Source: Antitrichia curtipendula (Eukaryota > Streptophyta > Bryopsida > Hypnales > Leucodontaceae). From it: 64,000 nucleotides of DNA. Positions 1 through 64,000 of this stretch are shown one piece after another. Each line of letters starts with the position of its first letter. Positions within the stretch are counted from its first letter, which is position 1. The stretch spans positions 62,001-126,000 of the forward strand of contig OX579642.1 of assembly GCA_951230915.1 (NCBI GenBank). Reading direction: 5' to 3'. The notes beneath the pieces were generated by a model. It made no database searches and was not told the origin of the DNA. It saw nothing but the letters and a program-made list of their open reading frames with translations. Both the position numbers and the translations under genes were made by a program.

Positions 1-3000
1 GTATTTCCAAGGACAATGTGCATTTCTCCTATGTGCGGTCGCCCCACACCCGCAGTCGCCCCTCTACCCGCGGTCGCCCCATCTGCATGCGCCCCTTGAG
101 AGAAAAAATGTCTTTCCAAAGAGAATGTGTGTTTCTCTTATATGCGGTCGCCCCACCATGTGTAGTTGCCCCTACACCCGCGGTCACCTTATCCGCATGC
201 GCCCCTTGAGAAGAAAAATGTCTTTCCAAAGACAATGTGCATTTCTCTTATGTGCGGTCGCCCCACCATGTGCAGTCCCCCTCTACCCGCGGTCGCCCCA
301 TTTGCATGCGCCCCTTGAGAGAAAAAATGTATTTCCAAAGACAATGTGTATTTCTCTTATGTGCGGTCGCCCCACACCCGCAGTCGCCCCTCTACCCGCG
401 GTCGCCCCATCTGCATGCGCCCCTTGAGAAAAAAAATGCCTTTCCAAGGACAATGTGTATTTCTCCTATGTGCGGTCGCCCCACCATGTGCAGTCGCCCC
501 TACACCCGTAGTCGCCCCATCCACATGCGCCCCTTGAGAGAAAAAATGTCTTTCTAGGGACAATGTGCATTTCTCCTATGTGCGGTCGCCCCACACCCGC
601 AGTCGCCCCTCTACCCGCGGTCGCCCCATCTGCATGCGCCCCTTGAGAGAAAAAATGTCTTTCCAGGGACAATGTATATTTCTCCTATGTGCGGTCGCCC
701 CACACCCGCAGTCGCCCCTCTACCCGCGGTCGCCCCATCTGCATGCGCCCCTTGAGAGAAAAAATGTATTTCCAAAGACAATGTGTATTTCTCTTATGTG
801 CGGTCGCCCCACACCCGCAGTCACCCCTCTACCCGCGGTCGCCCCATCCGCATGCGCCCCTTGAGAGAAAAAATGTATTTCCAAAGACAATGTGTATTTC
901 TCTTATGTGCGGTCGCCCCACCATGTGTAGTTGCCCCTACACCCGCGGTCACCTTATCCGCATGCGCCCCTTGAGAAGAAAAATGTCTTTCCAAAGACAA
1001 TGTGCATTTCTCTTATGTGCGGTCGCCCCACCATGTGCAGTCCCCCTCTACCCGTAGTCGCCCCATCCGCATGCGCCCCTTGAGAGAAAAAATGTATTTC
1101 CAAGGACAATGTGCATTTCTCCTATGTGCGGTCGCCCCACACCCGCAGTCGCCCCTCTACCCGCGGTCGCCCCATCTGCATGCGCCCCTTGAGAGAAAAA
1201 ATGTCTTTCCAAAGAGAATGTGTGTTTCTCTTATATGCGGTCGCCCCACCATGTGTAGTTGCCCCTACACCCGCGGTCACCTTATCCGCATGCGCCCCTT
1301 GAGAAGAAAAATGTCTTTCCAAAGACAATGTGCATTTCTCTTATGTGCGGTCGCCCCACCATGTGCAGTCCCCCTCTACCCGCGGTCGCCCCATTTGCAT
1401 GCGCCCCTTGAGAGAAAAAATGTATTTCCAAAGACAATGTGTATTTCTCTTATGTGCGGTCGCCCCACACCCGCAGTCGCCCCTCTACCCGCGGTCGCCC
1501 CATCTGCATGCGCCCCTTGAGAAAAAAAATGCCTTTCCAAGGACAATGTGTATTTCTCCTATGTGCGGTCGCCCCACCATGTGCAGTCGCCCCTACACCC
1601 GTAGTCGCCCCATCCACATGCGCCCCTTGAGAGAAAAAATGTCTTTCTAGGGACAATGTGCATTTCTCCTATGTGCGGTCGCCCCACACCCGCAGTCGCC
1701 CCTCTACCCGCGGTCGCCCCATCTGCATGCGCCCCTTGAGAGAAAAAATGTCTTTCCAGGGACAATGTATATTTCTCCTATGTGCGGTCGCCCCACACCC
1801 GCAGTCGCCCCTCTACCCGCGGTCGCCCCATCTGCATGCGCCCCTTGAGAGAAAAAATGTATTTCCAAAGACAATGTGTATTTCTCTTATGTGCGGTCGC
1901 CCCACACCCGCAGTCACCCCTCTACCCGCGGTCGCCCCATCTGCATGCGCCCCTTGAGAGAAAAAATGTATTTCCAAAGACAATGTGTATTTCTCTTATG
2001 TGCGGTCGCCCCACCATGTGTAGTTGCCCCTACACCCGCGGTCACCTTATCCGCATGCGCCCCTTGAGAAGAAAAATGTCTTTCCAAAGACAATGTGCAT
2101 TTCTCTTATGTGCGGTCGCCCCACCATGTGCAGTCCCCCTCTACCCGTAGTCGCCCCATCCGCATGCGCCCCTTGAGAGAAAAAATGTATTTCCAAGGAC
2201 AATGTGCATTTCTCCTATGTGCGGTCGCCCCACACCCGCAGTCGCCCCTCTACCCGCGGTCGCCCCATCTGCATGCGCCCCTTGAGAGAAAAAATGTCTT
2301 TCCAAAGAGAATGTGTGTTTCTCTTATATGCGGTCGCCCCACCATGTGTAGTTGCCCCTACACCCGCGGTCACCTTATCCGCATGCGCCCCTTGAGAAGA
2401 AAAATGTCTTTCCAAAGACAATGTGCATTTCTCTTATGTGCGGTCGCCCCACCATGTGCAGTCCCCCTCTACCCGCGGTCGCCCCATTTGCATGCGCCCC
2501 TTGAGAGAAAAAATGTATTTCCAAAGACAATGTGTATTTCTCTTATGTGCGGTCGCCCCACACCCGCAGTCGCCCCTCTACCCGCGGTCGCCCCATCTGC
2601 ATGCGCCCCTTGAGAAAAAAAATGCCTTTCCAAGGACAATGTGTATTTCTCCTATGTGCGGTCGCCCCACCATGTGCAGTCGCCCCTACACCCGTAGTCG
2701 CCCCATCCACATGCGCCCCTTGAGAGAAAAAATGTCTTTCTAGGGACAATGTGTATTTCTCCTATGTGCGGTCGCCCCACACCCGCAGTCGCCCTTCTAC
2801 CCGCGGTCGCCCCATCTGCATGCACCCCTTGAGAGAAAAAATGTCTTTCCAAGGACAATGTATATTTCTCCTATGTGCGGTCGTCCCACCATGTGCAGTC
2901 GCCCCTCTACCCGCGGTCGCCCCATCTGCATGCGCCCCTTGAGAGAAAAAATGTCTTTCCAAGGACAATGTGTATTTCTCCTATGTGCGGTCGCCCCACA

Positions 3001-3236
3001 CCCGCAGTCACCCCTCTACCCGCGGTCGCCCTATCTGCATGCGCCCCTTGAGAAGAAAAATGTCTTTCCAAAGACAATGTGCATTTCTCCTATGTGCGGT
3101 CGCTCCTCCATGTGCAAGTCGCCCCATCTGCATGCGCCCCTTGAGAGAAAAAATATCCTTTTTAGGAAATTGTGATTTTCTCCTATGGGCGGTTGCCCCA
3201 CCACTTGCGGTTCCCCCTTCTACATGTGCCCTTTGA
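1..3236. repeat. GC-rich 109-bp satellite array with 1,093-bp higher-order repeat
   Basis: Tandem monomers of about 109 bp repeat without a break from the first base. Each reads roughly as a TTTCCAAGGACAATGTG block, a run of GTCGCCCC words, then GCATGCGCCCCTTGAGAG. Groups of ten monomers repeat as a 1,093-bp higher-order unit: sequence at 18, 1,111 and 2,204 corresponds almost base for base. The first two units are nearly identical; a rare difference is CCATCCGCATG near 845 against CCATCTGCATG near 1,938. The third unit diverges after about 2,740, and the array decays into AT-rich DNA by 3,236. It continues beyond the left edge. Both strands have open frames because 109-bp units rotate frame, so these are not genes. 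Confidence 0.96.
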
Positions 3237-3390
3237 GGAAAATTAATGTCTTTTAAAAGAGATTATCTTTTTGTATTATAAATGTTTGTGCTCTTGAGCT
3301 CACCCCACATACACAAGCCCTTTGAAGGGACCATAATTTTTTCCAAAGAATAAAGAACCAATCCTCTATAGGAATTAATTATGAGTTATT
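3237..3390. other. satellite transition zone
   Basis: GC-rich monomers fade into AT-rich sequence here. Fragments such as TTAATGTCTTTTAAAAGAGA and CACAAGCCCTTTGAAGGGACC still resemble the 109-bp monomer. There is no gene. Confidence 0.6.
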
Positions 3391-4372
3391 TGTCACTTTG
3401 ATTTTAAATATAATAAATAAAGGGTGGTGATTCAAGGAAGATCTTTTCCTATTATTTGTAGCAATTCACAAAAATTCATTCTACTCATGTACTATTTGTG
3501 CCAAGAGTTTAAAAAATTAATTAATAGATGGAGGTTTAAGTGATAATTTATTTTTTTAATTATTTTTGCAATTTTTAAAGACTCTTTGTAATCAAGAATT
3601 ATTTGTGACTTTGACTTAAACATAAAAGTATTAGATGGAACTGAAATCGAGACTTCTCTATTTATGTTTTGCAATTTTAAATAGTCCTCTTAATCATGAA
3701 TTATTGATTGTTTTTGTGTTTTCTTAAAGTAGAGATTTAAGTAAGAATTTATTTGTTTATTTTTTTATAATTTTCAAAAACTCTTTATCATGAATTATTT
3801 GTCACTTCGAGTTTGTAAATAGAAAATAATGTTTGGATACTTAAGTAAAAGCTCCTCATTTATTTTTTGAAATTTTCAAGAGACTCATTCTACTCAAGGA
3901 TTATTTGTCACATTGATTTAATAATAAAATGTAAAGGATAGAGATTTTAGTAATAACTTTCTTCTTGATTTTTTGCAATTCCCTAAGCTTCTTTTTTTTC
4001 TTAAATAATTTGTTATCTTGATTTAATAAACAAAAAATTGAAGGGTGGAGATTTAATTAAGAATTAATTCTCCACTTATTTTTTGGAGTTCTCAAAGATA
4101 TATTCTACTCAAGTATTACTTATCACACTTCTTTAATAATAATAAATAAAAGGCAGAATTTTGGTAAGAACTTCCTCATTTATTTTTTGCATTTCTCCAA
4201 GATTCCTTTTCATCATGAATTATTTCTTACTCTGATTTTATATAAAAAAAATAGAAGGTGGAGATTTAAATAAGAATTTTTAAAATTATTTTTCGAAAAT
4301 ATCAAAGATTTATTGTTTTTGAGTATTATTTCATTGTTATTTTGACTTAATAACTAAAAATAAAGCTTAAAG
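3390..4372. repeat. degenerate AT-rich ~105-bp tandem repeat, block 1
   Basis: The phrase GGTGGAGATTTAAGTAAGAA, then CTCATTTATTTTTTGCAATT, then TATTATTTGTCAC and TTGATTTAATAA recurs in the same order about every 104-108 bases (for example near 3,422, 3,528, 3,834, 3,938, 4,044, 4,151 and 4,256). Copies are strongly diverged with small indels, which indicates an old satellite. No coding capacity is supported. Confidence 0.75.
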
Positions 4373-4406
4373 AATCTTCTATACCTTAAATGAGGTATAG
4401 AAGATT
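4373..4406. repeat. short perfect inverted repeat (hairpin)
   Basis: A 14-base arm AATCTTCTATACCT faces its exact reverse complement across a six-base loop. It lies at the edge of the AT-rich satellite. It could be a MITE end or a chance foldback; no transcript unit is visible. Confidence 0.6.
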
Positions 4407-4484
4407 TATTAATGAGGTTTGTTTGATTTGTTTAATTGTTAAGGTGAGATCTTTGGAACCATGCTCTCCCGATTACATTCTTAA

Positions 4485-4637
4485 TACTAGTAGAAAACCT
4501 TGTTGCAGCCAACAAAAGCTAGCTAACATTTTTTGTTTTTTTGTGACAGAAAAATAGAAAATTTGCATTCATTGTGACACAATTTTCAAAGAATGTCAGC
4601 TAGCTTTTGTTGAGTGCAATATAATTTTCTTTTAGTG
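4485..4637. mobile_element. CACTA-like MITE
   Basis: The two ends form an inverted repeat of about 45 bp. The left end begins TACTAGTAGAAAA and contains CAACAAAAGCTAGCT. The right end, read inward, begins CACTAAAAGAAAA with the same CAACAAAAGCTAGCT core. A CACTA..AGAAAA terminus is typical of En/Spm (CACTA) derived MITEs. The element is 153 bp, has no ORF, and interrupts the AT-rich satellite. A clean three-base target duplication is not visible (TAA against TTG), so the exact ends are provisional. Confidence 0.65.
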
Positions 4638-4799
4638 TTGTACCATCGGAAAGCTCTTTGTAAAGAAGGGTGCACAAACTTTGTTTCATGGCATTTGGAC
4701 TTGCAACAAAAAGACTATTGAATTTGAAAGTTTTTATAAATTATAAAATTATAAAAACACTTTTACTTTTATTTTGGCTATAGCAATGGCATAAGGCAC

Positions 4800-5430
4800 A
4801 CTATTAGAGATTGAATTAAGAAACACTCTATTTATTTTTTGAAATTTTCAAAGATTCATTCTTCTTAAATTTTATTTCTGCACATGGGTTTAATAATTAA
4901 AAATAAAGCATGGAATTTTATTTTCTTAAAATCTTGTTTATTTCTTGTAATTCCCTAGGATATTTTATTTCTTGAATAATTTATCACTTTGATTCTATAG
5001 ATAAAAATAACAATTGGAGATTTAAATAAAAACTTCATTATTTATTTTTTGGAAACTTCACAGATTCATCCTATTCAAGTATAATTTGCAACATTGATTC
5101 AATAATAAATTAATAATAGATGACAAGTGGATTTAAGTAAGAATTTTTTCATTTTTTTTTTTTCAAGTTTCAAATAATAATCCTATTCATGTAGTATTTG
5201 TCATGTTGATTTAAAATAAAAAAATAAAAGATGGACAATTATTATAAGTACGAGCTTTTTCATTTATTTTTTTAAATTTTCTAAAGCTCTTCATCATGAA
5301 CTATTTTTTACTTTGATTTTATAGAAATAAAATTTAATGAAGATTTAAATAATAAAAATTCCTATTTAATTTTTGCATTTCTCAAGAAGTCCTACTAATT
5401 TTGAATTATTTATTACATTGATCTTTTTTT
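4800..5430. repeat. degenerate AT-rich ~105-bp tandem repeat, block 2
   Basis: The block-1 unit resumes with starts near 4,810, 4,910, 5,012, 5,118, 5,230 and 5,338, after the interruption by the CACTA-like MITE and about 160 bases of unassigned AT-rich DNA. Confidence 0.7.
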
Positions 5431-5559
5431 TGCATATCTAACCATAGAATCTTATTCTTGACTAGTATAAAATATGTGGAAGAAATTTCAAAATCTTTGA
5501 CCACGCAGATTGCATGATATTTGCATTTAAAGTGAAGAAAACAAGATTTTTTGCACCTT

Positions 5560-6263
5560 GCTCAACTAGATGTTTTGGCTTTGACTTGTCTTAACTTCTG
5601 CACTAAGGATTTTGTTTTTTCAATTATTTATATTGAATAATTGAGCAAGAAATATGGAAAAAAAATCCATCAAAAGAAAAACTTAATTTTCATTCATTAA
5701 AAAATTGTTAAGTAGAAGTAGGTTCAACATTGAAGAGAAAACTAAACCATTAATAGCTCAAAGATGGAATTGAAACACAATAATAATCAATAGTGAGATT
5801 GTTTTGGTAAGCTAACTTAACCTTGTCTAGCAATTTTTTTGGAAAGATTGTAAAAATTGCATTCAAAAATGAATTCTATACGTCATATTTTTAAAAAGAT
5901 GCTTAGATTACCTAAAAAACAAGATTGTCCATAACTTTCTCATCACTAGTCCAAAGAGAATAAATCAAAACTTCTAATGTAAACAAAAATATAATCTTTG
6001 AAAAAAATAAAAAAAATAAAAAATTCAGGTTTTTCTAATTATTTTGTACTGCTTCTTGAATAGTTGAATTGCTTTTTGGACTTAGAATGGCATAAATTTT
6101 TCTCCCAGGCATTAACTAAAATATCACCTTATATTTACAAAAAACTAAAGTGATAACCTATCTTCAAAAAAAATTCAAAAAATCATGTAAAAAATGGAGG
6201 TCACAAAAGCCTATCCAAAGTCCCAAAAGTCCCCCGTAGGGACTTTGGGACTTTACGGGTTAA
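5560..6263 (+). mobile_element. AT-rich TTAA-type repeat, copy r1
   Basis: An AT-rich interspersed repeat ends in GGGACTTTACGGGTTAA. The segments TTAAAAAATTGTTAAGTAG (near 5,697) and GGAGGTCACAAAAGCCTA are shared with copy r2 at 19.4-19.8 kb. The portion from about 5,860 to the end matches the reverse complement of copy r7 (63,577 to the window edge). No ORF. It separates satellite blocks 2 and 3. The left end is not defined. Confidence 0.6.
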
Positions 6264-6690
6264 TTAAGAACTTCCCTTTTTATTTATTTTATCTTTAAAA
6301 ATTCTCCTAGACTCCATCTAATCATGAATTATTTGTTAGTTTGATTTTACAAATAAAAAGATAAAAGGTATAATTTTAAATAAGAACTTTTTCATTTATT
6401 TTTTTAAAGAATTATCCTATTTATGTATTATTTATCATTCTAACCAAAGATTATAAAACAAAGGGTGGAGATTTAATAAACTTCCCCATTTATTTTGATG
6501 ATTCTCAAAGACTTGTCCAAAGAATGTATTATTTGTCAATCATGTTGATATTTAAAATAAAATGTAAAGAATAGAAATTTAAGTAAATACATTTTTTTTA
6601 TTCTTTGCAATTTTCAATTTGCAAAGATTCATTCTAATTATTTAAAATTTGTCATATTGATTTTAAAATAAGAATGAAAGGTGGAAGCCT
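6264..6690. repeat. degenerate AT-rich ~105-bp tandem repeat, block 3
   Basis: Four more units of the AT-rich satellite (near 6,264, 6,367, 6,464 and 6,567), similarly diverged. Confidence 0.65.
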
Positions 6691-6744
6691 ACTATTTTTC
6701 ACAATCATTGCTTTTCTAAAGGAGATTAGGCTCTCTTCTTCCCG

Positions 6745-7400
6745 AATTGCCCTTTTGCATGCACCCCTACAAGCATGGGATTTATCCACACACACTCTTT
6801 CGCCTACCCATAATTGCCCTTTGCACCCCAAAGTCGCCTTTTGCCCCCTCCCAAAATAATCCTTTGTCTATCCGCACCCTAAAAAATGTTTTATACCATG
6901 GTAGAGAAGTGCACCGGTTGAGAATTGTAGGAAAAAGAAATATTTATATGATTGGAGGATATTTCATTCTTTACTAGATTGGATTTATACTATGGCCAAG
7001 ACTTGTTGGGTGGAGAAGTTCAAGCAAGGATGAAAAAATGATATAGATGCCTATGTGGTATCACTTTTGGAAGGGGAGTTCTCATTGGTTAAGTTTCTTA
7101 GGCGGCCTCAACCCTAGACAAGAAACTTGGCCTTAGAAAAACTCCAACTTCATTTATTATTAATTCATTGTCCTTTGGACTCCCTACACGCGCCCCTTGC
7201 ACCATCCGTGGTCGCCCTACCTGCATTCGCCCCTTGTCCTCCCGTATGCGCCCCTTGCACCACCCGCAGTCGCCCCTTGGCCTCCCGCAATCACCCCTTG
7301 GCCTCCCGCTTGGCCTACCCGCAGTCGCCCTACATGCAGTCAACCCTTAACCTTCCTACACGTGCCCCTTGCCTTACCCACGGTCGACTACTTATAGATT
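6745..7400. repeat. scattered degenerate fragments of the GC-rich satellite
   Basis: Two patches, about 6,745-6,860 and 7,180-7,395, carry words of the 109-bp satellite (TTGCATGCACCCCT, CCCGCAGTCGCCCCTTG, TACCCGCAGTCGCCCTAC) but no regular period. The DNA between them is AT-rich. The open frames here arise from the repeat words and are not supported as genes. Confidence 0.6.
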
Positions 7401-7730
7401 GATTGTGTTGTGAATTTATTATTGTACTGAACATCACTTGAAATTTATAAATGTTATTGGTTATCTGAAATAATGAAGTCTCCAAATCTCCAATTGTGTT
7501 TGCAAAATTATTACATTTGCCATGCATGTAGACTTGTATATGATTTGATTTCCAAACCCTTATACCGTTGTACCCATAAATTCGTAAACCAACCCTTTTG
7601 AAGATGACTACAAAGAAGTCTCTTTGTATTGAATATGAATTTGAAACACTTGTAGCCACTATTTTTCAAAATAAAGTTTGAATATGAACCTGGAAAAGTA
7701 GAAATTCTACTTCATCCAAATTAAACTGCA
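7401..7730. other. no recognisable feature
   Basis: Unique-looking AT-rich DNA. A 109-codon minus-strand open frame (7,330-7,659) overlaps satellite-like sequence at its end, lacks any recognisable motif and is not annotated. Confidence 0.5.
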
Positions 7731-7734
7731 GCGT

Positions 7735-8035
7735 CCCCGCCTTGACGAATCCGTCCGCGTCCTATAAAGTCCCCGCCCTGTCGATGATGTCCCCGCCCTA
7801 CCGATGACGTCCGCGCCCTGTAAAGTCCCTGCTCTGACGATGACGTCCGCGCCCTGTAAAGTCCCGCCCTGCCGATGACGTCTGCTCCCTGTAAAGGCCC
7901 CGCCCTCACGATGATGTCCGCACCCTGTAAAGTTCCCGCCTTGACGATGACGTCCACGCCTTGTAAAGTCCCCGCTCTGACGATGATGTCCGCACCCTGA
8001 CGTCCATGCCGCGACTTTCACGTCCGCACCCTGAT
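7735..8035. repeat. 36-bp GC-rich minisatellite
   Basis: About seven or eight units containing GACGTCCGCGCCCTGTAAAG followed by TCCCCGCCCTGACGAT, spaced 35-36 bases (near 7,808, 7,844, 7,879, 7,915, 7,951 and 7,987). Because the unit is 12 codons long, stop-free frames appear on the minus strand; they encode only the repeat. It lies directly upstream of the truncated relic gene. Confidence 0.85.
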
Positions 8036-8172
8036 TCGAGCGTGGACCGCCACCGTGGCAACGAGTTGTCAGTTGAAAAATTGGAAACATGAAAGGCATT
8101 CGGGTTGTCCGAGACGTCCGGTTGTCTAGTCCGGTTCGCCCGTCCGTCCGTGCCGTTCAATCACGTGGACCC
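8036..8172. other. GC-rich junction resembling hAT-type subterminal sequence
   Basis: GACGTCCGG, CGCCCGTCCGTCCGTGCCG and related words resemble the CGTCCG-rich ends of elements D and E. It abuts the point where relic Q loses homology to its intact relatives, so it may be the end of a mobile element that truncated the relic. No outer boundary is visible. Confidence 0.35.
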
Positions 8173-8534
8173 GTCCACTATGACAACCCTGATTATTGGT
8201 GGTCAACACACTGTTCAAGCGACTAAGGAGCTGATTGAGAACGGTGACATCCCTCAGGCTGACAATGCGGAGGTGTCTACGTTCAACATTATTCCCATGT
8301 GGGCACCGTATTCCACCAAGACGACTGAAATGATGCATCTCTCCAAAGTTCTGAATCAAAACAATGCTGGTGAGTAGAAAGAGCAGAGCTTCACACAACA
8401 GCTTGCTCACGCTTGAATAAAGTGGAAGGACATGGGCAGCCCAATGCCATCATATGGAGGACGAAATGCATTCACAAGCGTATAATATAAGTTCAACTTT
8501 CTGAATATGTTAGTCTTTATTTGGTATGTTATTT

Positions 8535-8760
8535 TTGTCTTGTGTATAAAAGTCATCGAGATAACTCCCGATGTGCTCTCTATCGGGAGATATCTCAATG
8601 TCCACCGTTCTCTAATTACCCTCCTACTTGACAATAGGATATCTCTCGATGTCGGCTTTATTATTTGAAACATTACATTCAGCGAGAACTATCCCGATAA
8701 TTATCAGTGAAATTGCAAATGGACGATCAACGGGAAATATCCCGATGGTTTGTAGATGAC
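8535..8760. repeat. dispersed GAGATAT/GATATC-type palindromic motifs in the relic Q intron
   Basis: Variants of ATCGGGAGATATCTCAATG, ATCGAGATAACTCCCGATG, CTATCCCGATAATTATC and ACGGGAAATATCCCGATGG are packed into this intron. They are the local version of the CATCAGGAGATCTCACGATG motif of element G. A further copy, TTGGGAGATCTCCCGCTG, sits near 14,044 in the other half of the relic. Confidence 0.75.
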
Positions 8761-10698
8761 ACACGGCTTAGTCATTACCTCCAGAATTAACAGTGTGAGT
8801 TTTCCTATGCAGGATTTCTATCCAGTAATGTCTACAATCTTTACGGGGTTCAAGAATCCTGACTCTGCGGATTTGAAAATTCCGCTTCTGTTCATGGAGA
8901 AGGACGAAGATGTGGACCGGTGGATCCAGATTGCCAAAGACTTCCTGAGCCACAAGCTCCCTAACGGTAATGGACTCAAATCAAAGGGCAAGCGTAAACC
9001 ATTGTCCTACACCGACTTCAAGCCCTTATACGGACTTCAAGATGAGGACCTAAACTACTTGGCGGGACAAGTGGAGAAGGAAATAGTGTGCATGAAGAAG
9101 ACGACTCTAAACATCGATATGTGTGGGAATGCGTTGATTCCAATCGGTGTGGCAGCGGGACAGGAGAAGAAGGTGAGAGCCATGAAGAACGAGCTCATGT
9201 GCCACTACAACGGTCATCCACTTCCAAACAAGAAGCCCAAATACATTCCATACACGGCTGCGGAGTGGGAGGAATTTGCGTAAGCAAAGAATATCATCTG
9301 GTCCAACTCGAATGGTGGGTGGATAAGACCATGGCCACGGAACTAGGGAGGGAGTGGATGGAGGGATGAACTAAGGCTCTGAACAAGACATGTGATCCAA
9401 ACATGTGTCCAAATGCTGTCAAGACAATGTGGCAGTCGTATATGAATTTCCATGCAGAAGAGGTGGAGGTTGCCGTATTGAAGGTATTCGAAAGCAAATA
9501 CTTGTGCAGGGTCATGGACGATAGAAGTTGGGACATTACGAACGTTCTTGACTGAAGCTTCCGTCAAGGCATGGCGTGATGAAGCAAGGTCCCACATGTA
9601 CTTCTGGTTCCTTTTTGAAGTCACAAGTGTCGGAGGCCAGGCAAAACTCTTGGAGCATTATAAGTTGAAGCGTCTGTTCGATGCTCTGGAGTACAAGGAC
9701 ACTGCTGGATGCATTTTGAAAGCCCGTTCATCCGTAGTTCTCATAACGGATGCTGCAGGATTTCACGCTATATTGACACACTTGTAGAGGCGATTTGAGG
9801 AGAATAAGGTCTGCGTCTGGGATTGGCACGTAATCTATTATATTCCGGACAAGGTAGATGGCTTTCCCAAACCGATGGCCGGCACGCATTACACCGTGTA
9901 CTTAGTCTTCCTTTTTGCCTACGATGAGGACTACGGATCTACGAGTAGCTTCCACAGCTTCTTCCCGGGCAGATAGGAGATATCTGCCGTATATTTTTCT
10001 AGGGAATTGGACGAAGTAGACACTTTGTATCGGAGCCCAATTATGCCTTGGTTTTTGATTGCCGCTGCGGTTCACATATTTGGTGGTCATCTCAGCGACA
10101 ATATGGTTATTGTAAATGTGAACGACGGTCCGAAGTTCACATCTATTGGACATTTGGACTGGTGAACCCAATTTCTTTGAATATGTAGGACTTGCATAGT
10201 GTCAACCAATTTTAAAGTCACTGACTTCTGTTTGTTGGGTTTGTTCAGGTTACCAGTAATAAGGTACTTGAATTCGTCTTTGACACGGAGGCACAATCAA
10301 AGTCAAAGACTGTTGCTAGGCAAATTTGGGACCAACTGCACATTCAGCCAAATTCTGAAGGAGATGAGGACGAAGCCGCAGATGACCACCACGTAGGGAA
10401 CGTGGATGATGTCATGAATGATTCTGTAACGTTACGGAACGTCCGGAAACTAAACTTAATACATAAAATAGAAATATATAGGAGAAGAACTTTGAATTTT
10501 TTGCATAAGTATAGAAGTTTAGACACTAGAAACCTACATTAGAAAAGATCTCTTTCGTAGGAAAGTTAAAACTCTAATTAGGTTAAAACAGTGTTCCGGA
10601 ACCAGTAGCCGGATAGTCGGAAGTTCCGGATCGTAGGGGTTCCGGCTAGGGAACTTACGGGAACTCCACCGGTTCGGGAACTTAGGGTTTCGTGCCGC

Positions 10699-10706
10699 TA
10701 TATAAA
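10699..10706 (+). promoter_or_regulatory. TATA box of element A gene
   Basis: TATATAAA lies 136 bases upstream of the ATG at 10,842, embedded in GC-rich sequence and followed by a pyrimidine-rich TTCGGTCTCTTTTCTCT stretch suited to a start site about 30 bases downstream. Confidence 0.7.
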
Positions 10707-10841
10707 CCCCGCCGCCATTCTCATTCGGTCTCTTTTCTCTGCGGCATTTTCGCGAGTACGTTTAGTGAGAGAAAGAGTGGTGAGATAGGATCGGGGTAGG
10801 AAGCGGAAGTAAGGTCGGTGCAACTCCGGTAGACCGACAGG

Positions 10842-12749
10842 ATGACGGAAACTCGAGCCCGTAGATTGGCGGTGACCGCACGGACTGTCAGCCCGGTGAT
10901 TCCGTTCGATACGGATCGCCATAGAGAGTTGCAAGAGGATTTAGAGACCATGGGCTGTGTCGGATTCTTACACCGCCCATGGGACTTGAAGAGTGAAGGA
11001 ATGATTGAAGAACTCCTTTACGGAGTTCCCAATCAGTATGAGTTGACGGTGAGGGGCCGCCCGAGAGCGTGGACACAAGAGCTCTGGGCCGGAACGTACT
11101 TTGCACTGAACCGGGGGCATGGATGGGCCGGCCGGACGGAGAAGTTTGCGGCGGAAAGATTCCGGAACTCCGCCGACCTAAAAGAGGGGTTTGCAGCGAC
11201 GGATTGCGTGTATGCCCGGGATCAGCAACTCTTAGAGTTCCTGATCCCCATCCTGTATCCGGAAAAGCCTAGCCGGGTGACTACCACGGTGGCCAACACC
11301 ATTTTTGGGGCTTTAGGAAACAGGATTAACCCGCCCCTAAGACCTGTAAATTGGGGCGGACTTATTCACACGATTGTGGATAAGTTAGCGAATGGGATTT
11401 CAGGACGGAAGACCAGTTACATTAGCCCGTACTTGTTCCACTTGTACCACCGGATGGAAACCCTGAGCGAGCCGGAGCAGCTTATGTACAAGAAAGGGGA
11501 AAATCTCCTCAAGTGCGGGCTGAGACCGGAACCGCAGCCGGAGGAGCCGGAATCTGAGGAGGAGGACGTTCCGGAGGAAACACAGACCACTCCGGAGAAG
11601 GCCGGAACCAGTAGGCGGAAGTCCACCGACCGGACAGCGCGAGGGAAACAAGTGGCGGAAGGTTCCGTCCAGCCGGAAAGCCCACACGAGGAGTTAGATC
11701 CAGTCGAGAACGCCATACATTGGCTGCGAACGACGAGGACGGTGAACGACCGGATGGCAGCAGTACTCCAAGACGTTTGCCATTCGTTAGGAGTGAAGGA
11801 CGAGAGAGAGATCTTGGCCGCCATCGCACGAAGACCGAATCCGGAAGACGTCAAGGTTCTGTACGATCAGATCCGGAGTCTTCAGGAGGAACGGGATCAG
11901 TTCCGGAGCCAGCACCAGTGGTCGGAACGGGAGATGCACATCGCGAACCGGAAGTCCACGGAAGCGATGACTCTAGTACGGAAGCTGGGAGAACTGATCG
12001 ACCTTCCGGCCAGCACCATCTCGAGGGCCCAACTCTGGAACTCACAAATGGTGGCCCAAGGCCACATTACCGGAACGAAGGTCGTATTCATCCTGACGGA
12101 TTTCGAGGCCCGGATGGAGGGGGTGCTGAAGGAGATGCGACAGCTGATTGGAAGCCTCGACCCGAACCTGCTTGACCAAGCAATGTTTGCTGATCTTCCG
12201 GGAGGAGAGTTCCAAGAAACCCATGGAGCCGGAACTTCAACGGGAAAGAGGAATCCGGAAATCCCGACTCACGTGGTCACTTATCCGGAGGTTAAAACGC
12301 CGAAGGAAGCAAGCACGCAGACCACCGTCCAGGAGGGGACAGTCGGAAGACAGGCGGCGGTAAACCTGTTTCCGCCTCTCCAGCTGACGGAGACGGAAGC
12401 TGAGGCCATAGCAGCAGCAAGTGTCCGGAATCCTGCCCGGACCGATCCGGACAGGTTTATGCATATGCAGAACACTCCACCACCAGCGAATCCGGGCAAC
12501 ACCGTCATTAATTTGACGGAGACAAAGACGACACGACAGCGACACACGAGGATCGAGGAGCCGCTGGAGATCGATGAGACGGAAGAGGAATCTGCGGAGT
12601 CTCACTCCCAATCGGAAGGGACGGATTCTGATCCGCCTCAGATCCGGACTCGGTCGGCAACGAAGAGGACTCCAGCAAAGGTAACTGCCCGGAAGTCCAC
12701 TCCAGCGAATCTTAGGGCCGGACCATCGACAAAGAAGCCCCGCAAATGA
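10842..12749 (+). CDS. element A protein, unknown function (635 aa)
   Basis: Intact single-exon ORF from ATG 10,842 to TGA 12,749. Residues about 20-225 form a globular-looking region with GFLHRPWDLKSEGMI, RPRAWTQELWAGTYF, FLIPILYPEKPS and TTVANTIFGALGN. The same motifs recur in element B (GFLSRPWSLKSEEMI, FVVPILYPERPN, TWANTIFGALSG). Then follow an acidic Pro/Glu stretch (about 230-260), a charged helical, probably coiled-coil region (about 300-460), a Ser/Glu acidic patch (about 580-600) and a basic tail ending TKKPRK that could be a nuclear signal. The layout of a globular N-terminus, coiled coil and basic end could suit a DNA-binding or capsid-like protein. I see no transposase catalytic triad or zinc finger. 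A loose likeness to plant transposon-associated N-terminal domains is not strong enough to name it. Confidence 0.85.
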   Translation: MTETRARRLAVTARTVSPVIPFDTDRHRELQEDLETMGCVGFLHRPWDLKSEGMIEELLYGVPNQYELTVRGRPRAWTQELWAGTYFALNRGHGWAGRTEKFAAERFRNSADLKEGFAATDCVYARDQQLLEFLIPILYPEKPSRVTTTVANTIFGALGNRINPPLRPVNWGGLIHTIVDKLANGISGRKTSYISPYLFHLYHRMETLSEPEQLMYKKGENLLKCGLRPEPQPEEPESEEEDVPEETQTTPEKAGTSRRKSTDRTARGKQVAEGSVQPESPHEELDPVENAIHWLRTTRTVNDRMAAVLQDVCHSLGVKDEREILAAIARRPNPEDVKVLYDQIRSLQEERDQFRSQHQWSEREMHIANRKSTEAMTLVRKLGELIDLPASTISRAQLWNSQMVAQGHITGTKVVFILTDFEARMEGVLKEMRQLIGSLDPNLLDQAMFADLPGGEFQETHGAGTSTGKRNPEIPTHVVTYPEVKTPKEASTQTTVQEGTVGRQAAVNLFPPLQLTETEAEAIAAASVRNPARTDPDRFMHMQNTPPPANPGNTVINLTETKTTRQRHTRIEEPLEIDETEEESAESHSQSEGTDSDPPQIRTRSATKRTPAKVTARKSTPANLRAGPSTKKPRK

Positions 12750-13847
12750 CTAGTGCGGATGGGTGTCTTTTTAGTTAGGATTTTGACTTATTAGTTATTT
12801 CCGGAAACGGGTAACCCGGACTGTGGGCCCCTAGTTCCGGACTTTTAGGCTGTCAAACGGCTTTCCGGTTTTGCCGGAACGGTTATTAGGACCGTTAGCC
12901 GGATTTTTAGTTGGTCGTTGGCCGGGTTTTGTGTGGGCCTTTTGGCCGCTTTTTGTTTGCTTTTAAGGGCAGGCCGGCTTATTGGCCTGTCATTCCCTTT
13001 CTTGTCATTTAATCGAAGCTTACCGGAGATCAATTTGATCATCTCTTTGCGTATCGCGTTGATGATTGAGTCGTACACTGGTTTGTGAGTGAGAGTGTGT
13101 GAGAGGGAGTCCGGATTCTTGGGTTGACGGATACATATGCTGTGACGGAAGAGCTTTAGATGTGTGAATGAGGAGTTGTGCATGGTGCCTTTAAATTGCT
13201 GGAACGGTGATCCGGTGGAAGCTTGTTACGGGTGAGGGTGCGAGTCCGAAAGTCCAGGGAGGATTCCGTGCGGAGATAAGCAACCGCCTGAGGAATTATC
13301 CCAGCCATCGGAAGGTCTGCCAACCTCTGGAGCACTCGAGAGATACGAAGTCAGCACTACAATCCGGAAAGTCTGGATCTGTCGTTGTAGTAAGGTGGAT
13401 CTAACCGGGCCCTGTGTGACCTACTTTCCGGATACGTCATCTGGAAGATTGTGAGGGTACGGATTCTCCCTTTGCTATTACCGTATAATTCTTGGGTGTT
13501 TGTTTTGTTTGTTACGGATAGAGAGTGTGAACCAAGAGTGGCGAGTCCCTACCCCTCGGAAAGATCAATAGTGGACCCCCCTGAGGGTGAAACAGGGGTA
13601 TCTAAAACCAGTTACTTGAGAGAGTTGGAACCGGAATCCGGAATTGGGCGGATTCGGATTGGAATCCGGAAAATACTAGTTTCTGGAAGATAGCAATAGA
13701 GTGTACGGATTGCTTGGGGTGTTTTTGGAAGTGATCCGGATACCCAAAACTTGCAGCAACATACTAGAATTCCCTGGGACGATAACTCGTGTCATCTTAC
13801 CATATTTTTGTGTTAAAGATACTTACGCGCTAACTACGCGTGCGACA
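12750..13847 (+). other. 3' noncoding part of element A
   Basis: No gene. Blocks such as GTCGTTGTAGTAAGGTGG (near 13,380) and CTCGTGTCATCTTACC (near 13,787) correspond to GTCATTGTAGTAAGGTGG (near 44,262) and CACGGGTCATCTTGG (near 44,799) in element B. The 3' regions are therefore homologous and probably needed in cis. CCGGA words are frequent. Confidence 0.65.
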
Positions 13848-14344
13848 GATTCTCCGAGACAAACGTCGCGAAGTAACTCGTAGCAGACAAATATTGATTG
13901 GAATGACGAGGAAGTTGACGACCAACCTGTGGAGAAGGACGAACGAAGGGCTTGCACCATAGAGAGGACGGGAAGTGATTGCAATGACAACGAATCACTG
14001 AGTTCGGAAGTCAGAAAGGTTAGTGACTCACGTGAAGCTAACATTGGGAGATCTCCCGCTGACTATTCTGCATTGCATTTGATTACTTTCAGAATCAGAG
14101 GATATCTGACTTGCTCTGCCTGTAGGATAAGTCTCCAACACTAGCGCTGCCTTTGGAAGACTTGGTTCATTCATCTTCAAGAGGTGGCGCATATAGTGGT
14201 ATGTCTGGAGAACGACATGGAAAGGTGAAGTCACGATTGGTCAAAGGGAAGAAGGGTTCTAAATCGGCTCTGGTAAAGGATTTGATAGGTCGCGAAAGGA
14301 ATTGAGGACAAAGCGCAGACTGGACATCAACCTAAGTGATTCTG

Positions 14345-14640
14345 ACTTGCTTGACAGCAGAGTTGATAGGACGTCCAGACGTCCGGACATCCGCCTAGAC
14401 GTCCGACGGACGAGGGCGCTGACCCCCAGACGTCTTTTGACATCCTTGGACGGGCCGTCGGCGCGAATGGCTCGACGGTCGGATAGGGCGTCAAGGAGCT
14501 CGCGAACGGGATCTCGCGGACGGGCCCTCAAGCGGACAGGGTGTTGGGCTTGCGGACGCGATCGTCCGCACGATCTGTCCGTCCGATTCGCACGTACGCG
14601 TCCACATTGCCTGGTCCGCCTTCGGACGCCATAAATAGCG
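14345..14640. repeat. GC-rich CGTCCG/CGGACG subterminal region, left end of D
   Basis: Repeated words GACGTCCGGAC, CCTAGACGTCCGACGG, GGACGGGCCGTCGG and ATCGTCCGCACGATC, many of them palindromic, in a block far richer in GC than its surroundings. It ends at a TATA-like element, so it may double as a promoter. Confidence 0.6.
14630..14638 (+). promoter_or_regulatory. TATA-like box of element D plus-strand gene
   Basis: CATAAATAG occurs at the downstream edge of the GC-rich end, about 280 bases before the ATG at 14,913. Confidence 0.45.
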
Positions 14641-14912
14641 TGGCGGACGGCTCATTCTTCACAATCGTTTCCCTTGCGGAGTGGGTGATCCAGTGCCTTT
14701 CAATGGCTCTACGTGCCCCTTTCGTTTTGGTGCGTGAACGATTGTTCTCGGATACTGAATTTCACCAAATTATTTGGGTGATTACTTGGTTTTGAAGGCC
14801 TTGTTAACAACTTCACCCCGTTTCATTGGCAAGTGTCAAACATTTTGTTCAATTGTTCTAAAGATTCATGTGAACTTCGTCATCAAATCATTTCATTTTA
14901 ATCAAGGTTATC

Positions 14913-16105
14913 ATGCCTCGCAATAGTAGCTCAAGGTCCAGTAAGAAAGGCAAATCCCAGGACATGAACTGGAAAGATTGGGCAAATCCAATGTGTGTAG
15001 CTGAACCTGGATGGGAAAAAGAGCCCAAGAAGATTTGGGACTGCACAATGTGCAAAAAGTATGTCAAAATGACGCACCTCTCCAAAATGTGGTCACAAGA
15101 ACGAGCAGACAAGCAAGTTCGACGCTGGGAAAGACAAATTTCCACGTGCAAGAGCCAACACTTTGTTCACCAATACGAGAAAGTAACGAGGTGGGCTGAG
15201 CCGCCTGACTCCAAACCAAATGTCATGAATTATTCCAACATGGCCATGGTTTGGACAGAGATTGTACTCCACAAAGATGTAGACTGGCGCATAGTTTACG
15301 GGAAAAATGTTGACAATATGAAGCGCACTGACGTTGTTATTTATACGAGTTAGACTCAACCGAGTGATTGTATGCGAATGTGGTCCAATCGAGGGCAGTT
15401 TGGATTTCCGCCGGTTGTATTGTCGGATGTTGAGGATGAATGGTCGGACGACGATGATATAGAAGACAATCTAGCACCCACAACATTTACAGTGGGACAT
15501 GAGCATCAAGAAGCTCGGAAGACATCGAGTTCAATCAACAAATGCAAAAAGCTATGCGTAGAAGCATGGAGGATCGGGGTCAACAACACGGGCATGATAG
15601 GTCCTACCAACATGATCGTACTGCATCTGGTTCACAAGATGGTCAAAGGGTCTTACACTACTATAACAAACCCCGAGGTACTTATTACAATCCAGAAAGA
15701 AGCCATGGAACCACATATGATTTTGGATCTAGCCAAGGAGGCTCCCAATACTATTCCGGATCTGTTACGGGTGGTTCATATGAGCGCCACACAGGCTCTC
15801 GTCATGTCGAACCAAGGCAAGGAAGGTCTCAGCACCGTGATGTAGTTCCTCCTCTAACTTTTGGAGGTCCTTACTATGGAAATCTCAATCAAGGAGCTAC
15901 GCGAAGCGACTATGGAAGCACTTGGGGCGGAGGACCATATCTTGGCATTTATGGATCCGATTCCACACCACCAAAAGTCCAAAACGTAGAGATGACATCC
16001 ATTCAGATTCCGAATAAAGTAGGTAGAGCTATTTTAGTCGTTGTCTCACAATTGATTAGGCCTTGGAATCTTTTGCCATTGGATTATGGAGTGTGGCAAT
16101 CATAG
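14913..16105 (+). pseudogene. element D unknown protein with CxxC motif, broken
   Basis: Starts ATGCCTCGCAATAG at 14,913. The basic Ser/Lys start is followed by WDCTMCKKYVKMTHLSKMW, a CxxC plus His arrangement that could be a degenerate BED-type or similar zinc finger. A 148-codon frame ends at TAG 15,351, but the same frame continues at once with an acidic stretch (SDVEDEWSDDDD). Near 15,520-15,545 coding shifts frame to QQMQKAMRRSMEDRG and a low-complexity Gly/Ser/Tyr tail up to 16,105. One nonsense change and one frameshift therefore separate this from an intact protein of about 400 residues. No catalytic domain is recognised. Confidence 0.6.
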
Positions 16106-16633
16106 TACAACAATATCGGCATCTCGGCGAATAGCATTTACGTACTAAAATACTTTGATGTAAATATATTGTATTAAATGTATTTGGAGGTTGGTACTTG
16201 GTATCATCATAGCGGTATCGTTCAAGTATCAACTGTATTGCTTTTCAATATAAAAAATATTTGCGTACGATGAAAATCTATTATCATTATATGTGTTCAA
16301 CATTGATTATACAATTTTGAACCCAACCATACCAAGCTAACATCCATCAAAAATAATTGTTGCATTGCACTTCTCATCCAAGGATTTCAAGCAAAACATA
16401 TGATGAATGCATAAATAGATGGTAGACATTGGACATTGGAAGTTTCAAAACACACAAACATTTCAAAACTTTATATCAATTATAAGGGTGCACATATATT
16501 GGCATACATTGATGGTGCATATATATACTAAATAGTTTGCAAACAATCATGCAAATTTATGTACTCGCCTCTACATTTACCTAATACTTCTATAGTTTTA
16601 TCACTTCTATGTCGTCCACTAACACCATAGACA
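16106..16633. other. spacer between convergent genes of element D
   Basis: AT-rich noncoding DNA between the two 3' ends. I see nothing specific in it. Confidence 0.6.
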
Positions 16634-18118
16634 CTAATATGAGTGGCGGAAGTGTTCATCCGGAATAGGCCAGTTGTAATTATTGGTAAATCGATGGATG
16701 ATTTTGGACAAGCTACCGCGAGAATCAATCACCGAATCACAAAGGCGTTCCAAATAAAGGTGAAAAATCTTTGCCAAATCCTCATGGCTAAATCTTGTAT
16801 GTCCTTCATTTTCCCGATGTAAGCTCACATAGTCCGCCGACATGCAACCATTGTTGATGGCTTGAGCTATTCGACCAACCGCATATTCCTCCGATTTACG
16901 AGATAAATCCGAGATCGTTGACACATCCGCATCTCTTCTATGCAAGTATGCAATAGAAGGGTCCACCCACCACCTCTTTTTCAAGGTCTCAGTCCGCTCA
17001 CTTTGAGAAGTGAACGTGTACAAGGACTTCATTGGTTCATTACGTAAAGTAGTCATGCCCCAATCGCAAACTCCAATGTAAACACGTGACTCATCATTGG
17101 GAAAGTGAAACATAATGTTGTCCAGTGAAAGATCATCGTGCAAATGTCCAGCGCTGTACACTGCATTCATGAGGTGCACCAGTGCCCATGTAAACTCTAT
17201 GCGCTTCTTCCTCCAACGACCAAGAAAAAAAGCTTTGGTCACCTCTTCCGGGGTCGGTTGAGAATAAGCCAACCGAATGCCAATGTTATTGGGATATTCC
17301 TTATCCAATTTTAACATTTGCCTCAATGTTCCGCCATTCCACCAATACGAGTACCCTTCGTTCTGCATTGCATGAACAACAGAAAACCGGATAACTCCAT
17401 CATGTGGAATTCTCACTGCCATTGACTCGTTTTGGTGTTCCAACCTTGCGAGCGGAGGTCGTAAGCGTTGTTGATGAGATACCTTTGCTTCGAACTTCCA
17501 AAATGTGGGTATCTCACGACATCCTTCAATTTGGACCCTCCGAATTGTTGTGTATCCACCCCTCAGGATTTGATCATCTTGTGGAATCACCGTTGCTGTT
17601 TTCGGAAGCGCTAAGAGATGTCGTCGCCCATGTTGCAACTCCACAAGTCCCTCATCACTATTCCACCAATTCATTGAACCTCGCCTATTTCGATTCTTTG
17701 CAAAAGGGGCGCACTGGCGAACAAACAAGTTTGCCCTCAAAATGACCTGTTCAAAAGCGCCATCACCTACGCAGTGTTGCTTCCCGTACTTCTCTAAGAT
17801 CACCTTTGCATTCCACAATGCATCATGGACCTTGTTCCTCAAAAATTGTTGAAAGCCCTTCCTCTCCATTTCATGAATCTAGTAGGATACGTTTAAAGCA
17901 TCTATGAACTTCTGTGCCATACCTCCCTTGAATTTAGCTGGACACTCGTTTTCATACCTCGCATATTTGGTATACAACGACGCAGTGGTTTCCGACTCAT
18001 AAAATTTGACAATACACTCAATGAGAAATGCTTTTCAAGCGAGAGAGGGAGCGTCCATACTCGCCTCACTGTCCGGCTTCACTCGTTTGTCCTTCGCAAC
18101 CTTCTTTGGTCTCGACAT
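16634..18118 (-). pseudogene. protein kinase-like protein captured in element D, two nonsense codons
   Basis: Reading from ATG at 18,118, one frame runs about 494 codons to 16,634, interrupted only by TGA at 18,035-18,037 and TAG at 17,879-17,881. The N-terminus is short and basic (MSRPKKVAKDKR). Kinase signatures follow in order: a glycine-loop-like GGYTTIRRV (residue ~188), FWKFEAK as a candidate Lys strand (~206), a catalytic loop HDDLSLDN (~328, at about 17,117-17,140; canonical HRDxxxxN) and CDWGM in place of DFG (~350). The Asp of the loop and the Asn are kept, while HRD has become HDD and DFG has become DWG. This looks like a host kinase domain carried by a transposon. Its substrate is unknown, and loss of activity is likely given the stops. 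Confidence 0.7.
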
Positions 18119-18324
18119 TGTGATGAAATCACGATTAGAAGTGCACTTGCAATTTCTAATCTACAAGGCAATATACGATTTGCCAGATGATCATATACAA
18201 AATCTAGAAAAAAAAAGCAGCAAGTACCCCCTAGAAATCACACTCTTATCTTCCCTTAAAAAGGAGCCAATGGAGGATAAACCACCAAGCTCTCCGCTCT
18301 CTCTTGCATGACACAAGGGGGAAG

Positions 18325-18670
18325 ATAAAAGTGAGGATCGGACGGGCCGTCCGACTCTTTTATCCAAGGCGAACTCCTCGACCATCCGCCTGATCGGACG
18401 GACCCGATGAGGCGGACGGATAGTCGTCCGCCTCGTAAGGACCATCCGATCAGGCGGACACCACCCGTCCGACTCATCAGACGGCCCCCGTCCGCTCTGG
18501 ACCGTCCGATTGATTGGACGATTCGGCAAAGGCGTCGGAATGTCGAACGGGCCCGTCCGATCAGCGGGTGCGTGGGCAATCCGCCTGATTGGACAGCCCC
18601 TCTCAAGTGGAGATGAAACTGAGAGATTTTTCGAGGTCGTCCGAATAGGCGGACGGCTGCATCATCTGAC
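18325..18670. repeat. GC-rich CGTCCG/CGGACG subterminal region, right end of D
   Basis: Dense words GGACGGGCCGTCCGAC, CGCCTGATCGGACGGAC, CCGTCCGATTGATTGGACG and AATCCGCCTGATTGGAC, often self-complementary (for example GTCCGATCAGGCGGAC). It mirrors the left end of D and both ends of E. Confidence 0.65.
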
Positions 18671-18690
18671 TCCTAAAACGACCTCGACCA

Positions 18691-19380
18691 GCAAATAATG
18701 ACAAGGATGGGAAAGACAAAAATCTCATCGAGATTCACTTTCTTACTTAAAGAACTTGAATCATTAAATAGAACTCCAGCGATTTTTTAATGCAATGATC
18801 TTCAATCTTATACACTAAATCCTACATCCTAAATCCTATACCCTAAAACCTAAGTCTTAAATTGTATACTCTAAAGTCACAAATGTAAGAAATCATAACC
18901 AATTTAAAATATGAAAACAAATGCAAATTAAGTTCCTGAAGAAATATATAGACCATCTTCAATTAAGGACTTAGCTTGAGGATTCTTGATTGGGTTTAGG
19001 TGTTTCTTGAATTCATAGCACGCACAAGTTCGCAAATAAAGCTTTGAAGTCAATTTTTAATTTTTTATGTGAATATATTTTGTTAAACAAATTCAACAAT
19101 AGACTTTTTATGTAACTTTATCAACACCATTGTCCCACATTAGTTGAATGAATTTATACCTCAAAGAATTCACCAATGTGCAATTGTGCATGGAATTTAA
19201 AAATTAAATGTTTACTTCTCTAGCTTTTCTAAATTGGGATGTTTGGTCATTCAACCCTTTTAGGAATATTCAGGTATGTCTTTCACCTTGTGCATTTTAG
19301 CCAAAATTTAGGCAATTGAGTTATGAATAAATGTGAAATGTTTAACCCCTAGTTTTTAGGCACCTTGCTTAACTACATTT
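18691..19380. other. AT-rich DNA with degenerate CCCTAAA words
   Basis: No gene. Near 18,812-18,855 there are repeated CCTAAATCCTATACCCTAAAA words that resemble decayed CCCTAAA telomere-type repeats. The rest is unremarkable. Confidence 0.5.
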
Positions 19381-19828
19381 TTTGGCTTTGAACCTTTTTA
19401 ACTAAAAAAGGCTACTCTAGTGATGGTGATTGGTGAATGTCTAATTTTATATGATAAACAATTGAGTTGAGAATCTAAAAAAAATATATTTAAAAAGAAA
19501 CACTTAGTTTTCACTCATTAAAAAATTGTTAAGTAGAAGTAGATTCAAGATCGAAGGAAAAATTAAATCATTAATAGCTCTAAGATAGAATTGAAATATA
19601 CTAATTTCAACTCTGAGATTGTTCTAGCAAAGAATCTAGACCTTGTGAAACTTTTTTTTTTTTTTTAACTGTTAGAATCCAATTTAGAAATGAATCCTTC
19701 AAGTTATTTATTCTAAAGATACCAAAAAAACTCAGAAAATTACAAAAAATATTGAGGCCATAGGAGCCTGCCTAAAAATCTTACATCCATTTTGTCCCCC
19801 AATGGGACAATGGGACTTTAGGGGTTAA
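19381..19828 (+). mobile_element. AT-rich TTAA-type repeat, copy r2
   Basis: Shares TTAAAAAATTGTTAAGTAG and nearby blocks with r1 and ends TGGGACTTTAGGGGTTAA. Just inside the end, TTTGTCCCCCAATGGGACAA forms a small hairpin seen in other copies. No ORF; the left limit is approximate. Confidence 0.6.
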
Positions 19829-20820
19829 ACTCAAAAGAACTACACATTCAATTTGTGAAGTAGAAATTGGTGCACTATTAAATGAAAAATAATACGCGAA
19901 TAATTTTTAAAAGAATTGAAGAATTGTTAATCCCAATGAAAAAAATATTCTAATAGACAATTAATATTCTTTGATATCAATTTTGAATAAAGAATTTTGA
20001 ATTCTAGAAACATAAGACAACTCCATATGCTTTTTCTAACTTCATGATCCGCACTCCGCAAGACCGCAAGTCCGCAACATATAACTCCAAATGATTTTTG
20101 ACAACATTATTTGACATTGAATGGGGCAATTTCTTATAAGTAGGTAATTACTAATTAGGTATCAATCTATACTATCATGACCAAAATGATTTTTTAATAT
20201 TACATCAAAATATTATCACACATCCATTTTCAAAATACACTTCTAATTTGGACAACATTTATATGAATGACATGAACCCTAAACCCTAAATCTTGAATCC
20301 TATACTACACCTTTGCATACAAATATCTTAGAAGATCGTGGCTTTGATGCAATAGTATTATATATAAGTATATAGCAATTGTTTTTAGTTTCATGACATT
20401 AAGTCGGATTTGGCTTACTTCGACAAATTTCTTCATAAAAACAATTATTTTAAAATTGAGATGTCTTACAATATATAGTAATATATGATTAAAATCCAAA
20501 TAAATTTTTGAATAATTAAATCTATGATCTATCATAGAAAAATTAGGAAAAAAAATTTAGAACTACAGGTAGCATTTCATTTTGATCTTTCAAGATGGTC
20601 ATTTCAAAATATCATTGAGATGTTTAATTTCAAGATTGAACCTAAAAATAAGATGTGCAAATTGAAGAATGAACTTTGATGTTTGACCCATGAGGAGTTC
20701 AATGTCTTTGAAGTATTCACATTGGATGCTTGTTGTCATGAAGGCACACTCTTTGGAGGTGACTTGGCCATTTCAGGAATCCTATGCTGCACTAAATGAG
20801 AAAAAAACATGAACTGCTAA
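19829..20820. other. AT-rich DNA, no recognisable gene
   Basis: Low-complexity AT-rich sequence with a short CCCTAAACCCTAAAT stretch near 20,277. I see nothing coding in it. Confidence 0.5.
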
Positions 20821-20824
20821 GTAG

Positions 20825-21015
20825 ACGTACACCTGATCGGACGGTTGGACGGGATGGTCCGAAGAGTACTTGGACCGTCCGCTCCGCGGACGGGAGGGTC
20901 CGACCGCAAGTCGGACAGTCTGAGGGGCGAATGGGATGGTCCGACGATCGGTCGGACAGTTCGAGGGGCGGATGGAAGTGACCAAGGCGCGGACGGGCGA
21001 ACAAGTGGACAGACG
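20825..21015. repeat. GC-rich subterminal region of E (transposase 3' side)
   Basis: CGGACGG/CCGTCCG words such as ATCGGACGGTTGGACGGG and TTGGACCGTCCGC, abrupt against AT-rich neighbours. Confidence 0.6.
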
Positions 21016-21193
21016 GTCCAAATTCTTTGCTAGTTTTAAGGTATTTGAAAAAACAAAATTTTGATGGTGTGCACAACATGAATGAGCAAATTTGTATTAC
21101 AAACTTAAAGTTCAAACAATGAATTGTCATAACATAATGTGTTTAGGAGAAGAAACTAAACACCCAAGTTTACATCTTCTCAATCTTTATGGA

Positions 21194-24100
21194 CTAAGGC
21201 TGGTAGTCACTATCTCCTTTGACTTCAGCCCCGCTACTATGACCTGTTGTATCCCATCCGGAATCATCGTCACTGGATGAATTTTGCATACTATCTGATG
21301 AAGATTGTACAATCTTCCCTCCTTCTTGTACTTGTTTTGATGCGCCTGATTTCACTGGTCTACCTAACTTATGATCCCTTTTGACTTTTAGTAGAGACTT
21401 TCCAATACCTCCCTTAAGGTCGTGGATTGGTTTCACCTTTTGCTTGGTTAGAGGCAGACTTGCATCAAGGGGGGTTCTACCTACATTTTGTTTTTTCAAT
21501 GGAGAGATTGCAAAAGGCTCCATTATTCTTTTCCTCTTAGCTTATTTGGACTCCTTTATTGCGGGTGGACGTGCTTCCGAACCTCTTGGATTGTTTGTCT
21601 TTTCAGCGGACAAAGCTTCCACTGTAGGGTTTGAAAATTTGATCGGAGAATGCTTTGCATAGCCAAAAAATCGACAAAACATAGACTCCAATGTTTGCAC
21701 ATCATCATTGTCTGATGAAACGGATGGATTTAGATTGACTTCAATGCACAATTCTTTCAAATTGTTCAAATGTTGTTCATTAAACCATGAGTCTCCAGGA
21801 CCATTCAAAGTCGTGCTACCGCTTGTATATAGTGCATGTCGAGGACCGGTACGTGATGGTAATTGAGGATCTCGCACGAGGTGCTTTATGTCTTTGGTGT
21901 TGCGGTCTGTCATTGGGCACATGGACTCCAATACATATGGATCTTGACTTCCCTCTATTCGAGGTGCTTGGGCATTTTGAATGCTGAAAAGTCCAATAGT
22001 TTCACTTGTCAATGCCCTTGATAATTCAATATTTTGGTTGACCACATTTGTGTGGGACTTCACCTCACACTCTCTCATATCTTCGTGTTGATCATTTTCT
22101 TCCGCTCCTACCATTGTCATGGATGGACACTCGGGAATTCGAATCACTTCATCTATTTGGAGAGTTTCATCACCTATAACCATTTCCTCATCTTCCTCCG
22201 CTACCTTCGCATGAGTATTTTTCCTATTTGCTAGAATGTTTTTACTACGCAACAACCCAGTTCCATCTAAGTATTTAGCTATGGAAGGTCCACCTTCGTC
22301 ATATTCACAGTCGTCCTCATCCAACGGAAACTTGTAAGGGTCTTCACAATCATCTCTGATGTCTCCATCATAACGAGGTGGGCTTCGAAGCGGTTCATCA
22401 TCGAAATTGCGGATGCCGTGGTCATCTTCATCGTCCATGAGGGGATCAACTTCTTCGCCGGATTCACCACCCTCGTCTTCCGATGAAGACAAGGCCAAAT
22501 CCTCCGACTCGAGGTTCTCATCGTACCACTTCTTCTCGTCATTTTGCTTTGATGCACCGAGGACTTCGGAATTGGTATACACATATACCAAATCATGTGC
22601 TCTTTGTGGCTTCAACTTGTTCCGATATTTGTTGTGAACAAAAGAGTAGCTACTCTAATTTCGTTCACATGAAGACGATGATATCGGTTGGGCCAAAATC
22701 CTCTTGGCAATTGGAGCAATAAGCTTCCCGCACGCGCCTTCAAAATCCCACCAAGCATGCGCCGACAATTGTTGTTCACCCGGATCCAACATGTTGTGGA
22801 ACGGAGGTTTCCTATGGCGGAAGGCTATAAATTCCTTTAGAACCTTCGCGTACTCTAAAGGTGTACATATTTGCATTAAAACGCACTTGCATGCAGCCAT
22901 GGCATCGGTGTCGTCGGCTAATTCTTTGTCTTCAAGAAGGTAGGGATTCAAAAGTGCTCCTGCATAATGTAAATCGGTCTTCACCATATCACGTCATTCG
23001 TAGAACACCTTCACCAACGGAACGACTTTGTCCAAAGCCAAACAAAAAGGCTCTTTGTCTAAAGCGAGGACGTGCTTCTCTAGTTTCCTCATAATATATA
23101 ACACCTTGCCCATGTATGGTATCTTCGCATCCAAATCACAAAGAGCATTGACAATTGGAGCTGTCACATCTTCAAAATTTTGACAACGATGCCAAAAATG
23201 CCCACTTAGAATGGTCTTCTTCACCCGTTCGGATTCTAAACGAGTTTTGGATTTTCGCGAGTGCTTTCTAGCATATTCCTCCCATTGCGGGTCTGTCACA
23301 GTTTGTTGCAATTGTGCTTTCACCTTGAGCATATGTGCAACCATGTTGTAATTCGAGGCAAATCTTGTTTCCACCGCCAACAACAAGTTGTACTGCGTCG
23401 AATATTTCCGAAGTATCGCAAGCGGCATGTGCCTCTTCTTGAAGAATTTGACTATCTTTTGGGAATCTTTCATGACGTCATCAATCCATTGTTCGTTTGC
23501 CCAATTTTTTAGCAACAAATTCAAGGCATGCACTATGCAACCTTGGAAGAAAATGTGGGGATAGATAGTAGATACCAAACTCCATGCTGCTGGATTTACA
23601 GCCGCATTATTTGTACTCACCTGCACTACGTTTGCAGGGCCCACTTGTTCTATAAAACTCTCTAATATAGAGCCAAATATGGAGCATCTTTAGTTTTCCT
23701 AGTTGTATCTACCGATCCTAGAAATTGCTCACCCGCGGATGACACAAGCACGGCATTTATCAATGGCCGATTCGAAACCGAGGTCCACCCATCAATAGAC
23801 AATGTGGCTCCAAAGTCCAAACTTCCTAATACTGGTTTCCGTCCGCTTACGGAGATTGACCTCTAAGTCTACCTTTGCTTGGTCAAGAAATTTATGACGT
23901 AGATCATGGTGTGATGGTGGGCTATAAGGTTGGTGAAACTCTGCCGTTTTCTTCACTGCTTCTGTGAAGGCTGGATTTCGGGCTACAGCAAATGGTATGT
24001 TTGCCGCATAAAAGAAATTGGCCCACATTGCATTCAAAATGCGTTTATTTGCTTCTTCGAATCCCTCTTCTAGCCTACTCTGTCTTTGAGGTCTACTGCT

Positions 24101-24514
24101 TGATGTCCTCTGAGTTCCACGTCCACTTGATGCTTGTGTACTTAAATTTCCTTGGGAAGAACCACCAACATATTCCTCTGGTGCCGTGCATGAATCTTCT
24201 TCGGTAGAGTTCACAGTGTCTCTTGCATTTGACATAGCACAAACAACTATAGGCATAGATGTGTCGTTGCCATCCACATTGTGTGGAGTACCTCTTTGTG
24301 GAATCACTCCATTGCAACGAACAAATAGACCTCGAACTTCAGATGTCATTTGGGTACAAAAGCTGATTCCTTTGTCATGGCTCCTCGATGTGCCTGCATA
24401 TCCCAAATGACTAAATATACGGACCGGCTTCTTGGCAAATACCAAGTTGCAAGCCTTGCATTGTACTTTTCCATTTGATAGGGTTTCGTACCAAGAAGAC
24501 CAATCCTTGGTCAT
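21194..24514 (-). pseudogene. hAT family transposase (BED finger, DUF659, C-terminal dimerisation), inactive
   Basis: ATG at 24,514 in a good context (CCACCATGACC). A BED-type finger occupies residues ~15-45 (VQCKACNLVF, then FSHLGYAG). The DUF659/RNase-H region follows after a frameshift near 23,790. It reads VSTNNAAVN where hAT proteins normally have an Asp-Asn pair, so a catalytic Asp appears lost, and continues CIVHALNLLLKN. The C-terminal dimerisation motif PISSSSCERN is followed by a TAG at 22,655 where hAT proteins normally have Trp. Other stops are TGA at 22,994, again at a probable Trp, and TAA at 21,542. An unusually long acidic tail (about 350 residues) ends at 21,194. Frameshift, three stops and the Asp change make it non-functional. 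Confidence 0.88.
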
Positions 24515-24794
24515 GGTGGCTATTTTAGGCTCTGTATATTGAAATTAGAAATTCAAAACGTAATGATAACAATTGGATAAAATCGTTTAAATGTTTATGC
24601 ACAAAGCCTTGGAAAACAAGGCCCCCCTTTCCACTGAACTATGCATTACCAAGCAAGGGACACAAAAAATTGCAGCTTCTAGCCTTGGAAATCTTAACGT
24701 TCAGTTTCTTAGGAGTGCTTGTAAATGTCAATTTCAGGACTCTTATAGTCTCCATCTGTTTGTCACCATTGAATATGGGGAAATAAAAAATCCT

Positions 24795-24985
24795 CCCACA
24801 ACGGTCAGACAGACAACGAACGGCTAACTGGGCCGTCGGAACAGCGGACGGGAAGCTAAGCCGTCGGATCAGCGGACGGGCCGACGGGCGGACGAGAATC
24901 TGGGCCATCGGATCAGCGGACGGGCGGACGACAGACGACGGACGGGCCGACCTAAAATCTGTCGGGCGGACAAGCGGTTTTTACA
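24795..24985. repeat. GC-rich subterminal region of E (transposase 5' side)
   Basis: Words AGCCGTCGGATCAGCGG, GGCCATCGGATCAGCGG and CGGACGGGCCGAC repeat three or more times, matching the opposite end of E and both ends of D. Confidence 0.6.
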
Positions 24986-25372
24986 TTTCGGTAAGATGTT
25001 TGAAGTGTACAGACAGGTGGACAAGTGGATTTGGCGAATAGAAATGTATGTGCAAATGAAAATGGGTGATTTGTAGGCACGGGGTTATAGAAGATAACAT
25101 AACAATAACATAAAATGATCTTGTACAAATGTACAATAGGTATGATCTTCTGCAATAGGTATGCAAAAGAAACATATTTGACAACTAAAGAAGGCAAAAC
25201 TTATCATGATGAAAAAACAAATCCAAACATATTTGTATTGCATAAATATTTATACATTAATTAAAAGCAACTCATGACATACCATGAGTGTTGTGCATTA
25301 CTAATATTGAATCTTCATGAGATTCAAATAAGTACAAAACAAATTTCATTGGTTAACCCTCTAATATAAACA
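24986..25372. other. AT-rich spacer
   Basis: Low-complexity sequence between element E and a coding fragment. Nothing specific is seen. Confidence 0.5.
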
Positions 25373-25990
25373 CTATTTTGCATCATCACTACCGTTTGCA
25401 GAAATATGAGAGGCACCCTCTTGTTCCTTAAGTCTTTGACTTGCTCTACGAGTTTGAGGACCACCCGACCCGGAGGCTGTGCCCCCTCCTGATTGGACTT
25501 CCATGTCTACGGCGATGAATTGTCGTTTGGTTTCTAGAGAGTAGTCATCTTCGTCTTCAATCTTCTGTTTATTTTTCCTTGTGGGAGACAAATCTACTTC
25601 CTCTGCCTTTAACGCTCTCAAAGCCGAATAAATCTTTTCTATCATAGCATTTACCACTTTGTCATCATCTCGAGGGGTCAACGAGATCGCTTGCCCTGTG
25701 CCATGTAGAAAAGTCCTCCACGTCGTTATAATGTCGGTGATCCTCTTATCAAATGCACTTGCCACCTCCACGAGTGCATGTTCTGTGCTTGATAGCCCAT
25801 CTACATTAAAAGCAGCATGAACTTGCGCAGCTTTTTCTAATTTTGATAAGAATAGGGCCCTCCCTATTAAGCTGTAATGTATGTTCCGTACTGCTCATTG
25901 AACTCTTGGGATGGTTGCACTTCTATCCAGACGCCATCTTCTCCTTTCCGCACTTCTTTTTCAGGAAATCGGAAGAACTTTTGATGTGAG
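25373..25990 (-). pseudogene. coding fragment of an unknown nuclear-looking protein
   Basis: The continuous part (25,373-25,850) reads GRALFLSKLEKAAQVH, ASAFDKRITDIITTWRTFL, an acidic/basic stretch (LSPTRKNKQKIEDEDD) and a Ser/Gly-rich tail ending NGSDDAK. Just upstream in another frame (about 25,865-25,990) the sequence FRFPEKEVRKGEDGVWIEV still looks coding, which suggests a frameshift. A helical region followed by a charged tail resembles the DNA-binding-like proteins of plant transposons, but I do not recognise the family. No palindrome of element P occurs inside it, so it may belong to a different element. Confidence 0.45.
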
Positions 25991-26539
25991 ATGCTCCAGT
26001 GCCCCCCCATGCTACAAGGCCATATTCATTAAAATGAGACGAAATGGTCAGTATGAGAACCTAAGTTCCTTCTTTTCAAAGATAAGTTGTTGGAGGCAAA
26101 GATAAATATGGACAGCGTTACCAACAGTTAATCAAGAGATTGCTATTTTAAAATGGCCACGAAGATAAATTTTTGTGACATTTTGTCAAAGCTTAGAGCA
26201 ATCACAAATTCAAACAATGCAAAATGGAATTCCACATGGATGGTCAAAAAGTATGTAACATTTATAACAACTCAAGTGGTCAATTTACGTCGAAGAACAA
26301 GAATCTACTTGAGATCCCATCTACATATGAACCAATTTATCTCGTTTATATATACCGTAATGCCTAGGAAATGAAATCATTCCCGTAACTCTAATGATTG
26401 AATGTGATAGTGTAAAAATATGAAGGCCATGTACACATGATAGATTTGCCTTTTCTAAAAAGTGTATGTGAATGAATATTCTATTAATAGTAATGGATGC
26501 TATCCAAAATCCATTGCATTCCAAAAGGGAACTAATCCA
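25991..26539. other. AT-rich noncoding DNA
   Basis: No gene or repeat recognised. It lies downstream of element P genes, and the end of element P could be anywhere in here. Confidence 0.45.
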
Positions 26540-27484
26540 CTAATCATCATTCTTGGTGGAAGAACAACTTCTTGCTGCTTCATTGGCTGTCTCTACTGCT
26601 TTCAACTTGCTCAACCCTCTAAGGATATCTTCGCGTCGAGAAGGCCTTGGATCTTCACTCGCAGAAAGGACATGGCCAAACATGCCCATTAGCATTAGTT
26701 CCTTCACTTCTCTCCGTCGCTTGTGTTCACTTCCGGCTGTGCCATCATTAGATAGAGATCTGCAACTTCGACGAGGCGGCCTTGGAAATGGTCTATTGGT
26801 AGTACTTATGTACGGATCAGCAGTTGTTGTTGATCGTGTGTAATTTGACCCTCGAAAGTTTCGAAGAGTTGTTTGGTGGGATATACGTACTCCAAAAGGC
26901 GAAGATCCACCTCCCACGGATTTGGAAGGAATGGAGCCAATAATCTCAGCGATGCGTGGGACCTGACTTGCGTTGCATGCATCGGATGGGACCTTCCTCT
27001 TGCAACCTCCTCCTGTGGAATCTGTATTGTAATCATCACCCTGTAGAGGGTGATATGCAACTGCTGCAAGTGATTTCTGTCCATCCTCAAGGCGAGGATC
27101 CACCGCCTGGTGTTCTTCATCTATATATAATTTCCTGTGAGGGGTGTTTGAAGTCTGTAGCGTTGGCGATTGCGAGTGCAATCGACTAGGAATGAAGTCA
27201 CTCTTCTTCACAGGTAAAGGCGAGCAAATCGGGGTCCTCAATGATCCTCTACTGGGTGGGCTGTCAACCACGCTTTCCTCCACATTCCCCTTTGAGAAGT
27301 CGATGGCTGCGGAAGCCGCGTCGATTGCAGAGCCCAGAAGAGAAGGCCTAGGATAAGAGAACGGCAAGAAGCTCCCTCTAGTCGACTCGGATTTCCTAGA
27401 CATGGGTGCATCCGATCTAGACAACAAGCTCCTAGTGGTGAGCGGTTGTCTCTGCTGCAATAGGTGCATTACAGACCCTCCGAC
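26540..27484 (-). CDS. element P second protein, unknown, disordered with helical C-terminus
   Basis: An exon preceded by a good acceptor (TTTTCTTCAG at about 27,485) runs open to TAG at 26,540. The first internal Met is within GGSVMHLLQQRQ. The protein is Ser/Pro-rich and low complexity (KSESTRGSFLPFSYPRPS), then ends in a charged helix (KRRREVKELMLMGMFGHV, then RREDILRGLSKLKAVETAN). DPRLEDGQ within it comes from a decayed palindrome copy near 27,085. It is on the same strand as and downstream of the large gene, separated by about 310 bases. Its first exon was not identified. No known family is recognised; a small accessory DNA-binding or regulatory protein is possible. Confidence 0.6.
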   Translation of the reverse strand, partial: VGGSVMHLLQQRQPLTTRSLLSRSDAPMSRKSESTRGSFLPFSYPRPSLLGSAIDAASAAIDFSKGNVEESVVDSPPSRGSLRTPICSPLPVKKSDFIPSRLHSQSPTLQTSNTPHRKLYIDEEHQAVDPRLEDGQKSLAAVAYHPLQGDDYNTDSTGGGCKRKVPSDACNASQVPRIAEIIGSIPSKSVGGGSSPFGVRISHQTTLRNFRGSNYTRSTTTADPYISTTNRPFPRPPRRSCRSLSNDGTAGSEHKRRREVKELMLMGMFGHVLSASEDPRPSRREDILRGLSKLKAVETANEAARSCSSTKNDD

Positions 27485-27794
27485 CTGAAGAAAACGGAAA
27501 GTACATAACCCTAACACAATTTATCCTCGGTCCAAAGATAACAAACTACTTGCATATTTAATATCTTCAATTCATTGAAAAGACAAAGCCTCCACAATTA
27601 TTCTTCAACCACAAAGAACAAAATCTCAAAGACCAGATTTTATCCATGACCCAAATATAACTCAACATAGACACAGCATAGAATCAAAATGAAACTTCAA
27701 AATTTTACTAATACGCATGAATGAAATTTACATAAAAATTTGTATTCACACTATGTACAACTCTTTTTACGATCAACAACTATATGCAGAAGTA

Positions 27795-28637
27795 CTATTT
27801 CTTCCTACGTCTCTCCGGCTCAATCACTAGTTTCATCCCCGGCAAGACGAAACGGGACCCAAAATTATTGGCGGACTCCTTCATGCCGTCTAACAGTCCA
27901 TACGCATGATGGGACTCAGGAGACAAGGGGGGCACGCCAATGCGGTTCGCATCAACGAACTCGCGCAAGCAACCAAGTGGACATTCCTCATGAAGTCGTC
28001 TCAACCACGGAACTAAACTGCCCAACAATACTTTGTCCCCACGTATCTCATGATTCCAACTTTCAAGGAATATCACATTCCCGTTCTCATTGAGGATGTT
28101 CTTTTGTGGAGAGTCGTCAATGAGAAGAGTGTTGTCCTTGTTAAAGGACGTTGGATCATCCGGGTCTAAGAACAATTGTTCTTCAAGCACTTTGAGAAGC
28201 AGGTACTTCCAAGGGCTCCCAATCTGTTTAAGGTGTTGCCCTTTGGACACTTCTATCGTCTTGCACTGTTCTTGGCCTAGGATATCGAAGGGCGCCTTGT
28301 TGTTTTGGAACAGGAAACCAGCGACAGGTTCCACAGTCTTCTTCAACATGGAGCTCCAGACAACAATGCGATTCGTGATCCTAGAAAGCTCGTCTAAGAA
28401 TTCCCTCATGTTAGGACAAACGAAGACGGCCTTGGGCTCAATGATAGTGGGGATTCGGTCGGAAAATATATTCTCGTGCACTGTGTGATGCCGTTGTTTC
28501 AAAAATGACTTTTGAAACAAGCACTCACACAGTACTCCGTTCAAATCAAATACGACGTTCAACCACTTCTGCCGCGGTTGGGGAACTAGCGTGGACACAC
28601 TCCGCGGCACTCTCTCTCTCCGCTTCCTTGCTACTTC
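27795..28637 (-). CDS. FCP1-like HAD phosphatase domain exon (element P large gene)
   Basis: 280 codons after acceptor TGTTTGATCAG. HAD motif I is VVFDLNGVLC (about 28,520-28,553), motif II-like IVVWSSMLKK, and motif III LLIDDSPQKNILN (about 28,090-28,130). These are hallmarks of the FCP1/NIF/Tim50-type HAD group, whose members dephosphorylate phosphoserine proteins such as the RNA polymerase II tail. DLNG in place of DxDxT occurs in plant FCP1-like proteins; the first Asp (nucleophile) and both motif III Asp are present, while the acid-base Asp is Asn. It ends with a basic tail (EPERRRKK) at TAG 27,795. A host origin is likely but not proven. Confidence 0.78.
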   Translation of the reverse strand, partial: EVARKRRERVPRSVSTLVPQPRQKWLNVVFDLNGVLCECLFQKSFLKQRHHTVHENIFSDRIPTIIEPKAVFVCPNMREFLDELSRITNRIVVWSSMLKKTVEPVAGFLFQNNKAPFDILGQEQCKTIEVSKGQHLKQIGSPWKYLLLKVLEEQLFLDPDDPTSFNKDNTLLIDDSPQKNILNENGNVIFLESWNHEIRGDKVLLGSLVPWLRRLHEECPLGCLREFVDANRIGVPPLSPESHHAYGLLDGMKESANNFGSRFVLPGMKLVIEPERRRKK

Positions 28638-31600
28638 CTGATCAAACAAAACAGAAAAGATATGTAGTTACCTGTTGAAATGCGGAATCAGGTGACTCAT
28701 AAAACGGCGAACAGTACTTAACCCCACTAAGCGACTGCAGAACCCCTCCAGTAAGAGGTAGTTTGAGTGGCAACGGTCGAAGCACACTCATATTTTTTTT
28801 GCGCTGAACATAAGCATGGTCAAAATGAATCCATTAGACACGAAATTCACCGAAAGAGGAGTGCCCCGTATATATATTTCTCAAGTAATTAAGATACATC
28901 TGGTCTACCGGTTTTGATGAGTTACTATCTAATTTGGTTACAATGTTCACCACACCTCGCTCGAGTATGTACACTATTCTACAAGACGAAGTCACAGAGA
29001 GCAGTTTGTTGACGCCAAACTATCAGAGACTGCCCATTCCCTCCTGTCAATCAGAATGAATCGACATAAGAGATCCCTCATGAAAAACTCACAACACGAA
29101 CATCCATTACATCCAATGGACAGACTCATGAATAATCGTAGGGATCTGAAGATGCGGAAGACTGTACCTGACCGACATCGACGTTGGCTGTTTCTTCGTC
29201 CATGTAACCCCCGTAGTCCAAGCTCTCTTCTTCGTCAGGCGGGTTCTCGAATTCCACCACCATTTTGTGGTCCGAGGAGGCAACCGCAAGCGGTACCGGA
29301 TACGCTGGAATCTCACCTTCCTCTTGAGTCTCCGGCACTGACTCCCCTTGGAGTCCGACATCAGCGAGCCGACTTAAGTTATCCTCGCCCCGAGGATAAC
29401 CCGATTCAGATTCACGTATTGCTGGTCCGGTTGTAGAGGAAGGGATCTTGTCCTGCCCCTGTTCCTGCCGTCCAACATCTGGTAGCGCCGGCTCAGCAGG
29501 CATGGGTTTAGTACTGTCCTCATCCAAGGTAGGATGAAAAACAACATTATCTTTGCCACGAAGATCCTTCGGGGTATCAACTGAGGTTGGTCTCCGAACA
29601 TGGTCCCGAGGTGAAGCCGCATTATCTTCGCCTCGAAGATAATGTTGGGTGTTGGCGGAAATCGACTTCTGAACGAAGCCTTGTGGAGATCCGGAACTCA
29701 TCTGCTGAATGGATCGAGAGATTGACGGATCCTGCGTCATTGTCTTCAGAGAGTCATTCTCTTTCTTGAGTTTCTCTAGTTCCGCCTTCAGCATGTCCTT
29801 CTCCAACTGCTGCTCTGCCCATCTGGCTTCTTCTTCTGCTCGCTTCAGGGCCTTCCTCTCCGCACGCTCCTTCCAAAAGTCCTTGTTCTCTTGTTTCACG
29901 GGATGAAGAACTGCTTGACCCTGAACTGGATGCACAACAGACTCCACTGCAGGCTTAGGCTGCAGCTCCAAAGCAGATTCCACTTCGTTGTTGGCACTGG
30001 ATGGCCCCCCTTCGTCGACGTCCGCATCCCCGTAGTCAATGTCATTCAGATCCGAGTAGGACTCCTTGAGTTCACTCAGATCGTGTATGGCCACTGTCCC
30101 CTCAATGGGCATCTTGCCCTTCGATCTATTCTTCGTCCCTGCCACTGCAATCACCTCCACCTGCTCTGAGCCCCCTGCCTCTTCGTCACCCCTTGGCGGG
30201 GGCGATTCGTACAACCGATTCTTCACCTGGGCACCGGTTATAATAACCTCCAGGTAGTCGCCGTCGACCATATCGGTGTTCGTCCCAAACTCATTTATCC
30301 CGAGTTTCGAGGCGCCACTATGACCACCTAAGTCGACTTCCCTCTCTGCAATTTCGATGGGATCCGCTAAGGACGGTGTTGACACGGAATCTAGTTCCGG
30401 AGTTGACAGGTTGCTTGGACGTTCATAACCGGGAAGGTATGGCGAATTCTCATGGCAAAAGTCCTTGATGTCCAAGGAACTACCGTACTTTGCCATCTCC
30501 CGATGCTTCTCGGACAGATGTCGCTCAGTGATCCCATAGTAATAGAGGCCATACATCTGCAAGACCACAAGGAAAAGTTAGTACCCAGTTCACACATTGA
30601 ATTGCAGATACAAACTCCAAAAAAGCTATCCTCGAGTCGAAGATAAATGTTCAGAAGTCAATGAACAAGACTCGATATACAAAATCGACTAGGAGGCCCA
30701 GATTGATATTAAAATCCTAATATTCCAGAACCGATGCTAGCTGTTGATCTAGGATGGTTATCCTCGAGCCAAAGATAACCATTGAACTCTGAGTGCTATC
30801 ATCGGGTCGAGGATAATGGATAGCAGGGACTGGAATTCTACCTTCGCAGCAATCATAAACTTCGATCCTGTGTAGATGCCAATAGTGTTCTCTCCCTTCA
30901 CACAGAAGCTCTGAAGGATGTCAATGTAGAACTCCATCCTCAGCTCGCTGGGGTGGATCCTATACTTGGCCTCTGTATTCTTCTGGAATTCCTTGTAGTA
31001 AGGGATTTCGTCCGTGGAATAAACCCTCTTCACAGCATCCACATTCTTGGGCTCGCCGTCGGTCCCTTTCTTCAACACGAATACAAGCTTCACCACGGAA
31101 GGCGTGGCTCGTGTTGTGGTGTTGTCCAACCTCTCAGCTTTGCTTGGCTGGTACGTGGACACCTTGATCTCGTAGTCCTTCAGCCGCGAAGCTGCAAATT
31201 TCTTGGTCGCCTCCAAGTCGTATTGACTTCCCACAATCCACATCCAAGCGTCAGGGGTTGCAATTCCGGGCTTCAAATGAACAGCCAAGTAATTGAGTAG
31301 TGGAGAGCACGGAGGTCCATCATTGGATCCAGGATTTGGACGGGGCAGGATTCGAAAGTCTATGACGGCCAGCCGTAGTTCTCTATTTGCGTAGGGCCAC
31401 TGGTGGCTGGTCACAAAAGCCTGCGGGTAGCACTGGTGGCCTTGGATGTGTACACTGCCACCCGTCTCCACGATATCCCTCTTCAACTTCAAGAATATCT
31501 TGAAGATGGGATACACCACGGACAGTTTGGGGTGGTCTTTAAAATCTATGGCCGTTTTCTTTTTTGCTTCGTTCGTTAGACGCTTCACAAAAAAAGAATT

Positions 31601-33824
31601 GGGCGGGGCAATCAGGAGAAAATCCCAGGACGCGGAAGTGAACTTGTTCGTGCGCTTCCATTTTCTCCAGACGTCATTGATCACTTCTCCCTGTGAATCC
31701 TTGAACTTCAAGGACTTGTCGATGGCCATGAACTCCTCCACGACGATTTTCTTGAGTTTCCTACGCTCCACCCAGTGCTCTGCCTTATAGTTGTCTACGC
31801 ACAAGATCCTTGCAGCAGCGACGGAGACTTTTGGGTAATCGCGAGTGCGCCCTTCAGTTCTTCCGAACAGATGGAGGACATATTCCTTGAGGTCCTTGTC
31901 CGTGAAATGCCCCATGTGCTTGAAGAACTCTCTCTTCAGCAAATAGTTCTTGGGGTTGAAGTTCTTTGTGGACTTGTTATACTTAGTGCACGTCACCGGA
32001 TCCACCAGTTCTCCGTCAGTGTGTTTTCGGAGGAACTCCTCCCACAACTAGTACGTCTCGTCTGCCAGTGTAATGATTCTAATTTCATTCTTGACATCCG
32101 AAGGGAGTTTCACTTTGGCGCCTTCTTTGTCCGGGTTGATGCTGCAATACCGTATCAGAACAGAGTCTACGAATTCCTGCAGGGCAATATTGTCATTGAA
32201 ACAATCGTCAGTTCTTAGGCAATAGGGGATCAAGAGGGAGAGCATGTTATCCTCGACCCGAGGATAAACATGGTCATGTCTATTTACGAACACATTACAA
32301 GACAAAAGCAATGCACCATCTCATTACAAACCACTACTACACACAGTTTATCTTCGCCTCAAAGATAAATGAACAGATATCGCATACCTTGTAAACAGCT
32401 GGATTGAAGATGGCCTTGTTCAGTCTTGCAAGACCTTCATGTTCAACATTCGTTGGCCGCTTAAGTTCCTTCCACACCTGCCTGCAGGCTGAAATCTGGT
32501 TCCCCCATGTTGGCTGACTATGAATGAGGTGATTGGAAGAGTTGTACCACTTCGATGTTTCAGTCAGCTTTCTCGCGTTAAGCGAGTAGACGATCGTTGC
32601 ATCCCACGTCTGCAACTCCACCTTCCGGGACTCGCAGCATTCGCCACTTTGCAGCATCTTGGATGCCGTGATGCTATGTTGGCCATTAATAATGTAGAAA
32701 CTTCCGTCCTTAATATCATCCCACTTAGACGGACGTTCCTTCAGGAGCCTTTTGTTGGCGTCAACCGGAGTCAGGCATACTAGTTGTCTTTGTTGGATTG
32801 ACCCAAGATGGACAAGGGTCTCTTTCATTTCCTCCACTATCTTCATCTCCAGTTTTCGGATAATGTATCTTGGGAGGGCGAGATGGCATTTGGAGATGTT
32901 GACGTTGAACGTCATGGGATCAAAAATGAAGCAGAACGCATGCTTCTCCCAGAAATCTTTCTGGTATGCGCCTACCAATTCAAATTTATGAATTGGCTCA
33001 TATTCGCCCGTCTTCCCATTATGAACGTTGGTAAGCGCGGAGCTAGAGCTTCCAACAGTTCCTGTCCGACTGTCTGTAACGGGTTTTCGGTGCTTCTCAG
33101 TGGCCGCAGTGATCTCCGTATCTGGGTTCTTCCGCTTAGGGAGCTGAGCTCGCGTAGTTCCCCTTCCACTTCCTCTGCTTCCAGGACGGGCACGCGCCCC
33201 TGAGACTGATTTGGTTTCGACATCGGCTTCGCGTCTCCCTTGGCCACGGCCCTGGCTGTGACGGGATTGTTTGTCTACATAATCTTTGGCATACTCCTTC
33301 AGTCTGCTGAACATGTACCCAATCCTTCTCGCCATGAAGATGGCGTTCTTACGTACCCATGGATGGAATCTCTGCTGGAACTCATCCGCCAGTTCGTCGT
33401 GGTTTCCCTTGTGTAAATCCCTGATGAGGTTATCTAGATCAAACGCTCCCACATCGTCGTCTTCATGCATGACAATGGAGTGCGTGTGTTTTGTATCTTT
33501 TCCAGATTGATCGGACGCATGCAGTGTCAGAACAATGAATTTCTCCTGATGGTGCTCTACGAGGGCGACCTTCTCGTCCAGGTTCCAATTCACGTAGATT
33601 CCTGAATCCTTCACCCTGTGTCGTAGGAATACGTAGTCCTTTGAACGGTTTATTCCGAAGGTCCAGGAGTCGACTACGGGCTTGAACTGCCAAAGATCCC
33701 CATAGACCTCCGGCATGTCGAATATGAATGGCTCCTCGGCCGTCCATTTGATGAATGGCTCGAGGAATGGAGAAGTGGCTGAGTAGTCGTATGCCATCAC
33801 CTCTGCCAATTTGAGGAGTTCCTG
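27795..33824 (-). CDS. element P large gene: ParB-like + amino-methyltransferase-like + acidic linker + FCP1-like HAD
   Basis: Four exons with consensus splice sites, all phase 0: 33,824-32,388, 32,176-30,842, 30,556-29,168 and 28,637-27,795, giving about 1,667 codons. Acceptor of the first: a (CT)n tract then GCAG. The only lesion is TAG at 32,048-32,050, within DETY-stop-LWEEF, where G has an Arg in a comparable place. Domain order: N-terminal region, ParB/DGQHR-like fold (INGQHSITA), beta-class methyltransferase-like fold (APPN, then the motif-I-like YTGSKFMIAAK spanning an intron), a long acidic/coiled-coil linker, and an FCP1-like domain (FDLNGVL, LIDDSPQKNIL). ParB-plus-methyltransferase fusions are known from bacteria and phages; adding FCP1 is unusual. 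An additional 5' exon is likely, because the first exon opens with an acceptor. Confidence 0.7.
29168..30556 (-). CDS. acidic/coiled-coil linker exon (element P large gene) with palindrome-encoded peptides
   Basis: 463 codons. The start MYGLYYYGITERHLSEKH completes the methyltransferase-like fold across the intron. Then follows acidic, Pro/Ser-rich, probably disordered sequence with a strong coiled coil (RAEEEARWAEQQLEKDMLKA, then ELEKLKKENDSLK). Three near-copies of a decapeptide, HYLRGEDNAA, DLRGKDNVV and GYPRGEDNL, are encoded by the element palindrome at about 29,620, 29,550 and 29,380, so the DNA motif persists inside coding sequence. Confidence 0.65.
30557..30841 (-). other. intron with palindromes (element P)
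   Basis: GT-AG intron of 285 bp between the two halves of the methyltransferase-like motif I region. It contains palindrome copies near 30,634, 30,765 and 30,798. Confidence 0.7.
30842..32176 (-). CDS. exon with degenerate beta-class amino-methyltransferase-like domain (element P)
   Basis: 445 codons interrupted once by TAG at 32,048. The order is as in beta-class N6-adenine/N4-cytosine DNA methyltransferases. SWDFLLIAPPNSFF (about 31,587-31,635) sits where the catalytic (D/N)PP(Y/W) motif should be. RDIVETGGSVHI resembles the R-V-L-K-P-G-G strand. Then come IHPSELRMEFYIDIL and KGENTIGIYTGSKFMIAAK in place of the Q-K-P ... D-x-F-x-G-S-G AdoMet motif. Catalytic Asp is Ala and Tyr/Trp is Asn, so activity is doubtful; it may bind DNA without modifying it. 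The fold assignment rests on motif order only. Confidence 0.55.
32177..32387 (-). other. intron with palindromes (element P)
   Basis: GT-AG intron of 211 bp (donor AAG|GTATGC, acceptor CCCTGCAG) with palindrome copies near 32,249 and 32,347. The equivalent intron in element G is at 56,504-56,768, so the position is conserved between the two diverged genes. Confidence 0.75.
32388..33824 (-). CDS. exon with ParB/DGQHR-like domain (element P large gene)
   Basis: 479 codons. The N-terminal half has aromatic-rich sequence of unknown fold and a basic low-complexity hinge (GRGQGRREADVE, PKRKNPDTE). The C-terminal half contains FCFIFDPMTFNVNISKC and, at about 32,665-32,700, SFYIINGQHSITASKML. The G-[GN]-Q-H-[ST] signature is shared with element G (IIGGQHTVRA) and relic Q (IIGGQHTVQA). 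It corresponds to the GxHR loop of ParB/sulfiredoxin and DGQHR folds, which bind nucleotide or act on DNA. The canonical Arg after His is Ser/Thr in all three copies, so chemistry may differ or be absent. Confidence 0.65.
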
Positions 33825-34404
33825 CAGAGAGAGAGAGAGATCGCGTTAGTAATTGTTCTGGGATTATCATCGGTCCGAAGATAATTGTAGCATTGACAAT
33901 GCATTTGTTTGCCGTTGCTATGAAGATTACATTACGACCCCGGAGCCTCCTTTGCTTTGGAGTATCTTCGTGCCGAGGATAATCAGTCCCCTACGTGTTT
34001 ATTGGCTCCTACATTGTTTAGTTCTCGGTCCACGATTGTTTGAACTGATGTCGATTTCTTGAATTCTGTCCTTTTTTTCTGTCGCTCTGGCTCTTGTCTT
34101 TGGTCCTTGGTTAGTTATCCTCGGCCCGAGGATGTTTACTTTATTTTCCTCGGTTCGATGTCGCCTAGTTTAGTATGTGTTGTACTATTTAGTTCTTTGT
34201 ATCCTTAGTGTGTTATGTATTTAGAGTTTCTGGTTCAATTTGTGTCTGGAATTTATTTATTGTAGAATTATGAATTCTTAGATTCCATATGCAAGGTATC
34301 TGGAGATGATTATCTTCGGGCCGGACATAATCATCCTTGGTTAGAAGATAATTATCTCTGGATCCACTGTAGTTAGTCTAAGTCATGCTTCGTTTTGTTA
34401 TTCT

Positions 34405-34763
34405 TCAGTATGTTTATCCTCGGGCCGAGGATAAACTTACTTTGCTTCTAGTTGTTTATCCTCGAGCCGAGGATATACTTACTTTGCTTGTAGATGTTTA
34501 TCCTCGAGCCGAGGATAAACCTACTTTTCTTGTAGAGGAAGTTCGTGTATTCGTAGAGGATTATCCTCGGCCCGAGGATAAACTTACTGGGATCGTAGAT
34601 GTTTATCCTCGCGCTATGTTTAAACTTACTGGACTTTAATAAATTTATCCTCGGCTCGAGGATAAGCTTAGTGTACTCGTAGAGGTTTATCCTCGGGCCG
34701 AGGATAAACATAGATGGGTACACTAAGCTTATCCTCGAGCCGAGGATAAATTTATTAAGGTCC
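34405..34763. repeat. array of eight perfect or near-perfect palindromes upstream of the element P gene
   Basis: Eight copies of TTATCCTCG-GC-CGAGGATAA type, centred roughly every 41-60 bases (near 34,423, 34,466, 34,509, 34,570, 34,612, 34,656, 34,697 and 34,738). The last three sit in a larger inverted repeat: 34,631-34,676 is the reverse complement of 34,718-34,763 with one mismatch, with another palindrome in the loop. This is the densest motif cluster in the window. It lies 5' of the large gene, a good place for an operator, promoter or replication/recognition site. Confidence 0.85.
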
Positions 34764-34902
34764 GTCATCCTTTGAGACAATTCTTAATCTTTGAGTATGC
34801 ATACAGTGTTGAAAACCCTAATTTCTACCATTATTATCTTAGTTCTTCATTCTTCTGGATGCTTTCTAGTCGTGTAGCCCAAGCAGAGCAACATACAACT
34901 GG

Positions 34903-34974
34903 ATTTCTAACAACCCATTCATTTCTAACAACCCATTCATTTCTAACAACCCATTCATTTCTAACAACCCATTC
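34903..34974. repeat. 18-bp tandem repeat, four copies
   Basis: ATTTCTAACAACCCATTC is repeated four times without change, then ATTTTA. It is a recent microsatellite-like expansion with no coding role seen. Confidence 0.95.
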
Positions 34975-35514
34975 ATTTTAATCAAAACCAAATGCAAGAA
35001 CTAAAGAACCAAAAACAGAAAAGATTGCATGAAAGAGCTTGTAACCAGAAATTCCTTACCTTCCACTGCTTCTTCTGGAGAATAAAAAGTGGCAGCTCAC
35101 TTCTTTTGGAGTACAAAATTTGCACACCTAAAGAACTTGCAACTGGGTTAGAAACGAAGTCACAGTTCATCTAAACTTGGACAAACACTGCATGTCTTCA
35201 TGAAACATGTAACAAAAAACTAGTGAATACTAAATCAGAAATTGAAAAAATTGACATAGTGATGAATCTTAAATTCTAGAAAAGGAAAAAATCTTGAAGT
35301 CGGAGAAACAACTAAACCGTAGCAACAGAATCGAAGAACCGTAGCAACAAGCTGAATTCTAGCATGAACCTTTCACATTTCACAACCTGAATCAACAAAA
35401 CTCCTAAATCCCGAGCAAGTACTTTCTACACGGTTAACACAAACCAAGCACAAGCAAAACAAGCACGAGCAAAACAAGCACAAGAACAAGCAAGGAAACA
35501 ATGGAGCACTGACT

Positions 35515-36210
35515 CACAGCCTGGGCAGAAGAAACGGCAGCTTCTCCGAGGTCACCGAGCTCACGCCACCGAGCTTCTCCGCGAGCTTCACGCCACCGAG
35601 CTTCTCCACCGATCACCGCCGATCACCGCCGCCGAGCTTCTCCACCGAGCTTCTCCAACGACCTTCGCGACAGTAGCTTCGCGATGAAGCCCAGACATGC
35701 CACGGAGCTTCACGCCACGGAGTGACGGAGCTTCGGCCCCCTAAACCACCAGTTTCTTGAACAGGCCGTGAACCTCATACCTTCACGCGGACTTGAGACC
35801 CTTCTCCGCGATGAACACGCTCAGAAAAAAGCCACCTTCACGCCACCAGTTTTGCGCCCGATTCACGCTCAGACTCACCCTACGAGCTTCGCGACACCTG
35901 CATGCTCAGCCTCACGCCACCGACCTTCACGCCACCAGTTCCGCACCCGATTCATGCTCAGACTCACGCTACGAGCTTCACAACACCTGCATGCTCAGCC
36001 ACCCTAAACCGACCTTCACGTAAACCTACTTCGCATAATCGGGATGCCAGCGCCGCGAAACGGTCACGAAATGAACTGGAATCCAGAATGCCAACGCCGC
36101 CAAACGAGAGCGATGACCTCCCAAGGCTAAATCCAAGCCTGTTCCCGAACCTCGCACCTGACCTGGCGTTGACCTCTCGGACCAATTACGAACTTAAGAA
36201 CCTGTAGTCC
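35515..36210. repeat. GC-rich repetitive region with ~90-bp duplication
   Basis: Words CACGCCACCGAGCTTCTCC and GAGCTTCACGCCAC recur many times. A block of about 90 bases beginning CACGCCACCAGTT and containing CACCTGCATGCTCAGC occurs at about 35,841 and again at 35,930. It is GC-rich against AT-rich surroundings, upstream of element P. It could be the subterminal region of P or a decayed CpG-rich promoter. Open frames here are made of the repeat words and are not supported as genes. Confidence 0.55.
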
Positions 36211-36223
36211 CAGTTCCGAACCT

Positions 36224-36629
36224 GTAGTATGCTCTTAAAGCGACCATTTAAGGGCTGGTCCGCCTTTTTCACAAGCTTTCGTGGACGAAAATATTTTTAC
36301 ATCATTTTTCAGAGGAAGAAAAATAGATGTGGTACCTCACACAAGTGGTTTTATATTTTTCCAAGCATTATTGATTTACTTATGAATTTTCAAAGATTCA
36401 AGACATAGGCACCTATTTGTGGCCATAGGTCTTCTAAAATCTGTCCACTTGCAATTTATAAAGAGATGTGCAAAAATCAAAGACAATGATTGGCTCTTGC
36501 AATAGATAAATAAAATTTCCTCAATGCATTCAATTGCTAAACTGGCCCATTTAAGAATCACCCCATCTCCATTTTTCACCTAAAAATAGGGTCGATTTGA
36601 AGAAGATGGGCGCTTTTAGAGCACACTAC
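36224..36629. mobile_element. MITE with GTAGTRTGCTCT inverted ends
   Basis: The left end GTAGTATGCTCTTAAAGCG faces a right end that reads inward GTAGTGTGCTCTAAAAGCG, followed by similar CCAT. The element is 406 bp with no ORF. The target duplication is uncertain (CT on both sides at most). The superfamily is not assigned. Confidence 0.55.
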
Positions 36630-38252
36630 CTTACCGGCTAATTTCCTCCAATTTCCATACTGAACCGGTTTCTCAAGTACCGAGTACGGTTATTTTCTCT
36701 TTTTTCCATTTGAAATAAAAAATTTATAGACATTTTCACTTACTTTTTGCCGATGTTTTCAAATTGCAATTGGATTCTTCTCCAATTCCACCAGCTAACT
36801 TTGAACTAGCCGCAGGTTCTTCTTGGACATTGCTCCACACTACACTAGCATATTACTCATACATGAAGTGAATTATTTTAAATTTTGGTGTTTGGAATTT
36901 TTTAACCAATGAACAACAAGTTGGTCACTGGAAAAATAATTTGTTTTGTCACCTTGCTAATTGTTGGATTAAAATAATCTTGGAGCAAAAGCTATGCCAC
37001 ACAAATTGAATGACTTAATGTCATAACAAAAATTTAATATTATTGCATATATGAAGTCTTGCTCGAGTATGTAATGCTCATGTGATTCTGTAATAGATAA
37101 CAGATTTGTTTGTCTTAGATTCTAGATCATGCATGAAAAGTGATTAAATTTCTATAATGATATCAATCAAATAGTCAAATAAATGCAATAATAGATTCAT
37201 AAAGCATTTCAACATAGACATTTGATATGAAAATGTGCTCTCCATTTAATTTTCAAATTCTTTGATTTTGACATTTCAATTATTATCATCATGACTTGTG
37301 AAGTACTACATTGTTTGGAATGTTAAGTACAATAACATTTTCGTGGACTGATGTAAAGACAACAAACTCTACAAGAATAAACTTGCATCAAAATTATAAA
37401 TATATACAAAAAGACTTGGAATGAATAGTGGCTTGTAATATAAAAAATTGTTTAATGATTGGATTTAATAAAATTATTTAATATTAATCAAATTAATAAT
37501 TTGAAGACCTTTAAGCAACCTCTGGTATGATCCACCGTCGTGCCCAAGTCAATGGCTTCCTCATATTTTTACACTTTGAATTTGATGTCTTAATGTATCT
37601 TATATAAAATTGTTTTGTAAATAAATTTAGAATTCAATATGAAAGTGATGAGAGATAATTATGAAACTACATAAATAAACTGCCAAACATTCAAATATAT
37701 ATATCATGCAAAAAAACACAAAATCATAAACACCAAGAGATGTAACCTTTCGCAGATGGCATAATCGAAATCATACTAAATTAACAAAACATCATTTTGA
37801 TTCATATAAAATGTTTTTTCAATTTTTCTACTAGCATTTTTATTTAATGGTATAAAAATAGGCATTGAATGTGGCGCTCCTTTGCTTTCTACATATTGAA
37901 GATTGAAAATTTTGGGACCCCTTCCTAGCTTTGAAGACCTTGGCAGTGGAAATTGGATCCTCACGCAATGACAGAAATGTAGAAATCTGAAGAGAATGGT
38001 TGGCAAAAAAAAAAAAGAGACAATGAACTCAAACAAAGCACAAACTAAAAATATTTTTTCCACCACTATAAACAAAAGCAATCAAAAAGGGAATTATTGC
38101 AAAAGTCATAATAAGATTTTTTCAGTTTCCATTCCAAAGTCATCACCTTAGTAAATTTACTTTTAAAAATTCACTAAATTTTTGTATTTTAATGGATGGA
38201 TTCATGTTTGTTCAAAAGATTTTTATTCATTCTATTTTGATTATCCCCAATC
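36630..38252. other. AT-rich DNA without recognisable genes
   Basis: Low-complexity and AT-rich; only short random frames. Nothing is annotated. Confidence 0.5.
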
Positions 38253-39010
38253 ATAACCCCTAAAGTCCCAAGTGTCTCCTTGGATAACAAGTAAAGGTTC
38301 CGTGCAATTCCTATTATCTCAGTTTTGGAAATAAGTTTTTTGAAACTTTTTTTGGTGAATATAATTTTTAATAAAATTGATTCTCCAATAGCAATAATTA
38401 TACTGCACAAAGCTTGAAGTAGTCAACCACAAGCAATAAAGAAATCACAATAACTTGAAATAATTTTTCTAAAATTAATTTCTTATATATTATAATTTTG
38501 TCTATATAATTATGTAATGTAAAGATCGGTTCATTTCATTTGTCTAAGGTCATGTGGTAAAAATTTCATCAAATTTTTTCATAATTATAGATCGGAAGAT
38601 ATTAACATTCAAAGTTGGACAAAAGGATTTTTATCAAAAACATAATGTGTTAATATATTGTGTTAAGGAGTTTTACATTAAATAACGTGTTAGCAGTTTT
38701 TACATTAGGACCAAAATAATTCAAAAAAATATAATGTGTTAGGAATTTTTTGAAATTATTTTGACTTTTGTGATTTTTTGTGATTTTGGGGGGGCTATTT
38801 GCCAAACGTCCTCCGTTTTTTTCTTTTTGTGCAATAACTTTTGCTTCCAAGCACTGATTGAAATAGAAATCATATTGCTAAGAAACTTGTGTGTTTTTCT
38901 AGCTTTATTAAAAAAATTTACTAAGTTATGATGAATATTAAGATCGTATGAGCCTAGTATCCAAAGTTGCATTTTGGCCCCAATAGGACCAATGGGACTT
39001 CAAGGGTTAA
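38253..39010. mobile_element. TTAA-type MITE, copy r3-r4 (complete)
   Basis: The left end TAACCCCTAAAGTCCCAAG and the right end, read inward, TTAACCCTTGAAGTCCCATT are inverted repeats. The 758-bp interior is AT-rich and shares CATGTGGTAAAAATTTCATC (near 38,550) with copy r5 (near 39,236). TTAA at the end suggests a TTAA-targeting family such as piggyBac-like or Kolobok-like. No ORF. Confidence 0.6.
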
Positions 39011-39094
39011 AGGGCAATGTAGGCATCTTTTTGAATAATTAACTTGCAAGATTCATTTTTAATGTAATTTTTTATAATTTTTCAAAAAAATTGT

Positions 39095-39573
39095 TTAACC
39101 CATAAAGCCCCAAGGGTGTTTTCTGTCTAAAACCACTCAAAACTACCACTTCTGCTATATTCACTTAAGGAAATCAATTTTTTTGTTATTTTGGAAATTT
39201 AACAATAGAATCTTGTACTTAACTTGTCTAGGATCATGTAGTAAAAATTTCATCAAATTTGACAGTACGGATTGGAAGATATTAGCATTCAAAGTTGAAC
39301 AAAAAGTTTTTTTCCAAGAAAATGCTTAAATTGCTTAAATAATTAAGATTGTCCATAAATTTCTCGTTCCTAGTCCAAATAGAATGAATCAAAGCTTCAT
39401 GTATAGGTAAAAATATAATCTTTTAGAAAACAAATTCAAAAAATAATATTTTGACTTTCTTTAATTTTTTTTAGGCTGCCTAGGAATTTCCATTTCTTGC
39501 TCATTGTGCCATAGTTTTTTCATCTGGCATCCGATTGAAACAAAAACTATATATCCACAAAACTCTTGGAAAG
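39095..39573. mobile_element. TTAA-type MITE, left part (r5), split by element G
   Basis: Starts TTAACCCATAAAGCCCC. Its right part is found at 63,390-63,502, ending GGGGCTTTAGAAGTTAA. Joined across one AAAG, the sequence CTCTTGGAAAGCTATAC aligns without a gap to the uninterrupted copy r7 (reverse complement, about 63,660-63,690). It is therefore the insertion site of element G. Confidence 0.8.
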
Positions 39574-39599
39574 ATGCCCTATTTAACTACTTTTGGACT
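39574..39599 (+). repeat. left terminal inverted repeat of element G
   Basis: 26 bases starting ATGCCCTATTTAACTAC and ending TTTTGGACT. They match the right terminal repeat without mismatch and are preceded by the AAAG duplication. Confidence 0.95.
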
Positions 39600-39649
39600 G
39601 GGGGTAGTCCAGAATTAAGGAAGTGGCAAAATCCCCCGATGTTTTCCTC

Positions 39650-40935
39650 TATATCAGGAGATTTCCCCATGTATGATGGGGTTGCATACATCAAGTTTTG
39701 CAGTTGTTACTACTGCATGAACTGCTTTGTCTGTATAGAAATGACTCGAATTCTTCAGACATTGCTCGATAATTACTGTGCAAAAGTTTGCACTACTGGA
39801 TTGGGAGAAATCCGACCAAGGTATCCAATATTTGAGGATCCCATTAGCAGTAGAACGACGTCCCAAATAGTATCGAGAGATCTCCCGATGAAAAGTGCTT
39901 GAAGAAAATATAGCTCCCATCACCCATATGAATCCCTATCTCAACTCTTGTGGTACAATGCGAGTGCTATACTTACAGTCCTCCAAAACAGTATATGATT
40001 CACAAGAAGACATGATGTAAGAGATTGTCTCAAAGAGTAAGAGATGATTACATAATTATCAAATGAGGATTTCCTCTTAGGGAAAACGCTCGCAGTCATG
40101 ATTTCAACGTGAGATCCCCCGATAGAGTACTAACATCGTCAAGCAATGTAATCATCTATAACAAAGTAATGGTTTGTGATTAAATGCCAACACTCACCGT
40201 ATATTATTAACCACTCATTCACGCGGAGGTCCACGATTGCGTTCGTAGCTAGAATCCGTTTTGCAACAAATGTACATCATGGCTGACCTCCAGTGGTACA
40301 CCAAGAGATCCCCCGATGAAATTTGTAGGAAGGCAACTGGAGGAGTGTGTAAAGACTAAGACATTGCCAATCTGACTCTAGATGAATAATGGCAAGCATA
40401 TTGTTCCATCAGAAATAGTAACAGATTGTGTGAAAGGAACATGGAGTCTCTCTCACTACTAGAAATGGTCTCTACCTGGTTGCCTACTTCTTGAGACTAA
40501 AGATCAAGAAATCCATGAAAGCAGAATTCCCTCGTTCATTAAATGTGAGAAGAAATAAATTGCAGACATAGATTAATACTGAAGCACGCATAATCCAAAC
40601 ACTGCACTTTCAATCTGATACAAACATGAACCACATGCAATGCAACACATCAGAGAAAGCCGAAGCCACACTTCAGGTATAAGCAAAATTATCCTAAGTT
40701 GCATGCAGAGATTAAACCGCAGCATACCGAAATAGATGTTTTCATTATGCCGACATACGGTATTACATGTCACAGACAACAGCTGCAAGAAAATGGTGTC
40801 TACAAGCAGTCATACTCAAACACAGAAGTACAACTCTTGACTGCGCTAAGTGGTTGGAGATTTCATCAGGAGATCTCACGATGGCGGCATGGCCCGTAGA
40901 AAGGATCAGAAGATCTCCCGATGATCGGAAAGATC
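39650..40935. repeat. GAGATCTC-type palindromic motif cluster, left flank of G
   Basis: Copies near 39,654, 39,872, 40,108, 40,304, 40,864 (CATCAGGAGATCTCACGATG, a complete form) and 40,906. There is no gene here; the rest is nondescript noncoding DNA downstream of the DUF7869 gene. Confidence 0.85.
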
Positions 40936-41582
40936 CGAACAGGGGAGTCTGTCGTAGACCAAAATGTGAAGATTAGCCTAAATACGTAGAAAGATGGGGG
41001 AATGAATTAGTATTGGTACATTTTTTTGGGTTTGTAAAGGTGTAAACCAGGAATCTTATCAAGATTAACATTCCCGTTCAATAGGTATAGTAGTAGAGAG
41101 ATAATCATGTTAACAGGAAGTTAAGACTTCCTGTTTTTATCGGGAACCGGAACCGGAAGAGGATTTGGATCAATACCCGGGAATATCTCGAAATGAGGAG
41201 ATAGGATGCAGACACGTACCGGAAGAGGCTGCGGAATCTACCGGAAGCCAGTAGAGCATTTCTTGAATCCAACGGCTCTACCGGAAATTAGGTATGACCG
41301 TTCAACGGTCAGATCCTCCCAAGATTACGGCGGAAACGGGAAACCTAAACGATTAGGAACGAAGTAGAGGAAGATGCCCCAGGGGTTAGGACTTCCACTC
41401 TCCTTTCTCGTTCTGATGTTTTTAGCACCCCTCGAGCGCTTGGAGTTGTTTGGAATTGCCAAGGTGTGAGAGGAAAGCAAGTTCAGAGTTTCCGGATCCG
41501 GTAGAGAGGAAGGATCCAATCGCCTGTAGTTTCTGAGGGACTGTACGAGGTTTGTAGTGGGAGACAGATATCTGAGGGAAAG

Positions 41583-43494
41583 ATGGTGAAGGCGGAAGGC
41601 AGTGGTTCTGGAGCGCTGAAGATCAAGAACATCTTTCCAGCCATTCCAAAGGATGAGAGAGAGAGGAAACAGTTGGAGGAGGATCTCAGTCAAATCGGAG
41701 TAGCGGGGTTTCTTAGTCGCCCTTGGAGTTTGAAGAGTGAGGAGATGATCCAAGAGTTGCTGAGCGGATAGTCCAACAAGTGGGTGAAGACAAATCATGC
41801 TCTGCCCGGAAAGTGGACGATTGAGACGTGGAAGAAGGTGTATGACTTTCCGCGTCCGGGAGAAGGGATGGCTTCGCGGACGGACAAGTTCGCGGAAGGT
41901 AAATTTTCTAATCCTCCCCATGCTAAGGACGGCTACGCAGTAGCTGATTGTAAAATAGGGAGAGAAAGGAGGATGCTGGAGTTTGTAGTCCCGATTCTGT
42001 ATCCGGAGCGTCCAAACCGGATCACAGTCACTTGGGCTAATACAATCTTTGGAGCATTGAGTGGAGAGAGGAAAATCTTCTGGGCAGGAATAGTGAAAGA
42101 CCTGGTCGGGAAGATGGTCATCTCTTTAGGGAACACGAAGGCAACCCCAATTGGGCCTTTCCTCTTCTACTTGTATGATTACCTAGGTACACTGAGGAAT
42201 TCTGAGAGGACGGTTTACAAGGCAGCAGCAACCTTGGTAAAACTGAACATAATCCCACCCCGAGAGAATGAGGAAAGAGAGAAGAAGAGAGGACTGGATG
42301 AGGAATCCGGGAGGGGTTCATCCAAGAAGAAGAAAGGGTCTTCCGAACGGAAGATAGTGTCAGAGCGGATCCCAGCCTCTTTTAAGGAGAAAGGACCCCA
42401 GAGGGATAGAATGAACACCGGATTCAGAAGTCCAGAGAGAGGATCCACTGGGGAGGGTTATTTTGGATCTAGAGGTGATCCGGGAAGAGCTAGACACGGA
42501 GAGAGGCGCAGTGAAAAAGGTATGTGGACTGCTTGGTGGGATCAAGGTGTCTGAGCTAGTAGAGAAAGTAGAGGGTCTGATCCGGGATAGTGATGCCCGG
42601 AAGTGGGAAACTCAAGTGAAGGAGCTGACTGAGAGGAATGAGGATCTTCACCGGCAGTTAGAAAAGAGTTTGGAAAAGAGTAAGGAAGCGAGAGAACTGT
42701 CAGCTGAGTCTGATGAGACCCTAAAGAGGGTACGGAGTTTTGTATCCCATTCCGGGGATGTGTTAAACAAAGCTCGGCTTTATGATGAGGAAATCCACAA
42801 GGCTGGTACGGAAGCAGCAGCCAAGGCAGTCATGGTTTTGGCGGAGTACTTGGAGGCAGTCGAAAAGTTTATGTACGAGATTCGCGAAGCCCTCCAACAA
42901 GCCGGATACCTTCCGGGTTCAGAGAGGAAGACAAGGGTGGAAACGAGGAAGGAGACGACGCCAATACGGCCAATTCAGATCATGTCTCCTCCAAAGGAAA
43001 GAGAAGTGGAGAAGAAGACACCAGCGAAGGATTCCTCTAAGGCCAAGACAGAGGCGAAGGAAGGATCTGCACACGGATCCGGATTGAAGGAAGGCACCCG
43101 AAAGTCGGAATCCGACTTAGAAACACCGAAGGGTAAGGGTTCTAAACCCTCTTCTCATACCCCCATCACGATAAAGAGGAAGATTACGCCAAAGAGGGCG
43201 AGGGAGGTGTCTTCAGAGAGTCACCATTCGGAGGAAGATGAGACTCCAAGTAATTCCGAGAAAGAGGAAGGCCAGTCGCAATCCGATTCCGGATCAGAGT
43301 CTCATCCGGAATCCGGATCCGAAGAGGAATCCGAGCCATTACCAATCTCTCCAGCGAGTTTTAAGGGGAAGGCCCAGACGCCGACCAAGGGAAAAGCGAC
43401 AACTGCTGGAAAGGCGTCAGCAAGTAGAGTACAGCCGCCTAGGAAGGGATCCGCCAAGTATGAGGAACCTTCTCCTAAACGGCTTAGGAAGTAG
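41583..43494 (+). pseudogene. element B protein (homolog of element A protein), one nonsense codon and one frameshift
   Basis: ATG at 41,583. The conserved N-terminal region carries GFLSRPWSLKSEEMI, FVVPILYPERPN and TWANTIFGALSG. The frame meets TAG at 41,769-41,771, in a stretch where the element A protein stays open, but continues without change to about 42,420. Between about 42,410 and 42,460 coding shifts by one base into the frame that reads REELDTERGAVKKV and continues to TAG 43,494. The remainder is a charged coiled coil (TQVKELTERNEDLHRQLEKS), a long acidic Ser/Glu tract and a basic end (SPKRLRK). The order of regions is the same as in element A although sequence identity is low outside the N-terminus. 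Function is unknown. Confidence 0.75.
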
Positions 43495-44867
43495 ATAGGA
43501 AGCAGCTTCCGAAGTAGGAAGGAAGTTATTTAGGAAGGATTTTAGGAAGTTAAATGGAAACCAGAGTTAGAAGTAGGTAGAAAGCAACTCATGAGGTGCT
43601 TTCCAGGAGGATGCACCTGGACTTCCTCTTTTCCGGGAATTTCAGATCTGAGATCCACTTTTTGTGGAAAGGGGAGGATGATAGGAAAGTCAACGGTTAG
43701 TGGATAGGGAATGATGCGTGTCATTCTCTGATCTTGTTTTGGGATTTCTGGGGACCTTTAGGGTTTCTTTTCAGTTTGGTATTTAGGGGTTGGGAGTTAG
43801 TTCCAACTCCGGGCAGTTTCATAATCTTGTTTTTCATATTCTATCTTGCAAAGAGAGCTTGGATTTCAACTCCATTGAGTACTAGTCTGAAAAGTCTTGG
43901 TCTTGTGTGAGGGGTTAGGCGGTGCTTTGACCACGGCTAGTTCAAGTGGCTTGGTGGGGGAAACTTGAGAGGAGGAATTACCCCCGGATTTTGTCTGGAT
44001 CTGTTTTCAGGAGTATTAGGACTTGGTTGATAAATCTTTGTGTAGTAGGCGGGAATTTTAGATGTTGAAGTTTCTTGAAGGGTTTTCTGAGCAGGATAGC
44101 CATTCTTAGGTTAGGTGAATCTTCCGGGAGTGGAAGAGGTACGCTGGCTGACGTCTGAGAGGTTTTGCTGAATCCGGAAGAGAGAAACAGGAAGACAGTT
44201 GGGATCCCCTAGTTATCGAAGTACCAGGTCTGACTCTTGGGATCTTGTCCGGATAGGTTTGTCATTGTAGTAAGGTGGGGATTGTAGGGGTTTCCTGAGT
44301 GACCTGCTAGTCTGGAATAATCTCCCGGATCAGTTGTGAGGAAGAATTTGCATTCCGTTTTCTTGTGGTTTTATTGTTATTTCTCTTTTAGTGGCACTCC
44401 ATCTACTCTAAACACGAAGGAGGGTAGGATTTACGCATCCTTCCTTAAGTATAATTGCGGATCCCTCTGAACCAGAGGTTAAACTTCTACATTGGTTACT
44501 GGTTACTAGGTCTAGGATTCGGATTTGGAACAAGGTTTGGACACTCCTTCCGGTTCCGCATCCGCGTCCCGGGGAAATAAATGGTTACTATAGACAAAGA
44601 GAGGCACAGGATTATGACACTCCTCCATGTCTAGTGAAGTGGTATGAAACAGAAGATACAGTATTTTGGAGTACGGGTGTCAAAGAGGGTGTTTCCGGGT
44701 TTCCGTTCCGGATCCTCTTTGTCTTGGTTTGTTGTTCCGGATTCCATTCCGGTAATTTTGAGGAAACTACGAGTTAAAGTCTTTTGGGAATGATACACGG
44801 GTCATCTTGGGTGTTTTGTCGTTTAAAACACCTAAAGGTAGGATTTGTGCTTCCTTGTGCTACGACA
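43495..44867 (+). other. 3' noncoding part of element B
   Basis: No gene. Shares GTAGTAAGGTGG and GGTCATCTT blocks with the 3' part of element A. Confidence 0.6.
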
Positions 44868-44874
44868 GAGTCCA

Positions 44875-47800
44875 TCAACGGTCAACCTCGTTTGCCCGAT
44901 TCAAATTTACTAAGGCAGCCTCCCTACTCTTCTTTGGAATTGTCCATGACTTTGGATCTACTATCTTGGACCAGTTCGAATACACAATACAAGTAGCATC
45001 CACCCATTCCGGGGCCCTTCTCTCAACAACCCACTTACCCTCCCAGCAATTCCGGTACCTCAATTCCATGGTACTCTCCGAGTTATCCGGTCGCCAATAC
45101 TGTATCAAGAACTTCCCGTTATTTGCATCTCCATTGATTTTGCATACGGCAGATAGTGCTCTTCCTTGCCATACAGCACAGATTGCTGGGTTTTCGGGTC
45201 TCAGAAGCACCCATGACCCTAGGCGTATGTCAAGCCAGGGATTGAAGCTTTCCAGAGGCGCTTCATTTGCAGGGCCGCAGTATGGTTCGAGATCCTCCTC
45301 CTCCGGAATCACATCGAAGGGATTCCCAGTGAACCCCGCGAGAGGTCCTTCAGTGCGAGGCACCCTCCAATCGTGCTTCGGCCAGAAATCCTCCATTAAT
45401 TCAACAGCACATTCAGGTAATGGTTCCTTCAACTCGATCAGCACGCGCTTCCAATATTCCACGTATGGACCAAACGTCGTCGCAAATCTGTCGCATTTGG
45501 ACATTCCGTTTTGCCAATACTGAATGTACTTCTCTAGGCCTATTAGCATGAATCCCTTATTCACGGTTGCCTTTCGTGCCATTTCCTTAGCCTTCTCTTG
45601 ATTTCCCGTTGGTTTAGGAACCTCACTGCCCCACATTGGCTTGAATGGAACAGGCTTTGGAAACCCATGAGGGAGCATTGGCCGACCATTGCGGTCTCGC
45701 TTCCAAAGGCGGGTTGACGGCTTATCAGATGGTAGCCACTTCGAGTCCACTGCTGACTTCTTATATTTCATGACTTGGACTCCATCACTATCCACGTAGA
45801 ACTTGAAAAGATGCATCTCCCCTAGTCCAATTAGTCTAGCGGAGCCATTGCTCTGGAAACCCTTTATGAACGACTTGAAGTCCCCCACTTCCTGTATGAA
45901 CTCCGGCATAAATGACAGTTCCTAAGATTGCATGAACGCCTTCATGAGGTCCGCGACAACAAAAGTGTTTTTGCTCTTCAAGGCCTTCGAGAGATGGCTG
46001 AAATATGCATTGATGTCTTCATGAGTGTGTCCCACAAGCAGAAAACCAACTTGAATTTCTTTAAAGACATCTCGTGCAGTCAACAGGGACAAGAACGCCA
46101 TGAGGTACTGGTTCTTGTTATCCTTAGCAGAGTTGTCAAGCTGAAGATACAAATTTCGGGGAAGAGGAGTGGAGCTGACCCGAGCTCCTGGTTCAACAAG
46201 GGTTAAGCTGTCCAAACATCTAGACTTCCCCCTCAGAAGAGCCTCAAACATCGGATTAGCCGGCGGATACGGGAACAGGTCGCCTGTCTCTCGAATCGGT
46301 GGACCCTCCAACCGGCGCAACAGTCTGGCCAGCGACGAAATTGTGAAGTTGGAATCTCCTAGCCAGCAAGACGGAGCATAATGGGCGTAAGCCCCATCAG
46401 CATGACCATGGGCTACCATACCAGTAACGCTAAGTGGAAGTTGTCCCAACCCCGCCGTGGCCTTCGTGGTCACCCGCATTCTTAGTAAAGCCGTCTTGGC
46501 TGTATCCATCTTGTCGTGAATTATACACAATATCTCCTGAGGGTTTTGTTTGGATTCCTCACGCCAAGACGCATACAGTCGACGGCAAGAAGCTTGGTGA
46601 TTGAGATGTTCAGTGCGTTGCTTCATGAACTCCACATACTGAAGGCACCCCTTCGGTGATTTCAGAAGAAACTGCTGAAGCTGGTCGCATGTGCTACACT
46701 TTGCAAACGAACTTCCAACAGGCTTAATATAAACATTGTTGAAGTGCTCCTTCCTCAGTCTACTGATAGTGGACTGACTGACAGGAGGAAGTCCGTAGTC
46801 CGCATTGAGCTGCACAGGAAAGAGAACCGCACATTAGCCTGGGTACAACTGACAATAAAGAACTGCAAAGTTGAACACCCAACATCCAAGAGAACATCGT
46901 GAGATCACACAATGATCACAGCCCATGGTAGGAAATCACAATCAGCCACGCATTGAGCAATGAGTAAGACAAATACCTCGTTGGCATCTGCCTGGACGCG
47001 TTTCCAGTTTCGTCCCGCAGGCAAGAACTTCAGCGTGTCCACTCGCCCGTTCCCGATTCCACGCATTTGATGGGGCATTTGGTCCGCATTCTCGTCTATG
47101 ATGGATTTCATAGTTCCAATGACCTGGACAGTTCGAATCCGTGGGCGCTTAACGCCCTTGTTTCCGTGCGTTCCCGATACAGTGCCCTCGTTATACTTCT
47201 CTATGTAACTATGGTATGTCGACTTCGGGATACCGTGAATTATGTACCATGCCGTGGCACAAACCTCCATCCCCATTAATGTGACGAATTTTTTCTTCCG
47301 ATTCCCGTCAAGCTCATGAAGTTGTCCTCCGACAGAGATGCCATACTCGCGGCGGTCCTCAAATGCCTTCAAGTAGTATTTCTGCCTCACAAGGAGTGTG
47401 TGGAACTAGTTGAAGTGCTACAACATTAACGATTGCAGCATTTCGACAAGGTGACCTCCCGAATCTCATCGTTAGTAGTTTTCCGATCGTACAGTGAATC
47501 CGTCACATCCAAACATGGCTTACGAACTACGAATCGATACGGAGCTTTCATTCTGCCGCCGAGATAAGCCAGAGGGTCGTCCAAGTCCGGAACTACTGCA
47601 AAATGATGCACGGTCTCCTCCAAGGACCGACCATTCGGGAACCAGCACTCAGACAGTGGCCACCGAGCGTGAGACATAACATCCTCTTCATTCCCCACAA
47701 AAACCTCGCGGATTGTCACACCCACGTGGTCCTCACCAAGTGTTTCATCCTGAAAATGATCATCCGGCCTCCAACTGAATATTCGACCCAACGACAATAC

Positions 47801-48259
47801 GACACCGCTCGAGTCTTTTCGATGCACATCTAGACTCCACCAAGCTCCCTGTTGAATATACGGACGTGCATCCATCAGGGGATCTCCTGATGACCTGACG
47901 ACGTCGGCGGCTCTCCACAGAACTATCCGTTCTTGAGCGTCCCCCAAAAATCTCACCCCTATCTGAACGGGTGCGCACCTTAAACCTTGAAATTCGGGTT
48001 TGATAGACTGCGCCCAAACTAAAATGTAAGTCCACGGCTCCAACAGGATGGGCACACCAAGCCACTAACCCTCTGGACGAACCTCCTTTACCATCCCTGC
48101 TCCAACTTCACCGAAGCCATAAACAAACAGCCTAACCCAATTACCATTGGCGAATGGTTCAGGTGCACCACTGGAGGCATGCGATTCACCATGCATGCCT
48201 GGTCCTTCAAAATGAGGAATTATCGCACCAGCATTCGAATGACGCGTTGAGACCATCAT
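44875..48259 (-). CDS. DUF7869-type transposase/integrase-like protein of element G
   Basis: Three exons, all phase 0: 48,259-47,456, 47,381-46,977 and 46,809-44,875, about 1,047 codons. Donors GGGAG|GTCACC and GAG|GTATTTG, acceptors GAGGCAG and CCTGTGCAG. In-frame TAG occurs at 48,065-48,067 (EG-stop-WLG) and 45,922-45,924 (QS-stop-ELS). The middle exon has a winged or homeodomain-like start (CATAWYIIHGIPKSTYHSYI). The third has CSTCDQL, then IIHDKMD (about 46,500-46,520), LQLDNSAKDNKN (about 46,110-46,145) and VGHTHEDIN (about 46,010-46,036). This spacing of acidic residues matches the RNase-H-like core of DUF7869 proteins, suggesting a DDE/DDD transposase. It is the best candidate for mobilising G. 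Two nonsense codons mean this copy may be dead. Confidence 0.75.
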
Positions 48260-49165
48260 GAACGGTGAACTTCTTGAAAAAGGGAAAATTGGTGGAGCAC
48301 AATTATCTGCGAATAGGATGAAGGCTAGACAGAGTTAGGCAGGGCAGGGATAGAATTCATAGCACTTGCCCAGTACAGGATACGACATCTGCCCAAACAT
48401 TTTGAATCATGTGAAAGCAGATATGCTAATCAAGGCGCAAAACATATGGAAACCATCTCATTATAGTCAATGTCATGCAATGCAACATCACCTTGTGATC
48501 AGAAAATGAATGGTCATTATCAACCATCTGTTTTCCTCATCAGGAGATCTCACGATGTATGTATTAAGAGAACTAGGGATGGTTCCTTTTGTAACCAAGC
48601 GATATTGTCGCTTGCATTATTTGGAATCGCGCTAAGCATTACACGTACAGGATTCCAAACTAGGCACCATTCGATGCCCCTAACATGGATGTAGACTACC
48701 ATCCCCGGAAAATGGTATCATGTAACTTCATAATACGACTGACACGAGATCCTCTGCCGAAGCTATCAAGTCATCCATGGATAAGACGATAGAGAAACCT
48801 CAGGATTCATCTATCGTGCGATCCCACGATTCCCCATTTCTCAAAATACTTGGTGAAAACTATAAGTTGCAGCCCAAGATTAACTATCGTGAGATCCCCT
48901 GATCCAACTCTGAACCAAAAGCTCCGACTGCCAAATGCCGTATTGTAGACAACGTGAGATCCCACGATACCTCCATGAAAACAGAGGACACAATAGGCTG
49001 CACCACAAGTTAATCTATGTAGAGGTCTCCTGTTCCAAATCTGAAGGAAAGCCCCAGAACTCCTGTCGTGGGATCCCATGATGTAGACATCGCAAGATCC
49101 TGCAATAACTACACGTAATAGGGATTGTCGAACAGCCTAGCAAACTATCGTGGGATCACACGATA
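46905..49165. repeat. GAGATCTC-type motif copies around the DUF7869 gene
   Basis: Copies near 46,896, 47,877, 48,540, 48,810, 48,888, 48,952, 49,064 and 49,146. The one at 47,877 lies inside exon 1 and encodes RSSGDPLMDA; the 46,896 copy is in the second intron. The rest form a cluster in the 5' flank of the gene (48.5-49.2 kb), where no coding sequence is seen. Confidence 0.8.
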
Positions 49166-49245
49166 GTCATTCTGTACATTCAAATATATGTATACGTATG
49201 CCGTGGATACAAGACATCATATACATACAACATTGTCGTCTCCAT
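48260..49245. other. 5' flank of DUF7869 gene
   Basis: Noncoding; holds six motif copies. A promoter is expected on the minus strand but no clear TATA box was recognised. Confidence 0.5.
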
Positions 49246-49503
49246 ACTACATGATCGTTGTCTCCACGTACACCCAGACCTCTGTTCCATCCTTCTCAGG
49301 AGCTGAATCTTGATCTAATCCGGCTGCAGTTGAGAACAATGGACAAACTAAATGCAACCTCTGCTCTTCCCGGATCTTATCCCTCTCTCTCTCTCTCTCC
49401 GCAGATGCCTGTTTCTCATCTAAGGAACAGCTGGGTCGTCTAGAGCGAAGCGAAATCATCGAAGCAATCATGAGCAATGAAATTGGAAGTCTTGGTAGCA
49501 TAC

Positions 49504-50085
49504 CTTGCAACGACTGGATCAGTTGAGAGCCTTCTGTGCCAGCAACAAGAGGAATGGCACTAGCAAGCAGCACGACTTGCTCACTCCAAAGCCTCCACAG
49601 CTTAATCAAGTGCAGAAAAGAGAAAGCTTCAGGTTCCTCAAAGCTTATGACTGAACTGGGTTGGAATTCTCGAACTCCAAATTCCCGCCTTGACATTTTG
49701 AAATGGAGGCGCGTTCCTTCATTTCGGATGTTGGATGCGTTCTTGAATGTCGCGTCGCATTCAACAAGGCGCTGGATAACGTGCTGCCGTTTCCCGCTTA
49801 TGTTGACCGATTTTTCCATATCCGCGTGGCCCTGACAACATGAAGGGAGGGCGTGCGTCTCTTGATTTCCTGCCAGAAAATTTAGAATTCGAATCTTGAC
49901 CGGTCTTTCAAATCCTCACTGACATGTGGAATTTCGTTGCATTCAAAGATGGTATCGTTGCAAGGGACTCTGAGGGTCAATGATACTTTCAGCAAAGCGA
50001 ACCTAGCTTTGAACACTGTCAGTTTCTCAGTGAGCCAAGGAATTCCGAATTCATATTCAACGCTTTGCCATTTGCAGATCAATTT
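49504..50085 (-). CDS. unassigned exon(s) of element G
   Basis: The minus-strand coding-like stretch ends at a good donor (TTGCAAG|GTATGC, 49,503). The final part reads KRQHVIQRLVECDATF, RLHFKMSRREFGVREF and EAFSFLHLIKLWRLWSEQ. An upstream stretch in another frame reads PWLTEKLTVFKARFALL and VPCNDTIFECNEIPHV. Either a short intron or a frameshift joins them. It could be the 5' part of the DUF7869 transcript or a separate small gene. I do not recognise it. Confidence 0.4.
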
Positions 50086-50099
50086 ATTGTCCTAAGATA

Positions 50100-50320
50100 A
50101 TTCTTCATGAAAGAAGCATGAGAAATATATGCCATGACAGCAAGGAACTCACAATTCTCCAAAAAAAGAAAAAAAGAAAAAAAGGAAAAAAGAAAAAAAG
50201 AAAAAAACTCAAAACACTGAAAATAGTAATAAAATTTAAATGAAGATAAGCTAAAAATGTAAATGAAAAAAATAGAATATCAAAAAAATGCAGAAAGTAC
50301 AAAAAGTACGGGTTCATTAA
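50100..50320. repeat. purine-rich microsatellite
   Basis: Repeated AAAAAAGAAAAAAAGG-type tract around 50,158-50,210. Its complement gives a spurious Phe-rich frame, which is not a gene. Confidence 0.85.
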
Positions 50321-50504
50321 TATTCATTTCAAATACATATGCTAGAGTTGGCACTAGTTTTGCTAGATAAATATTGGGGATTAGTTTTTATTTCTAATAG
50401 CAAATTTCAAACCGTCCTGTATTAATGTATTAACTATCTATTATTAATGTAATAAAAAAAAATTCCTCAGCATTTTTATGGGTAAGGATTTCAGAATTCA
50501 GCGT

Positions 50505-50680
50505 TCTTAGGGTTTAGGGTTTCTTTAGGGTTTTAGGGTTTTAGGATTTTAGGGTTTTAGGGTTTAGGGTTTAGGGGGGGAGGGTTTTCAGGGTTTTAGG
50601 GTTATTTAGGGTTCAAGGGCTTTAGGGCTTTAGGGCTTAGGGTTTAGGGTTTAGATTAAAGTGAATTTAAGGGTTTAGGG
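50505..50680 (+). repeat. degenerate interstitial telomere-type (TTTAGGG) repeats
   Basis: Many TTTAGGG, TTTTAGGG and GGGTTTAGGG words with imperfect spacing between 50,505 and 50,680. This is the plant/green-algal telomere word. It is imperfect and internal, so it is an interstitial remnant rather than a chromosome end. Confidence 0.8.
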
Positions 50681-52405
50681 TTTCAATATCTTATACTGCA
50701 AGGTTCACGGTCTTCGATTTTAGGGTTCACAATCTTAGTTTTTTGGTTCCTTTGCTTTAGAGTTATAGGTTTATATTGTCCACAATAGTAGGATTTCAAG
50801 CATCAAGATAATATAAAATTGGAGGGTGTTTTTTGGCAGTGAAAGTAGTAAATTTAGACGGTATTTTTATACCAATCATTTGTTTATCTTAATTAGAAAA
50901 TGTCGAATCGAGGAATGCTCTTAATATAAATTATGATTTCACAAAACTGGAGGGCTATAAGTACGTACATCTTGCAAAACAATTTGAACCATCGATATTG
51001 AAGTGTAATTTATGTTCATATTTTTAATTCAAATTACATTGACTAATGGTTAGCTTTCAATAATTTATGTGATCATGTTGTTTAGGAGCGATCGTGGCTT
51101 AGACAACCTTTGTGTTGATTTCTCACTCCATTGAATTTGATGTTGAGTTACATTGTTATTTAATAATGGTGTCCCTAGTTGTTTTTTTCCTAAATGCAAG
51201 CCTTTACTTTGAAACAAGGACATTCAACCTATGTCTCGCGTTTATGCAAAGTTTAATTTTAAATGTTTTCTACAACAAGGTTCTATAATTCGTAATTGAA
51301 GATATCAAAAATAATTGTTTCAGTTTGTATGCAAGTACAACTACCACATATGTAACTAATAGGCAATATACACAAATTTTTAAATTCTGAATTGAATTGT
51401 AGAATAATCATTAGATAGATTTCTTTAGGCACTCTCAAAAAAACTTAGTATCAAATGAAGAACAGAGGCATGGAATCTATTGAATTCCCCCAAAACTATT
51501 GCGCACCATAAAATTGAAATTGATGTCATATACTAGCAGTTATATTTTTAATTCATGTAAGCTGGCAAAAGGCTGCAAATGTTTGGCGTTCCGTAGCTTT
51601 GCTAAGTTTATAAATTATTAAAATGAAAATGAGGAATTTAAAAAAATCATGTACCAGATGACCAATATATAGAGTGCCACTTCAAATAGTAGTTGGATGT
51701 TCATTTTAAAAAAGAAAAAATAGGAGCAAAACGGGTTTACTTAGAAGAGTTTGTTAGTTGCATGGAGTGCAACTGAGTGAAACAACTTTTTGTAACGTTT
51801 AAATCCTTCTGCAATGGGCACTTCTTCTTAAGCACCATATTTGGGAACTCTAAATTCTTCACCGAAGTTTCTAACTTTCAGTCGGAAGTGGTGGGAAAAA
51901 AAATTAGAGCTGAAAAAAAATTAAAGAGAAAAAAATATAAGAGTAAAATGGCATATGGTAAATTTATGGCAATTGAAGATTGCAATTAATGTATGCCCCC
52001 TTTTGCTAGTGTTAAATACAAATAACCTTTTATGTTTTTGTAAGCTGAACTTGTTAGAAAAATTAAATAGTTACACTATCATTGTGAAGATTGGAGTAAT
52101 AAATCATGTCATATCAAATGAATGGAAATTATCTCACGTGGATTAGTACTTACTGAATTTATGATGTATCATGGCACATCATTGCAAGCCATATGATTGC
52201 GTATGATGTATAGGTAAATGATTTTTTATGATGTATACTAAAAGCATGGATTTCATTTTGAAATTATGATTCACAACAATTACCAAAATTTTACTACAAG
52301 TACATTTAATTTATGCACATGAATTACATGATTTTAATTTACATAGATTATCTTCATTTCCAGCAAGTGATGATTGTGGCAGTATTTTGTAGCAATGAAT
52401 ATTCG
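50681..52405. other. AT-rich central spacer of element G
   Basis: No genes and, notably, no copies of the GAGATCTC motif. It separates the two oppositely directed gene sets. Only short random frames. Confidence 0.55.
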
Positions 52406-52553
52406 TTTTGACCTGAAATTGACATAAAACCTTTGAGATTTGACCTAATTTTGAAAGGTTTTATTGCAATTTAGGACAAATCGACATAAATTGCAAGAAA
52501 ACCTTTCAAAATTAGGTCAAATCTCAAACGTTTTATGTCAATTCAGGTCAAAA
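52406..52553. repeat. 148-bp near-perfect hairpin
   Basis: An arm starting TTTTGACCTGAAATTGACAT folds on its reverse complement ending AATTCAGGTCAAAA with about 64 paired positions, one mismatch and one single-base bulge, around a 13-base loop. No ORF. It could be a foldback MITE or a precursor of small RNAs. Confidence 0.85.
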
Positions 52554-53370
52554 CTCGACTTCAATTGCATTAAAACCTTTTCACCGAATTTTTTAAATTT
52601 ATCTTTCATTTCAATGGAAAACTCTCATTTGAATGAATATGGTGTTCATGGAAGAAAGGCCTTTGAACTTCGCTAACCTTATAGCGTTTTGCTGAATTGC
52701 AAGTATTCCTAATAAAACATGATCCAATTTAGGTTGTATGATTGTAATAATTGATTCATTTTGTGATTATTACTCTAAGTTATAAGATGTAAGATGCTCA
52801 CGATCCAATTTGGATTAGACAAAGTGACCTACTCTTGACCAGGGTGGTCAATTTTTTAACGTTCTGAAAATGTGACGAAGTAACATCTAATAAAGTTGTT
52901 AAGATTTTGCACTAGGAAAAATAGGTATTCCTATATATTGGAAATAGGACGAATGACAATGTACACTTCCTTTTTTTCTAACTAATTCTAATCTTGATGG
53001 AAAATTAACCAGAAGAAAACATTCGTAGTGTTTTCAATTTCTTAACTGTAGGAAATAATCCTTCGCAACGTTGTTGAACTGGACATTTGATACGTTGCTT
53101 AGGGTGTCAAAAATAATTGACATACTTTAATTCAATTACGAACTAATTAGTTAACCTTTTCTTTACTTTTATCTTGGTTGTACACACACGGATAGTACAC
53201 ATAATGTTCTAAGCAAGTATTTGTTATATAAAAAAGAAAGTAGTTCTAAAACTTATTGGAAAAGAGTGTTCATCAATTTAAATTTGAATAGTTAGTAGTA
53301 AGTTAAATAAATTTTGATTAGACCTCCGTCCTCTACAGGAGCCAAAAAATCTCATGATATGTATTTCATG
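52554..53370. other. AT-rich spacer upstream of the large gene of G
   Basis: No gene or motif recognised. Confidence 0.5.
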
Positions 53371-53375
53371 GATTT

Positions 53376-53383
53376 TATAAAAA
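53376..53383 (+). promoter_or_regulatory. TATA box candidate of the element G large gene
   Basis: TATAAAAA about 300 bases upstream of the ATG at 53,686, between two decayed motif halves (CTCATGATATG, TCTCATGATG). No other TATA-like word is as well placed. Confidence 0.5.
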
Positions 53384-53685
53384 TCTCATGATGTGGATTT
53401 TAATAAAGGGCGTTCCTTGATGAATTTTGGTCATGATGACCCTGTACATCCGCCGCCGGTCTTCCGCCTCGCCCTGTCTGCTCGCGCCACGTGGCCTTTG
53501 TCGCCTCCGGATGGTTTTCTCTTTCCCCCAATGAGAGTTTTGCTGCCTCCCGTTGTTTTCTCTCCCGATACTCTTCCTTTCCCCAACTTCATGCTGTTTT
53601 CTCTCCCGATGTTCCAGTCTTCGATTCTGATCCTTTGCGTTTTGTGCCACTGGTCTTCCGGAGTGGACAACTTCCCTTGTCATCA

Positions 53686-53852
53686 ATGAGTGGAACTCGG
53701 CGTTGTTGGCGGCGAGGCGCGTCCGACATTGGAGGATTGCTGGAGCTGCAGGACATTGGAACTACTCCGGGAGCGCGTCCGACCTTGGAGGAGTTGGAGC
53801 AAATAGTACTTGCTTTGCGACGTGCAGCGGGCTTGAAAAAGTTGTTGCGCAG
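53686..53852 (+). CDS. exon 1 of the element G large gene
   Basis: ATG at 53,686 opens MSGTRRCWRRGASDIGGLLE and continues to a short helix (TLEELEQIVLALRRAAGLKK) before a perfect donor CGCAG|GTGAGT. This start is chosen because the upstream frame has no better ATG near the TATA candidate. Confidence 0.6.
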
Positions 53853-56800
53853 GTGAGTCAATGTCTCCTTTTGAGTGTCCCCACTTGCTCGCTTTTGGAA
53901 ATGCATCACAGGATTTTTGTTTTGTGCGTTGAGAACAATTGTGCTGTTAGCTTATGCTATCTTATTGGTAGCTTTGACATTGTGGACATTGGACGGCATG
54001 TAGATGTTATCAGTAGTTTCATTGAGTTTCGGAGAAATGCTACTCGCTTCCGTTCAAATTTGTCCCACCTCGTTCTTGTGCTCACTGGCGTGCAAGTTTA
54101 AGCTGTATCCATTGCGGTTCTTTGAGTTTGATACATAGTTCAAATTTATGGCTTCCTGATGTTGATCTTTGCCGTCATGTATCAGGAGTTCAGGCTGCGA
54201 TTCGTACATTGAAGGTTGCTTTGTGGCCTTGACCACGTTGAAGACGAAGCATGGTAGGACCGTCATCACAACGCAGCGGAGGCCTTCCAATTTGGAATGA
54301 CAGGTAAGTTCCTCTGAACCGTATGTCGTGAGATCTCACCATACTACCATTACAGAGTTTTAGACAAGAACAGCAGAGGTTTTAGAATTAGCAGATTGAA
54401 GAATGCACGATAATTACAGGTCTATAGTTCAGAACCCACGGTTATAAGGTTGTTAAAACCCTATAACCGCGCATCGTGGCATGGCATCAACCAGAGAAAT
54501 GCATAAGGGGTTAGCCCTATCAGGAGATCCCACGATGAAGTATCCATTAGAGTAGTCCGACTGGGAAATTTGGGACAGTTAATCTGCATTGGATGTCCTG
54601 TAAATGATTGTATTCACATTCAAATCATCGTGAGATCCCCTGATAACCAAAAGACATCAAAGAAATGAGGGAAATAAGATACTCAATCAGTTGAAAAAGC
54701 AACCGCATAACCGTAAAATCTCACTCCTGAGACTGAAGCTGTAGAATAAAAGAGAGATTACCGTGAGATCTCACGATAACGGATCATGAGTGGTATCCTA
54801 GAACACCAAAGCTTATTGTAGTCTGCCCAACCAGAGCTACTCCCTTTATAGTGATTGCATCGTGTGATCCCCTGATAAGCAAGATAGACCAACAGATCAT
54901 GAATAATAAGTAGTTCAGTCTAAACCCTAAACCCGAATGTATGAGTGAGGACACATCGTGAGATCTTACGATGACGACCAGTAATAGTCTAGCATCGTGA
55001 GATCCCCTGATGATGTTCACGTAGGAACTCTCCAGTTCCATTCGAAGCCGCGGTGTCGTAATAATCTGTCATAGAAGCCCTACTGTATAAGCAGACATCG
55101 TGTGATCTCACGATGATTCCAGATGTGGACCTGCTATGATGACACTCTAATCTAACACTTCGTATGATATGGAATGCTGCAGTGGTGCACAGATGCAGGA
55201 CATTCCTGAGGACTTGAGCCCAAGGAAGCTTGCAGCCTTCGTCGACTGGTGGATACATTCCTTCGAGTACATCGGAGAGCACAATCCGGCGGCAGTTTTC
55301 CGATGCAACCTCAGCGTCACGGAGTGGTGGCTGGAGTTCGTGATAGAGGAAGGCAAGGCTCTCATCGTCCCGATGCTGAGACATCTCGACAGGGTGCACA
55401 AACAAGCTGGGCTAAACGTCATGGAGATGCAGGGCCTTGATGGAGATATAGTTCTTGTCGTTGTGGAGGAGAAGATACCAAAGAGTGACCAGTTCATCAC
55501 CTACGGCTTAATCCTGGACTACGCTAAGCTCAACATGACGAAGTGCAAGTCCATGACAGACAGATCCTTGCTGTTCTGTAGAAGCACCTCATCACCCCAT
55601 TGGAGTGTGGCTGAAATGAAATCTCAGTGGGATTTGATTGACGAGGATCGGATCGACATTGGAGCTCCTGAGCGTCCAGTTGTTCACAGTACTCCTACCA
55701 AACCATCTCCGAAGAAGAAGGCCAAGAAGCGCAAGTCAGCTGCCGGAGCTCCAGGTGACAAAGAGGTGGCAGAAGAAGCCACATCATCTGGGAAAAAGCG
55801 AAAGGTAGGGACCGAGTTATCTATTCACGTGTGCGTGAATATGGAAGAGAGCGAAATCAAGAAGCTGACAAGGGAGGACATGACTAAGATGAAGAAGTTG
55901 TATGACACCCATTTCACGGACTTGTACCGATGGGGGAAGAAACCATTCTGCGACGTGGCCGGAGATCCCATCCGCGTACACTACGATTGCCTGCACGAGG
56001 CTCTCCCCGGAATTCTCGTGTACAGAGGGATAGAGCAAAGCCGCCTTGAAGGGATCACGAACAAGGCCAGAATCGCACCTGACTTCGACTCAGATAATAG
56101 AGTAATAACGGTGCTCCCTGTCCAGCGCGGTCCTTATGGGGACAAGAAGAAGACCGACTTCTACAAAGAGGAGCCCGACAATGCGATTTTCAGCACAAAG
56201 ACTCAGTACTTCATTATAGGGGGACAACACACTGTGAGGGCGTACAAGAATCTGGTGAAAGACGGCGAGATAGCAGAGGCGGACAGGAAGTTAGCGACGA
56301 CATTCAACATAGTACCCATCTTCGCCAAGAAGGAGAACTTCGATAACGTGTTGTTGCTTTCACGGGCCCTCAACCAAAATCTTGCTGGCGAACAGAAAGA
56401 GCAGTGCTTCACGAAGCAACTAATCAATGCCAGGATCAAATGGAGAGACATGGGCAGCCCGCAACCAGCACTCTTCGGCAGGCACCACGACAAAAAGTAC
56501 CTGGTATGAGTGATGTCAAAATCCCTCATTTGGTCAGTCCACTGCTAAATGCAGTCTTCATTCTCAATATCGTGGGATCCCCTGATGCTAATGTAGCTCT
56601 CAATCTAGGATCATGAGTTTGCTTACTCTAGAATGAAATGTCCACTTCGAGTGTCGAAATACACGGTGACTTCCTCCAAAATAGTATATCATCGTGAGAT
56701 CCCTTGATGCTTCAATGCTGTACATGGTCCTGTACTAATAGTCCCGTTGTGTTTCTGGTCTTGCGCAGGCATTTCATCCGTCCCTTGTAACAATCTTCAC

Positions 56801-59800
56801 GGGTCAGAAGCCGAAAGACAACAAGGAGCTGCGGATTCCACTTGCCTTTCTCGAGGACGACAAGGATGTTGACAGATGGATTAAAATCGAGGAGAAGTAC
56901 ATGACAGGGTTGCTACCGGACACCGCAGGGTCAGTCAATGAGACCGGATCTCTGAGGCGCAAGCCCCTTACTGCAAACGATTTCAAGACATTGTATGGGC
57001 TTCGAGCGGAAGACATCAACTACCTTGTGACTCTCGTGGAAGAGAAAAAAATTACCGTGAAGAGCGGCAAGGTCAAGACCCCGAAACCCCTCACGACTCT
57101 TGCTTCGGCAGGCGCCAAGGAGCGCCTCATTCAGGGGATGAAGAACGAGTTGATGCTTCACTACAGGAAGCATCCCCTACCCAGCAAGAAGCCGGAGTAC
57201 GAACCATACTCCCCAACGGAGTGGGACGACTTCGCGAAGGAGAAGGGAATAGATCGCGAGCAAGTAGAGCTCTGGGTGAACAAAGCCATGGATTCGCATT
57301 CCGGATCGAAGTGGCTGCTGGATCGCACAGCGGGGCTTAACAAGACGATCGACCCGACTGACTGTCCGCAATTTGTGCGGGACATGTGGGAGGCGTACTT
57401 TAGTTCGACGGCGACCATTGGAGTGCAGGAGGCGCTTGAGAAGGGGTACTCCGAGAACTACATGTGCAGAGTCTTGGACGACCACTCCGAGAATCTCAGC
57501 AGTGTTCTGAGGAACCCCGACGTCGTTTCTTGGCGGGATGGAAGTAAGCCGCACATGTACTTCTGGTTTCTCTTTGAGCAGACGGATTTGGGATCACGGG
57601 CAAAACTTCTGGAGGATCGAAGACTGAGACTATTCTTTGACGCTTTGGAGTGCTACGACCCATTCACGAAGCTTATCACAGCCCGGTCTGCCGCCGTACT
57701 CCTTACTGATGCAGAGGGATACCACATGCTGTGTTTTCATTTGGAGAAGAGAAGATGTGAAAACGGCAACACTAGAGTGTGGGACCTGCACCTCGTCAAT
57801 TACATGACGGCACCAGCGGACGGATTCCCGGAGGCTGTCGCCGGGGAGGGCTTCAACGTCTTCGTTGTGTTCTGCTTCGGGTACAACAAGGAATATGGTT
57901 CGCAATTGTCTTTCAAAACCTTCTTCCCGGGAGAATCTAAAAAGATGAAGCAAGTGTATAGGTCCAAAGAGCATCGGGATGACTTCACATATTGGAGACA
58001 GCAGAATGTACCGTACTTGAAGATTTCGACGGCCATGATCATCTTCTTCGAGCACGTATATGGCGACCTTATCCTCGTCAACATTAACGGTGGACCAGAG
58101 TTCACATTCCTAGGAATGCTACGCAACTGATTGTCCCTCTCCTTTTCATCGCCTTCCAATATTATGTTGATCCCATAAACTAGCAGATACTGACGTACTC
58201 TTCTTTCCCATCTGCTGTAGAGTGCCAAAGTGAAAGTCCTCGAAGTTGTGAAATCCGCGGAGGCTGCATATGAAAGTCAAGCCTTTGCGAGACAAATGTG
58301 GGACCACTTCCACTTGAAGCCGAAGCCACTGTCTGAGCACCAAGTACTGAACGACGAAGAGCAGGACTCGGATGAGGAGGAAGAAGCGTACAAGGAATTG
58401 GACAATTCCGGTGAACGAGAACATGAAGGAGGAACCGGATTATTGCAGGGGAACAATAAGGTCAGTGTACACTTCTTGTTGAGCCATCGTGAGATCTCCG
58501 GATGCCTGGCAGCGCACATCAATGATATACGATATCCCAGTGGCTTACTGATTTCCAGTGTCGTTGGCATGTTCCGACGCAGGAGGACTCTTCGCGAAGA
58601 AGGGGGCAGACAGGTGACTTCGAGACTCCGCCCTTGGTCAACAAGATAGAAAAGGAAGTTCGTCCAGCGTGGGAGAGCATGAGGGAAAGGCATGGAGAGG
58701 GAGTTCGGGATTCACCAGCTGGTTCAGGTGCTGCTCGTCACTATAGTGAGTTGGAGGACGACGCTGCGGACGCGGCGCTTACTGACAAGAGAAAACTCCG
58801 TAAGAAAGCCGTCAAGAACTCTTCGAAGTCAGTCAGAAGTCCAGAGCAGTCGACGCAGGAGAAGCGGAAAAAAACAGAAATCAAAAAGAAGCTTTCTGAT
58901 GTTCTGGAGAAGGTGAAGGACAAGGTAATCGTTAAGAAGAAGAGCAAGAGCACCGCAGTGCTAGCGGCGGAGAAGTTCCTGGAGGATGGAATCACCTCGT
59001 CACCTAACGTGGAATGATTGAGAAGGACCGGTTTGTTCGTCGCTCAGATCCTGAGATGGTGGCAACCGGAAATCAACAGGGCAAGGGCTCCGGCGACGAT
59101 GCAGTGGATTCGCCGTCACCGGAAGCGTCGAAAGCCACGAAGACACTTGTTTCCTGCGCCTCTCGACCGTCACATTTAGAGTCCACCGACGATACACTTT
59201 CGGGTGCTGAGCACCCTCAGATGTCTGATGCGGAGTAGGGAAATGGAGAGGGTTCGATCGTTCAGTCACCTGTGAAGGAGGCAAGACGACCGCAGGAGGA
59301 AGTTGCCCAGCCGTCATCGGGGGATCTCACGATGGCACAGGAGGACCCGGTCGTCGTTGGGCAAGACGGTCAGTCACCTAGCCCTGCACTTGGCTGCACG
59401 CTGGAGCTTTCCGGCATACATGAAGAGGTGAATCAGTTGAGGACTAGAGAGTCTAAGCTGCTATCGAGTCCTGCAAGTGAGACGCGGATCCCAGGGAAGG
59501 AGGAATCAGAACTTGCAACCGGCACTTTGGTATCGGGTGAGATGCTAAAGGAGACACCGGTTATCTCCCATGACTATGTTACTTCTAGATGCGAGGGGAA
59601 GGGTATAGAGACGGTGGAGGAGAACCTTCCTTCATCGGGGGATCCCACGATAGTGCCTTCGAAAAAGCAAGTGCAGGTGGACATGAGTGTTGACGTTCGA
59701 AGGGATGCTATGACGGATTTGGACTTATTTAGTCCCGTACCAGGTAGGGACTCGTCAAGGCTTGAGGAGGCATCTGTAGTAAACATCACCCTCGAGGCAG

Positions 59801-60880
59801 CAGATGAGGTTGCTCAAGAAAGCGATACAGGTGTGGACACGGGGTTTTTGGATGCCTTGCCCTTAGATGGGGCAGAGGTTCTGAAGGTCAGCAATTTTGA
59901 TGTCTTCAAGGAGTTATGTCATTTTTCGAGTCTAAATTCATACCCCAATCCACGACTAGATAATCCGAAGTCAAAGCATCTGGAAGCCGTAAGGCAAGCA
60001 AATCGTTTCATATACGAAGAGGTGTTTAACTGGAATCTTGAACAGGGGGCGCCGTCACAAGATGCTTTGAAAGTACCGGAGAGCGATGCGCCGAAGCAGA
60101 GGGGAAATGAGACGGAAGACGTCACAGGTGCTTGAGTGCTCTACTATTTCATTGTATCATGTTTTGTTTTAAAGCTATGTCTCCTGAATTGACTCTAACT
60201 ACATGTTTCTTTTGTCTTTTGCAGAGCTTGGAATGCCTTCCTTGCCTGTGGCGAGTTCATCGAGAGAGGTAGTTTTCAGACGGTACTCTATGGTCCTTGA
60301 CCTCAATGGGCTTCTTCTTCACAGATCCTTTGATGATCGTAATCGACGCAAGAATGTACCCCGTCCGGGTGTTGTAGAGTTCCTTGACTGGTTGCGTAGA
60401 CATGCAGCCGTTGCGTTCTGGAGCAGCGCTTTGAGCCGGAATGTGAGGTCTCTACTGGATACCCTTCTGCGGCCCACCTCATTTAAAGCAGCGGACGTCA
60501 TTGTTCTCTCGCAGGAGGATTGCAGGGTGTCGTCCTTTAGAGACCGCAACAATCCGGATAAGTCCTACTTCCTGAAGGATCTGACCACCTTCGCCACAAT
60601 CGCGAATTTGAATTCCTTAGACAATGTTCTTCTAATTGATGACAGTCCGATTAAGAACCTCCTAAATGATCCATGCACCGCTGTTCATCCGAAAACATGG
60701 GCCGGTGATCTGAGGGACTACTTCTTGGAGGGGCAGTTGAAGCCATGGCTTCAGGATCTGTTTCAGTCAAACGAGAGTGTCGTCTCCTACGTCTTGAACC
60801 ATCCACTTCCGGGTGGTCAGAGGTCGGAGATTAAGTTTTCCAGGCTGGCGAAGAGTATTCTGGGCGGAATTCCTAAATAG
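53686..60880 (+). CDS. element G large gene: ParB-like + amino-methyltransferase-like + acidic linker + FCP1-like HAD, eight exons
   Basis: Proposed exons: 53,686-53,852, 54,186-54,303, 55,199-56,503, 56,769-about 58,127, 58,221-58,460, 58,583-about 59,013, 59,014-60,127 and 60,225-60,880. Phases agree at every canonical junction (2 then 1 at exons 1/2; 1 then 2 at exons 7/8; the rest 0). Order of parts matches element P: N-terminal region, IIGGQHTVRA ParB-like loop, degenerate methyltransferase-like fold, long acidic linker, FCP1-like domain. Lesions or oddities: TGA at 54,298, no GT donor at the end of exon 4, frame change through overlapping ATGA near 59,014, TAG at 59,236. Role is inferred to be regulatory (self-recognition or anti-silencing) rather than transposition. 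Confidence 0.7.
54186..54303 (+). CDS. exon 2 of the element G large gene
   Basis: Acceptor TGTATCAG, donor TGACAG|GTAAGT. In the frame set by exon 1 it reads SSGCDSYIEGCFVALTTLKT and ends RRPSNLE-stop-Q; the TGA at 54,298-54,300 may be a decayed CGA. If the stop is real, the protein would have to start downstream. Confidence 0.5.
54320..55120. repeat. cluster of eight GAGATCTC-type motifs in intron 2 of the element G large gene
   Basis: Copies near 54,326, 54,518, 54,626, 54,760, 54,858, 54,955, 54,990 and 55,098, all variants of CATCGTGAGATCYCMTGATG. This is one of the densest clusters in the element and sits in an intron close to the promoter. Confidence 0.88.
55199..56503 (+). CDS. exon 3: N-terminal region and ParB/DGQHR-like domain (element G)
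   Basis: 435 codons, acceptor AGATGCAG, donor CTG|GTATGAG. The first ~170 residues are unknown (DWWIHSFEYIGEHNPAA). A nuclear-signal-like PKKKAKKRKSAAG and KKRK follow. Then comes a conserved region with ITVLPVQRGPYG and, at 56,212-56,243, YFIIGGQHTVRAYKNLV, the ParB-type G-x-H loop. The end LLSRALNQNLAGEQKEQCF is matched in relic Q (HLSKVLNQNNAGE). In ParB and DGQHR proteins this loop carries the key Gly and Arg. Here Arg is Thr, as in Q. Confidence 0.68.
56769..58127 (+). CDS. exon 4: degenerate methyltransferase-like domain (element G)
   Basis: Acceptor TTGCGCAG, then AFHPSLVTIFTGQ. The reading frame is open to TGA at 58,128-58,130. Conserved with relic Q: FLEDDKDVDRWI, YGLRAEDINYL, MKNELMLHYRKHPLP, KPHMYFWFLFEQ, ARSAAVLLTDAEGYH. 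The end GDLILVNINGGPEFTFLGML aligns in position with the AdoMet-binding motif I of element P (ENTIGIYTGSKFMIAAK). No (D/N)PP(Y/W) motif is visible, so it is even less likely to be catalytic than P. The expected donor after CGCAAC has no GT, so splicing to exon 5 is uncertain. Confidence 0.55.
58221..59013 (+). CDS. exons 5-6: end of methyltransferase-like fold and charged linker (element G)
   Basis: Exon 5 (58,221-58,460; acceptor TGCTGTAG, donor AATAAG|GTCAGT) reads SAKVKVLEVVKSAEAAYESQ, comparable to the helix after motif I and matched in relic Q (KVLEFVFDTEAQ), then acidic EEQDSDEEEEAY. A motif copy lies in the intron at 58,487. Exon 6 starts at 58,583 and is Lys/Glu-rich with a helical stretch (EIKKKLSDVLEKVKDKVIVK). 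It ends SSPNVE at TGA 59,015, overlapping the ATG of the next frame by ATGA. Confidence 0.55.
59014..60127 (+). CDS. exon 7: acidic linker with motif-encoded peptides (element G)
   Basis: An open frame of about 371 codons broken only by TAG at 59,236. Acidic and Ser-rich, probably disordered. Two copies of the element motif are translated in frame: PSSGDLTMAQ (59,315-59,340) and PSSGDPTIVP (59,630-59,656). The end (FKELCHFSSLNSYPNPRLDN, then KHLEAVRQANRFIYEEVFNW) looks globular. Donor GTCACAG|GTGCTTG joins in phase to the FCP1-like exon. Confidence 0.6.
60225..60880 (+). CDS. exon 8: FCP1-like HAD phosphatase domain (element G)
   Basis: Acceptor CTTTTGCAG; 218 codons to TAG at 60,878. Motif I is YSMVLDLNGLLLHRSF (about 60,287-60,325). 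The motif-II-like region is AVAFWSSALSRNV. Motif III is VLLIDDSPIKNLLN (about 60,625-60,667). It is diverged from the element P domain but collinear with it. FCP1/NIF-type HAD enzymes act on phosphoserine, classically on the RNA polymerase II C-terminal domain; a role in controlling transcription of the element is an inference. The nucleophile Asp is present. Confidence 0.78.
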
Positions 60881-62163
60881 GGCTGTTTTTTCATACTCGG
60901 TAGGCGTTATCAGGAGATCTCACGATGATATCTGGGACTTCTTTATAAGTAGAGATAGTAGGTGTCACAATATTGGTAGAACAGACTATAATCATAGTAA
61001 ATGTATCTTCTGTAACTGACTTCGACGCTTATGTTCATAACAGAAAAACTGGTTGACCTTATAAATTTACTTGTAATCTTCATAGTAATGCAATCATCAT
61101 GATATCTCACGATGCTTTCTTTTACTTCAGTGTTGTTGTAGTCGAATACCAAGCTATTCTTGTTCTCTCTTTAAAGTACTCTATTTTCCGTCCCTTCTGT
61201 GAATTACTGTTTTCAAATGTCTGTAATCGATATGATGGGAATTTCCAGCGAATTTGCTAATGTGGTTGTTTATTTCTTAGTATGGCCGTCTGTTTTCCAT
61301 GATCCTGTAATATGTAAATTATAATCCTTCGGGCAGACTCAGTTCGTTAAATTTGCGTAGTTTTAGGATTTTCTCGGAAGAGATGTAGATGTCTGATTTG
61401 TCTCACAAATGCTTTCCGTTTTATGAGTCCTTCATTATGTTTTTGTCAGATACTTCATTTACGCTCTCGGTATTCTATTACCCCTCTACCTTCTTTGGAA
61501 TAATTTTAATCGTATTTGAATTGTGGTAAGTTGGGACCCCTAGCCTTCCCACTGTTGACTCTTCATCAGGAGATCTCCCGTTACATGATTCCTTATACAT
61601 GTCATATCTTTATTCTGAGTGCGTATGGTATCATTGTTTTGTTTCTTATTTCTTTTGCTTAGAATTCGTTCTTACAATATATATTTTTTTTTCTTACCAA
61701 CTTATTCGTCCATCAGTAATATGGACACTGGTTCAGTTCGCTTCTGCATAAACTCTTCGGATGTTTTTTTGTAATAAGCTCGTCCATTACCTCATCCGGA
61801 GATCTCCTGATGTTCGATAATTTTGCTTTTCGGGTACGGGTGTATTACTCTTTTACAGTCTGCATCATGGGATTTCACGATACGAATCTTCATGGTTTAC
61901 CTCGGTCCGAATTCTTTTCCTCTAAGTCTACCACCACATGTGGAGGTAGTTTTTTAGTTCATTTTAGTTTATGAATGATCTACATTCTCCATAAGCAGTT
62001 CACTTAAGAATGGAGCCCTACTTCTCTCGATCATCTCAGAATTACTTTGAACCGATGGGGGCATAATTACACAAGTCTCACATTTTTCCCAAAGCTTCTG
62101 GGGGTCGTCGGAAGTACGAATTGTTTTCTGCGTTCTGCTTTATAATTTTATTAGTAAATCAGA
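60881..62163. repeat. noncoding right flank of G with motif copies
   Basis: Copies of the GAGATCTC-type motif near 60,908, 61,093, 61,566, 61,793 and 61,863. No gene; the sequence is otherwise AT-rich and T-rich. Confidence 0.75.
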
Positions 62164-62763
62164 ATGCTTGATTACTGCATTTCATGGAACACTGATCCCT
62201 TGTTCGGGTATGCTACAGACAGTTTCATAGGATATATTCCATCAGGAGATCTCTCGATAATTAAGGTCACATTTCCTTTCATTATAGGTATTGTGTCCTT
62301 GACTGTGGGCGGGTGTTGTTCTCTGCAGGCGGTGGTGATCCTGGTACTCACGGGTGCTCTCTGCAATGGCGATTCTCCTTTGGATCTCCAGATTAATGTG
62401 AAGACATTATCACGCTTCGAGGCGTTCATTAGTCTTCTGCTGACAACGACTTCCGTTTTCCTCTGGTTGAATATGCATTGGTCGTCATTGAAAGAGATTC
62501 TTGCACGTTTTCTTCCACAAAAACTTATTTCGAGGTTATGGCGGATAACTTGTGGATGTGATTTACATTGCAAGTTGCAACTGCATCATCTTCATCGTCG
62601 ACATGTATTGAAGACCCTCGTTAGTGATCCTCATGCCAAGGAGGTACTTAGGAATCGAACGGTTCATTTCCTTGATATAGATCCTATGAACATGCGGATG
62701 CATTTAATCCCCCCGGTCATACATGTTAGAGATGACCCCAATTACTTATACAGTAGACTCTGA
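62164..62763 (+). CDS. small ORF of element G, unknown
   Basis: 199 codons from ATG 62,164 to TGA. Two hydrophobic stretches (VTFPFIIGIVSLTVGG; VVILVLTGALC) come first, then a basic His-rich part (CKLQLHHLHRRHVLKTLV). The motif at 62,240 encodes PSGDLSI. A good acceptor (TTCTCTGCAG at about 62,330) suggests that real coding could begin there, with the hydrophobic start being intron. No family is recognised. Confidence 0.4.
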   Translation: MLDYCISWNTDPLFGYATDSFIGYIPSGDLSIIKVTFPFIIGIVSLTVGGCCSLQAVVILVLTGALCNGDSPLDLQINVKTLSRFEAFISLLLTTTSVFLWLNMHWSSLKEILARFLPQKLISRLWRITCGCDLHCKLQLHHLHRRHVLKTLVSDPHAKEVLRNRTVHFLDIDPMNMRMHLIPPVIHVRDDPNYLYSRL

Positions 62764-63363
62764 AATGCAAGCTAATTTCATATTCATTTCAGAGGCGCAC
62801 GCCTAAGTATGCTTTGGTGTATCTTTACGAATGAATTGTGGTGATTTCACCTTACTTCACTATACAATTGTCTCTATTTTGCAGAAATCTCTTTATTTGC
62901 ATGCATTGAACATGTCATCCTATATGCCTGTATAATGCTATGGGAATTTCATCTGGAGATCTCTTGATCTCCAATTCCCAGTTTCAGTGATGGATTTCAT
63001 ACCTCCATTTTGTTGTGGATCTCAATGCTTCTAACGAAATAAACATGTAGACATGTTAGCATTTGAATTCACAATATTTACACATGGTCTGCAATTTCCA
63101 GAGGTAAATTTGTGGACAAGTATTTCAATCTCTACATCATGAAATCCCTAGATGATGGATTTGTTTCAATGAATAAAACAACAAAAAACGCACCCTAAAC
63201 GCTTACAATGCCAAAGCGCGTTCTGTTATATGGCTTTTAATATACATATGTGCTCAATTACCTATTATCCTAGCTACTTTCAACATCATGACGGTGATTT
63301 TTTCCATAATGTCGGTTGTAATCATCATGGGATATCTTCCAAAAAGTCCGAAATTGGGCCCAA
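62764..63363. other. right subterminal region of G
   Basis: Noncoding; motif copies near 62,949 and 63,134 are the last before the terminal repeat. Confidence 0.6.
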
Positions 63364-63389
63364 AGTCCAAAAGTAGTTAAATAGGGCAT
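63364..63389 (-). repeat. right terminal inverted repeat of element G
   Basis: 26 bases ending GTTAAATAGGGCAT, the perfect complement of the left end, followed by AAAG at 63,390-63,393. Confidence 0.95.
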
Positions 63390-63502
63390 AAAGCTATACA
63401 ACCTCAAAAAATCTCAAAAAAAATCACTTCAAATTGAGACAATAGGAACCTACCCAGATCCAAATTGTCCCCCGAGGGGACAAGCGGGGCTTTAGAAGTT
63501 AA
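63390..63502. mobile_element. TTAA-type MITE, right part (r6)
   Basis: Continues the MITE interrupted by element G: AAAGCTATACAACCTC to GGGGCTTTAGAAGTTAA, with the hairpin-like TTGTCCCCCGAGGGGACAA just inside the end. Confidence 0.75.
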
Positions 63503-63576
63503 TATTAAGGTTAGGAGTGCTTGTTAAAACAATATTACCATTTGAATTATTGTGTTTCAATCTTATCTTTGATCTA

Positions 63577-64000
63577 TTAACCCCTAAACCCCATTTGTCC
63601 CCTTGGGGGACAATTTGGGTCCGGGTAGGTTCCTGTGACCTCAATTTGTAGAGAATTTTTTTAGGATTTTTTGAGGTTGAGCGGTTCTGTAAGAGCTTTG
63701 TGGATACATAATTTTTATTTCAATTGGTGCCCGAGAGAAAAATTTATGCCAAAAATAGAGTTTGGCGGGCAGCACAAAAAAATCACAGAAAGTCAAAATA
63801 AATTTCTTAAATATTCTTTTCAAAATCTATGTCTTTTTGTCTACATTTGAAGCTTTGATTCATTCTATTTGGACTAATAATTTTTTGGGCAATCTAAGCA
63901 TCTTCTTGAAAATATAACTTTAGGATTCATTTTTGAATGCAATTTTTACAATTTTCAGAAAAAAATTGTTAGAAAAGGTTAAATTTGCTTGCTAGAACAA
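63577..64000 (-). mobile_element. TTAA-type MITE, copy r7, runs off the window
   Basis: Starts TTAACCCCTAAACCCC and TTGTCCCCTTGGGGGACAA. Its interior is the reverse complement of parts of r1 and of r5. It carries the uninterrupted version of the site where G inserted (about 63,660-63,690). Confidence 0.7.

Follow-up and report, generated by a model that had tools for sequence, protein, structure and literature searches.

A giant DNA transposon of about 20 kb with a transposase-like gene, a ParB-like/FCP1 gene and arrays of a candidate target palindrome

Introduction

Sola1 elements generate a 4-bp target duplication. CACTA elements have CACTA/G termini, a 3-bp duplication and subterminal repeats near their ends, KDZ elements produce an 8-bp duplication, and Polinton/Maverick elements carry genes for a protein-primed polymerase, an integrase and a capsid. 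Plasmid partition loci, in turn, combine a gene of the ParB fold with an upstream palindrome array.

According to the part of its description available to us, Sola1-1_Ec32 of Ectocarpus is 21.5 kb long and carries an accessory gene with a ParB-like domain opposite the transposase; its authors proposed that proteins of this kind act on the transposon encoding them, by binding and modification (PMC12477816). A Physcomitrella Sola1 is listed in a review table. VANC proteins, in the available portions of the reports, often have tandem repeats as targets, and these differ from one related element to another (PMC5735166, PMC10398659). In a 2025 survey of the ParB-CTPase fold, the form named as most common among eukaryotes is sulfiredoxin, and no word beginning with 'transpos' occurs in the main text (PMC12704722). 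In a literature search that fell short of most subscription papers and preprints, no paper on DUF7869 was found, and among the matches listed there was no ParB-like plant transposon with palindromes, the nearest being PMC12477816.

Results

Ends, copies and size of the element

The DNA analysed (the window, 64 kb) contains a giant DNA transposon, designated family 1, at 39,574-63,389 (23,816 bp), which was recognised by its ends, target duplication, paired copies and empty sites. The left (39,574-39,599, plus strand) and right (63,364-63,389, minus strand) terminal inverted repeats are identical at 26/26 bp, confirming the perfect inverted ends described in a sequence-only reading of the window, and the termini read ATGCCC. 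The AAAG flanks of that reading were likewise confirmed as a 4-bp target duplication (39,570-39,573 and 63,390-63,393). At up to three mismatches, the 26-bp end matched the window twice, both matches being the element ends, and 100 shuffles gave no match. At up to one mismatch, it occurred 599 times in the 400 Mb of genome searched, while its reversed control did not occur at all.

With 127 bp of the left end and 160 bp of the right end as genome queries, the best 40 of 153 left and the best 40 of 98 right candidates were scored. An equally oriented right end was found 18.2-43.3 kb from 32 of the 40 best left ends, giving at least 32 end pairs, with spacings of 19.7-19.9 kb in 14 of them and of 18.2-20.6 kb in 21. 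Target duplications were examined in 31 copies (the window copy and 30 others, one of the 32 pairs being left out), and a 4-bp duplication was present in 28, of which 25 were called directly and the window copy, c13 and c22 by reading the ends. No two of the 28 were alike. Copies c1 and c26 had three of four bases equal, and c30 two of four. The genome search for further inverted end pairs with 4-bp duplications, which had been suggested from the window alone, thus succeeded, and the family proved to consist of many copies with a few per cent divergence.

The length of 23.8 kb originally put forward includes a nested 3.9-kb insertion at 40,950-44,867, foreign to the element and with a 5-bp overlap at its ends. 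As this insertion was missing in all 10 full copies compared, the element exists as claimed but its proper length is about 19.9 kb. The open reading frames at 41,328-43,495 were rejected as element genes because they lie inside the insertion. We class this element of about 20 kb, which has two divergent genes, as a DNA transposon of the cut-and-paste type.

Target site and empty sites

The target site is a high-copy repeat, for which a first look gave 2,911 candidates in the genome; the portions used as queries were 39,414-39,573 on the left and 63,394-63,553 on the right. When the flanks were joined (320 bp) and compared with the genome, the junction was spanned in 42/42 of the matches listed, the best match aligning all 320 bp, uninterrupted, with 320 bp of genome at 99% identity. 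The natural empty site proposed earlier is borne out by these genome matches, but not by the copy within the window on which it had been based. That uninserted repeat proved to be a neighbouring inverted arm or copy (84% over 94 bp, 77% over 101 bp), and instead of the gapless alignment over 31 positions that had been claimed, gapped alignment revealed small compensating gaps at the junction. For both reasons it is weak evidence when taken alone.

In 6 of the 19 genome rows checked, the flank repeat also precedes a copy of the second ParB-like gene (see below), at a distance of 5.3-6.4 kb; in the window it lies 5.6 kb from the local copy of that gene. A second giant element was probably the target of the family 1 insertion.

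The transposase-like gene

The transposase-like gene carrying DUF7869 was upheld by a Pfam match (PF25273) for the exon at 44,878-46,833 (minus strand), by its copies and motifs, and by the predicted fold of a DUF7869 homologue, P0023, which matches DDE transposases and the RNase H fold; the family sequence profile gave no match against the PDB. Candidate catalytic acids are found in HDKMD (46,518-46,504), LQLDN (46,146-46,132) and GHTHEDI (46,032-46,012), where the acid in HDKMD lies outside the nearly invariant alignment columns and the third acid may be E or D. An upstream exon (46,908-48,064, minus strand) is broken here into 46,908-47,405 and 47,429-48,064 and forms a single 476-aa frame in 2 of 10 other copies. 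A special role for the in-frame TAG at 45,922-45,924 was considered and dropped, as none of the 10 other copies compared is interrupted by a stop at this position. Named homologues are those of Ceratodon, Physcomitrium, Riccia and Chara, and 24 of the 67 DUF7869 matches listed were without the expected partner gene. The genome also contains a RuBisCO large-subunit gene, on contig C303, whose best matches in the PDB are plant-like going by their entry names. We infer that the DUF7869 protein is probably the DDE transposase of the element, which would cut at the 26-bp ends with a 4-bp stagger.

The ParB-like/FCP1 gene

The second gene lies on the plus strand. Its first exon (55,151-56,506) contains the motifs IIGGQHTVRAY (56,213-56,245) and RALNQNLAGEQ (56,363-56,395) and matched the ParB-CTPase fold with a middling Z, on a model of pTM 0.46. 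Foldseek alone was significant for neither model (best E 0.095 and 0.053), the Pfam scan of the element frames gave no ParB match, the family sequence profile had no match in the PDB, and no DNA-binding domain was found in the protein. A second exon of unassigned domain (56,742-58,127), for which two relatives were found, also follows the ParB-like exon in family L071. Further coding stretches with approximate exon limits span 58,221-60,132 (58,221 to about 58,470, and 58,526-60,132), the latter being a 536-aa frame in 3 of 10 other copies. The FCP1/NIF-like exon (60,188-60,877; Pfam PF03031, E=1.5e-15) has DLNG as its DxDx motif.

A ParB/methyltransferase/FCP1-like gene had been read from the sequence; the ParB-like fold and the FCP1 Pfam match stand, but no methyltransferase was detected in the second exon with Pfam or the PDB, using a four-sequence alignment. 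An FCP1-like exon followed the ParB-like exon in 78 of the 93 matches listed, the other 15 being without the expected partner, and exon order alone suggests that the two may belong to one transcript. Damage was seen in at least one examined frame of the window copy and of all 10 full copies compared. The assignment of the first exon as a ParB-CTPase-like domain and of the last as an FCP1-like domain is supported.

Palindromes in family 1 and beyond

An 18-bp palindrome recurs 34 times throughout the element, for the most part in gene-upstream, intronic and end-proximal positions. Six sites form a left subterminal cluster (39,653-40,922), eight lie in the intron, coding and upstream region of the transposase gene (46,896-49,164), and eight more occupy 0.8 kb just upstream of the ParB-like gene (54,325-55,114), this being the densest cluster. 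Two are located in intron 1 of the ParB-like gene (56,569-56,708) and three at 58,486-59,651, of which one falls in a presumed intron and the other two in the 536-aa frame, while eight are right subterminal (60,909-63,153), the last with three mismatches.

As the palindrome was defined on the window element, only other loci provide an independent test, and there the region around the ParB-like gene was read. In four other families, of about 50-60% protein identity (L071 and L072 being two copies of one family), the ParB-like gene is preceded by the same palindrome, with an array spacing of 54 bp in L073 and 72-75 bp in L074. The window also holds a second ParB-like/FCP1 gene, which is diverged and belongs to another giant element (27,795-33,845, minus strand; ParB-like exon 32,337-33,845, FCP1-like exon 27,795-28,667). 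Upstream of it, at 33,864-34,749, lies an array whose palindrome, TTATCCTCG-N3-CGAGGATAA, is a different one and whose spacing is in multiples of 21 bp. Protein and palindrome appear, from these sequences, to change together between families.

Among private substitutions of the copies, 696/851 were C-to-T or G-to-A, with decay at CG and CHG. The C-to-T decay was 0.0353 per CG or CHG site-copy near palindromes versus 0.0348 elsewhere; as it was no lower near them, no lasting local protection from methylation was seen.

Discussion

The reading we favour, and consider probable, is that the ParB-like/FCP1 product recognises the palindromes of its own element, marking copies, regulating genes and perhaps pairing ends, with the DUF7869 protein as the transposase. 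Binding, analogous to that of bacterial ParB at parS, would take place at the gene-upstream, intronic and subterminal palindromes alike; once bound, the protein could mark the element's own copies (self-recognition) and regulate its divergent gene pair, perhaps with relief of silencing, and it may also assist in pairing the distant ends. A bolder version, given just short of an even chance, is a working eukaryotic ParB-parS-like system, in which a ParB-fold protein with an FCP1-like module would load on co-evolving, element-specific palindromes. These would be a private family address through which the element is regulated, evades silencing and achieves synapsis of ends that lie 20 kb from each other. 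As a special case of the favoured reading, the protein might act as VANC does, binding the noncoding arrays and removing or blocking methylation of the element. The regularly spaced gene-upstream and intronic arrays, which change by family, are consistent with such anti-silencing, as is the decay at CG and CHG, which fits methylation pressure; the decay is, however, no lower near palindromes than elsewhere, and we hold this case only tentatively, at rather less than an even chance.

Were the palindromes instead sites for the transposase or a host factor, the ParB-like protein would have another job. Clusters of six and eight near the two ends are in keeping with this, but the densest cluster in family 1 is at the ParB-like gene and not at an end, and a deeply diverged ParB-like protein comes with a different palindrome, which makes this explanation unlikely. 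Plasmid-like partition or maintenance of an excised or replicating form is suggested by the resemblance of the ParB-like fold and upstream array to plasmid partition loci; it is considered highly improbable, given that no ParA or replication protein was found in the element frames scanned with Pfam and that the copies observed are chromosomal insertions. The size and the bacterial-type gene might also recall an endogenous large DNA virus, a reading rejected as having barely any likelihood, since viral contigs held no confirmed relative of the ParB-like family or close relative of DUF7869 and the frames scanned contained no viral Pfam domain above cut-off. An assembly artefact or chance inverted repeat was dismissed as next to impossible on the basis of the end pairs (at least 32), the 28 different target duplications, the 599 end matches and the empty sites.

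Accessory ParB-like genes of giant algal transposons have already been reported, in the text available to us without stated targets (PMC12477816). What is new here is that likely targets are visible, as arrays in five families and as a different array at a sixth, deeply diverged gene, so that the function of the ParB-like proteins becomes directly testable. If the pairing is true, these families would offer a natural set of diverged protein-site pairs, with a bacterial fold working in plant nuclei, and palindromes with a ParB-like gene beside a transposase-like gene may show how giant elements control themselves.

Comparison with described elements

The element resembles CACTA/En-Spm as a large plant DNA transposon with subterminal repeats; its termini (ATGCCC, not CACTA) and its duplication (4-bp, not 3-bp) set it apart from that type, as 4 bp in place of 8 does from KDZ. 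No Polinton/Maverick genes were found in the element frames scanned with Pfam, which are damaged and were covered in part. A ParB-CTPase-like fold, as in ParABS, is present at the level of a predicted model, and perfect or near-perfect palindromes near the gene are shared with bacterial ParB-parS; here, by contrast, there are many sites per element, an FCP1-like exon in line and no ParA-type match in the part of all element frames scanned with Pfam. With VANDAL/VANC of Arabidopsis, in the parts of the reports available, the likeness, which is one of description, lies in an element-encoded protein (a candidate here) and short motifs in its own noncoding regions, often tandem and diverging between relatives (PMC5735166, PMC10398659), whereas the candidate binder here has a ParB-like fold and the motif is an 18-bp palindrome.

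Compared with Sola1-1_Ec32, as far as its description is available, the size class and the ParB-like gene transcribed opposite the transposase are alike. In the Ectocarpus element, the ParB-like domain is partnered by a DNA methyltransferase and the host is a brown alga; here, the partner is FCP1-like, with methyltransferase not detected, and the genome land-plant-like. The likeness is one of description. Binding sites are absent from the available description of that element, in contrast to the palindrome arrays found here (PMC12477816). The statement of the sequence-only reading that no superfamily is matched was too strong in view of the predicted DDE/RNase H fold and the Sola1-like features, which include the 4-bp target duplication in 28 of 31 copies and a DDE transposase at the level of the predicted fold of P0023. 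Together with the ParB-like accessory gene opposite the transposase, the 4-bp duplications point, by analogy, to giant Sola1-type elements as in Ectocarpus as the closest type.

Ends, duplications and copies of the element

The giant DNA transposon at 39,574-63,389 (family 1) belongs to an abundant, fairly young family with defined ends, target duplications and empty sites. As the sequence-only reading had claimed, 26 identical bases form exact inverted ends at the termini of the insertion, and AAAG borders it on either side. The genome search proposed there as a check was performed on the 400-Mb assembly, giving 153 and 98 candidates for the two ends, with at least 40 matches scored per end; 32 of 40 left ends were matched to a right end in proper orientation. 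Among the matches listed, 14 of these pairs measured 19.7-19.9 kb and the others 18.2-43.3 kb. The end sequence occurred 599 times in the genome with at most one mismatch, indicating that elements sharing it outnumber the 32 pairs. Ten pairs were retrieved as two 10-kb pieces each (about 0.5 kb mid-element lying outside the reading) and 20 further pairs at both ends, one pair being left out, for a total of 31 copies with the window copy. A 4-bp duplication was present in 28 of the 31, window copy included, and all 28 were distinct, without a fixed pattern.

A single extra block (40,950-44,867, with a 5-base overlap) set the window copy apart from the 10 full copies. The ends proposed for a 23.8-kb element were thus retained but its length was not, as 3.9 kb is a nested insertion, leaving about 19.9 kb for the element itself. 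Two frames scanned in the nested insertion gave no Pfam domain above cut-off. Degenerate TTTAGGG repeats, of the plant telomere type, lie inside the element at 50,507-50,654. The DUF7869 gene occupies the minus strand with at least two exons, while on the plus strand the ParB-like exon is followed by another conserved exon, then by more coding stretches and finally by an FCP1/NIF-like exon; the ParB-like and FCP1 parts probably form one protein. Damage was found in at least one examined frame in all 10 other copies and in the window copy, with single frames intact in several copies.

The right parts of 11 copies diverged by 1.8-2.8%. Private substitutions were mostly C to T or G to A (696 of 851), at C-to-T rates per site and copy of 3.7% in CG, 3.3% in CHG and 0.9% in CHH, a bias that CG and CHG methylation in plants would be expected to leave. 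This decay did not differ between the vicinity of the palindromes described below and elsewhere in the copies.

The DUF7869 protein as a candidate transposase

A DUF7869 homologue, 73% identical over a 652-aa exon to the copy at locus L015, was modelled with 54 sequences (pLDDT 86.9). Foldseek returned no significant match for this model (best E 0.053, Tn5 transposase). Upon VIA-align rescoring, 34 of the first 35 rows were retroviral integrases, Mos1, Metnase/SETMAR mariner domains, Sleeping Beauty, IstA, TnsB, other CAST transpososome chains, Tn5, ISCth4 and Hermes, the remaining row being an Argonaute. Residues of LQLDN and GHTH.DID were almost invariant; this did not hold for the acid in HDKMD, the first of the candidates. 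From the model comparison, we infer that the DUF7869 protein is probably the transposase. DUF7869 is very abundant in the genome, with 1,609 candidates, the best 150 of which were scored and all exceeded the Pfam cut-off.

Probable insertion into a second giant element

A search of the genome with the joined flanks yielded at least 42 rows (40 scored candidates and two of low identity), all of those listed crossing the junction, the best aligning 320 bases on 320 at 99% identity. The natural empty site claimed from the sequence therefore holds in that the joined flanks occur uninterrupted elsewhere in the genome; its proposed in-window partner, however, is a neighbouring inverted arm, or copy, of the repeat that forms the flanks.

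The window holds a second, diverged ParB-like/FCP1 gene (33,845-27,795, minus strand), consisting of an FCP1 exon and an upstream ParB-like exon. Its FCP1 exon (Pfam E=1.5e-13) showed 33% identity over 147 residues, and its upstream exon, containing FYIINGQHSITA, aligned to the ParB-like profile by hhalign (probability 81.6, E 1.1e-5). BLASTP found no similarity between its next exon and the second exon of family 1. When 19 joined-flank rows were compared with 59 of the 89 rows of this second ParB-like gene, six lay upstream of such a gene at a distance of 5.3-6.4 kb, another three were farther away (11.5-24.4 kb) and ten had none within 40 kb among the 59 rows used, one of these ten (contig C5, 28.59 Mb) lying about 5 kb from a left-out row, C5:28597131. 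In the window itself the spacing is 5.6 kb, so a jump of the family-1 element into a different giant element is the most likely event. That second element extends over 26,000-39,573 and past 63,389, with the family-1 element apparently inserted within.

For second-type genes, DUF7869 neighbours were counted with 58 of 150 DUF7869 rows and 59 of 89 ParB-like rows. Two genes had a divergent DUF7869 gene at 12 kb, one of them with another match at 15 kb on the opposite side, and a third had a convergent one at 16 kb.

Elsewhere in the window, a tandem array occupies 1-3,250 (109-110-bp spacing, longer period about 1,093 bp), and an ORF at 22,994-23,689 (minus strand) encodes DUF659 (E=3.7e-14), a domain of hAT-type transposases.

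Palindrome arrays in family 1 and related families

The pattern ATCRKGRGATCYCMYGAT, at up to two mismatches, was found at 34 sites in the family-1 element and one in the other 40.2 kb of the window, with none in the nested insertion. Sites were found close to either end, ahead of the transposase gene and in introns, with a tight array immediately preceding the ParB-like gene; three of the 34 fell within predicted coding sequence (exon limits approximate). One exact version had 80 copies in the genome (reversed control 0), 77 of them having a ParB-like, FCP1 or DUF7869 match no more than 12 kb away.

The second element has its own palindrome, TTATCCTCG-N3-CGAGGATAA, with 20 sites at up to four mismatches between 26 and 35 kb and none in the rest of the window; spacing within the array follows multiples of 21 bp. 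Its exact form had 311 matches in the genome, against none for the reversed control. On contig C1, where sites were listed to 54.06 Mb, it lay within 1 kb upstream of six of eight related ParB-like matches, the other two being 48% and 40% identical; many of the 50 exact sites on C1 were away from those eight genes.

Such arrays recur across families. The ParB-like protein search gave at least 95 rows, of which 93 were used and two fragments left out. Among the matches listed, 57 showed at least 75% identity and 36 showed 48-60%, an FCP1 exon followed within 15 kb downstream on the same strand for 78 of 93, and a divergent ParB-like match lay within 40 kb of 43 of 67 scored DUF7869 matches; orientation controls for these pairings gave 1, 0, 0 and 2. 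The DNA at the ParB-like gene was read for five loci in four groups, which were treated as families on the basis of their identity and the length of their frames. All five carried upstream arrays, of 11, 8, 9, 8 and 6 palindromes at up to two mismatches (shuffle means 0-0.03), three of the 11 at locus L071 lying at or past the exon end. The palindrome centre varied by family, for example GTTCCC or GATATC. Among the ends listed, the identical 26 bp formed four right ends about 2 kb past FCP1 exons of 49-51% identity, so at least one diverged family has this right end in common with family 1.

The ParB-like/FCP1 protein may bind these palindromes, and would then act in self-recognition and regulation.

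Comparison with known elements

Neither the FCP1 partner nor the candidate binding sites and their conservation turned up in the literature searched. Giant transposons with ParB-methyltransferase genes have been published for a brown alga (PMC12477816), where green and red algal examples are also cited, so this kind of element is already known.
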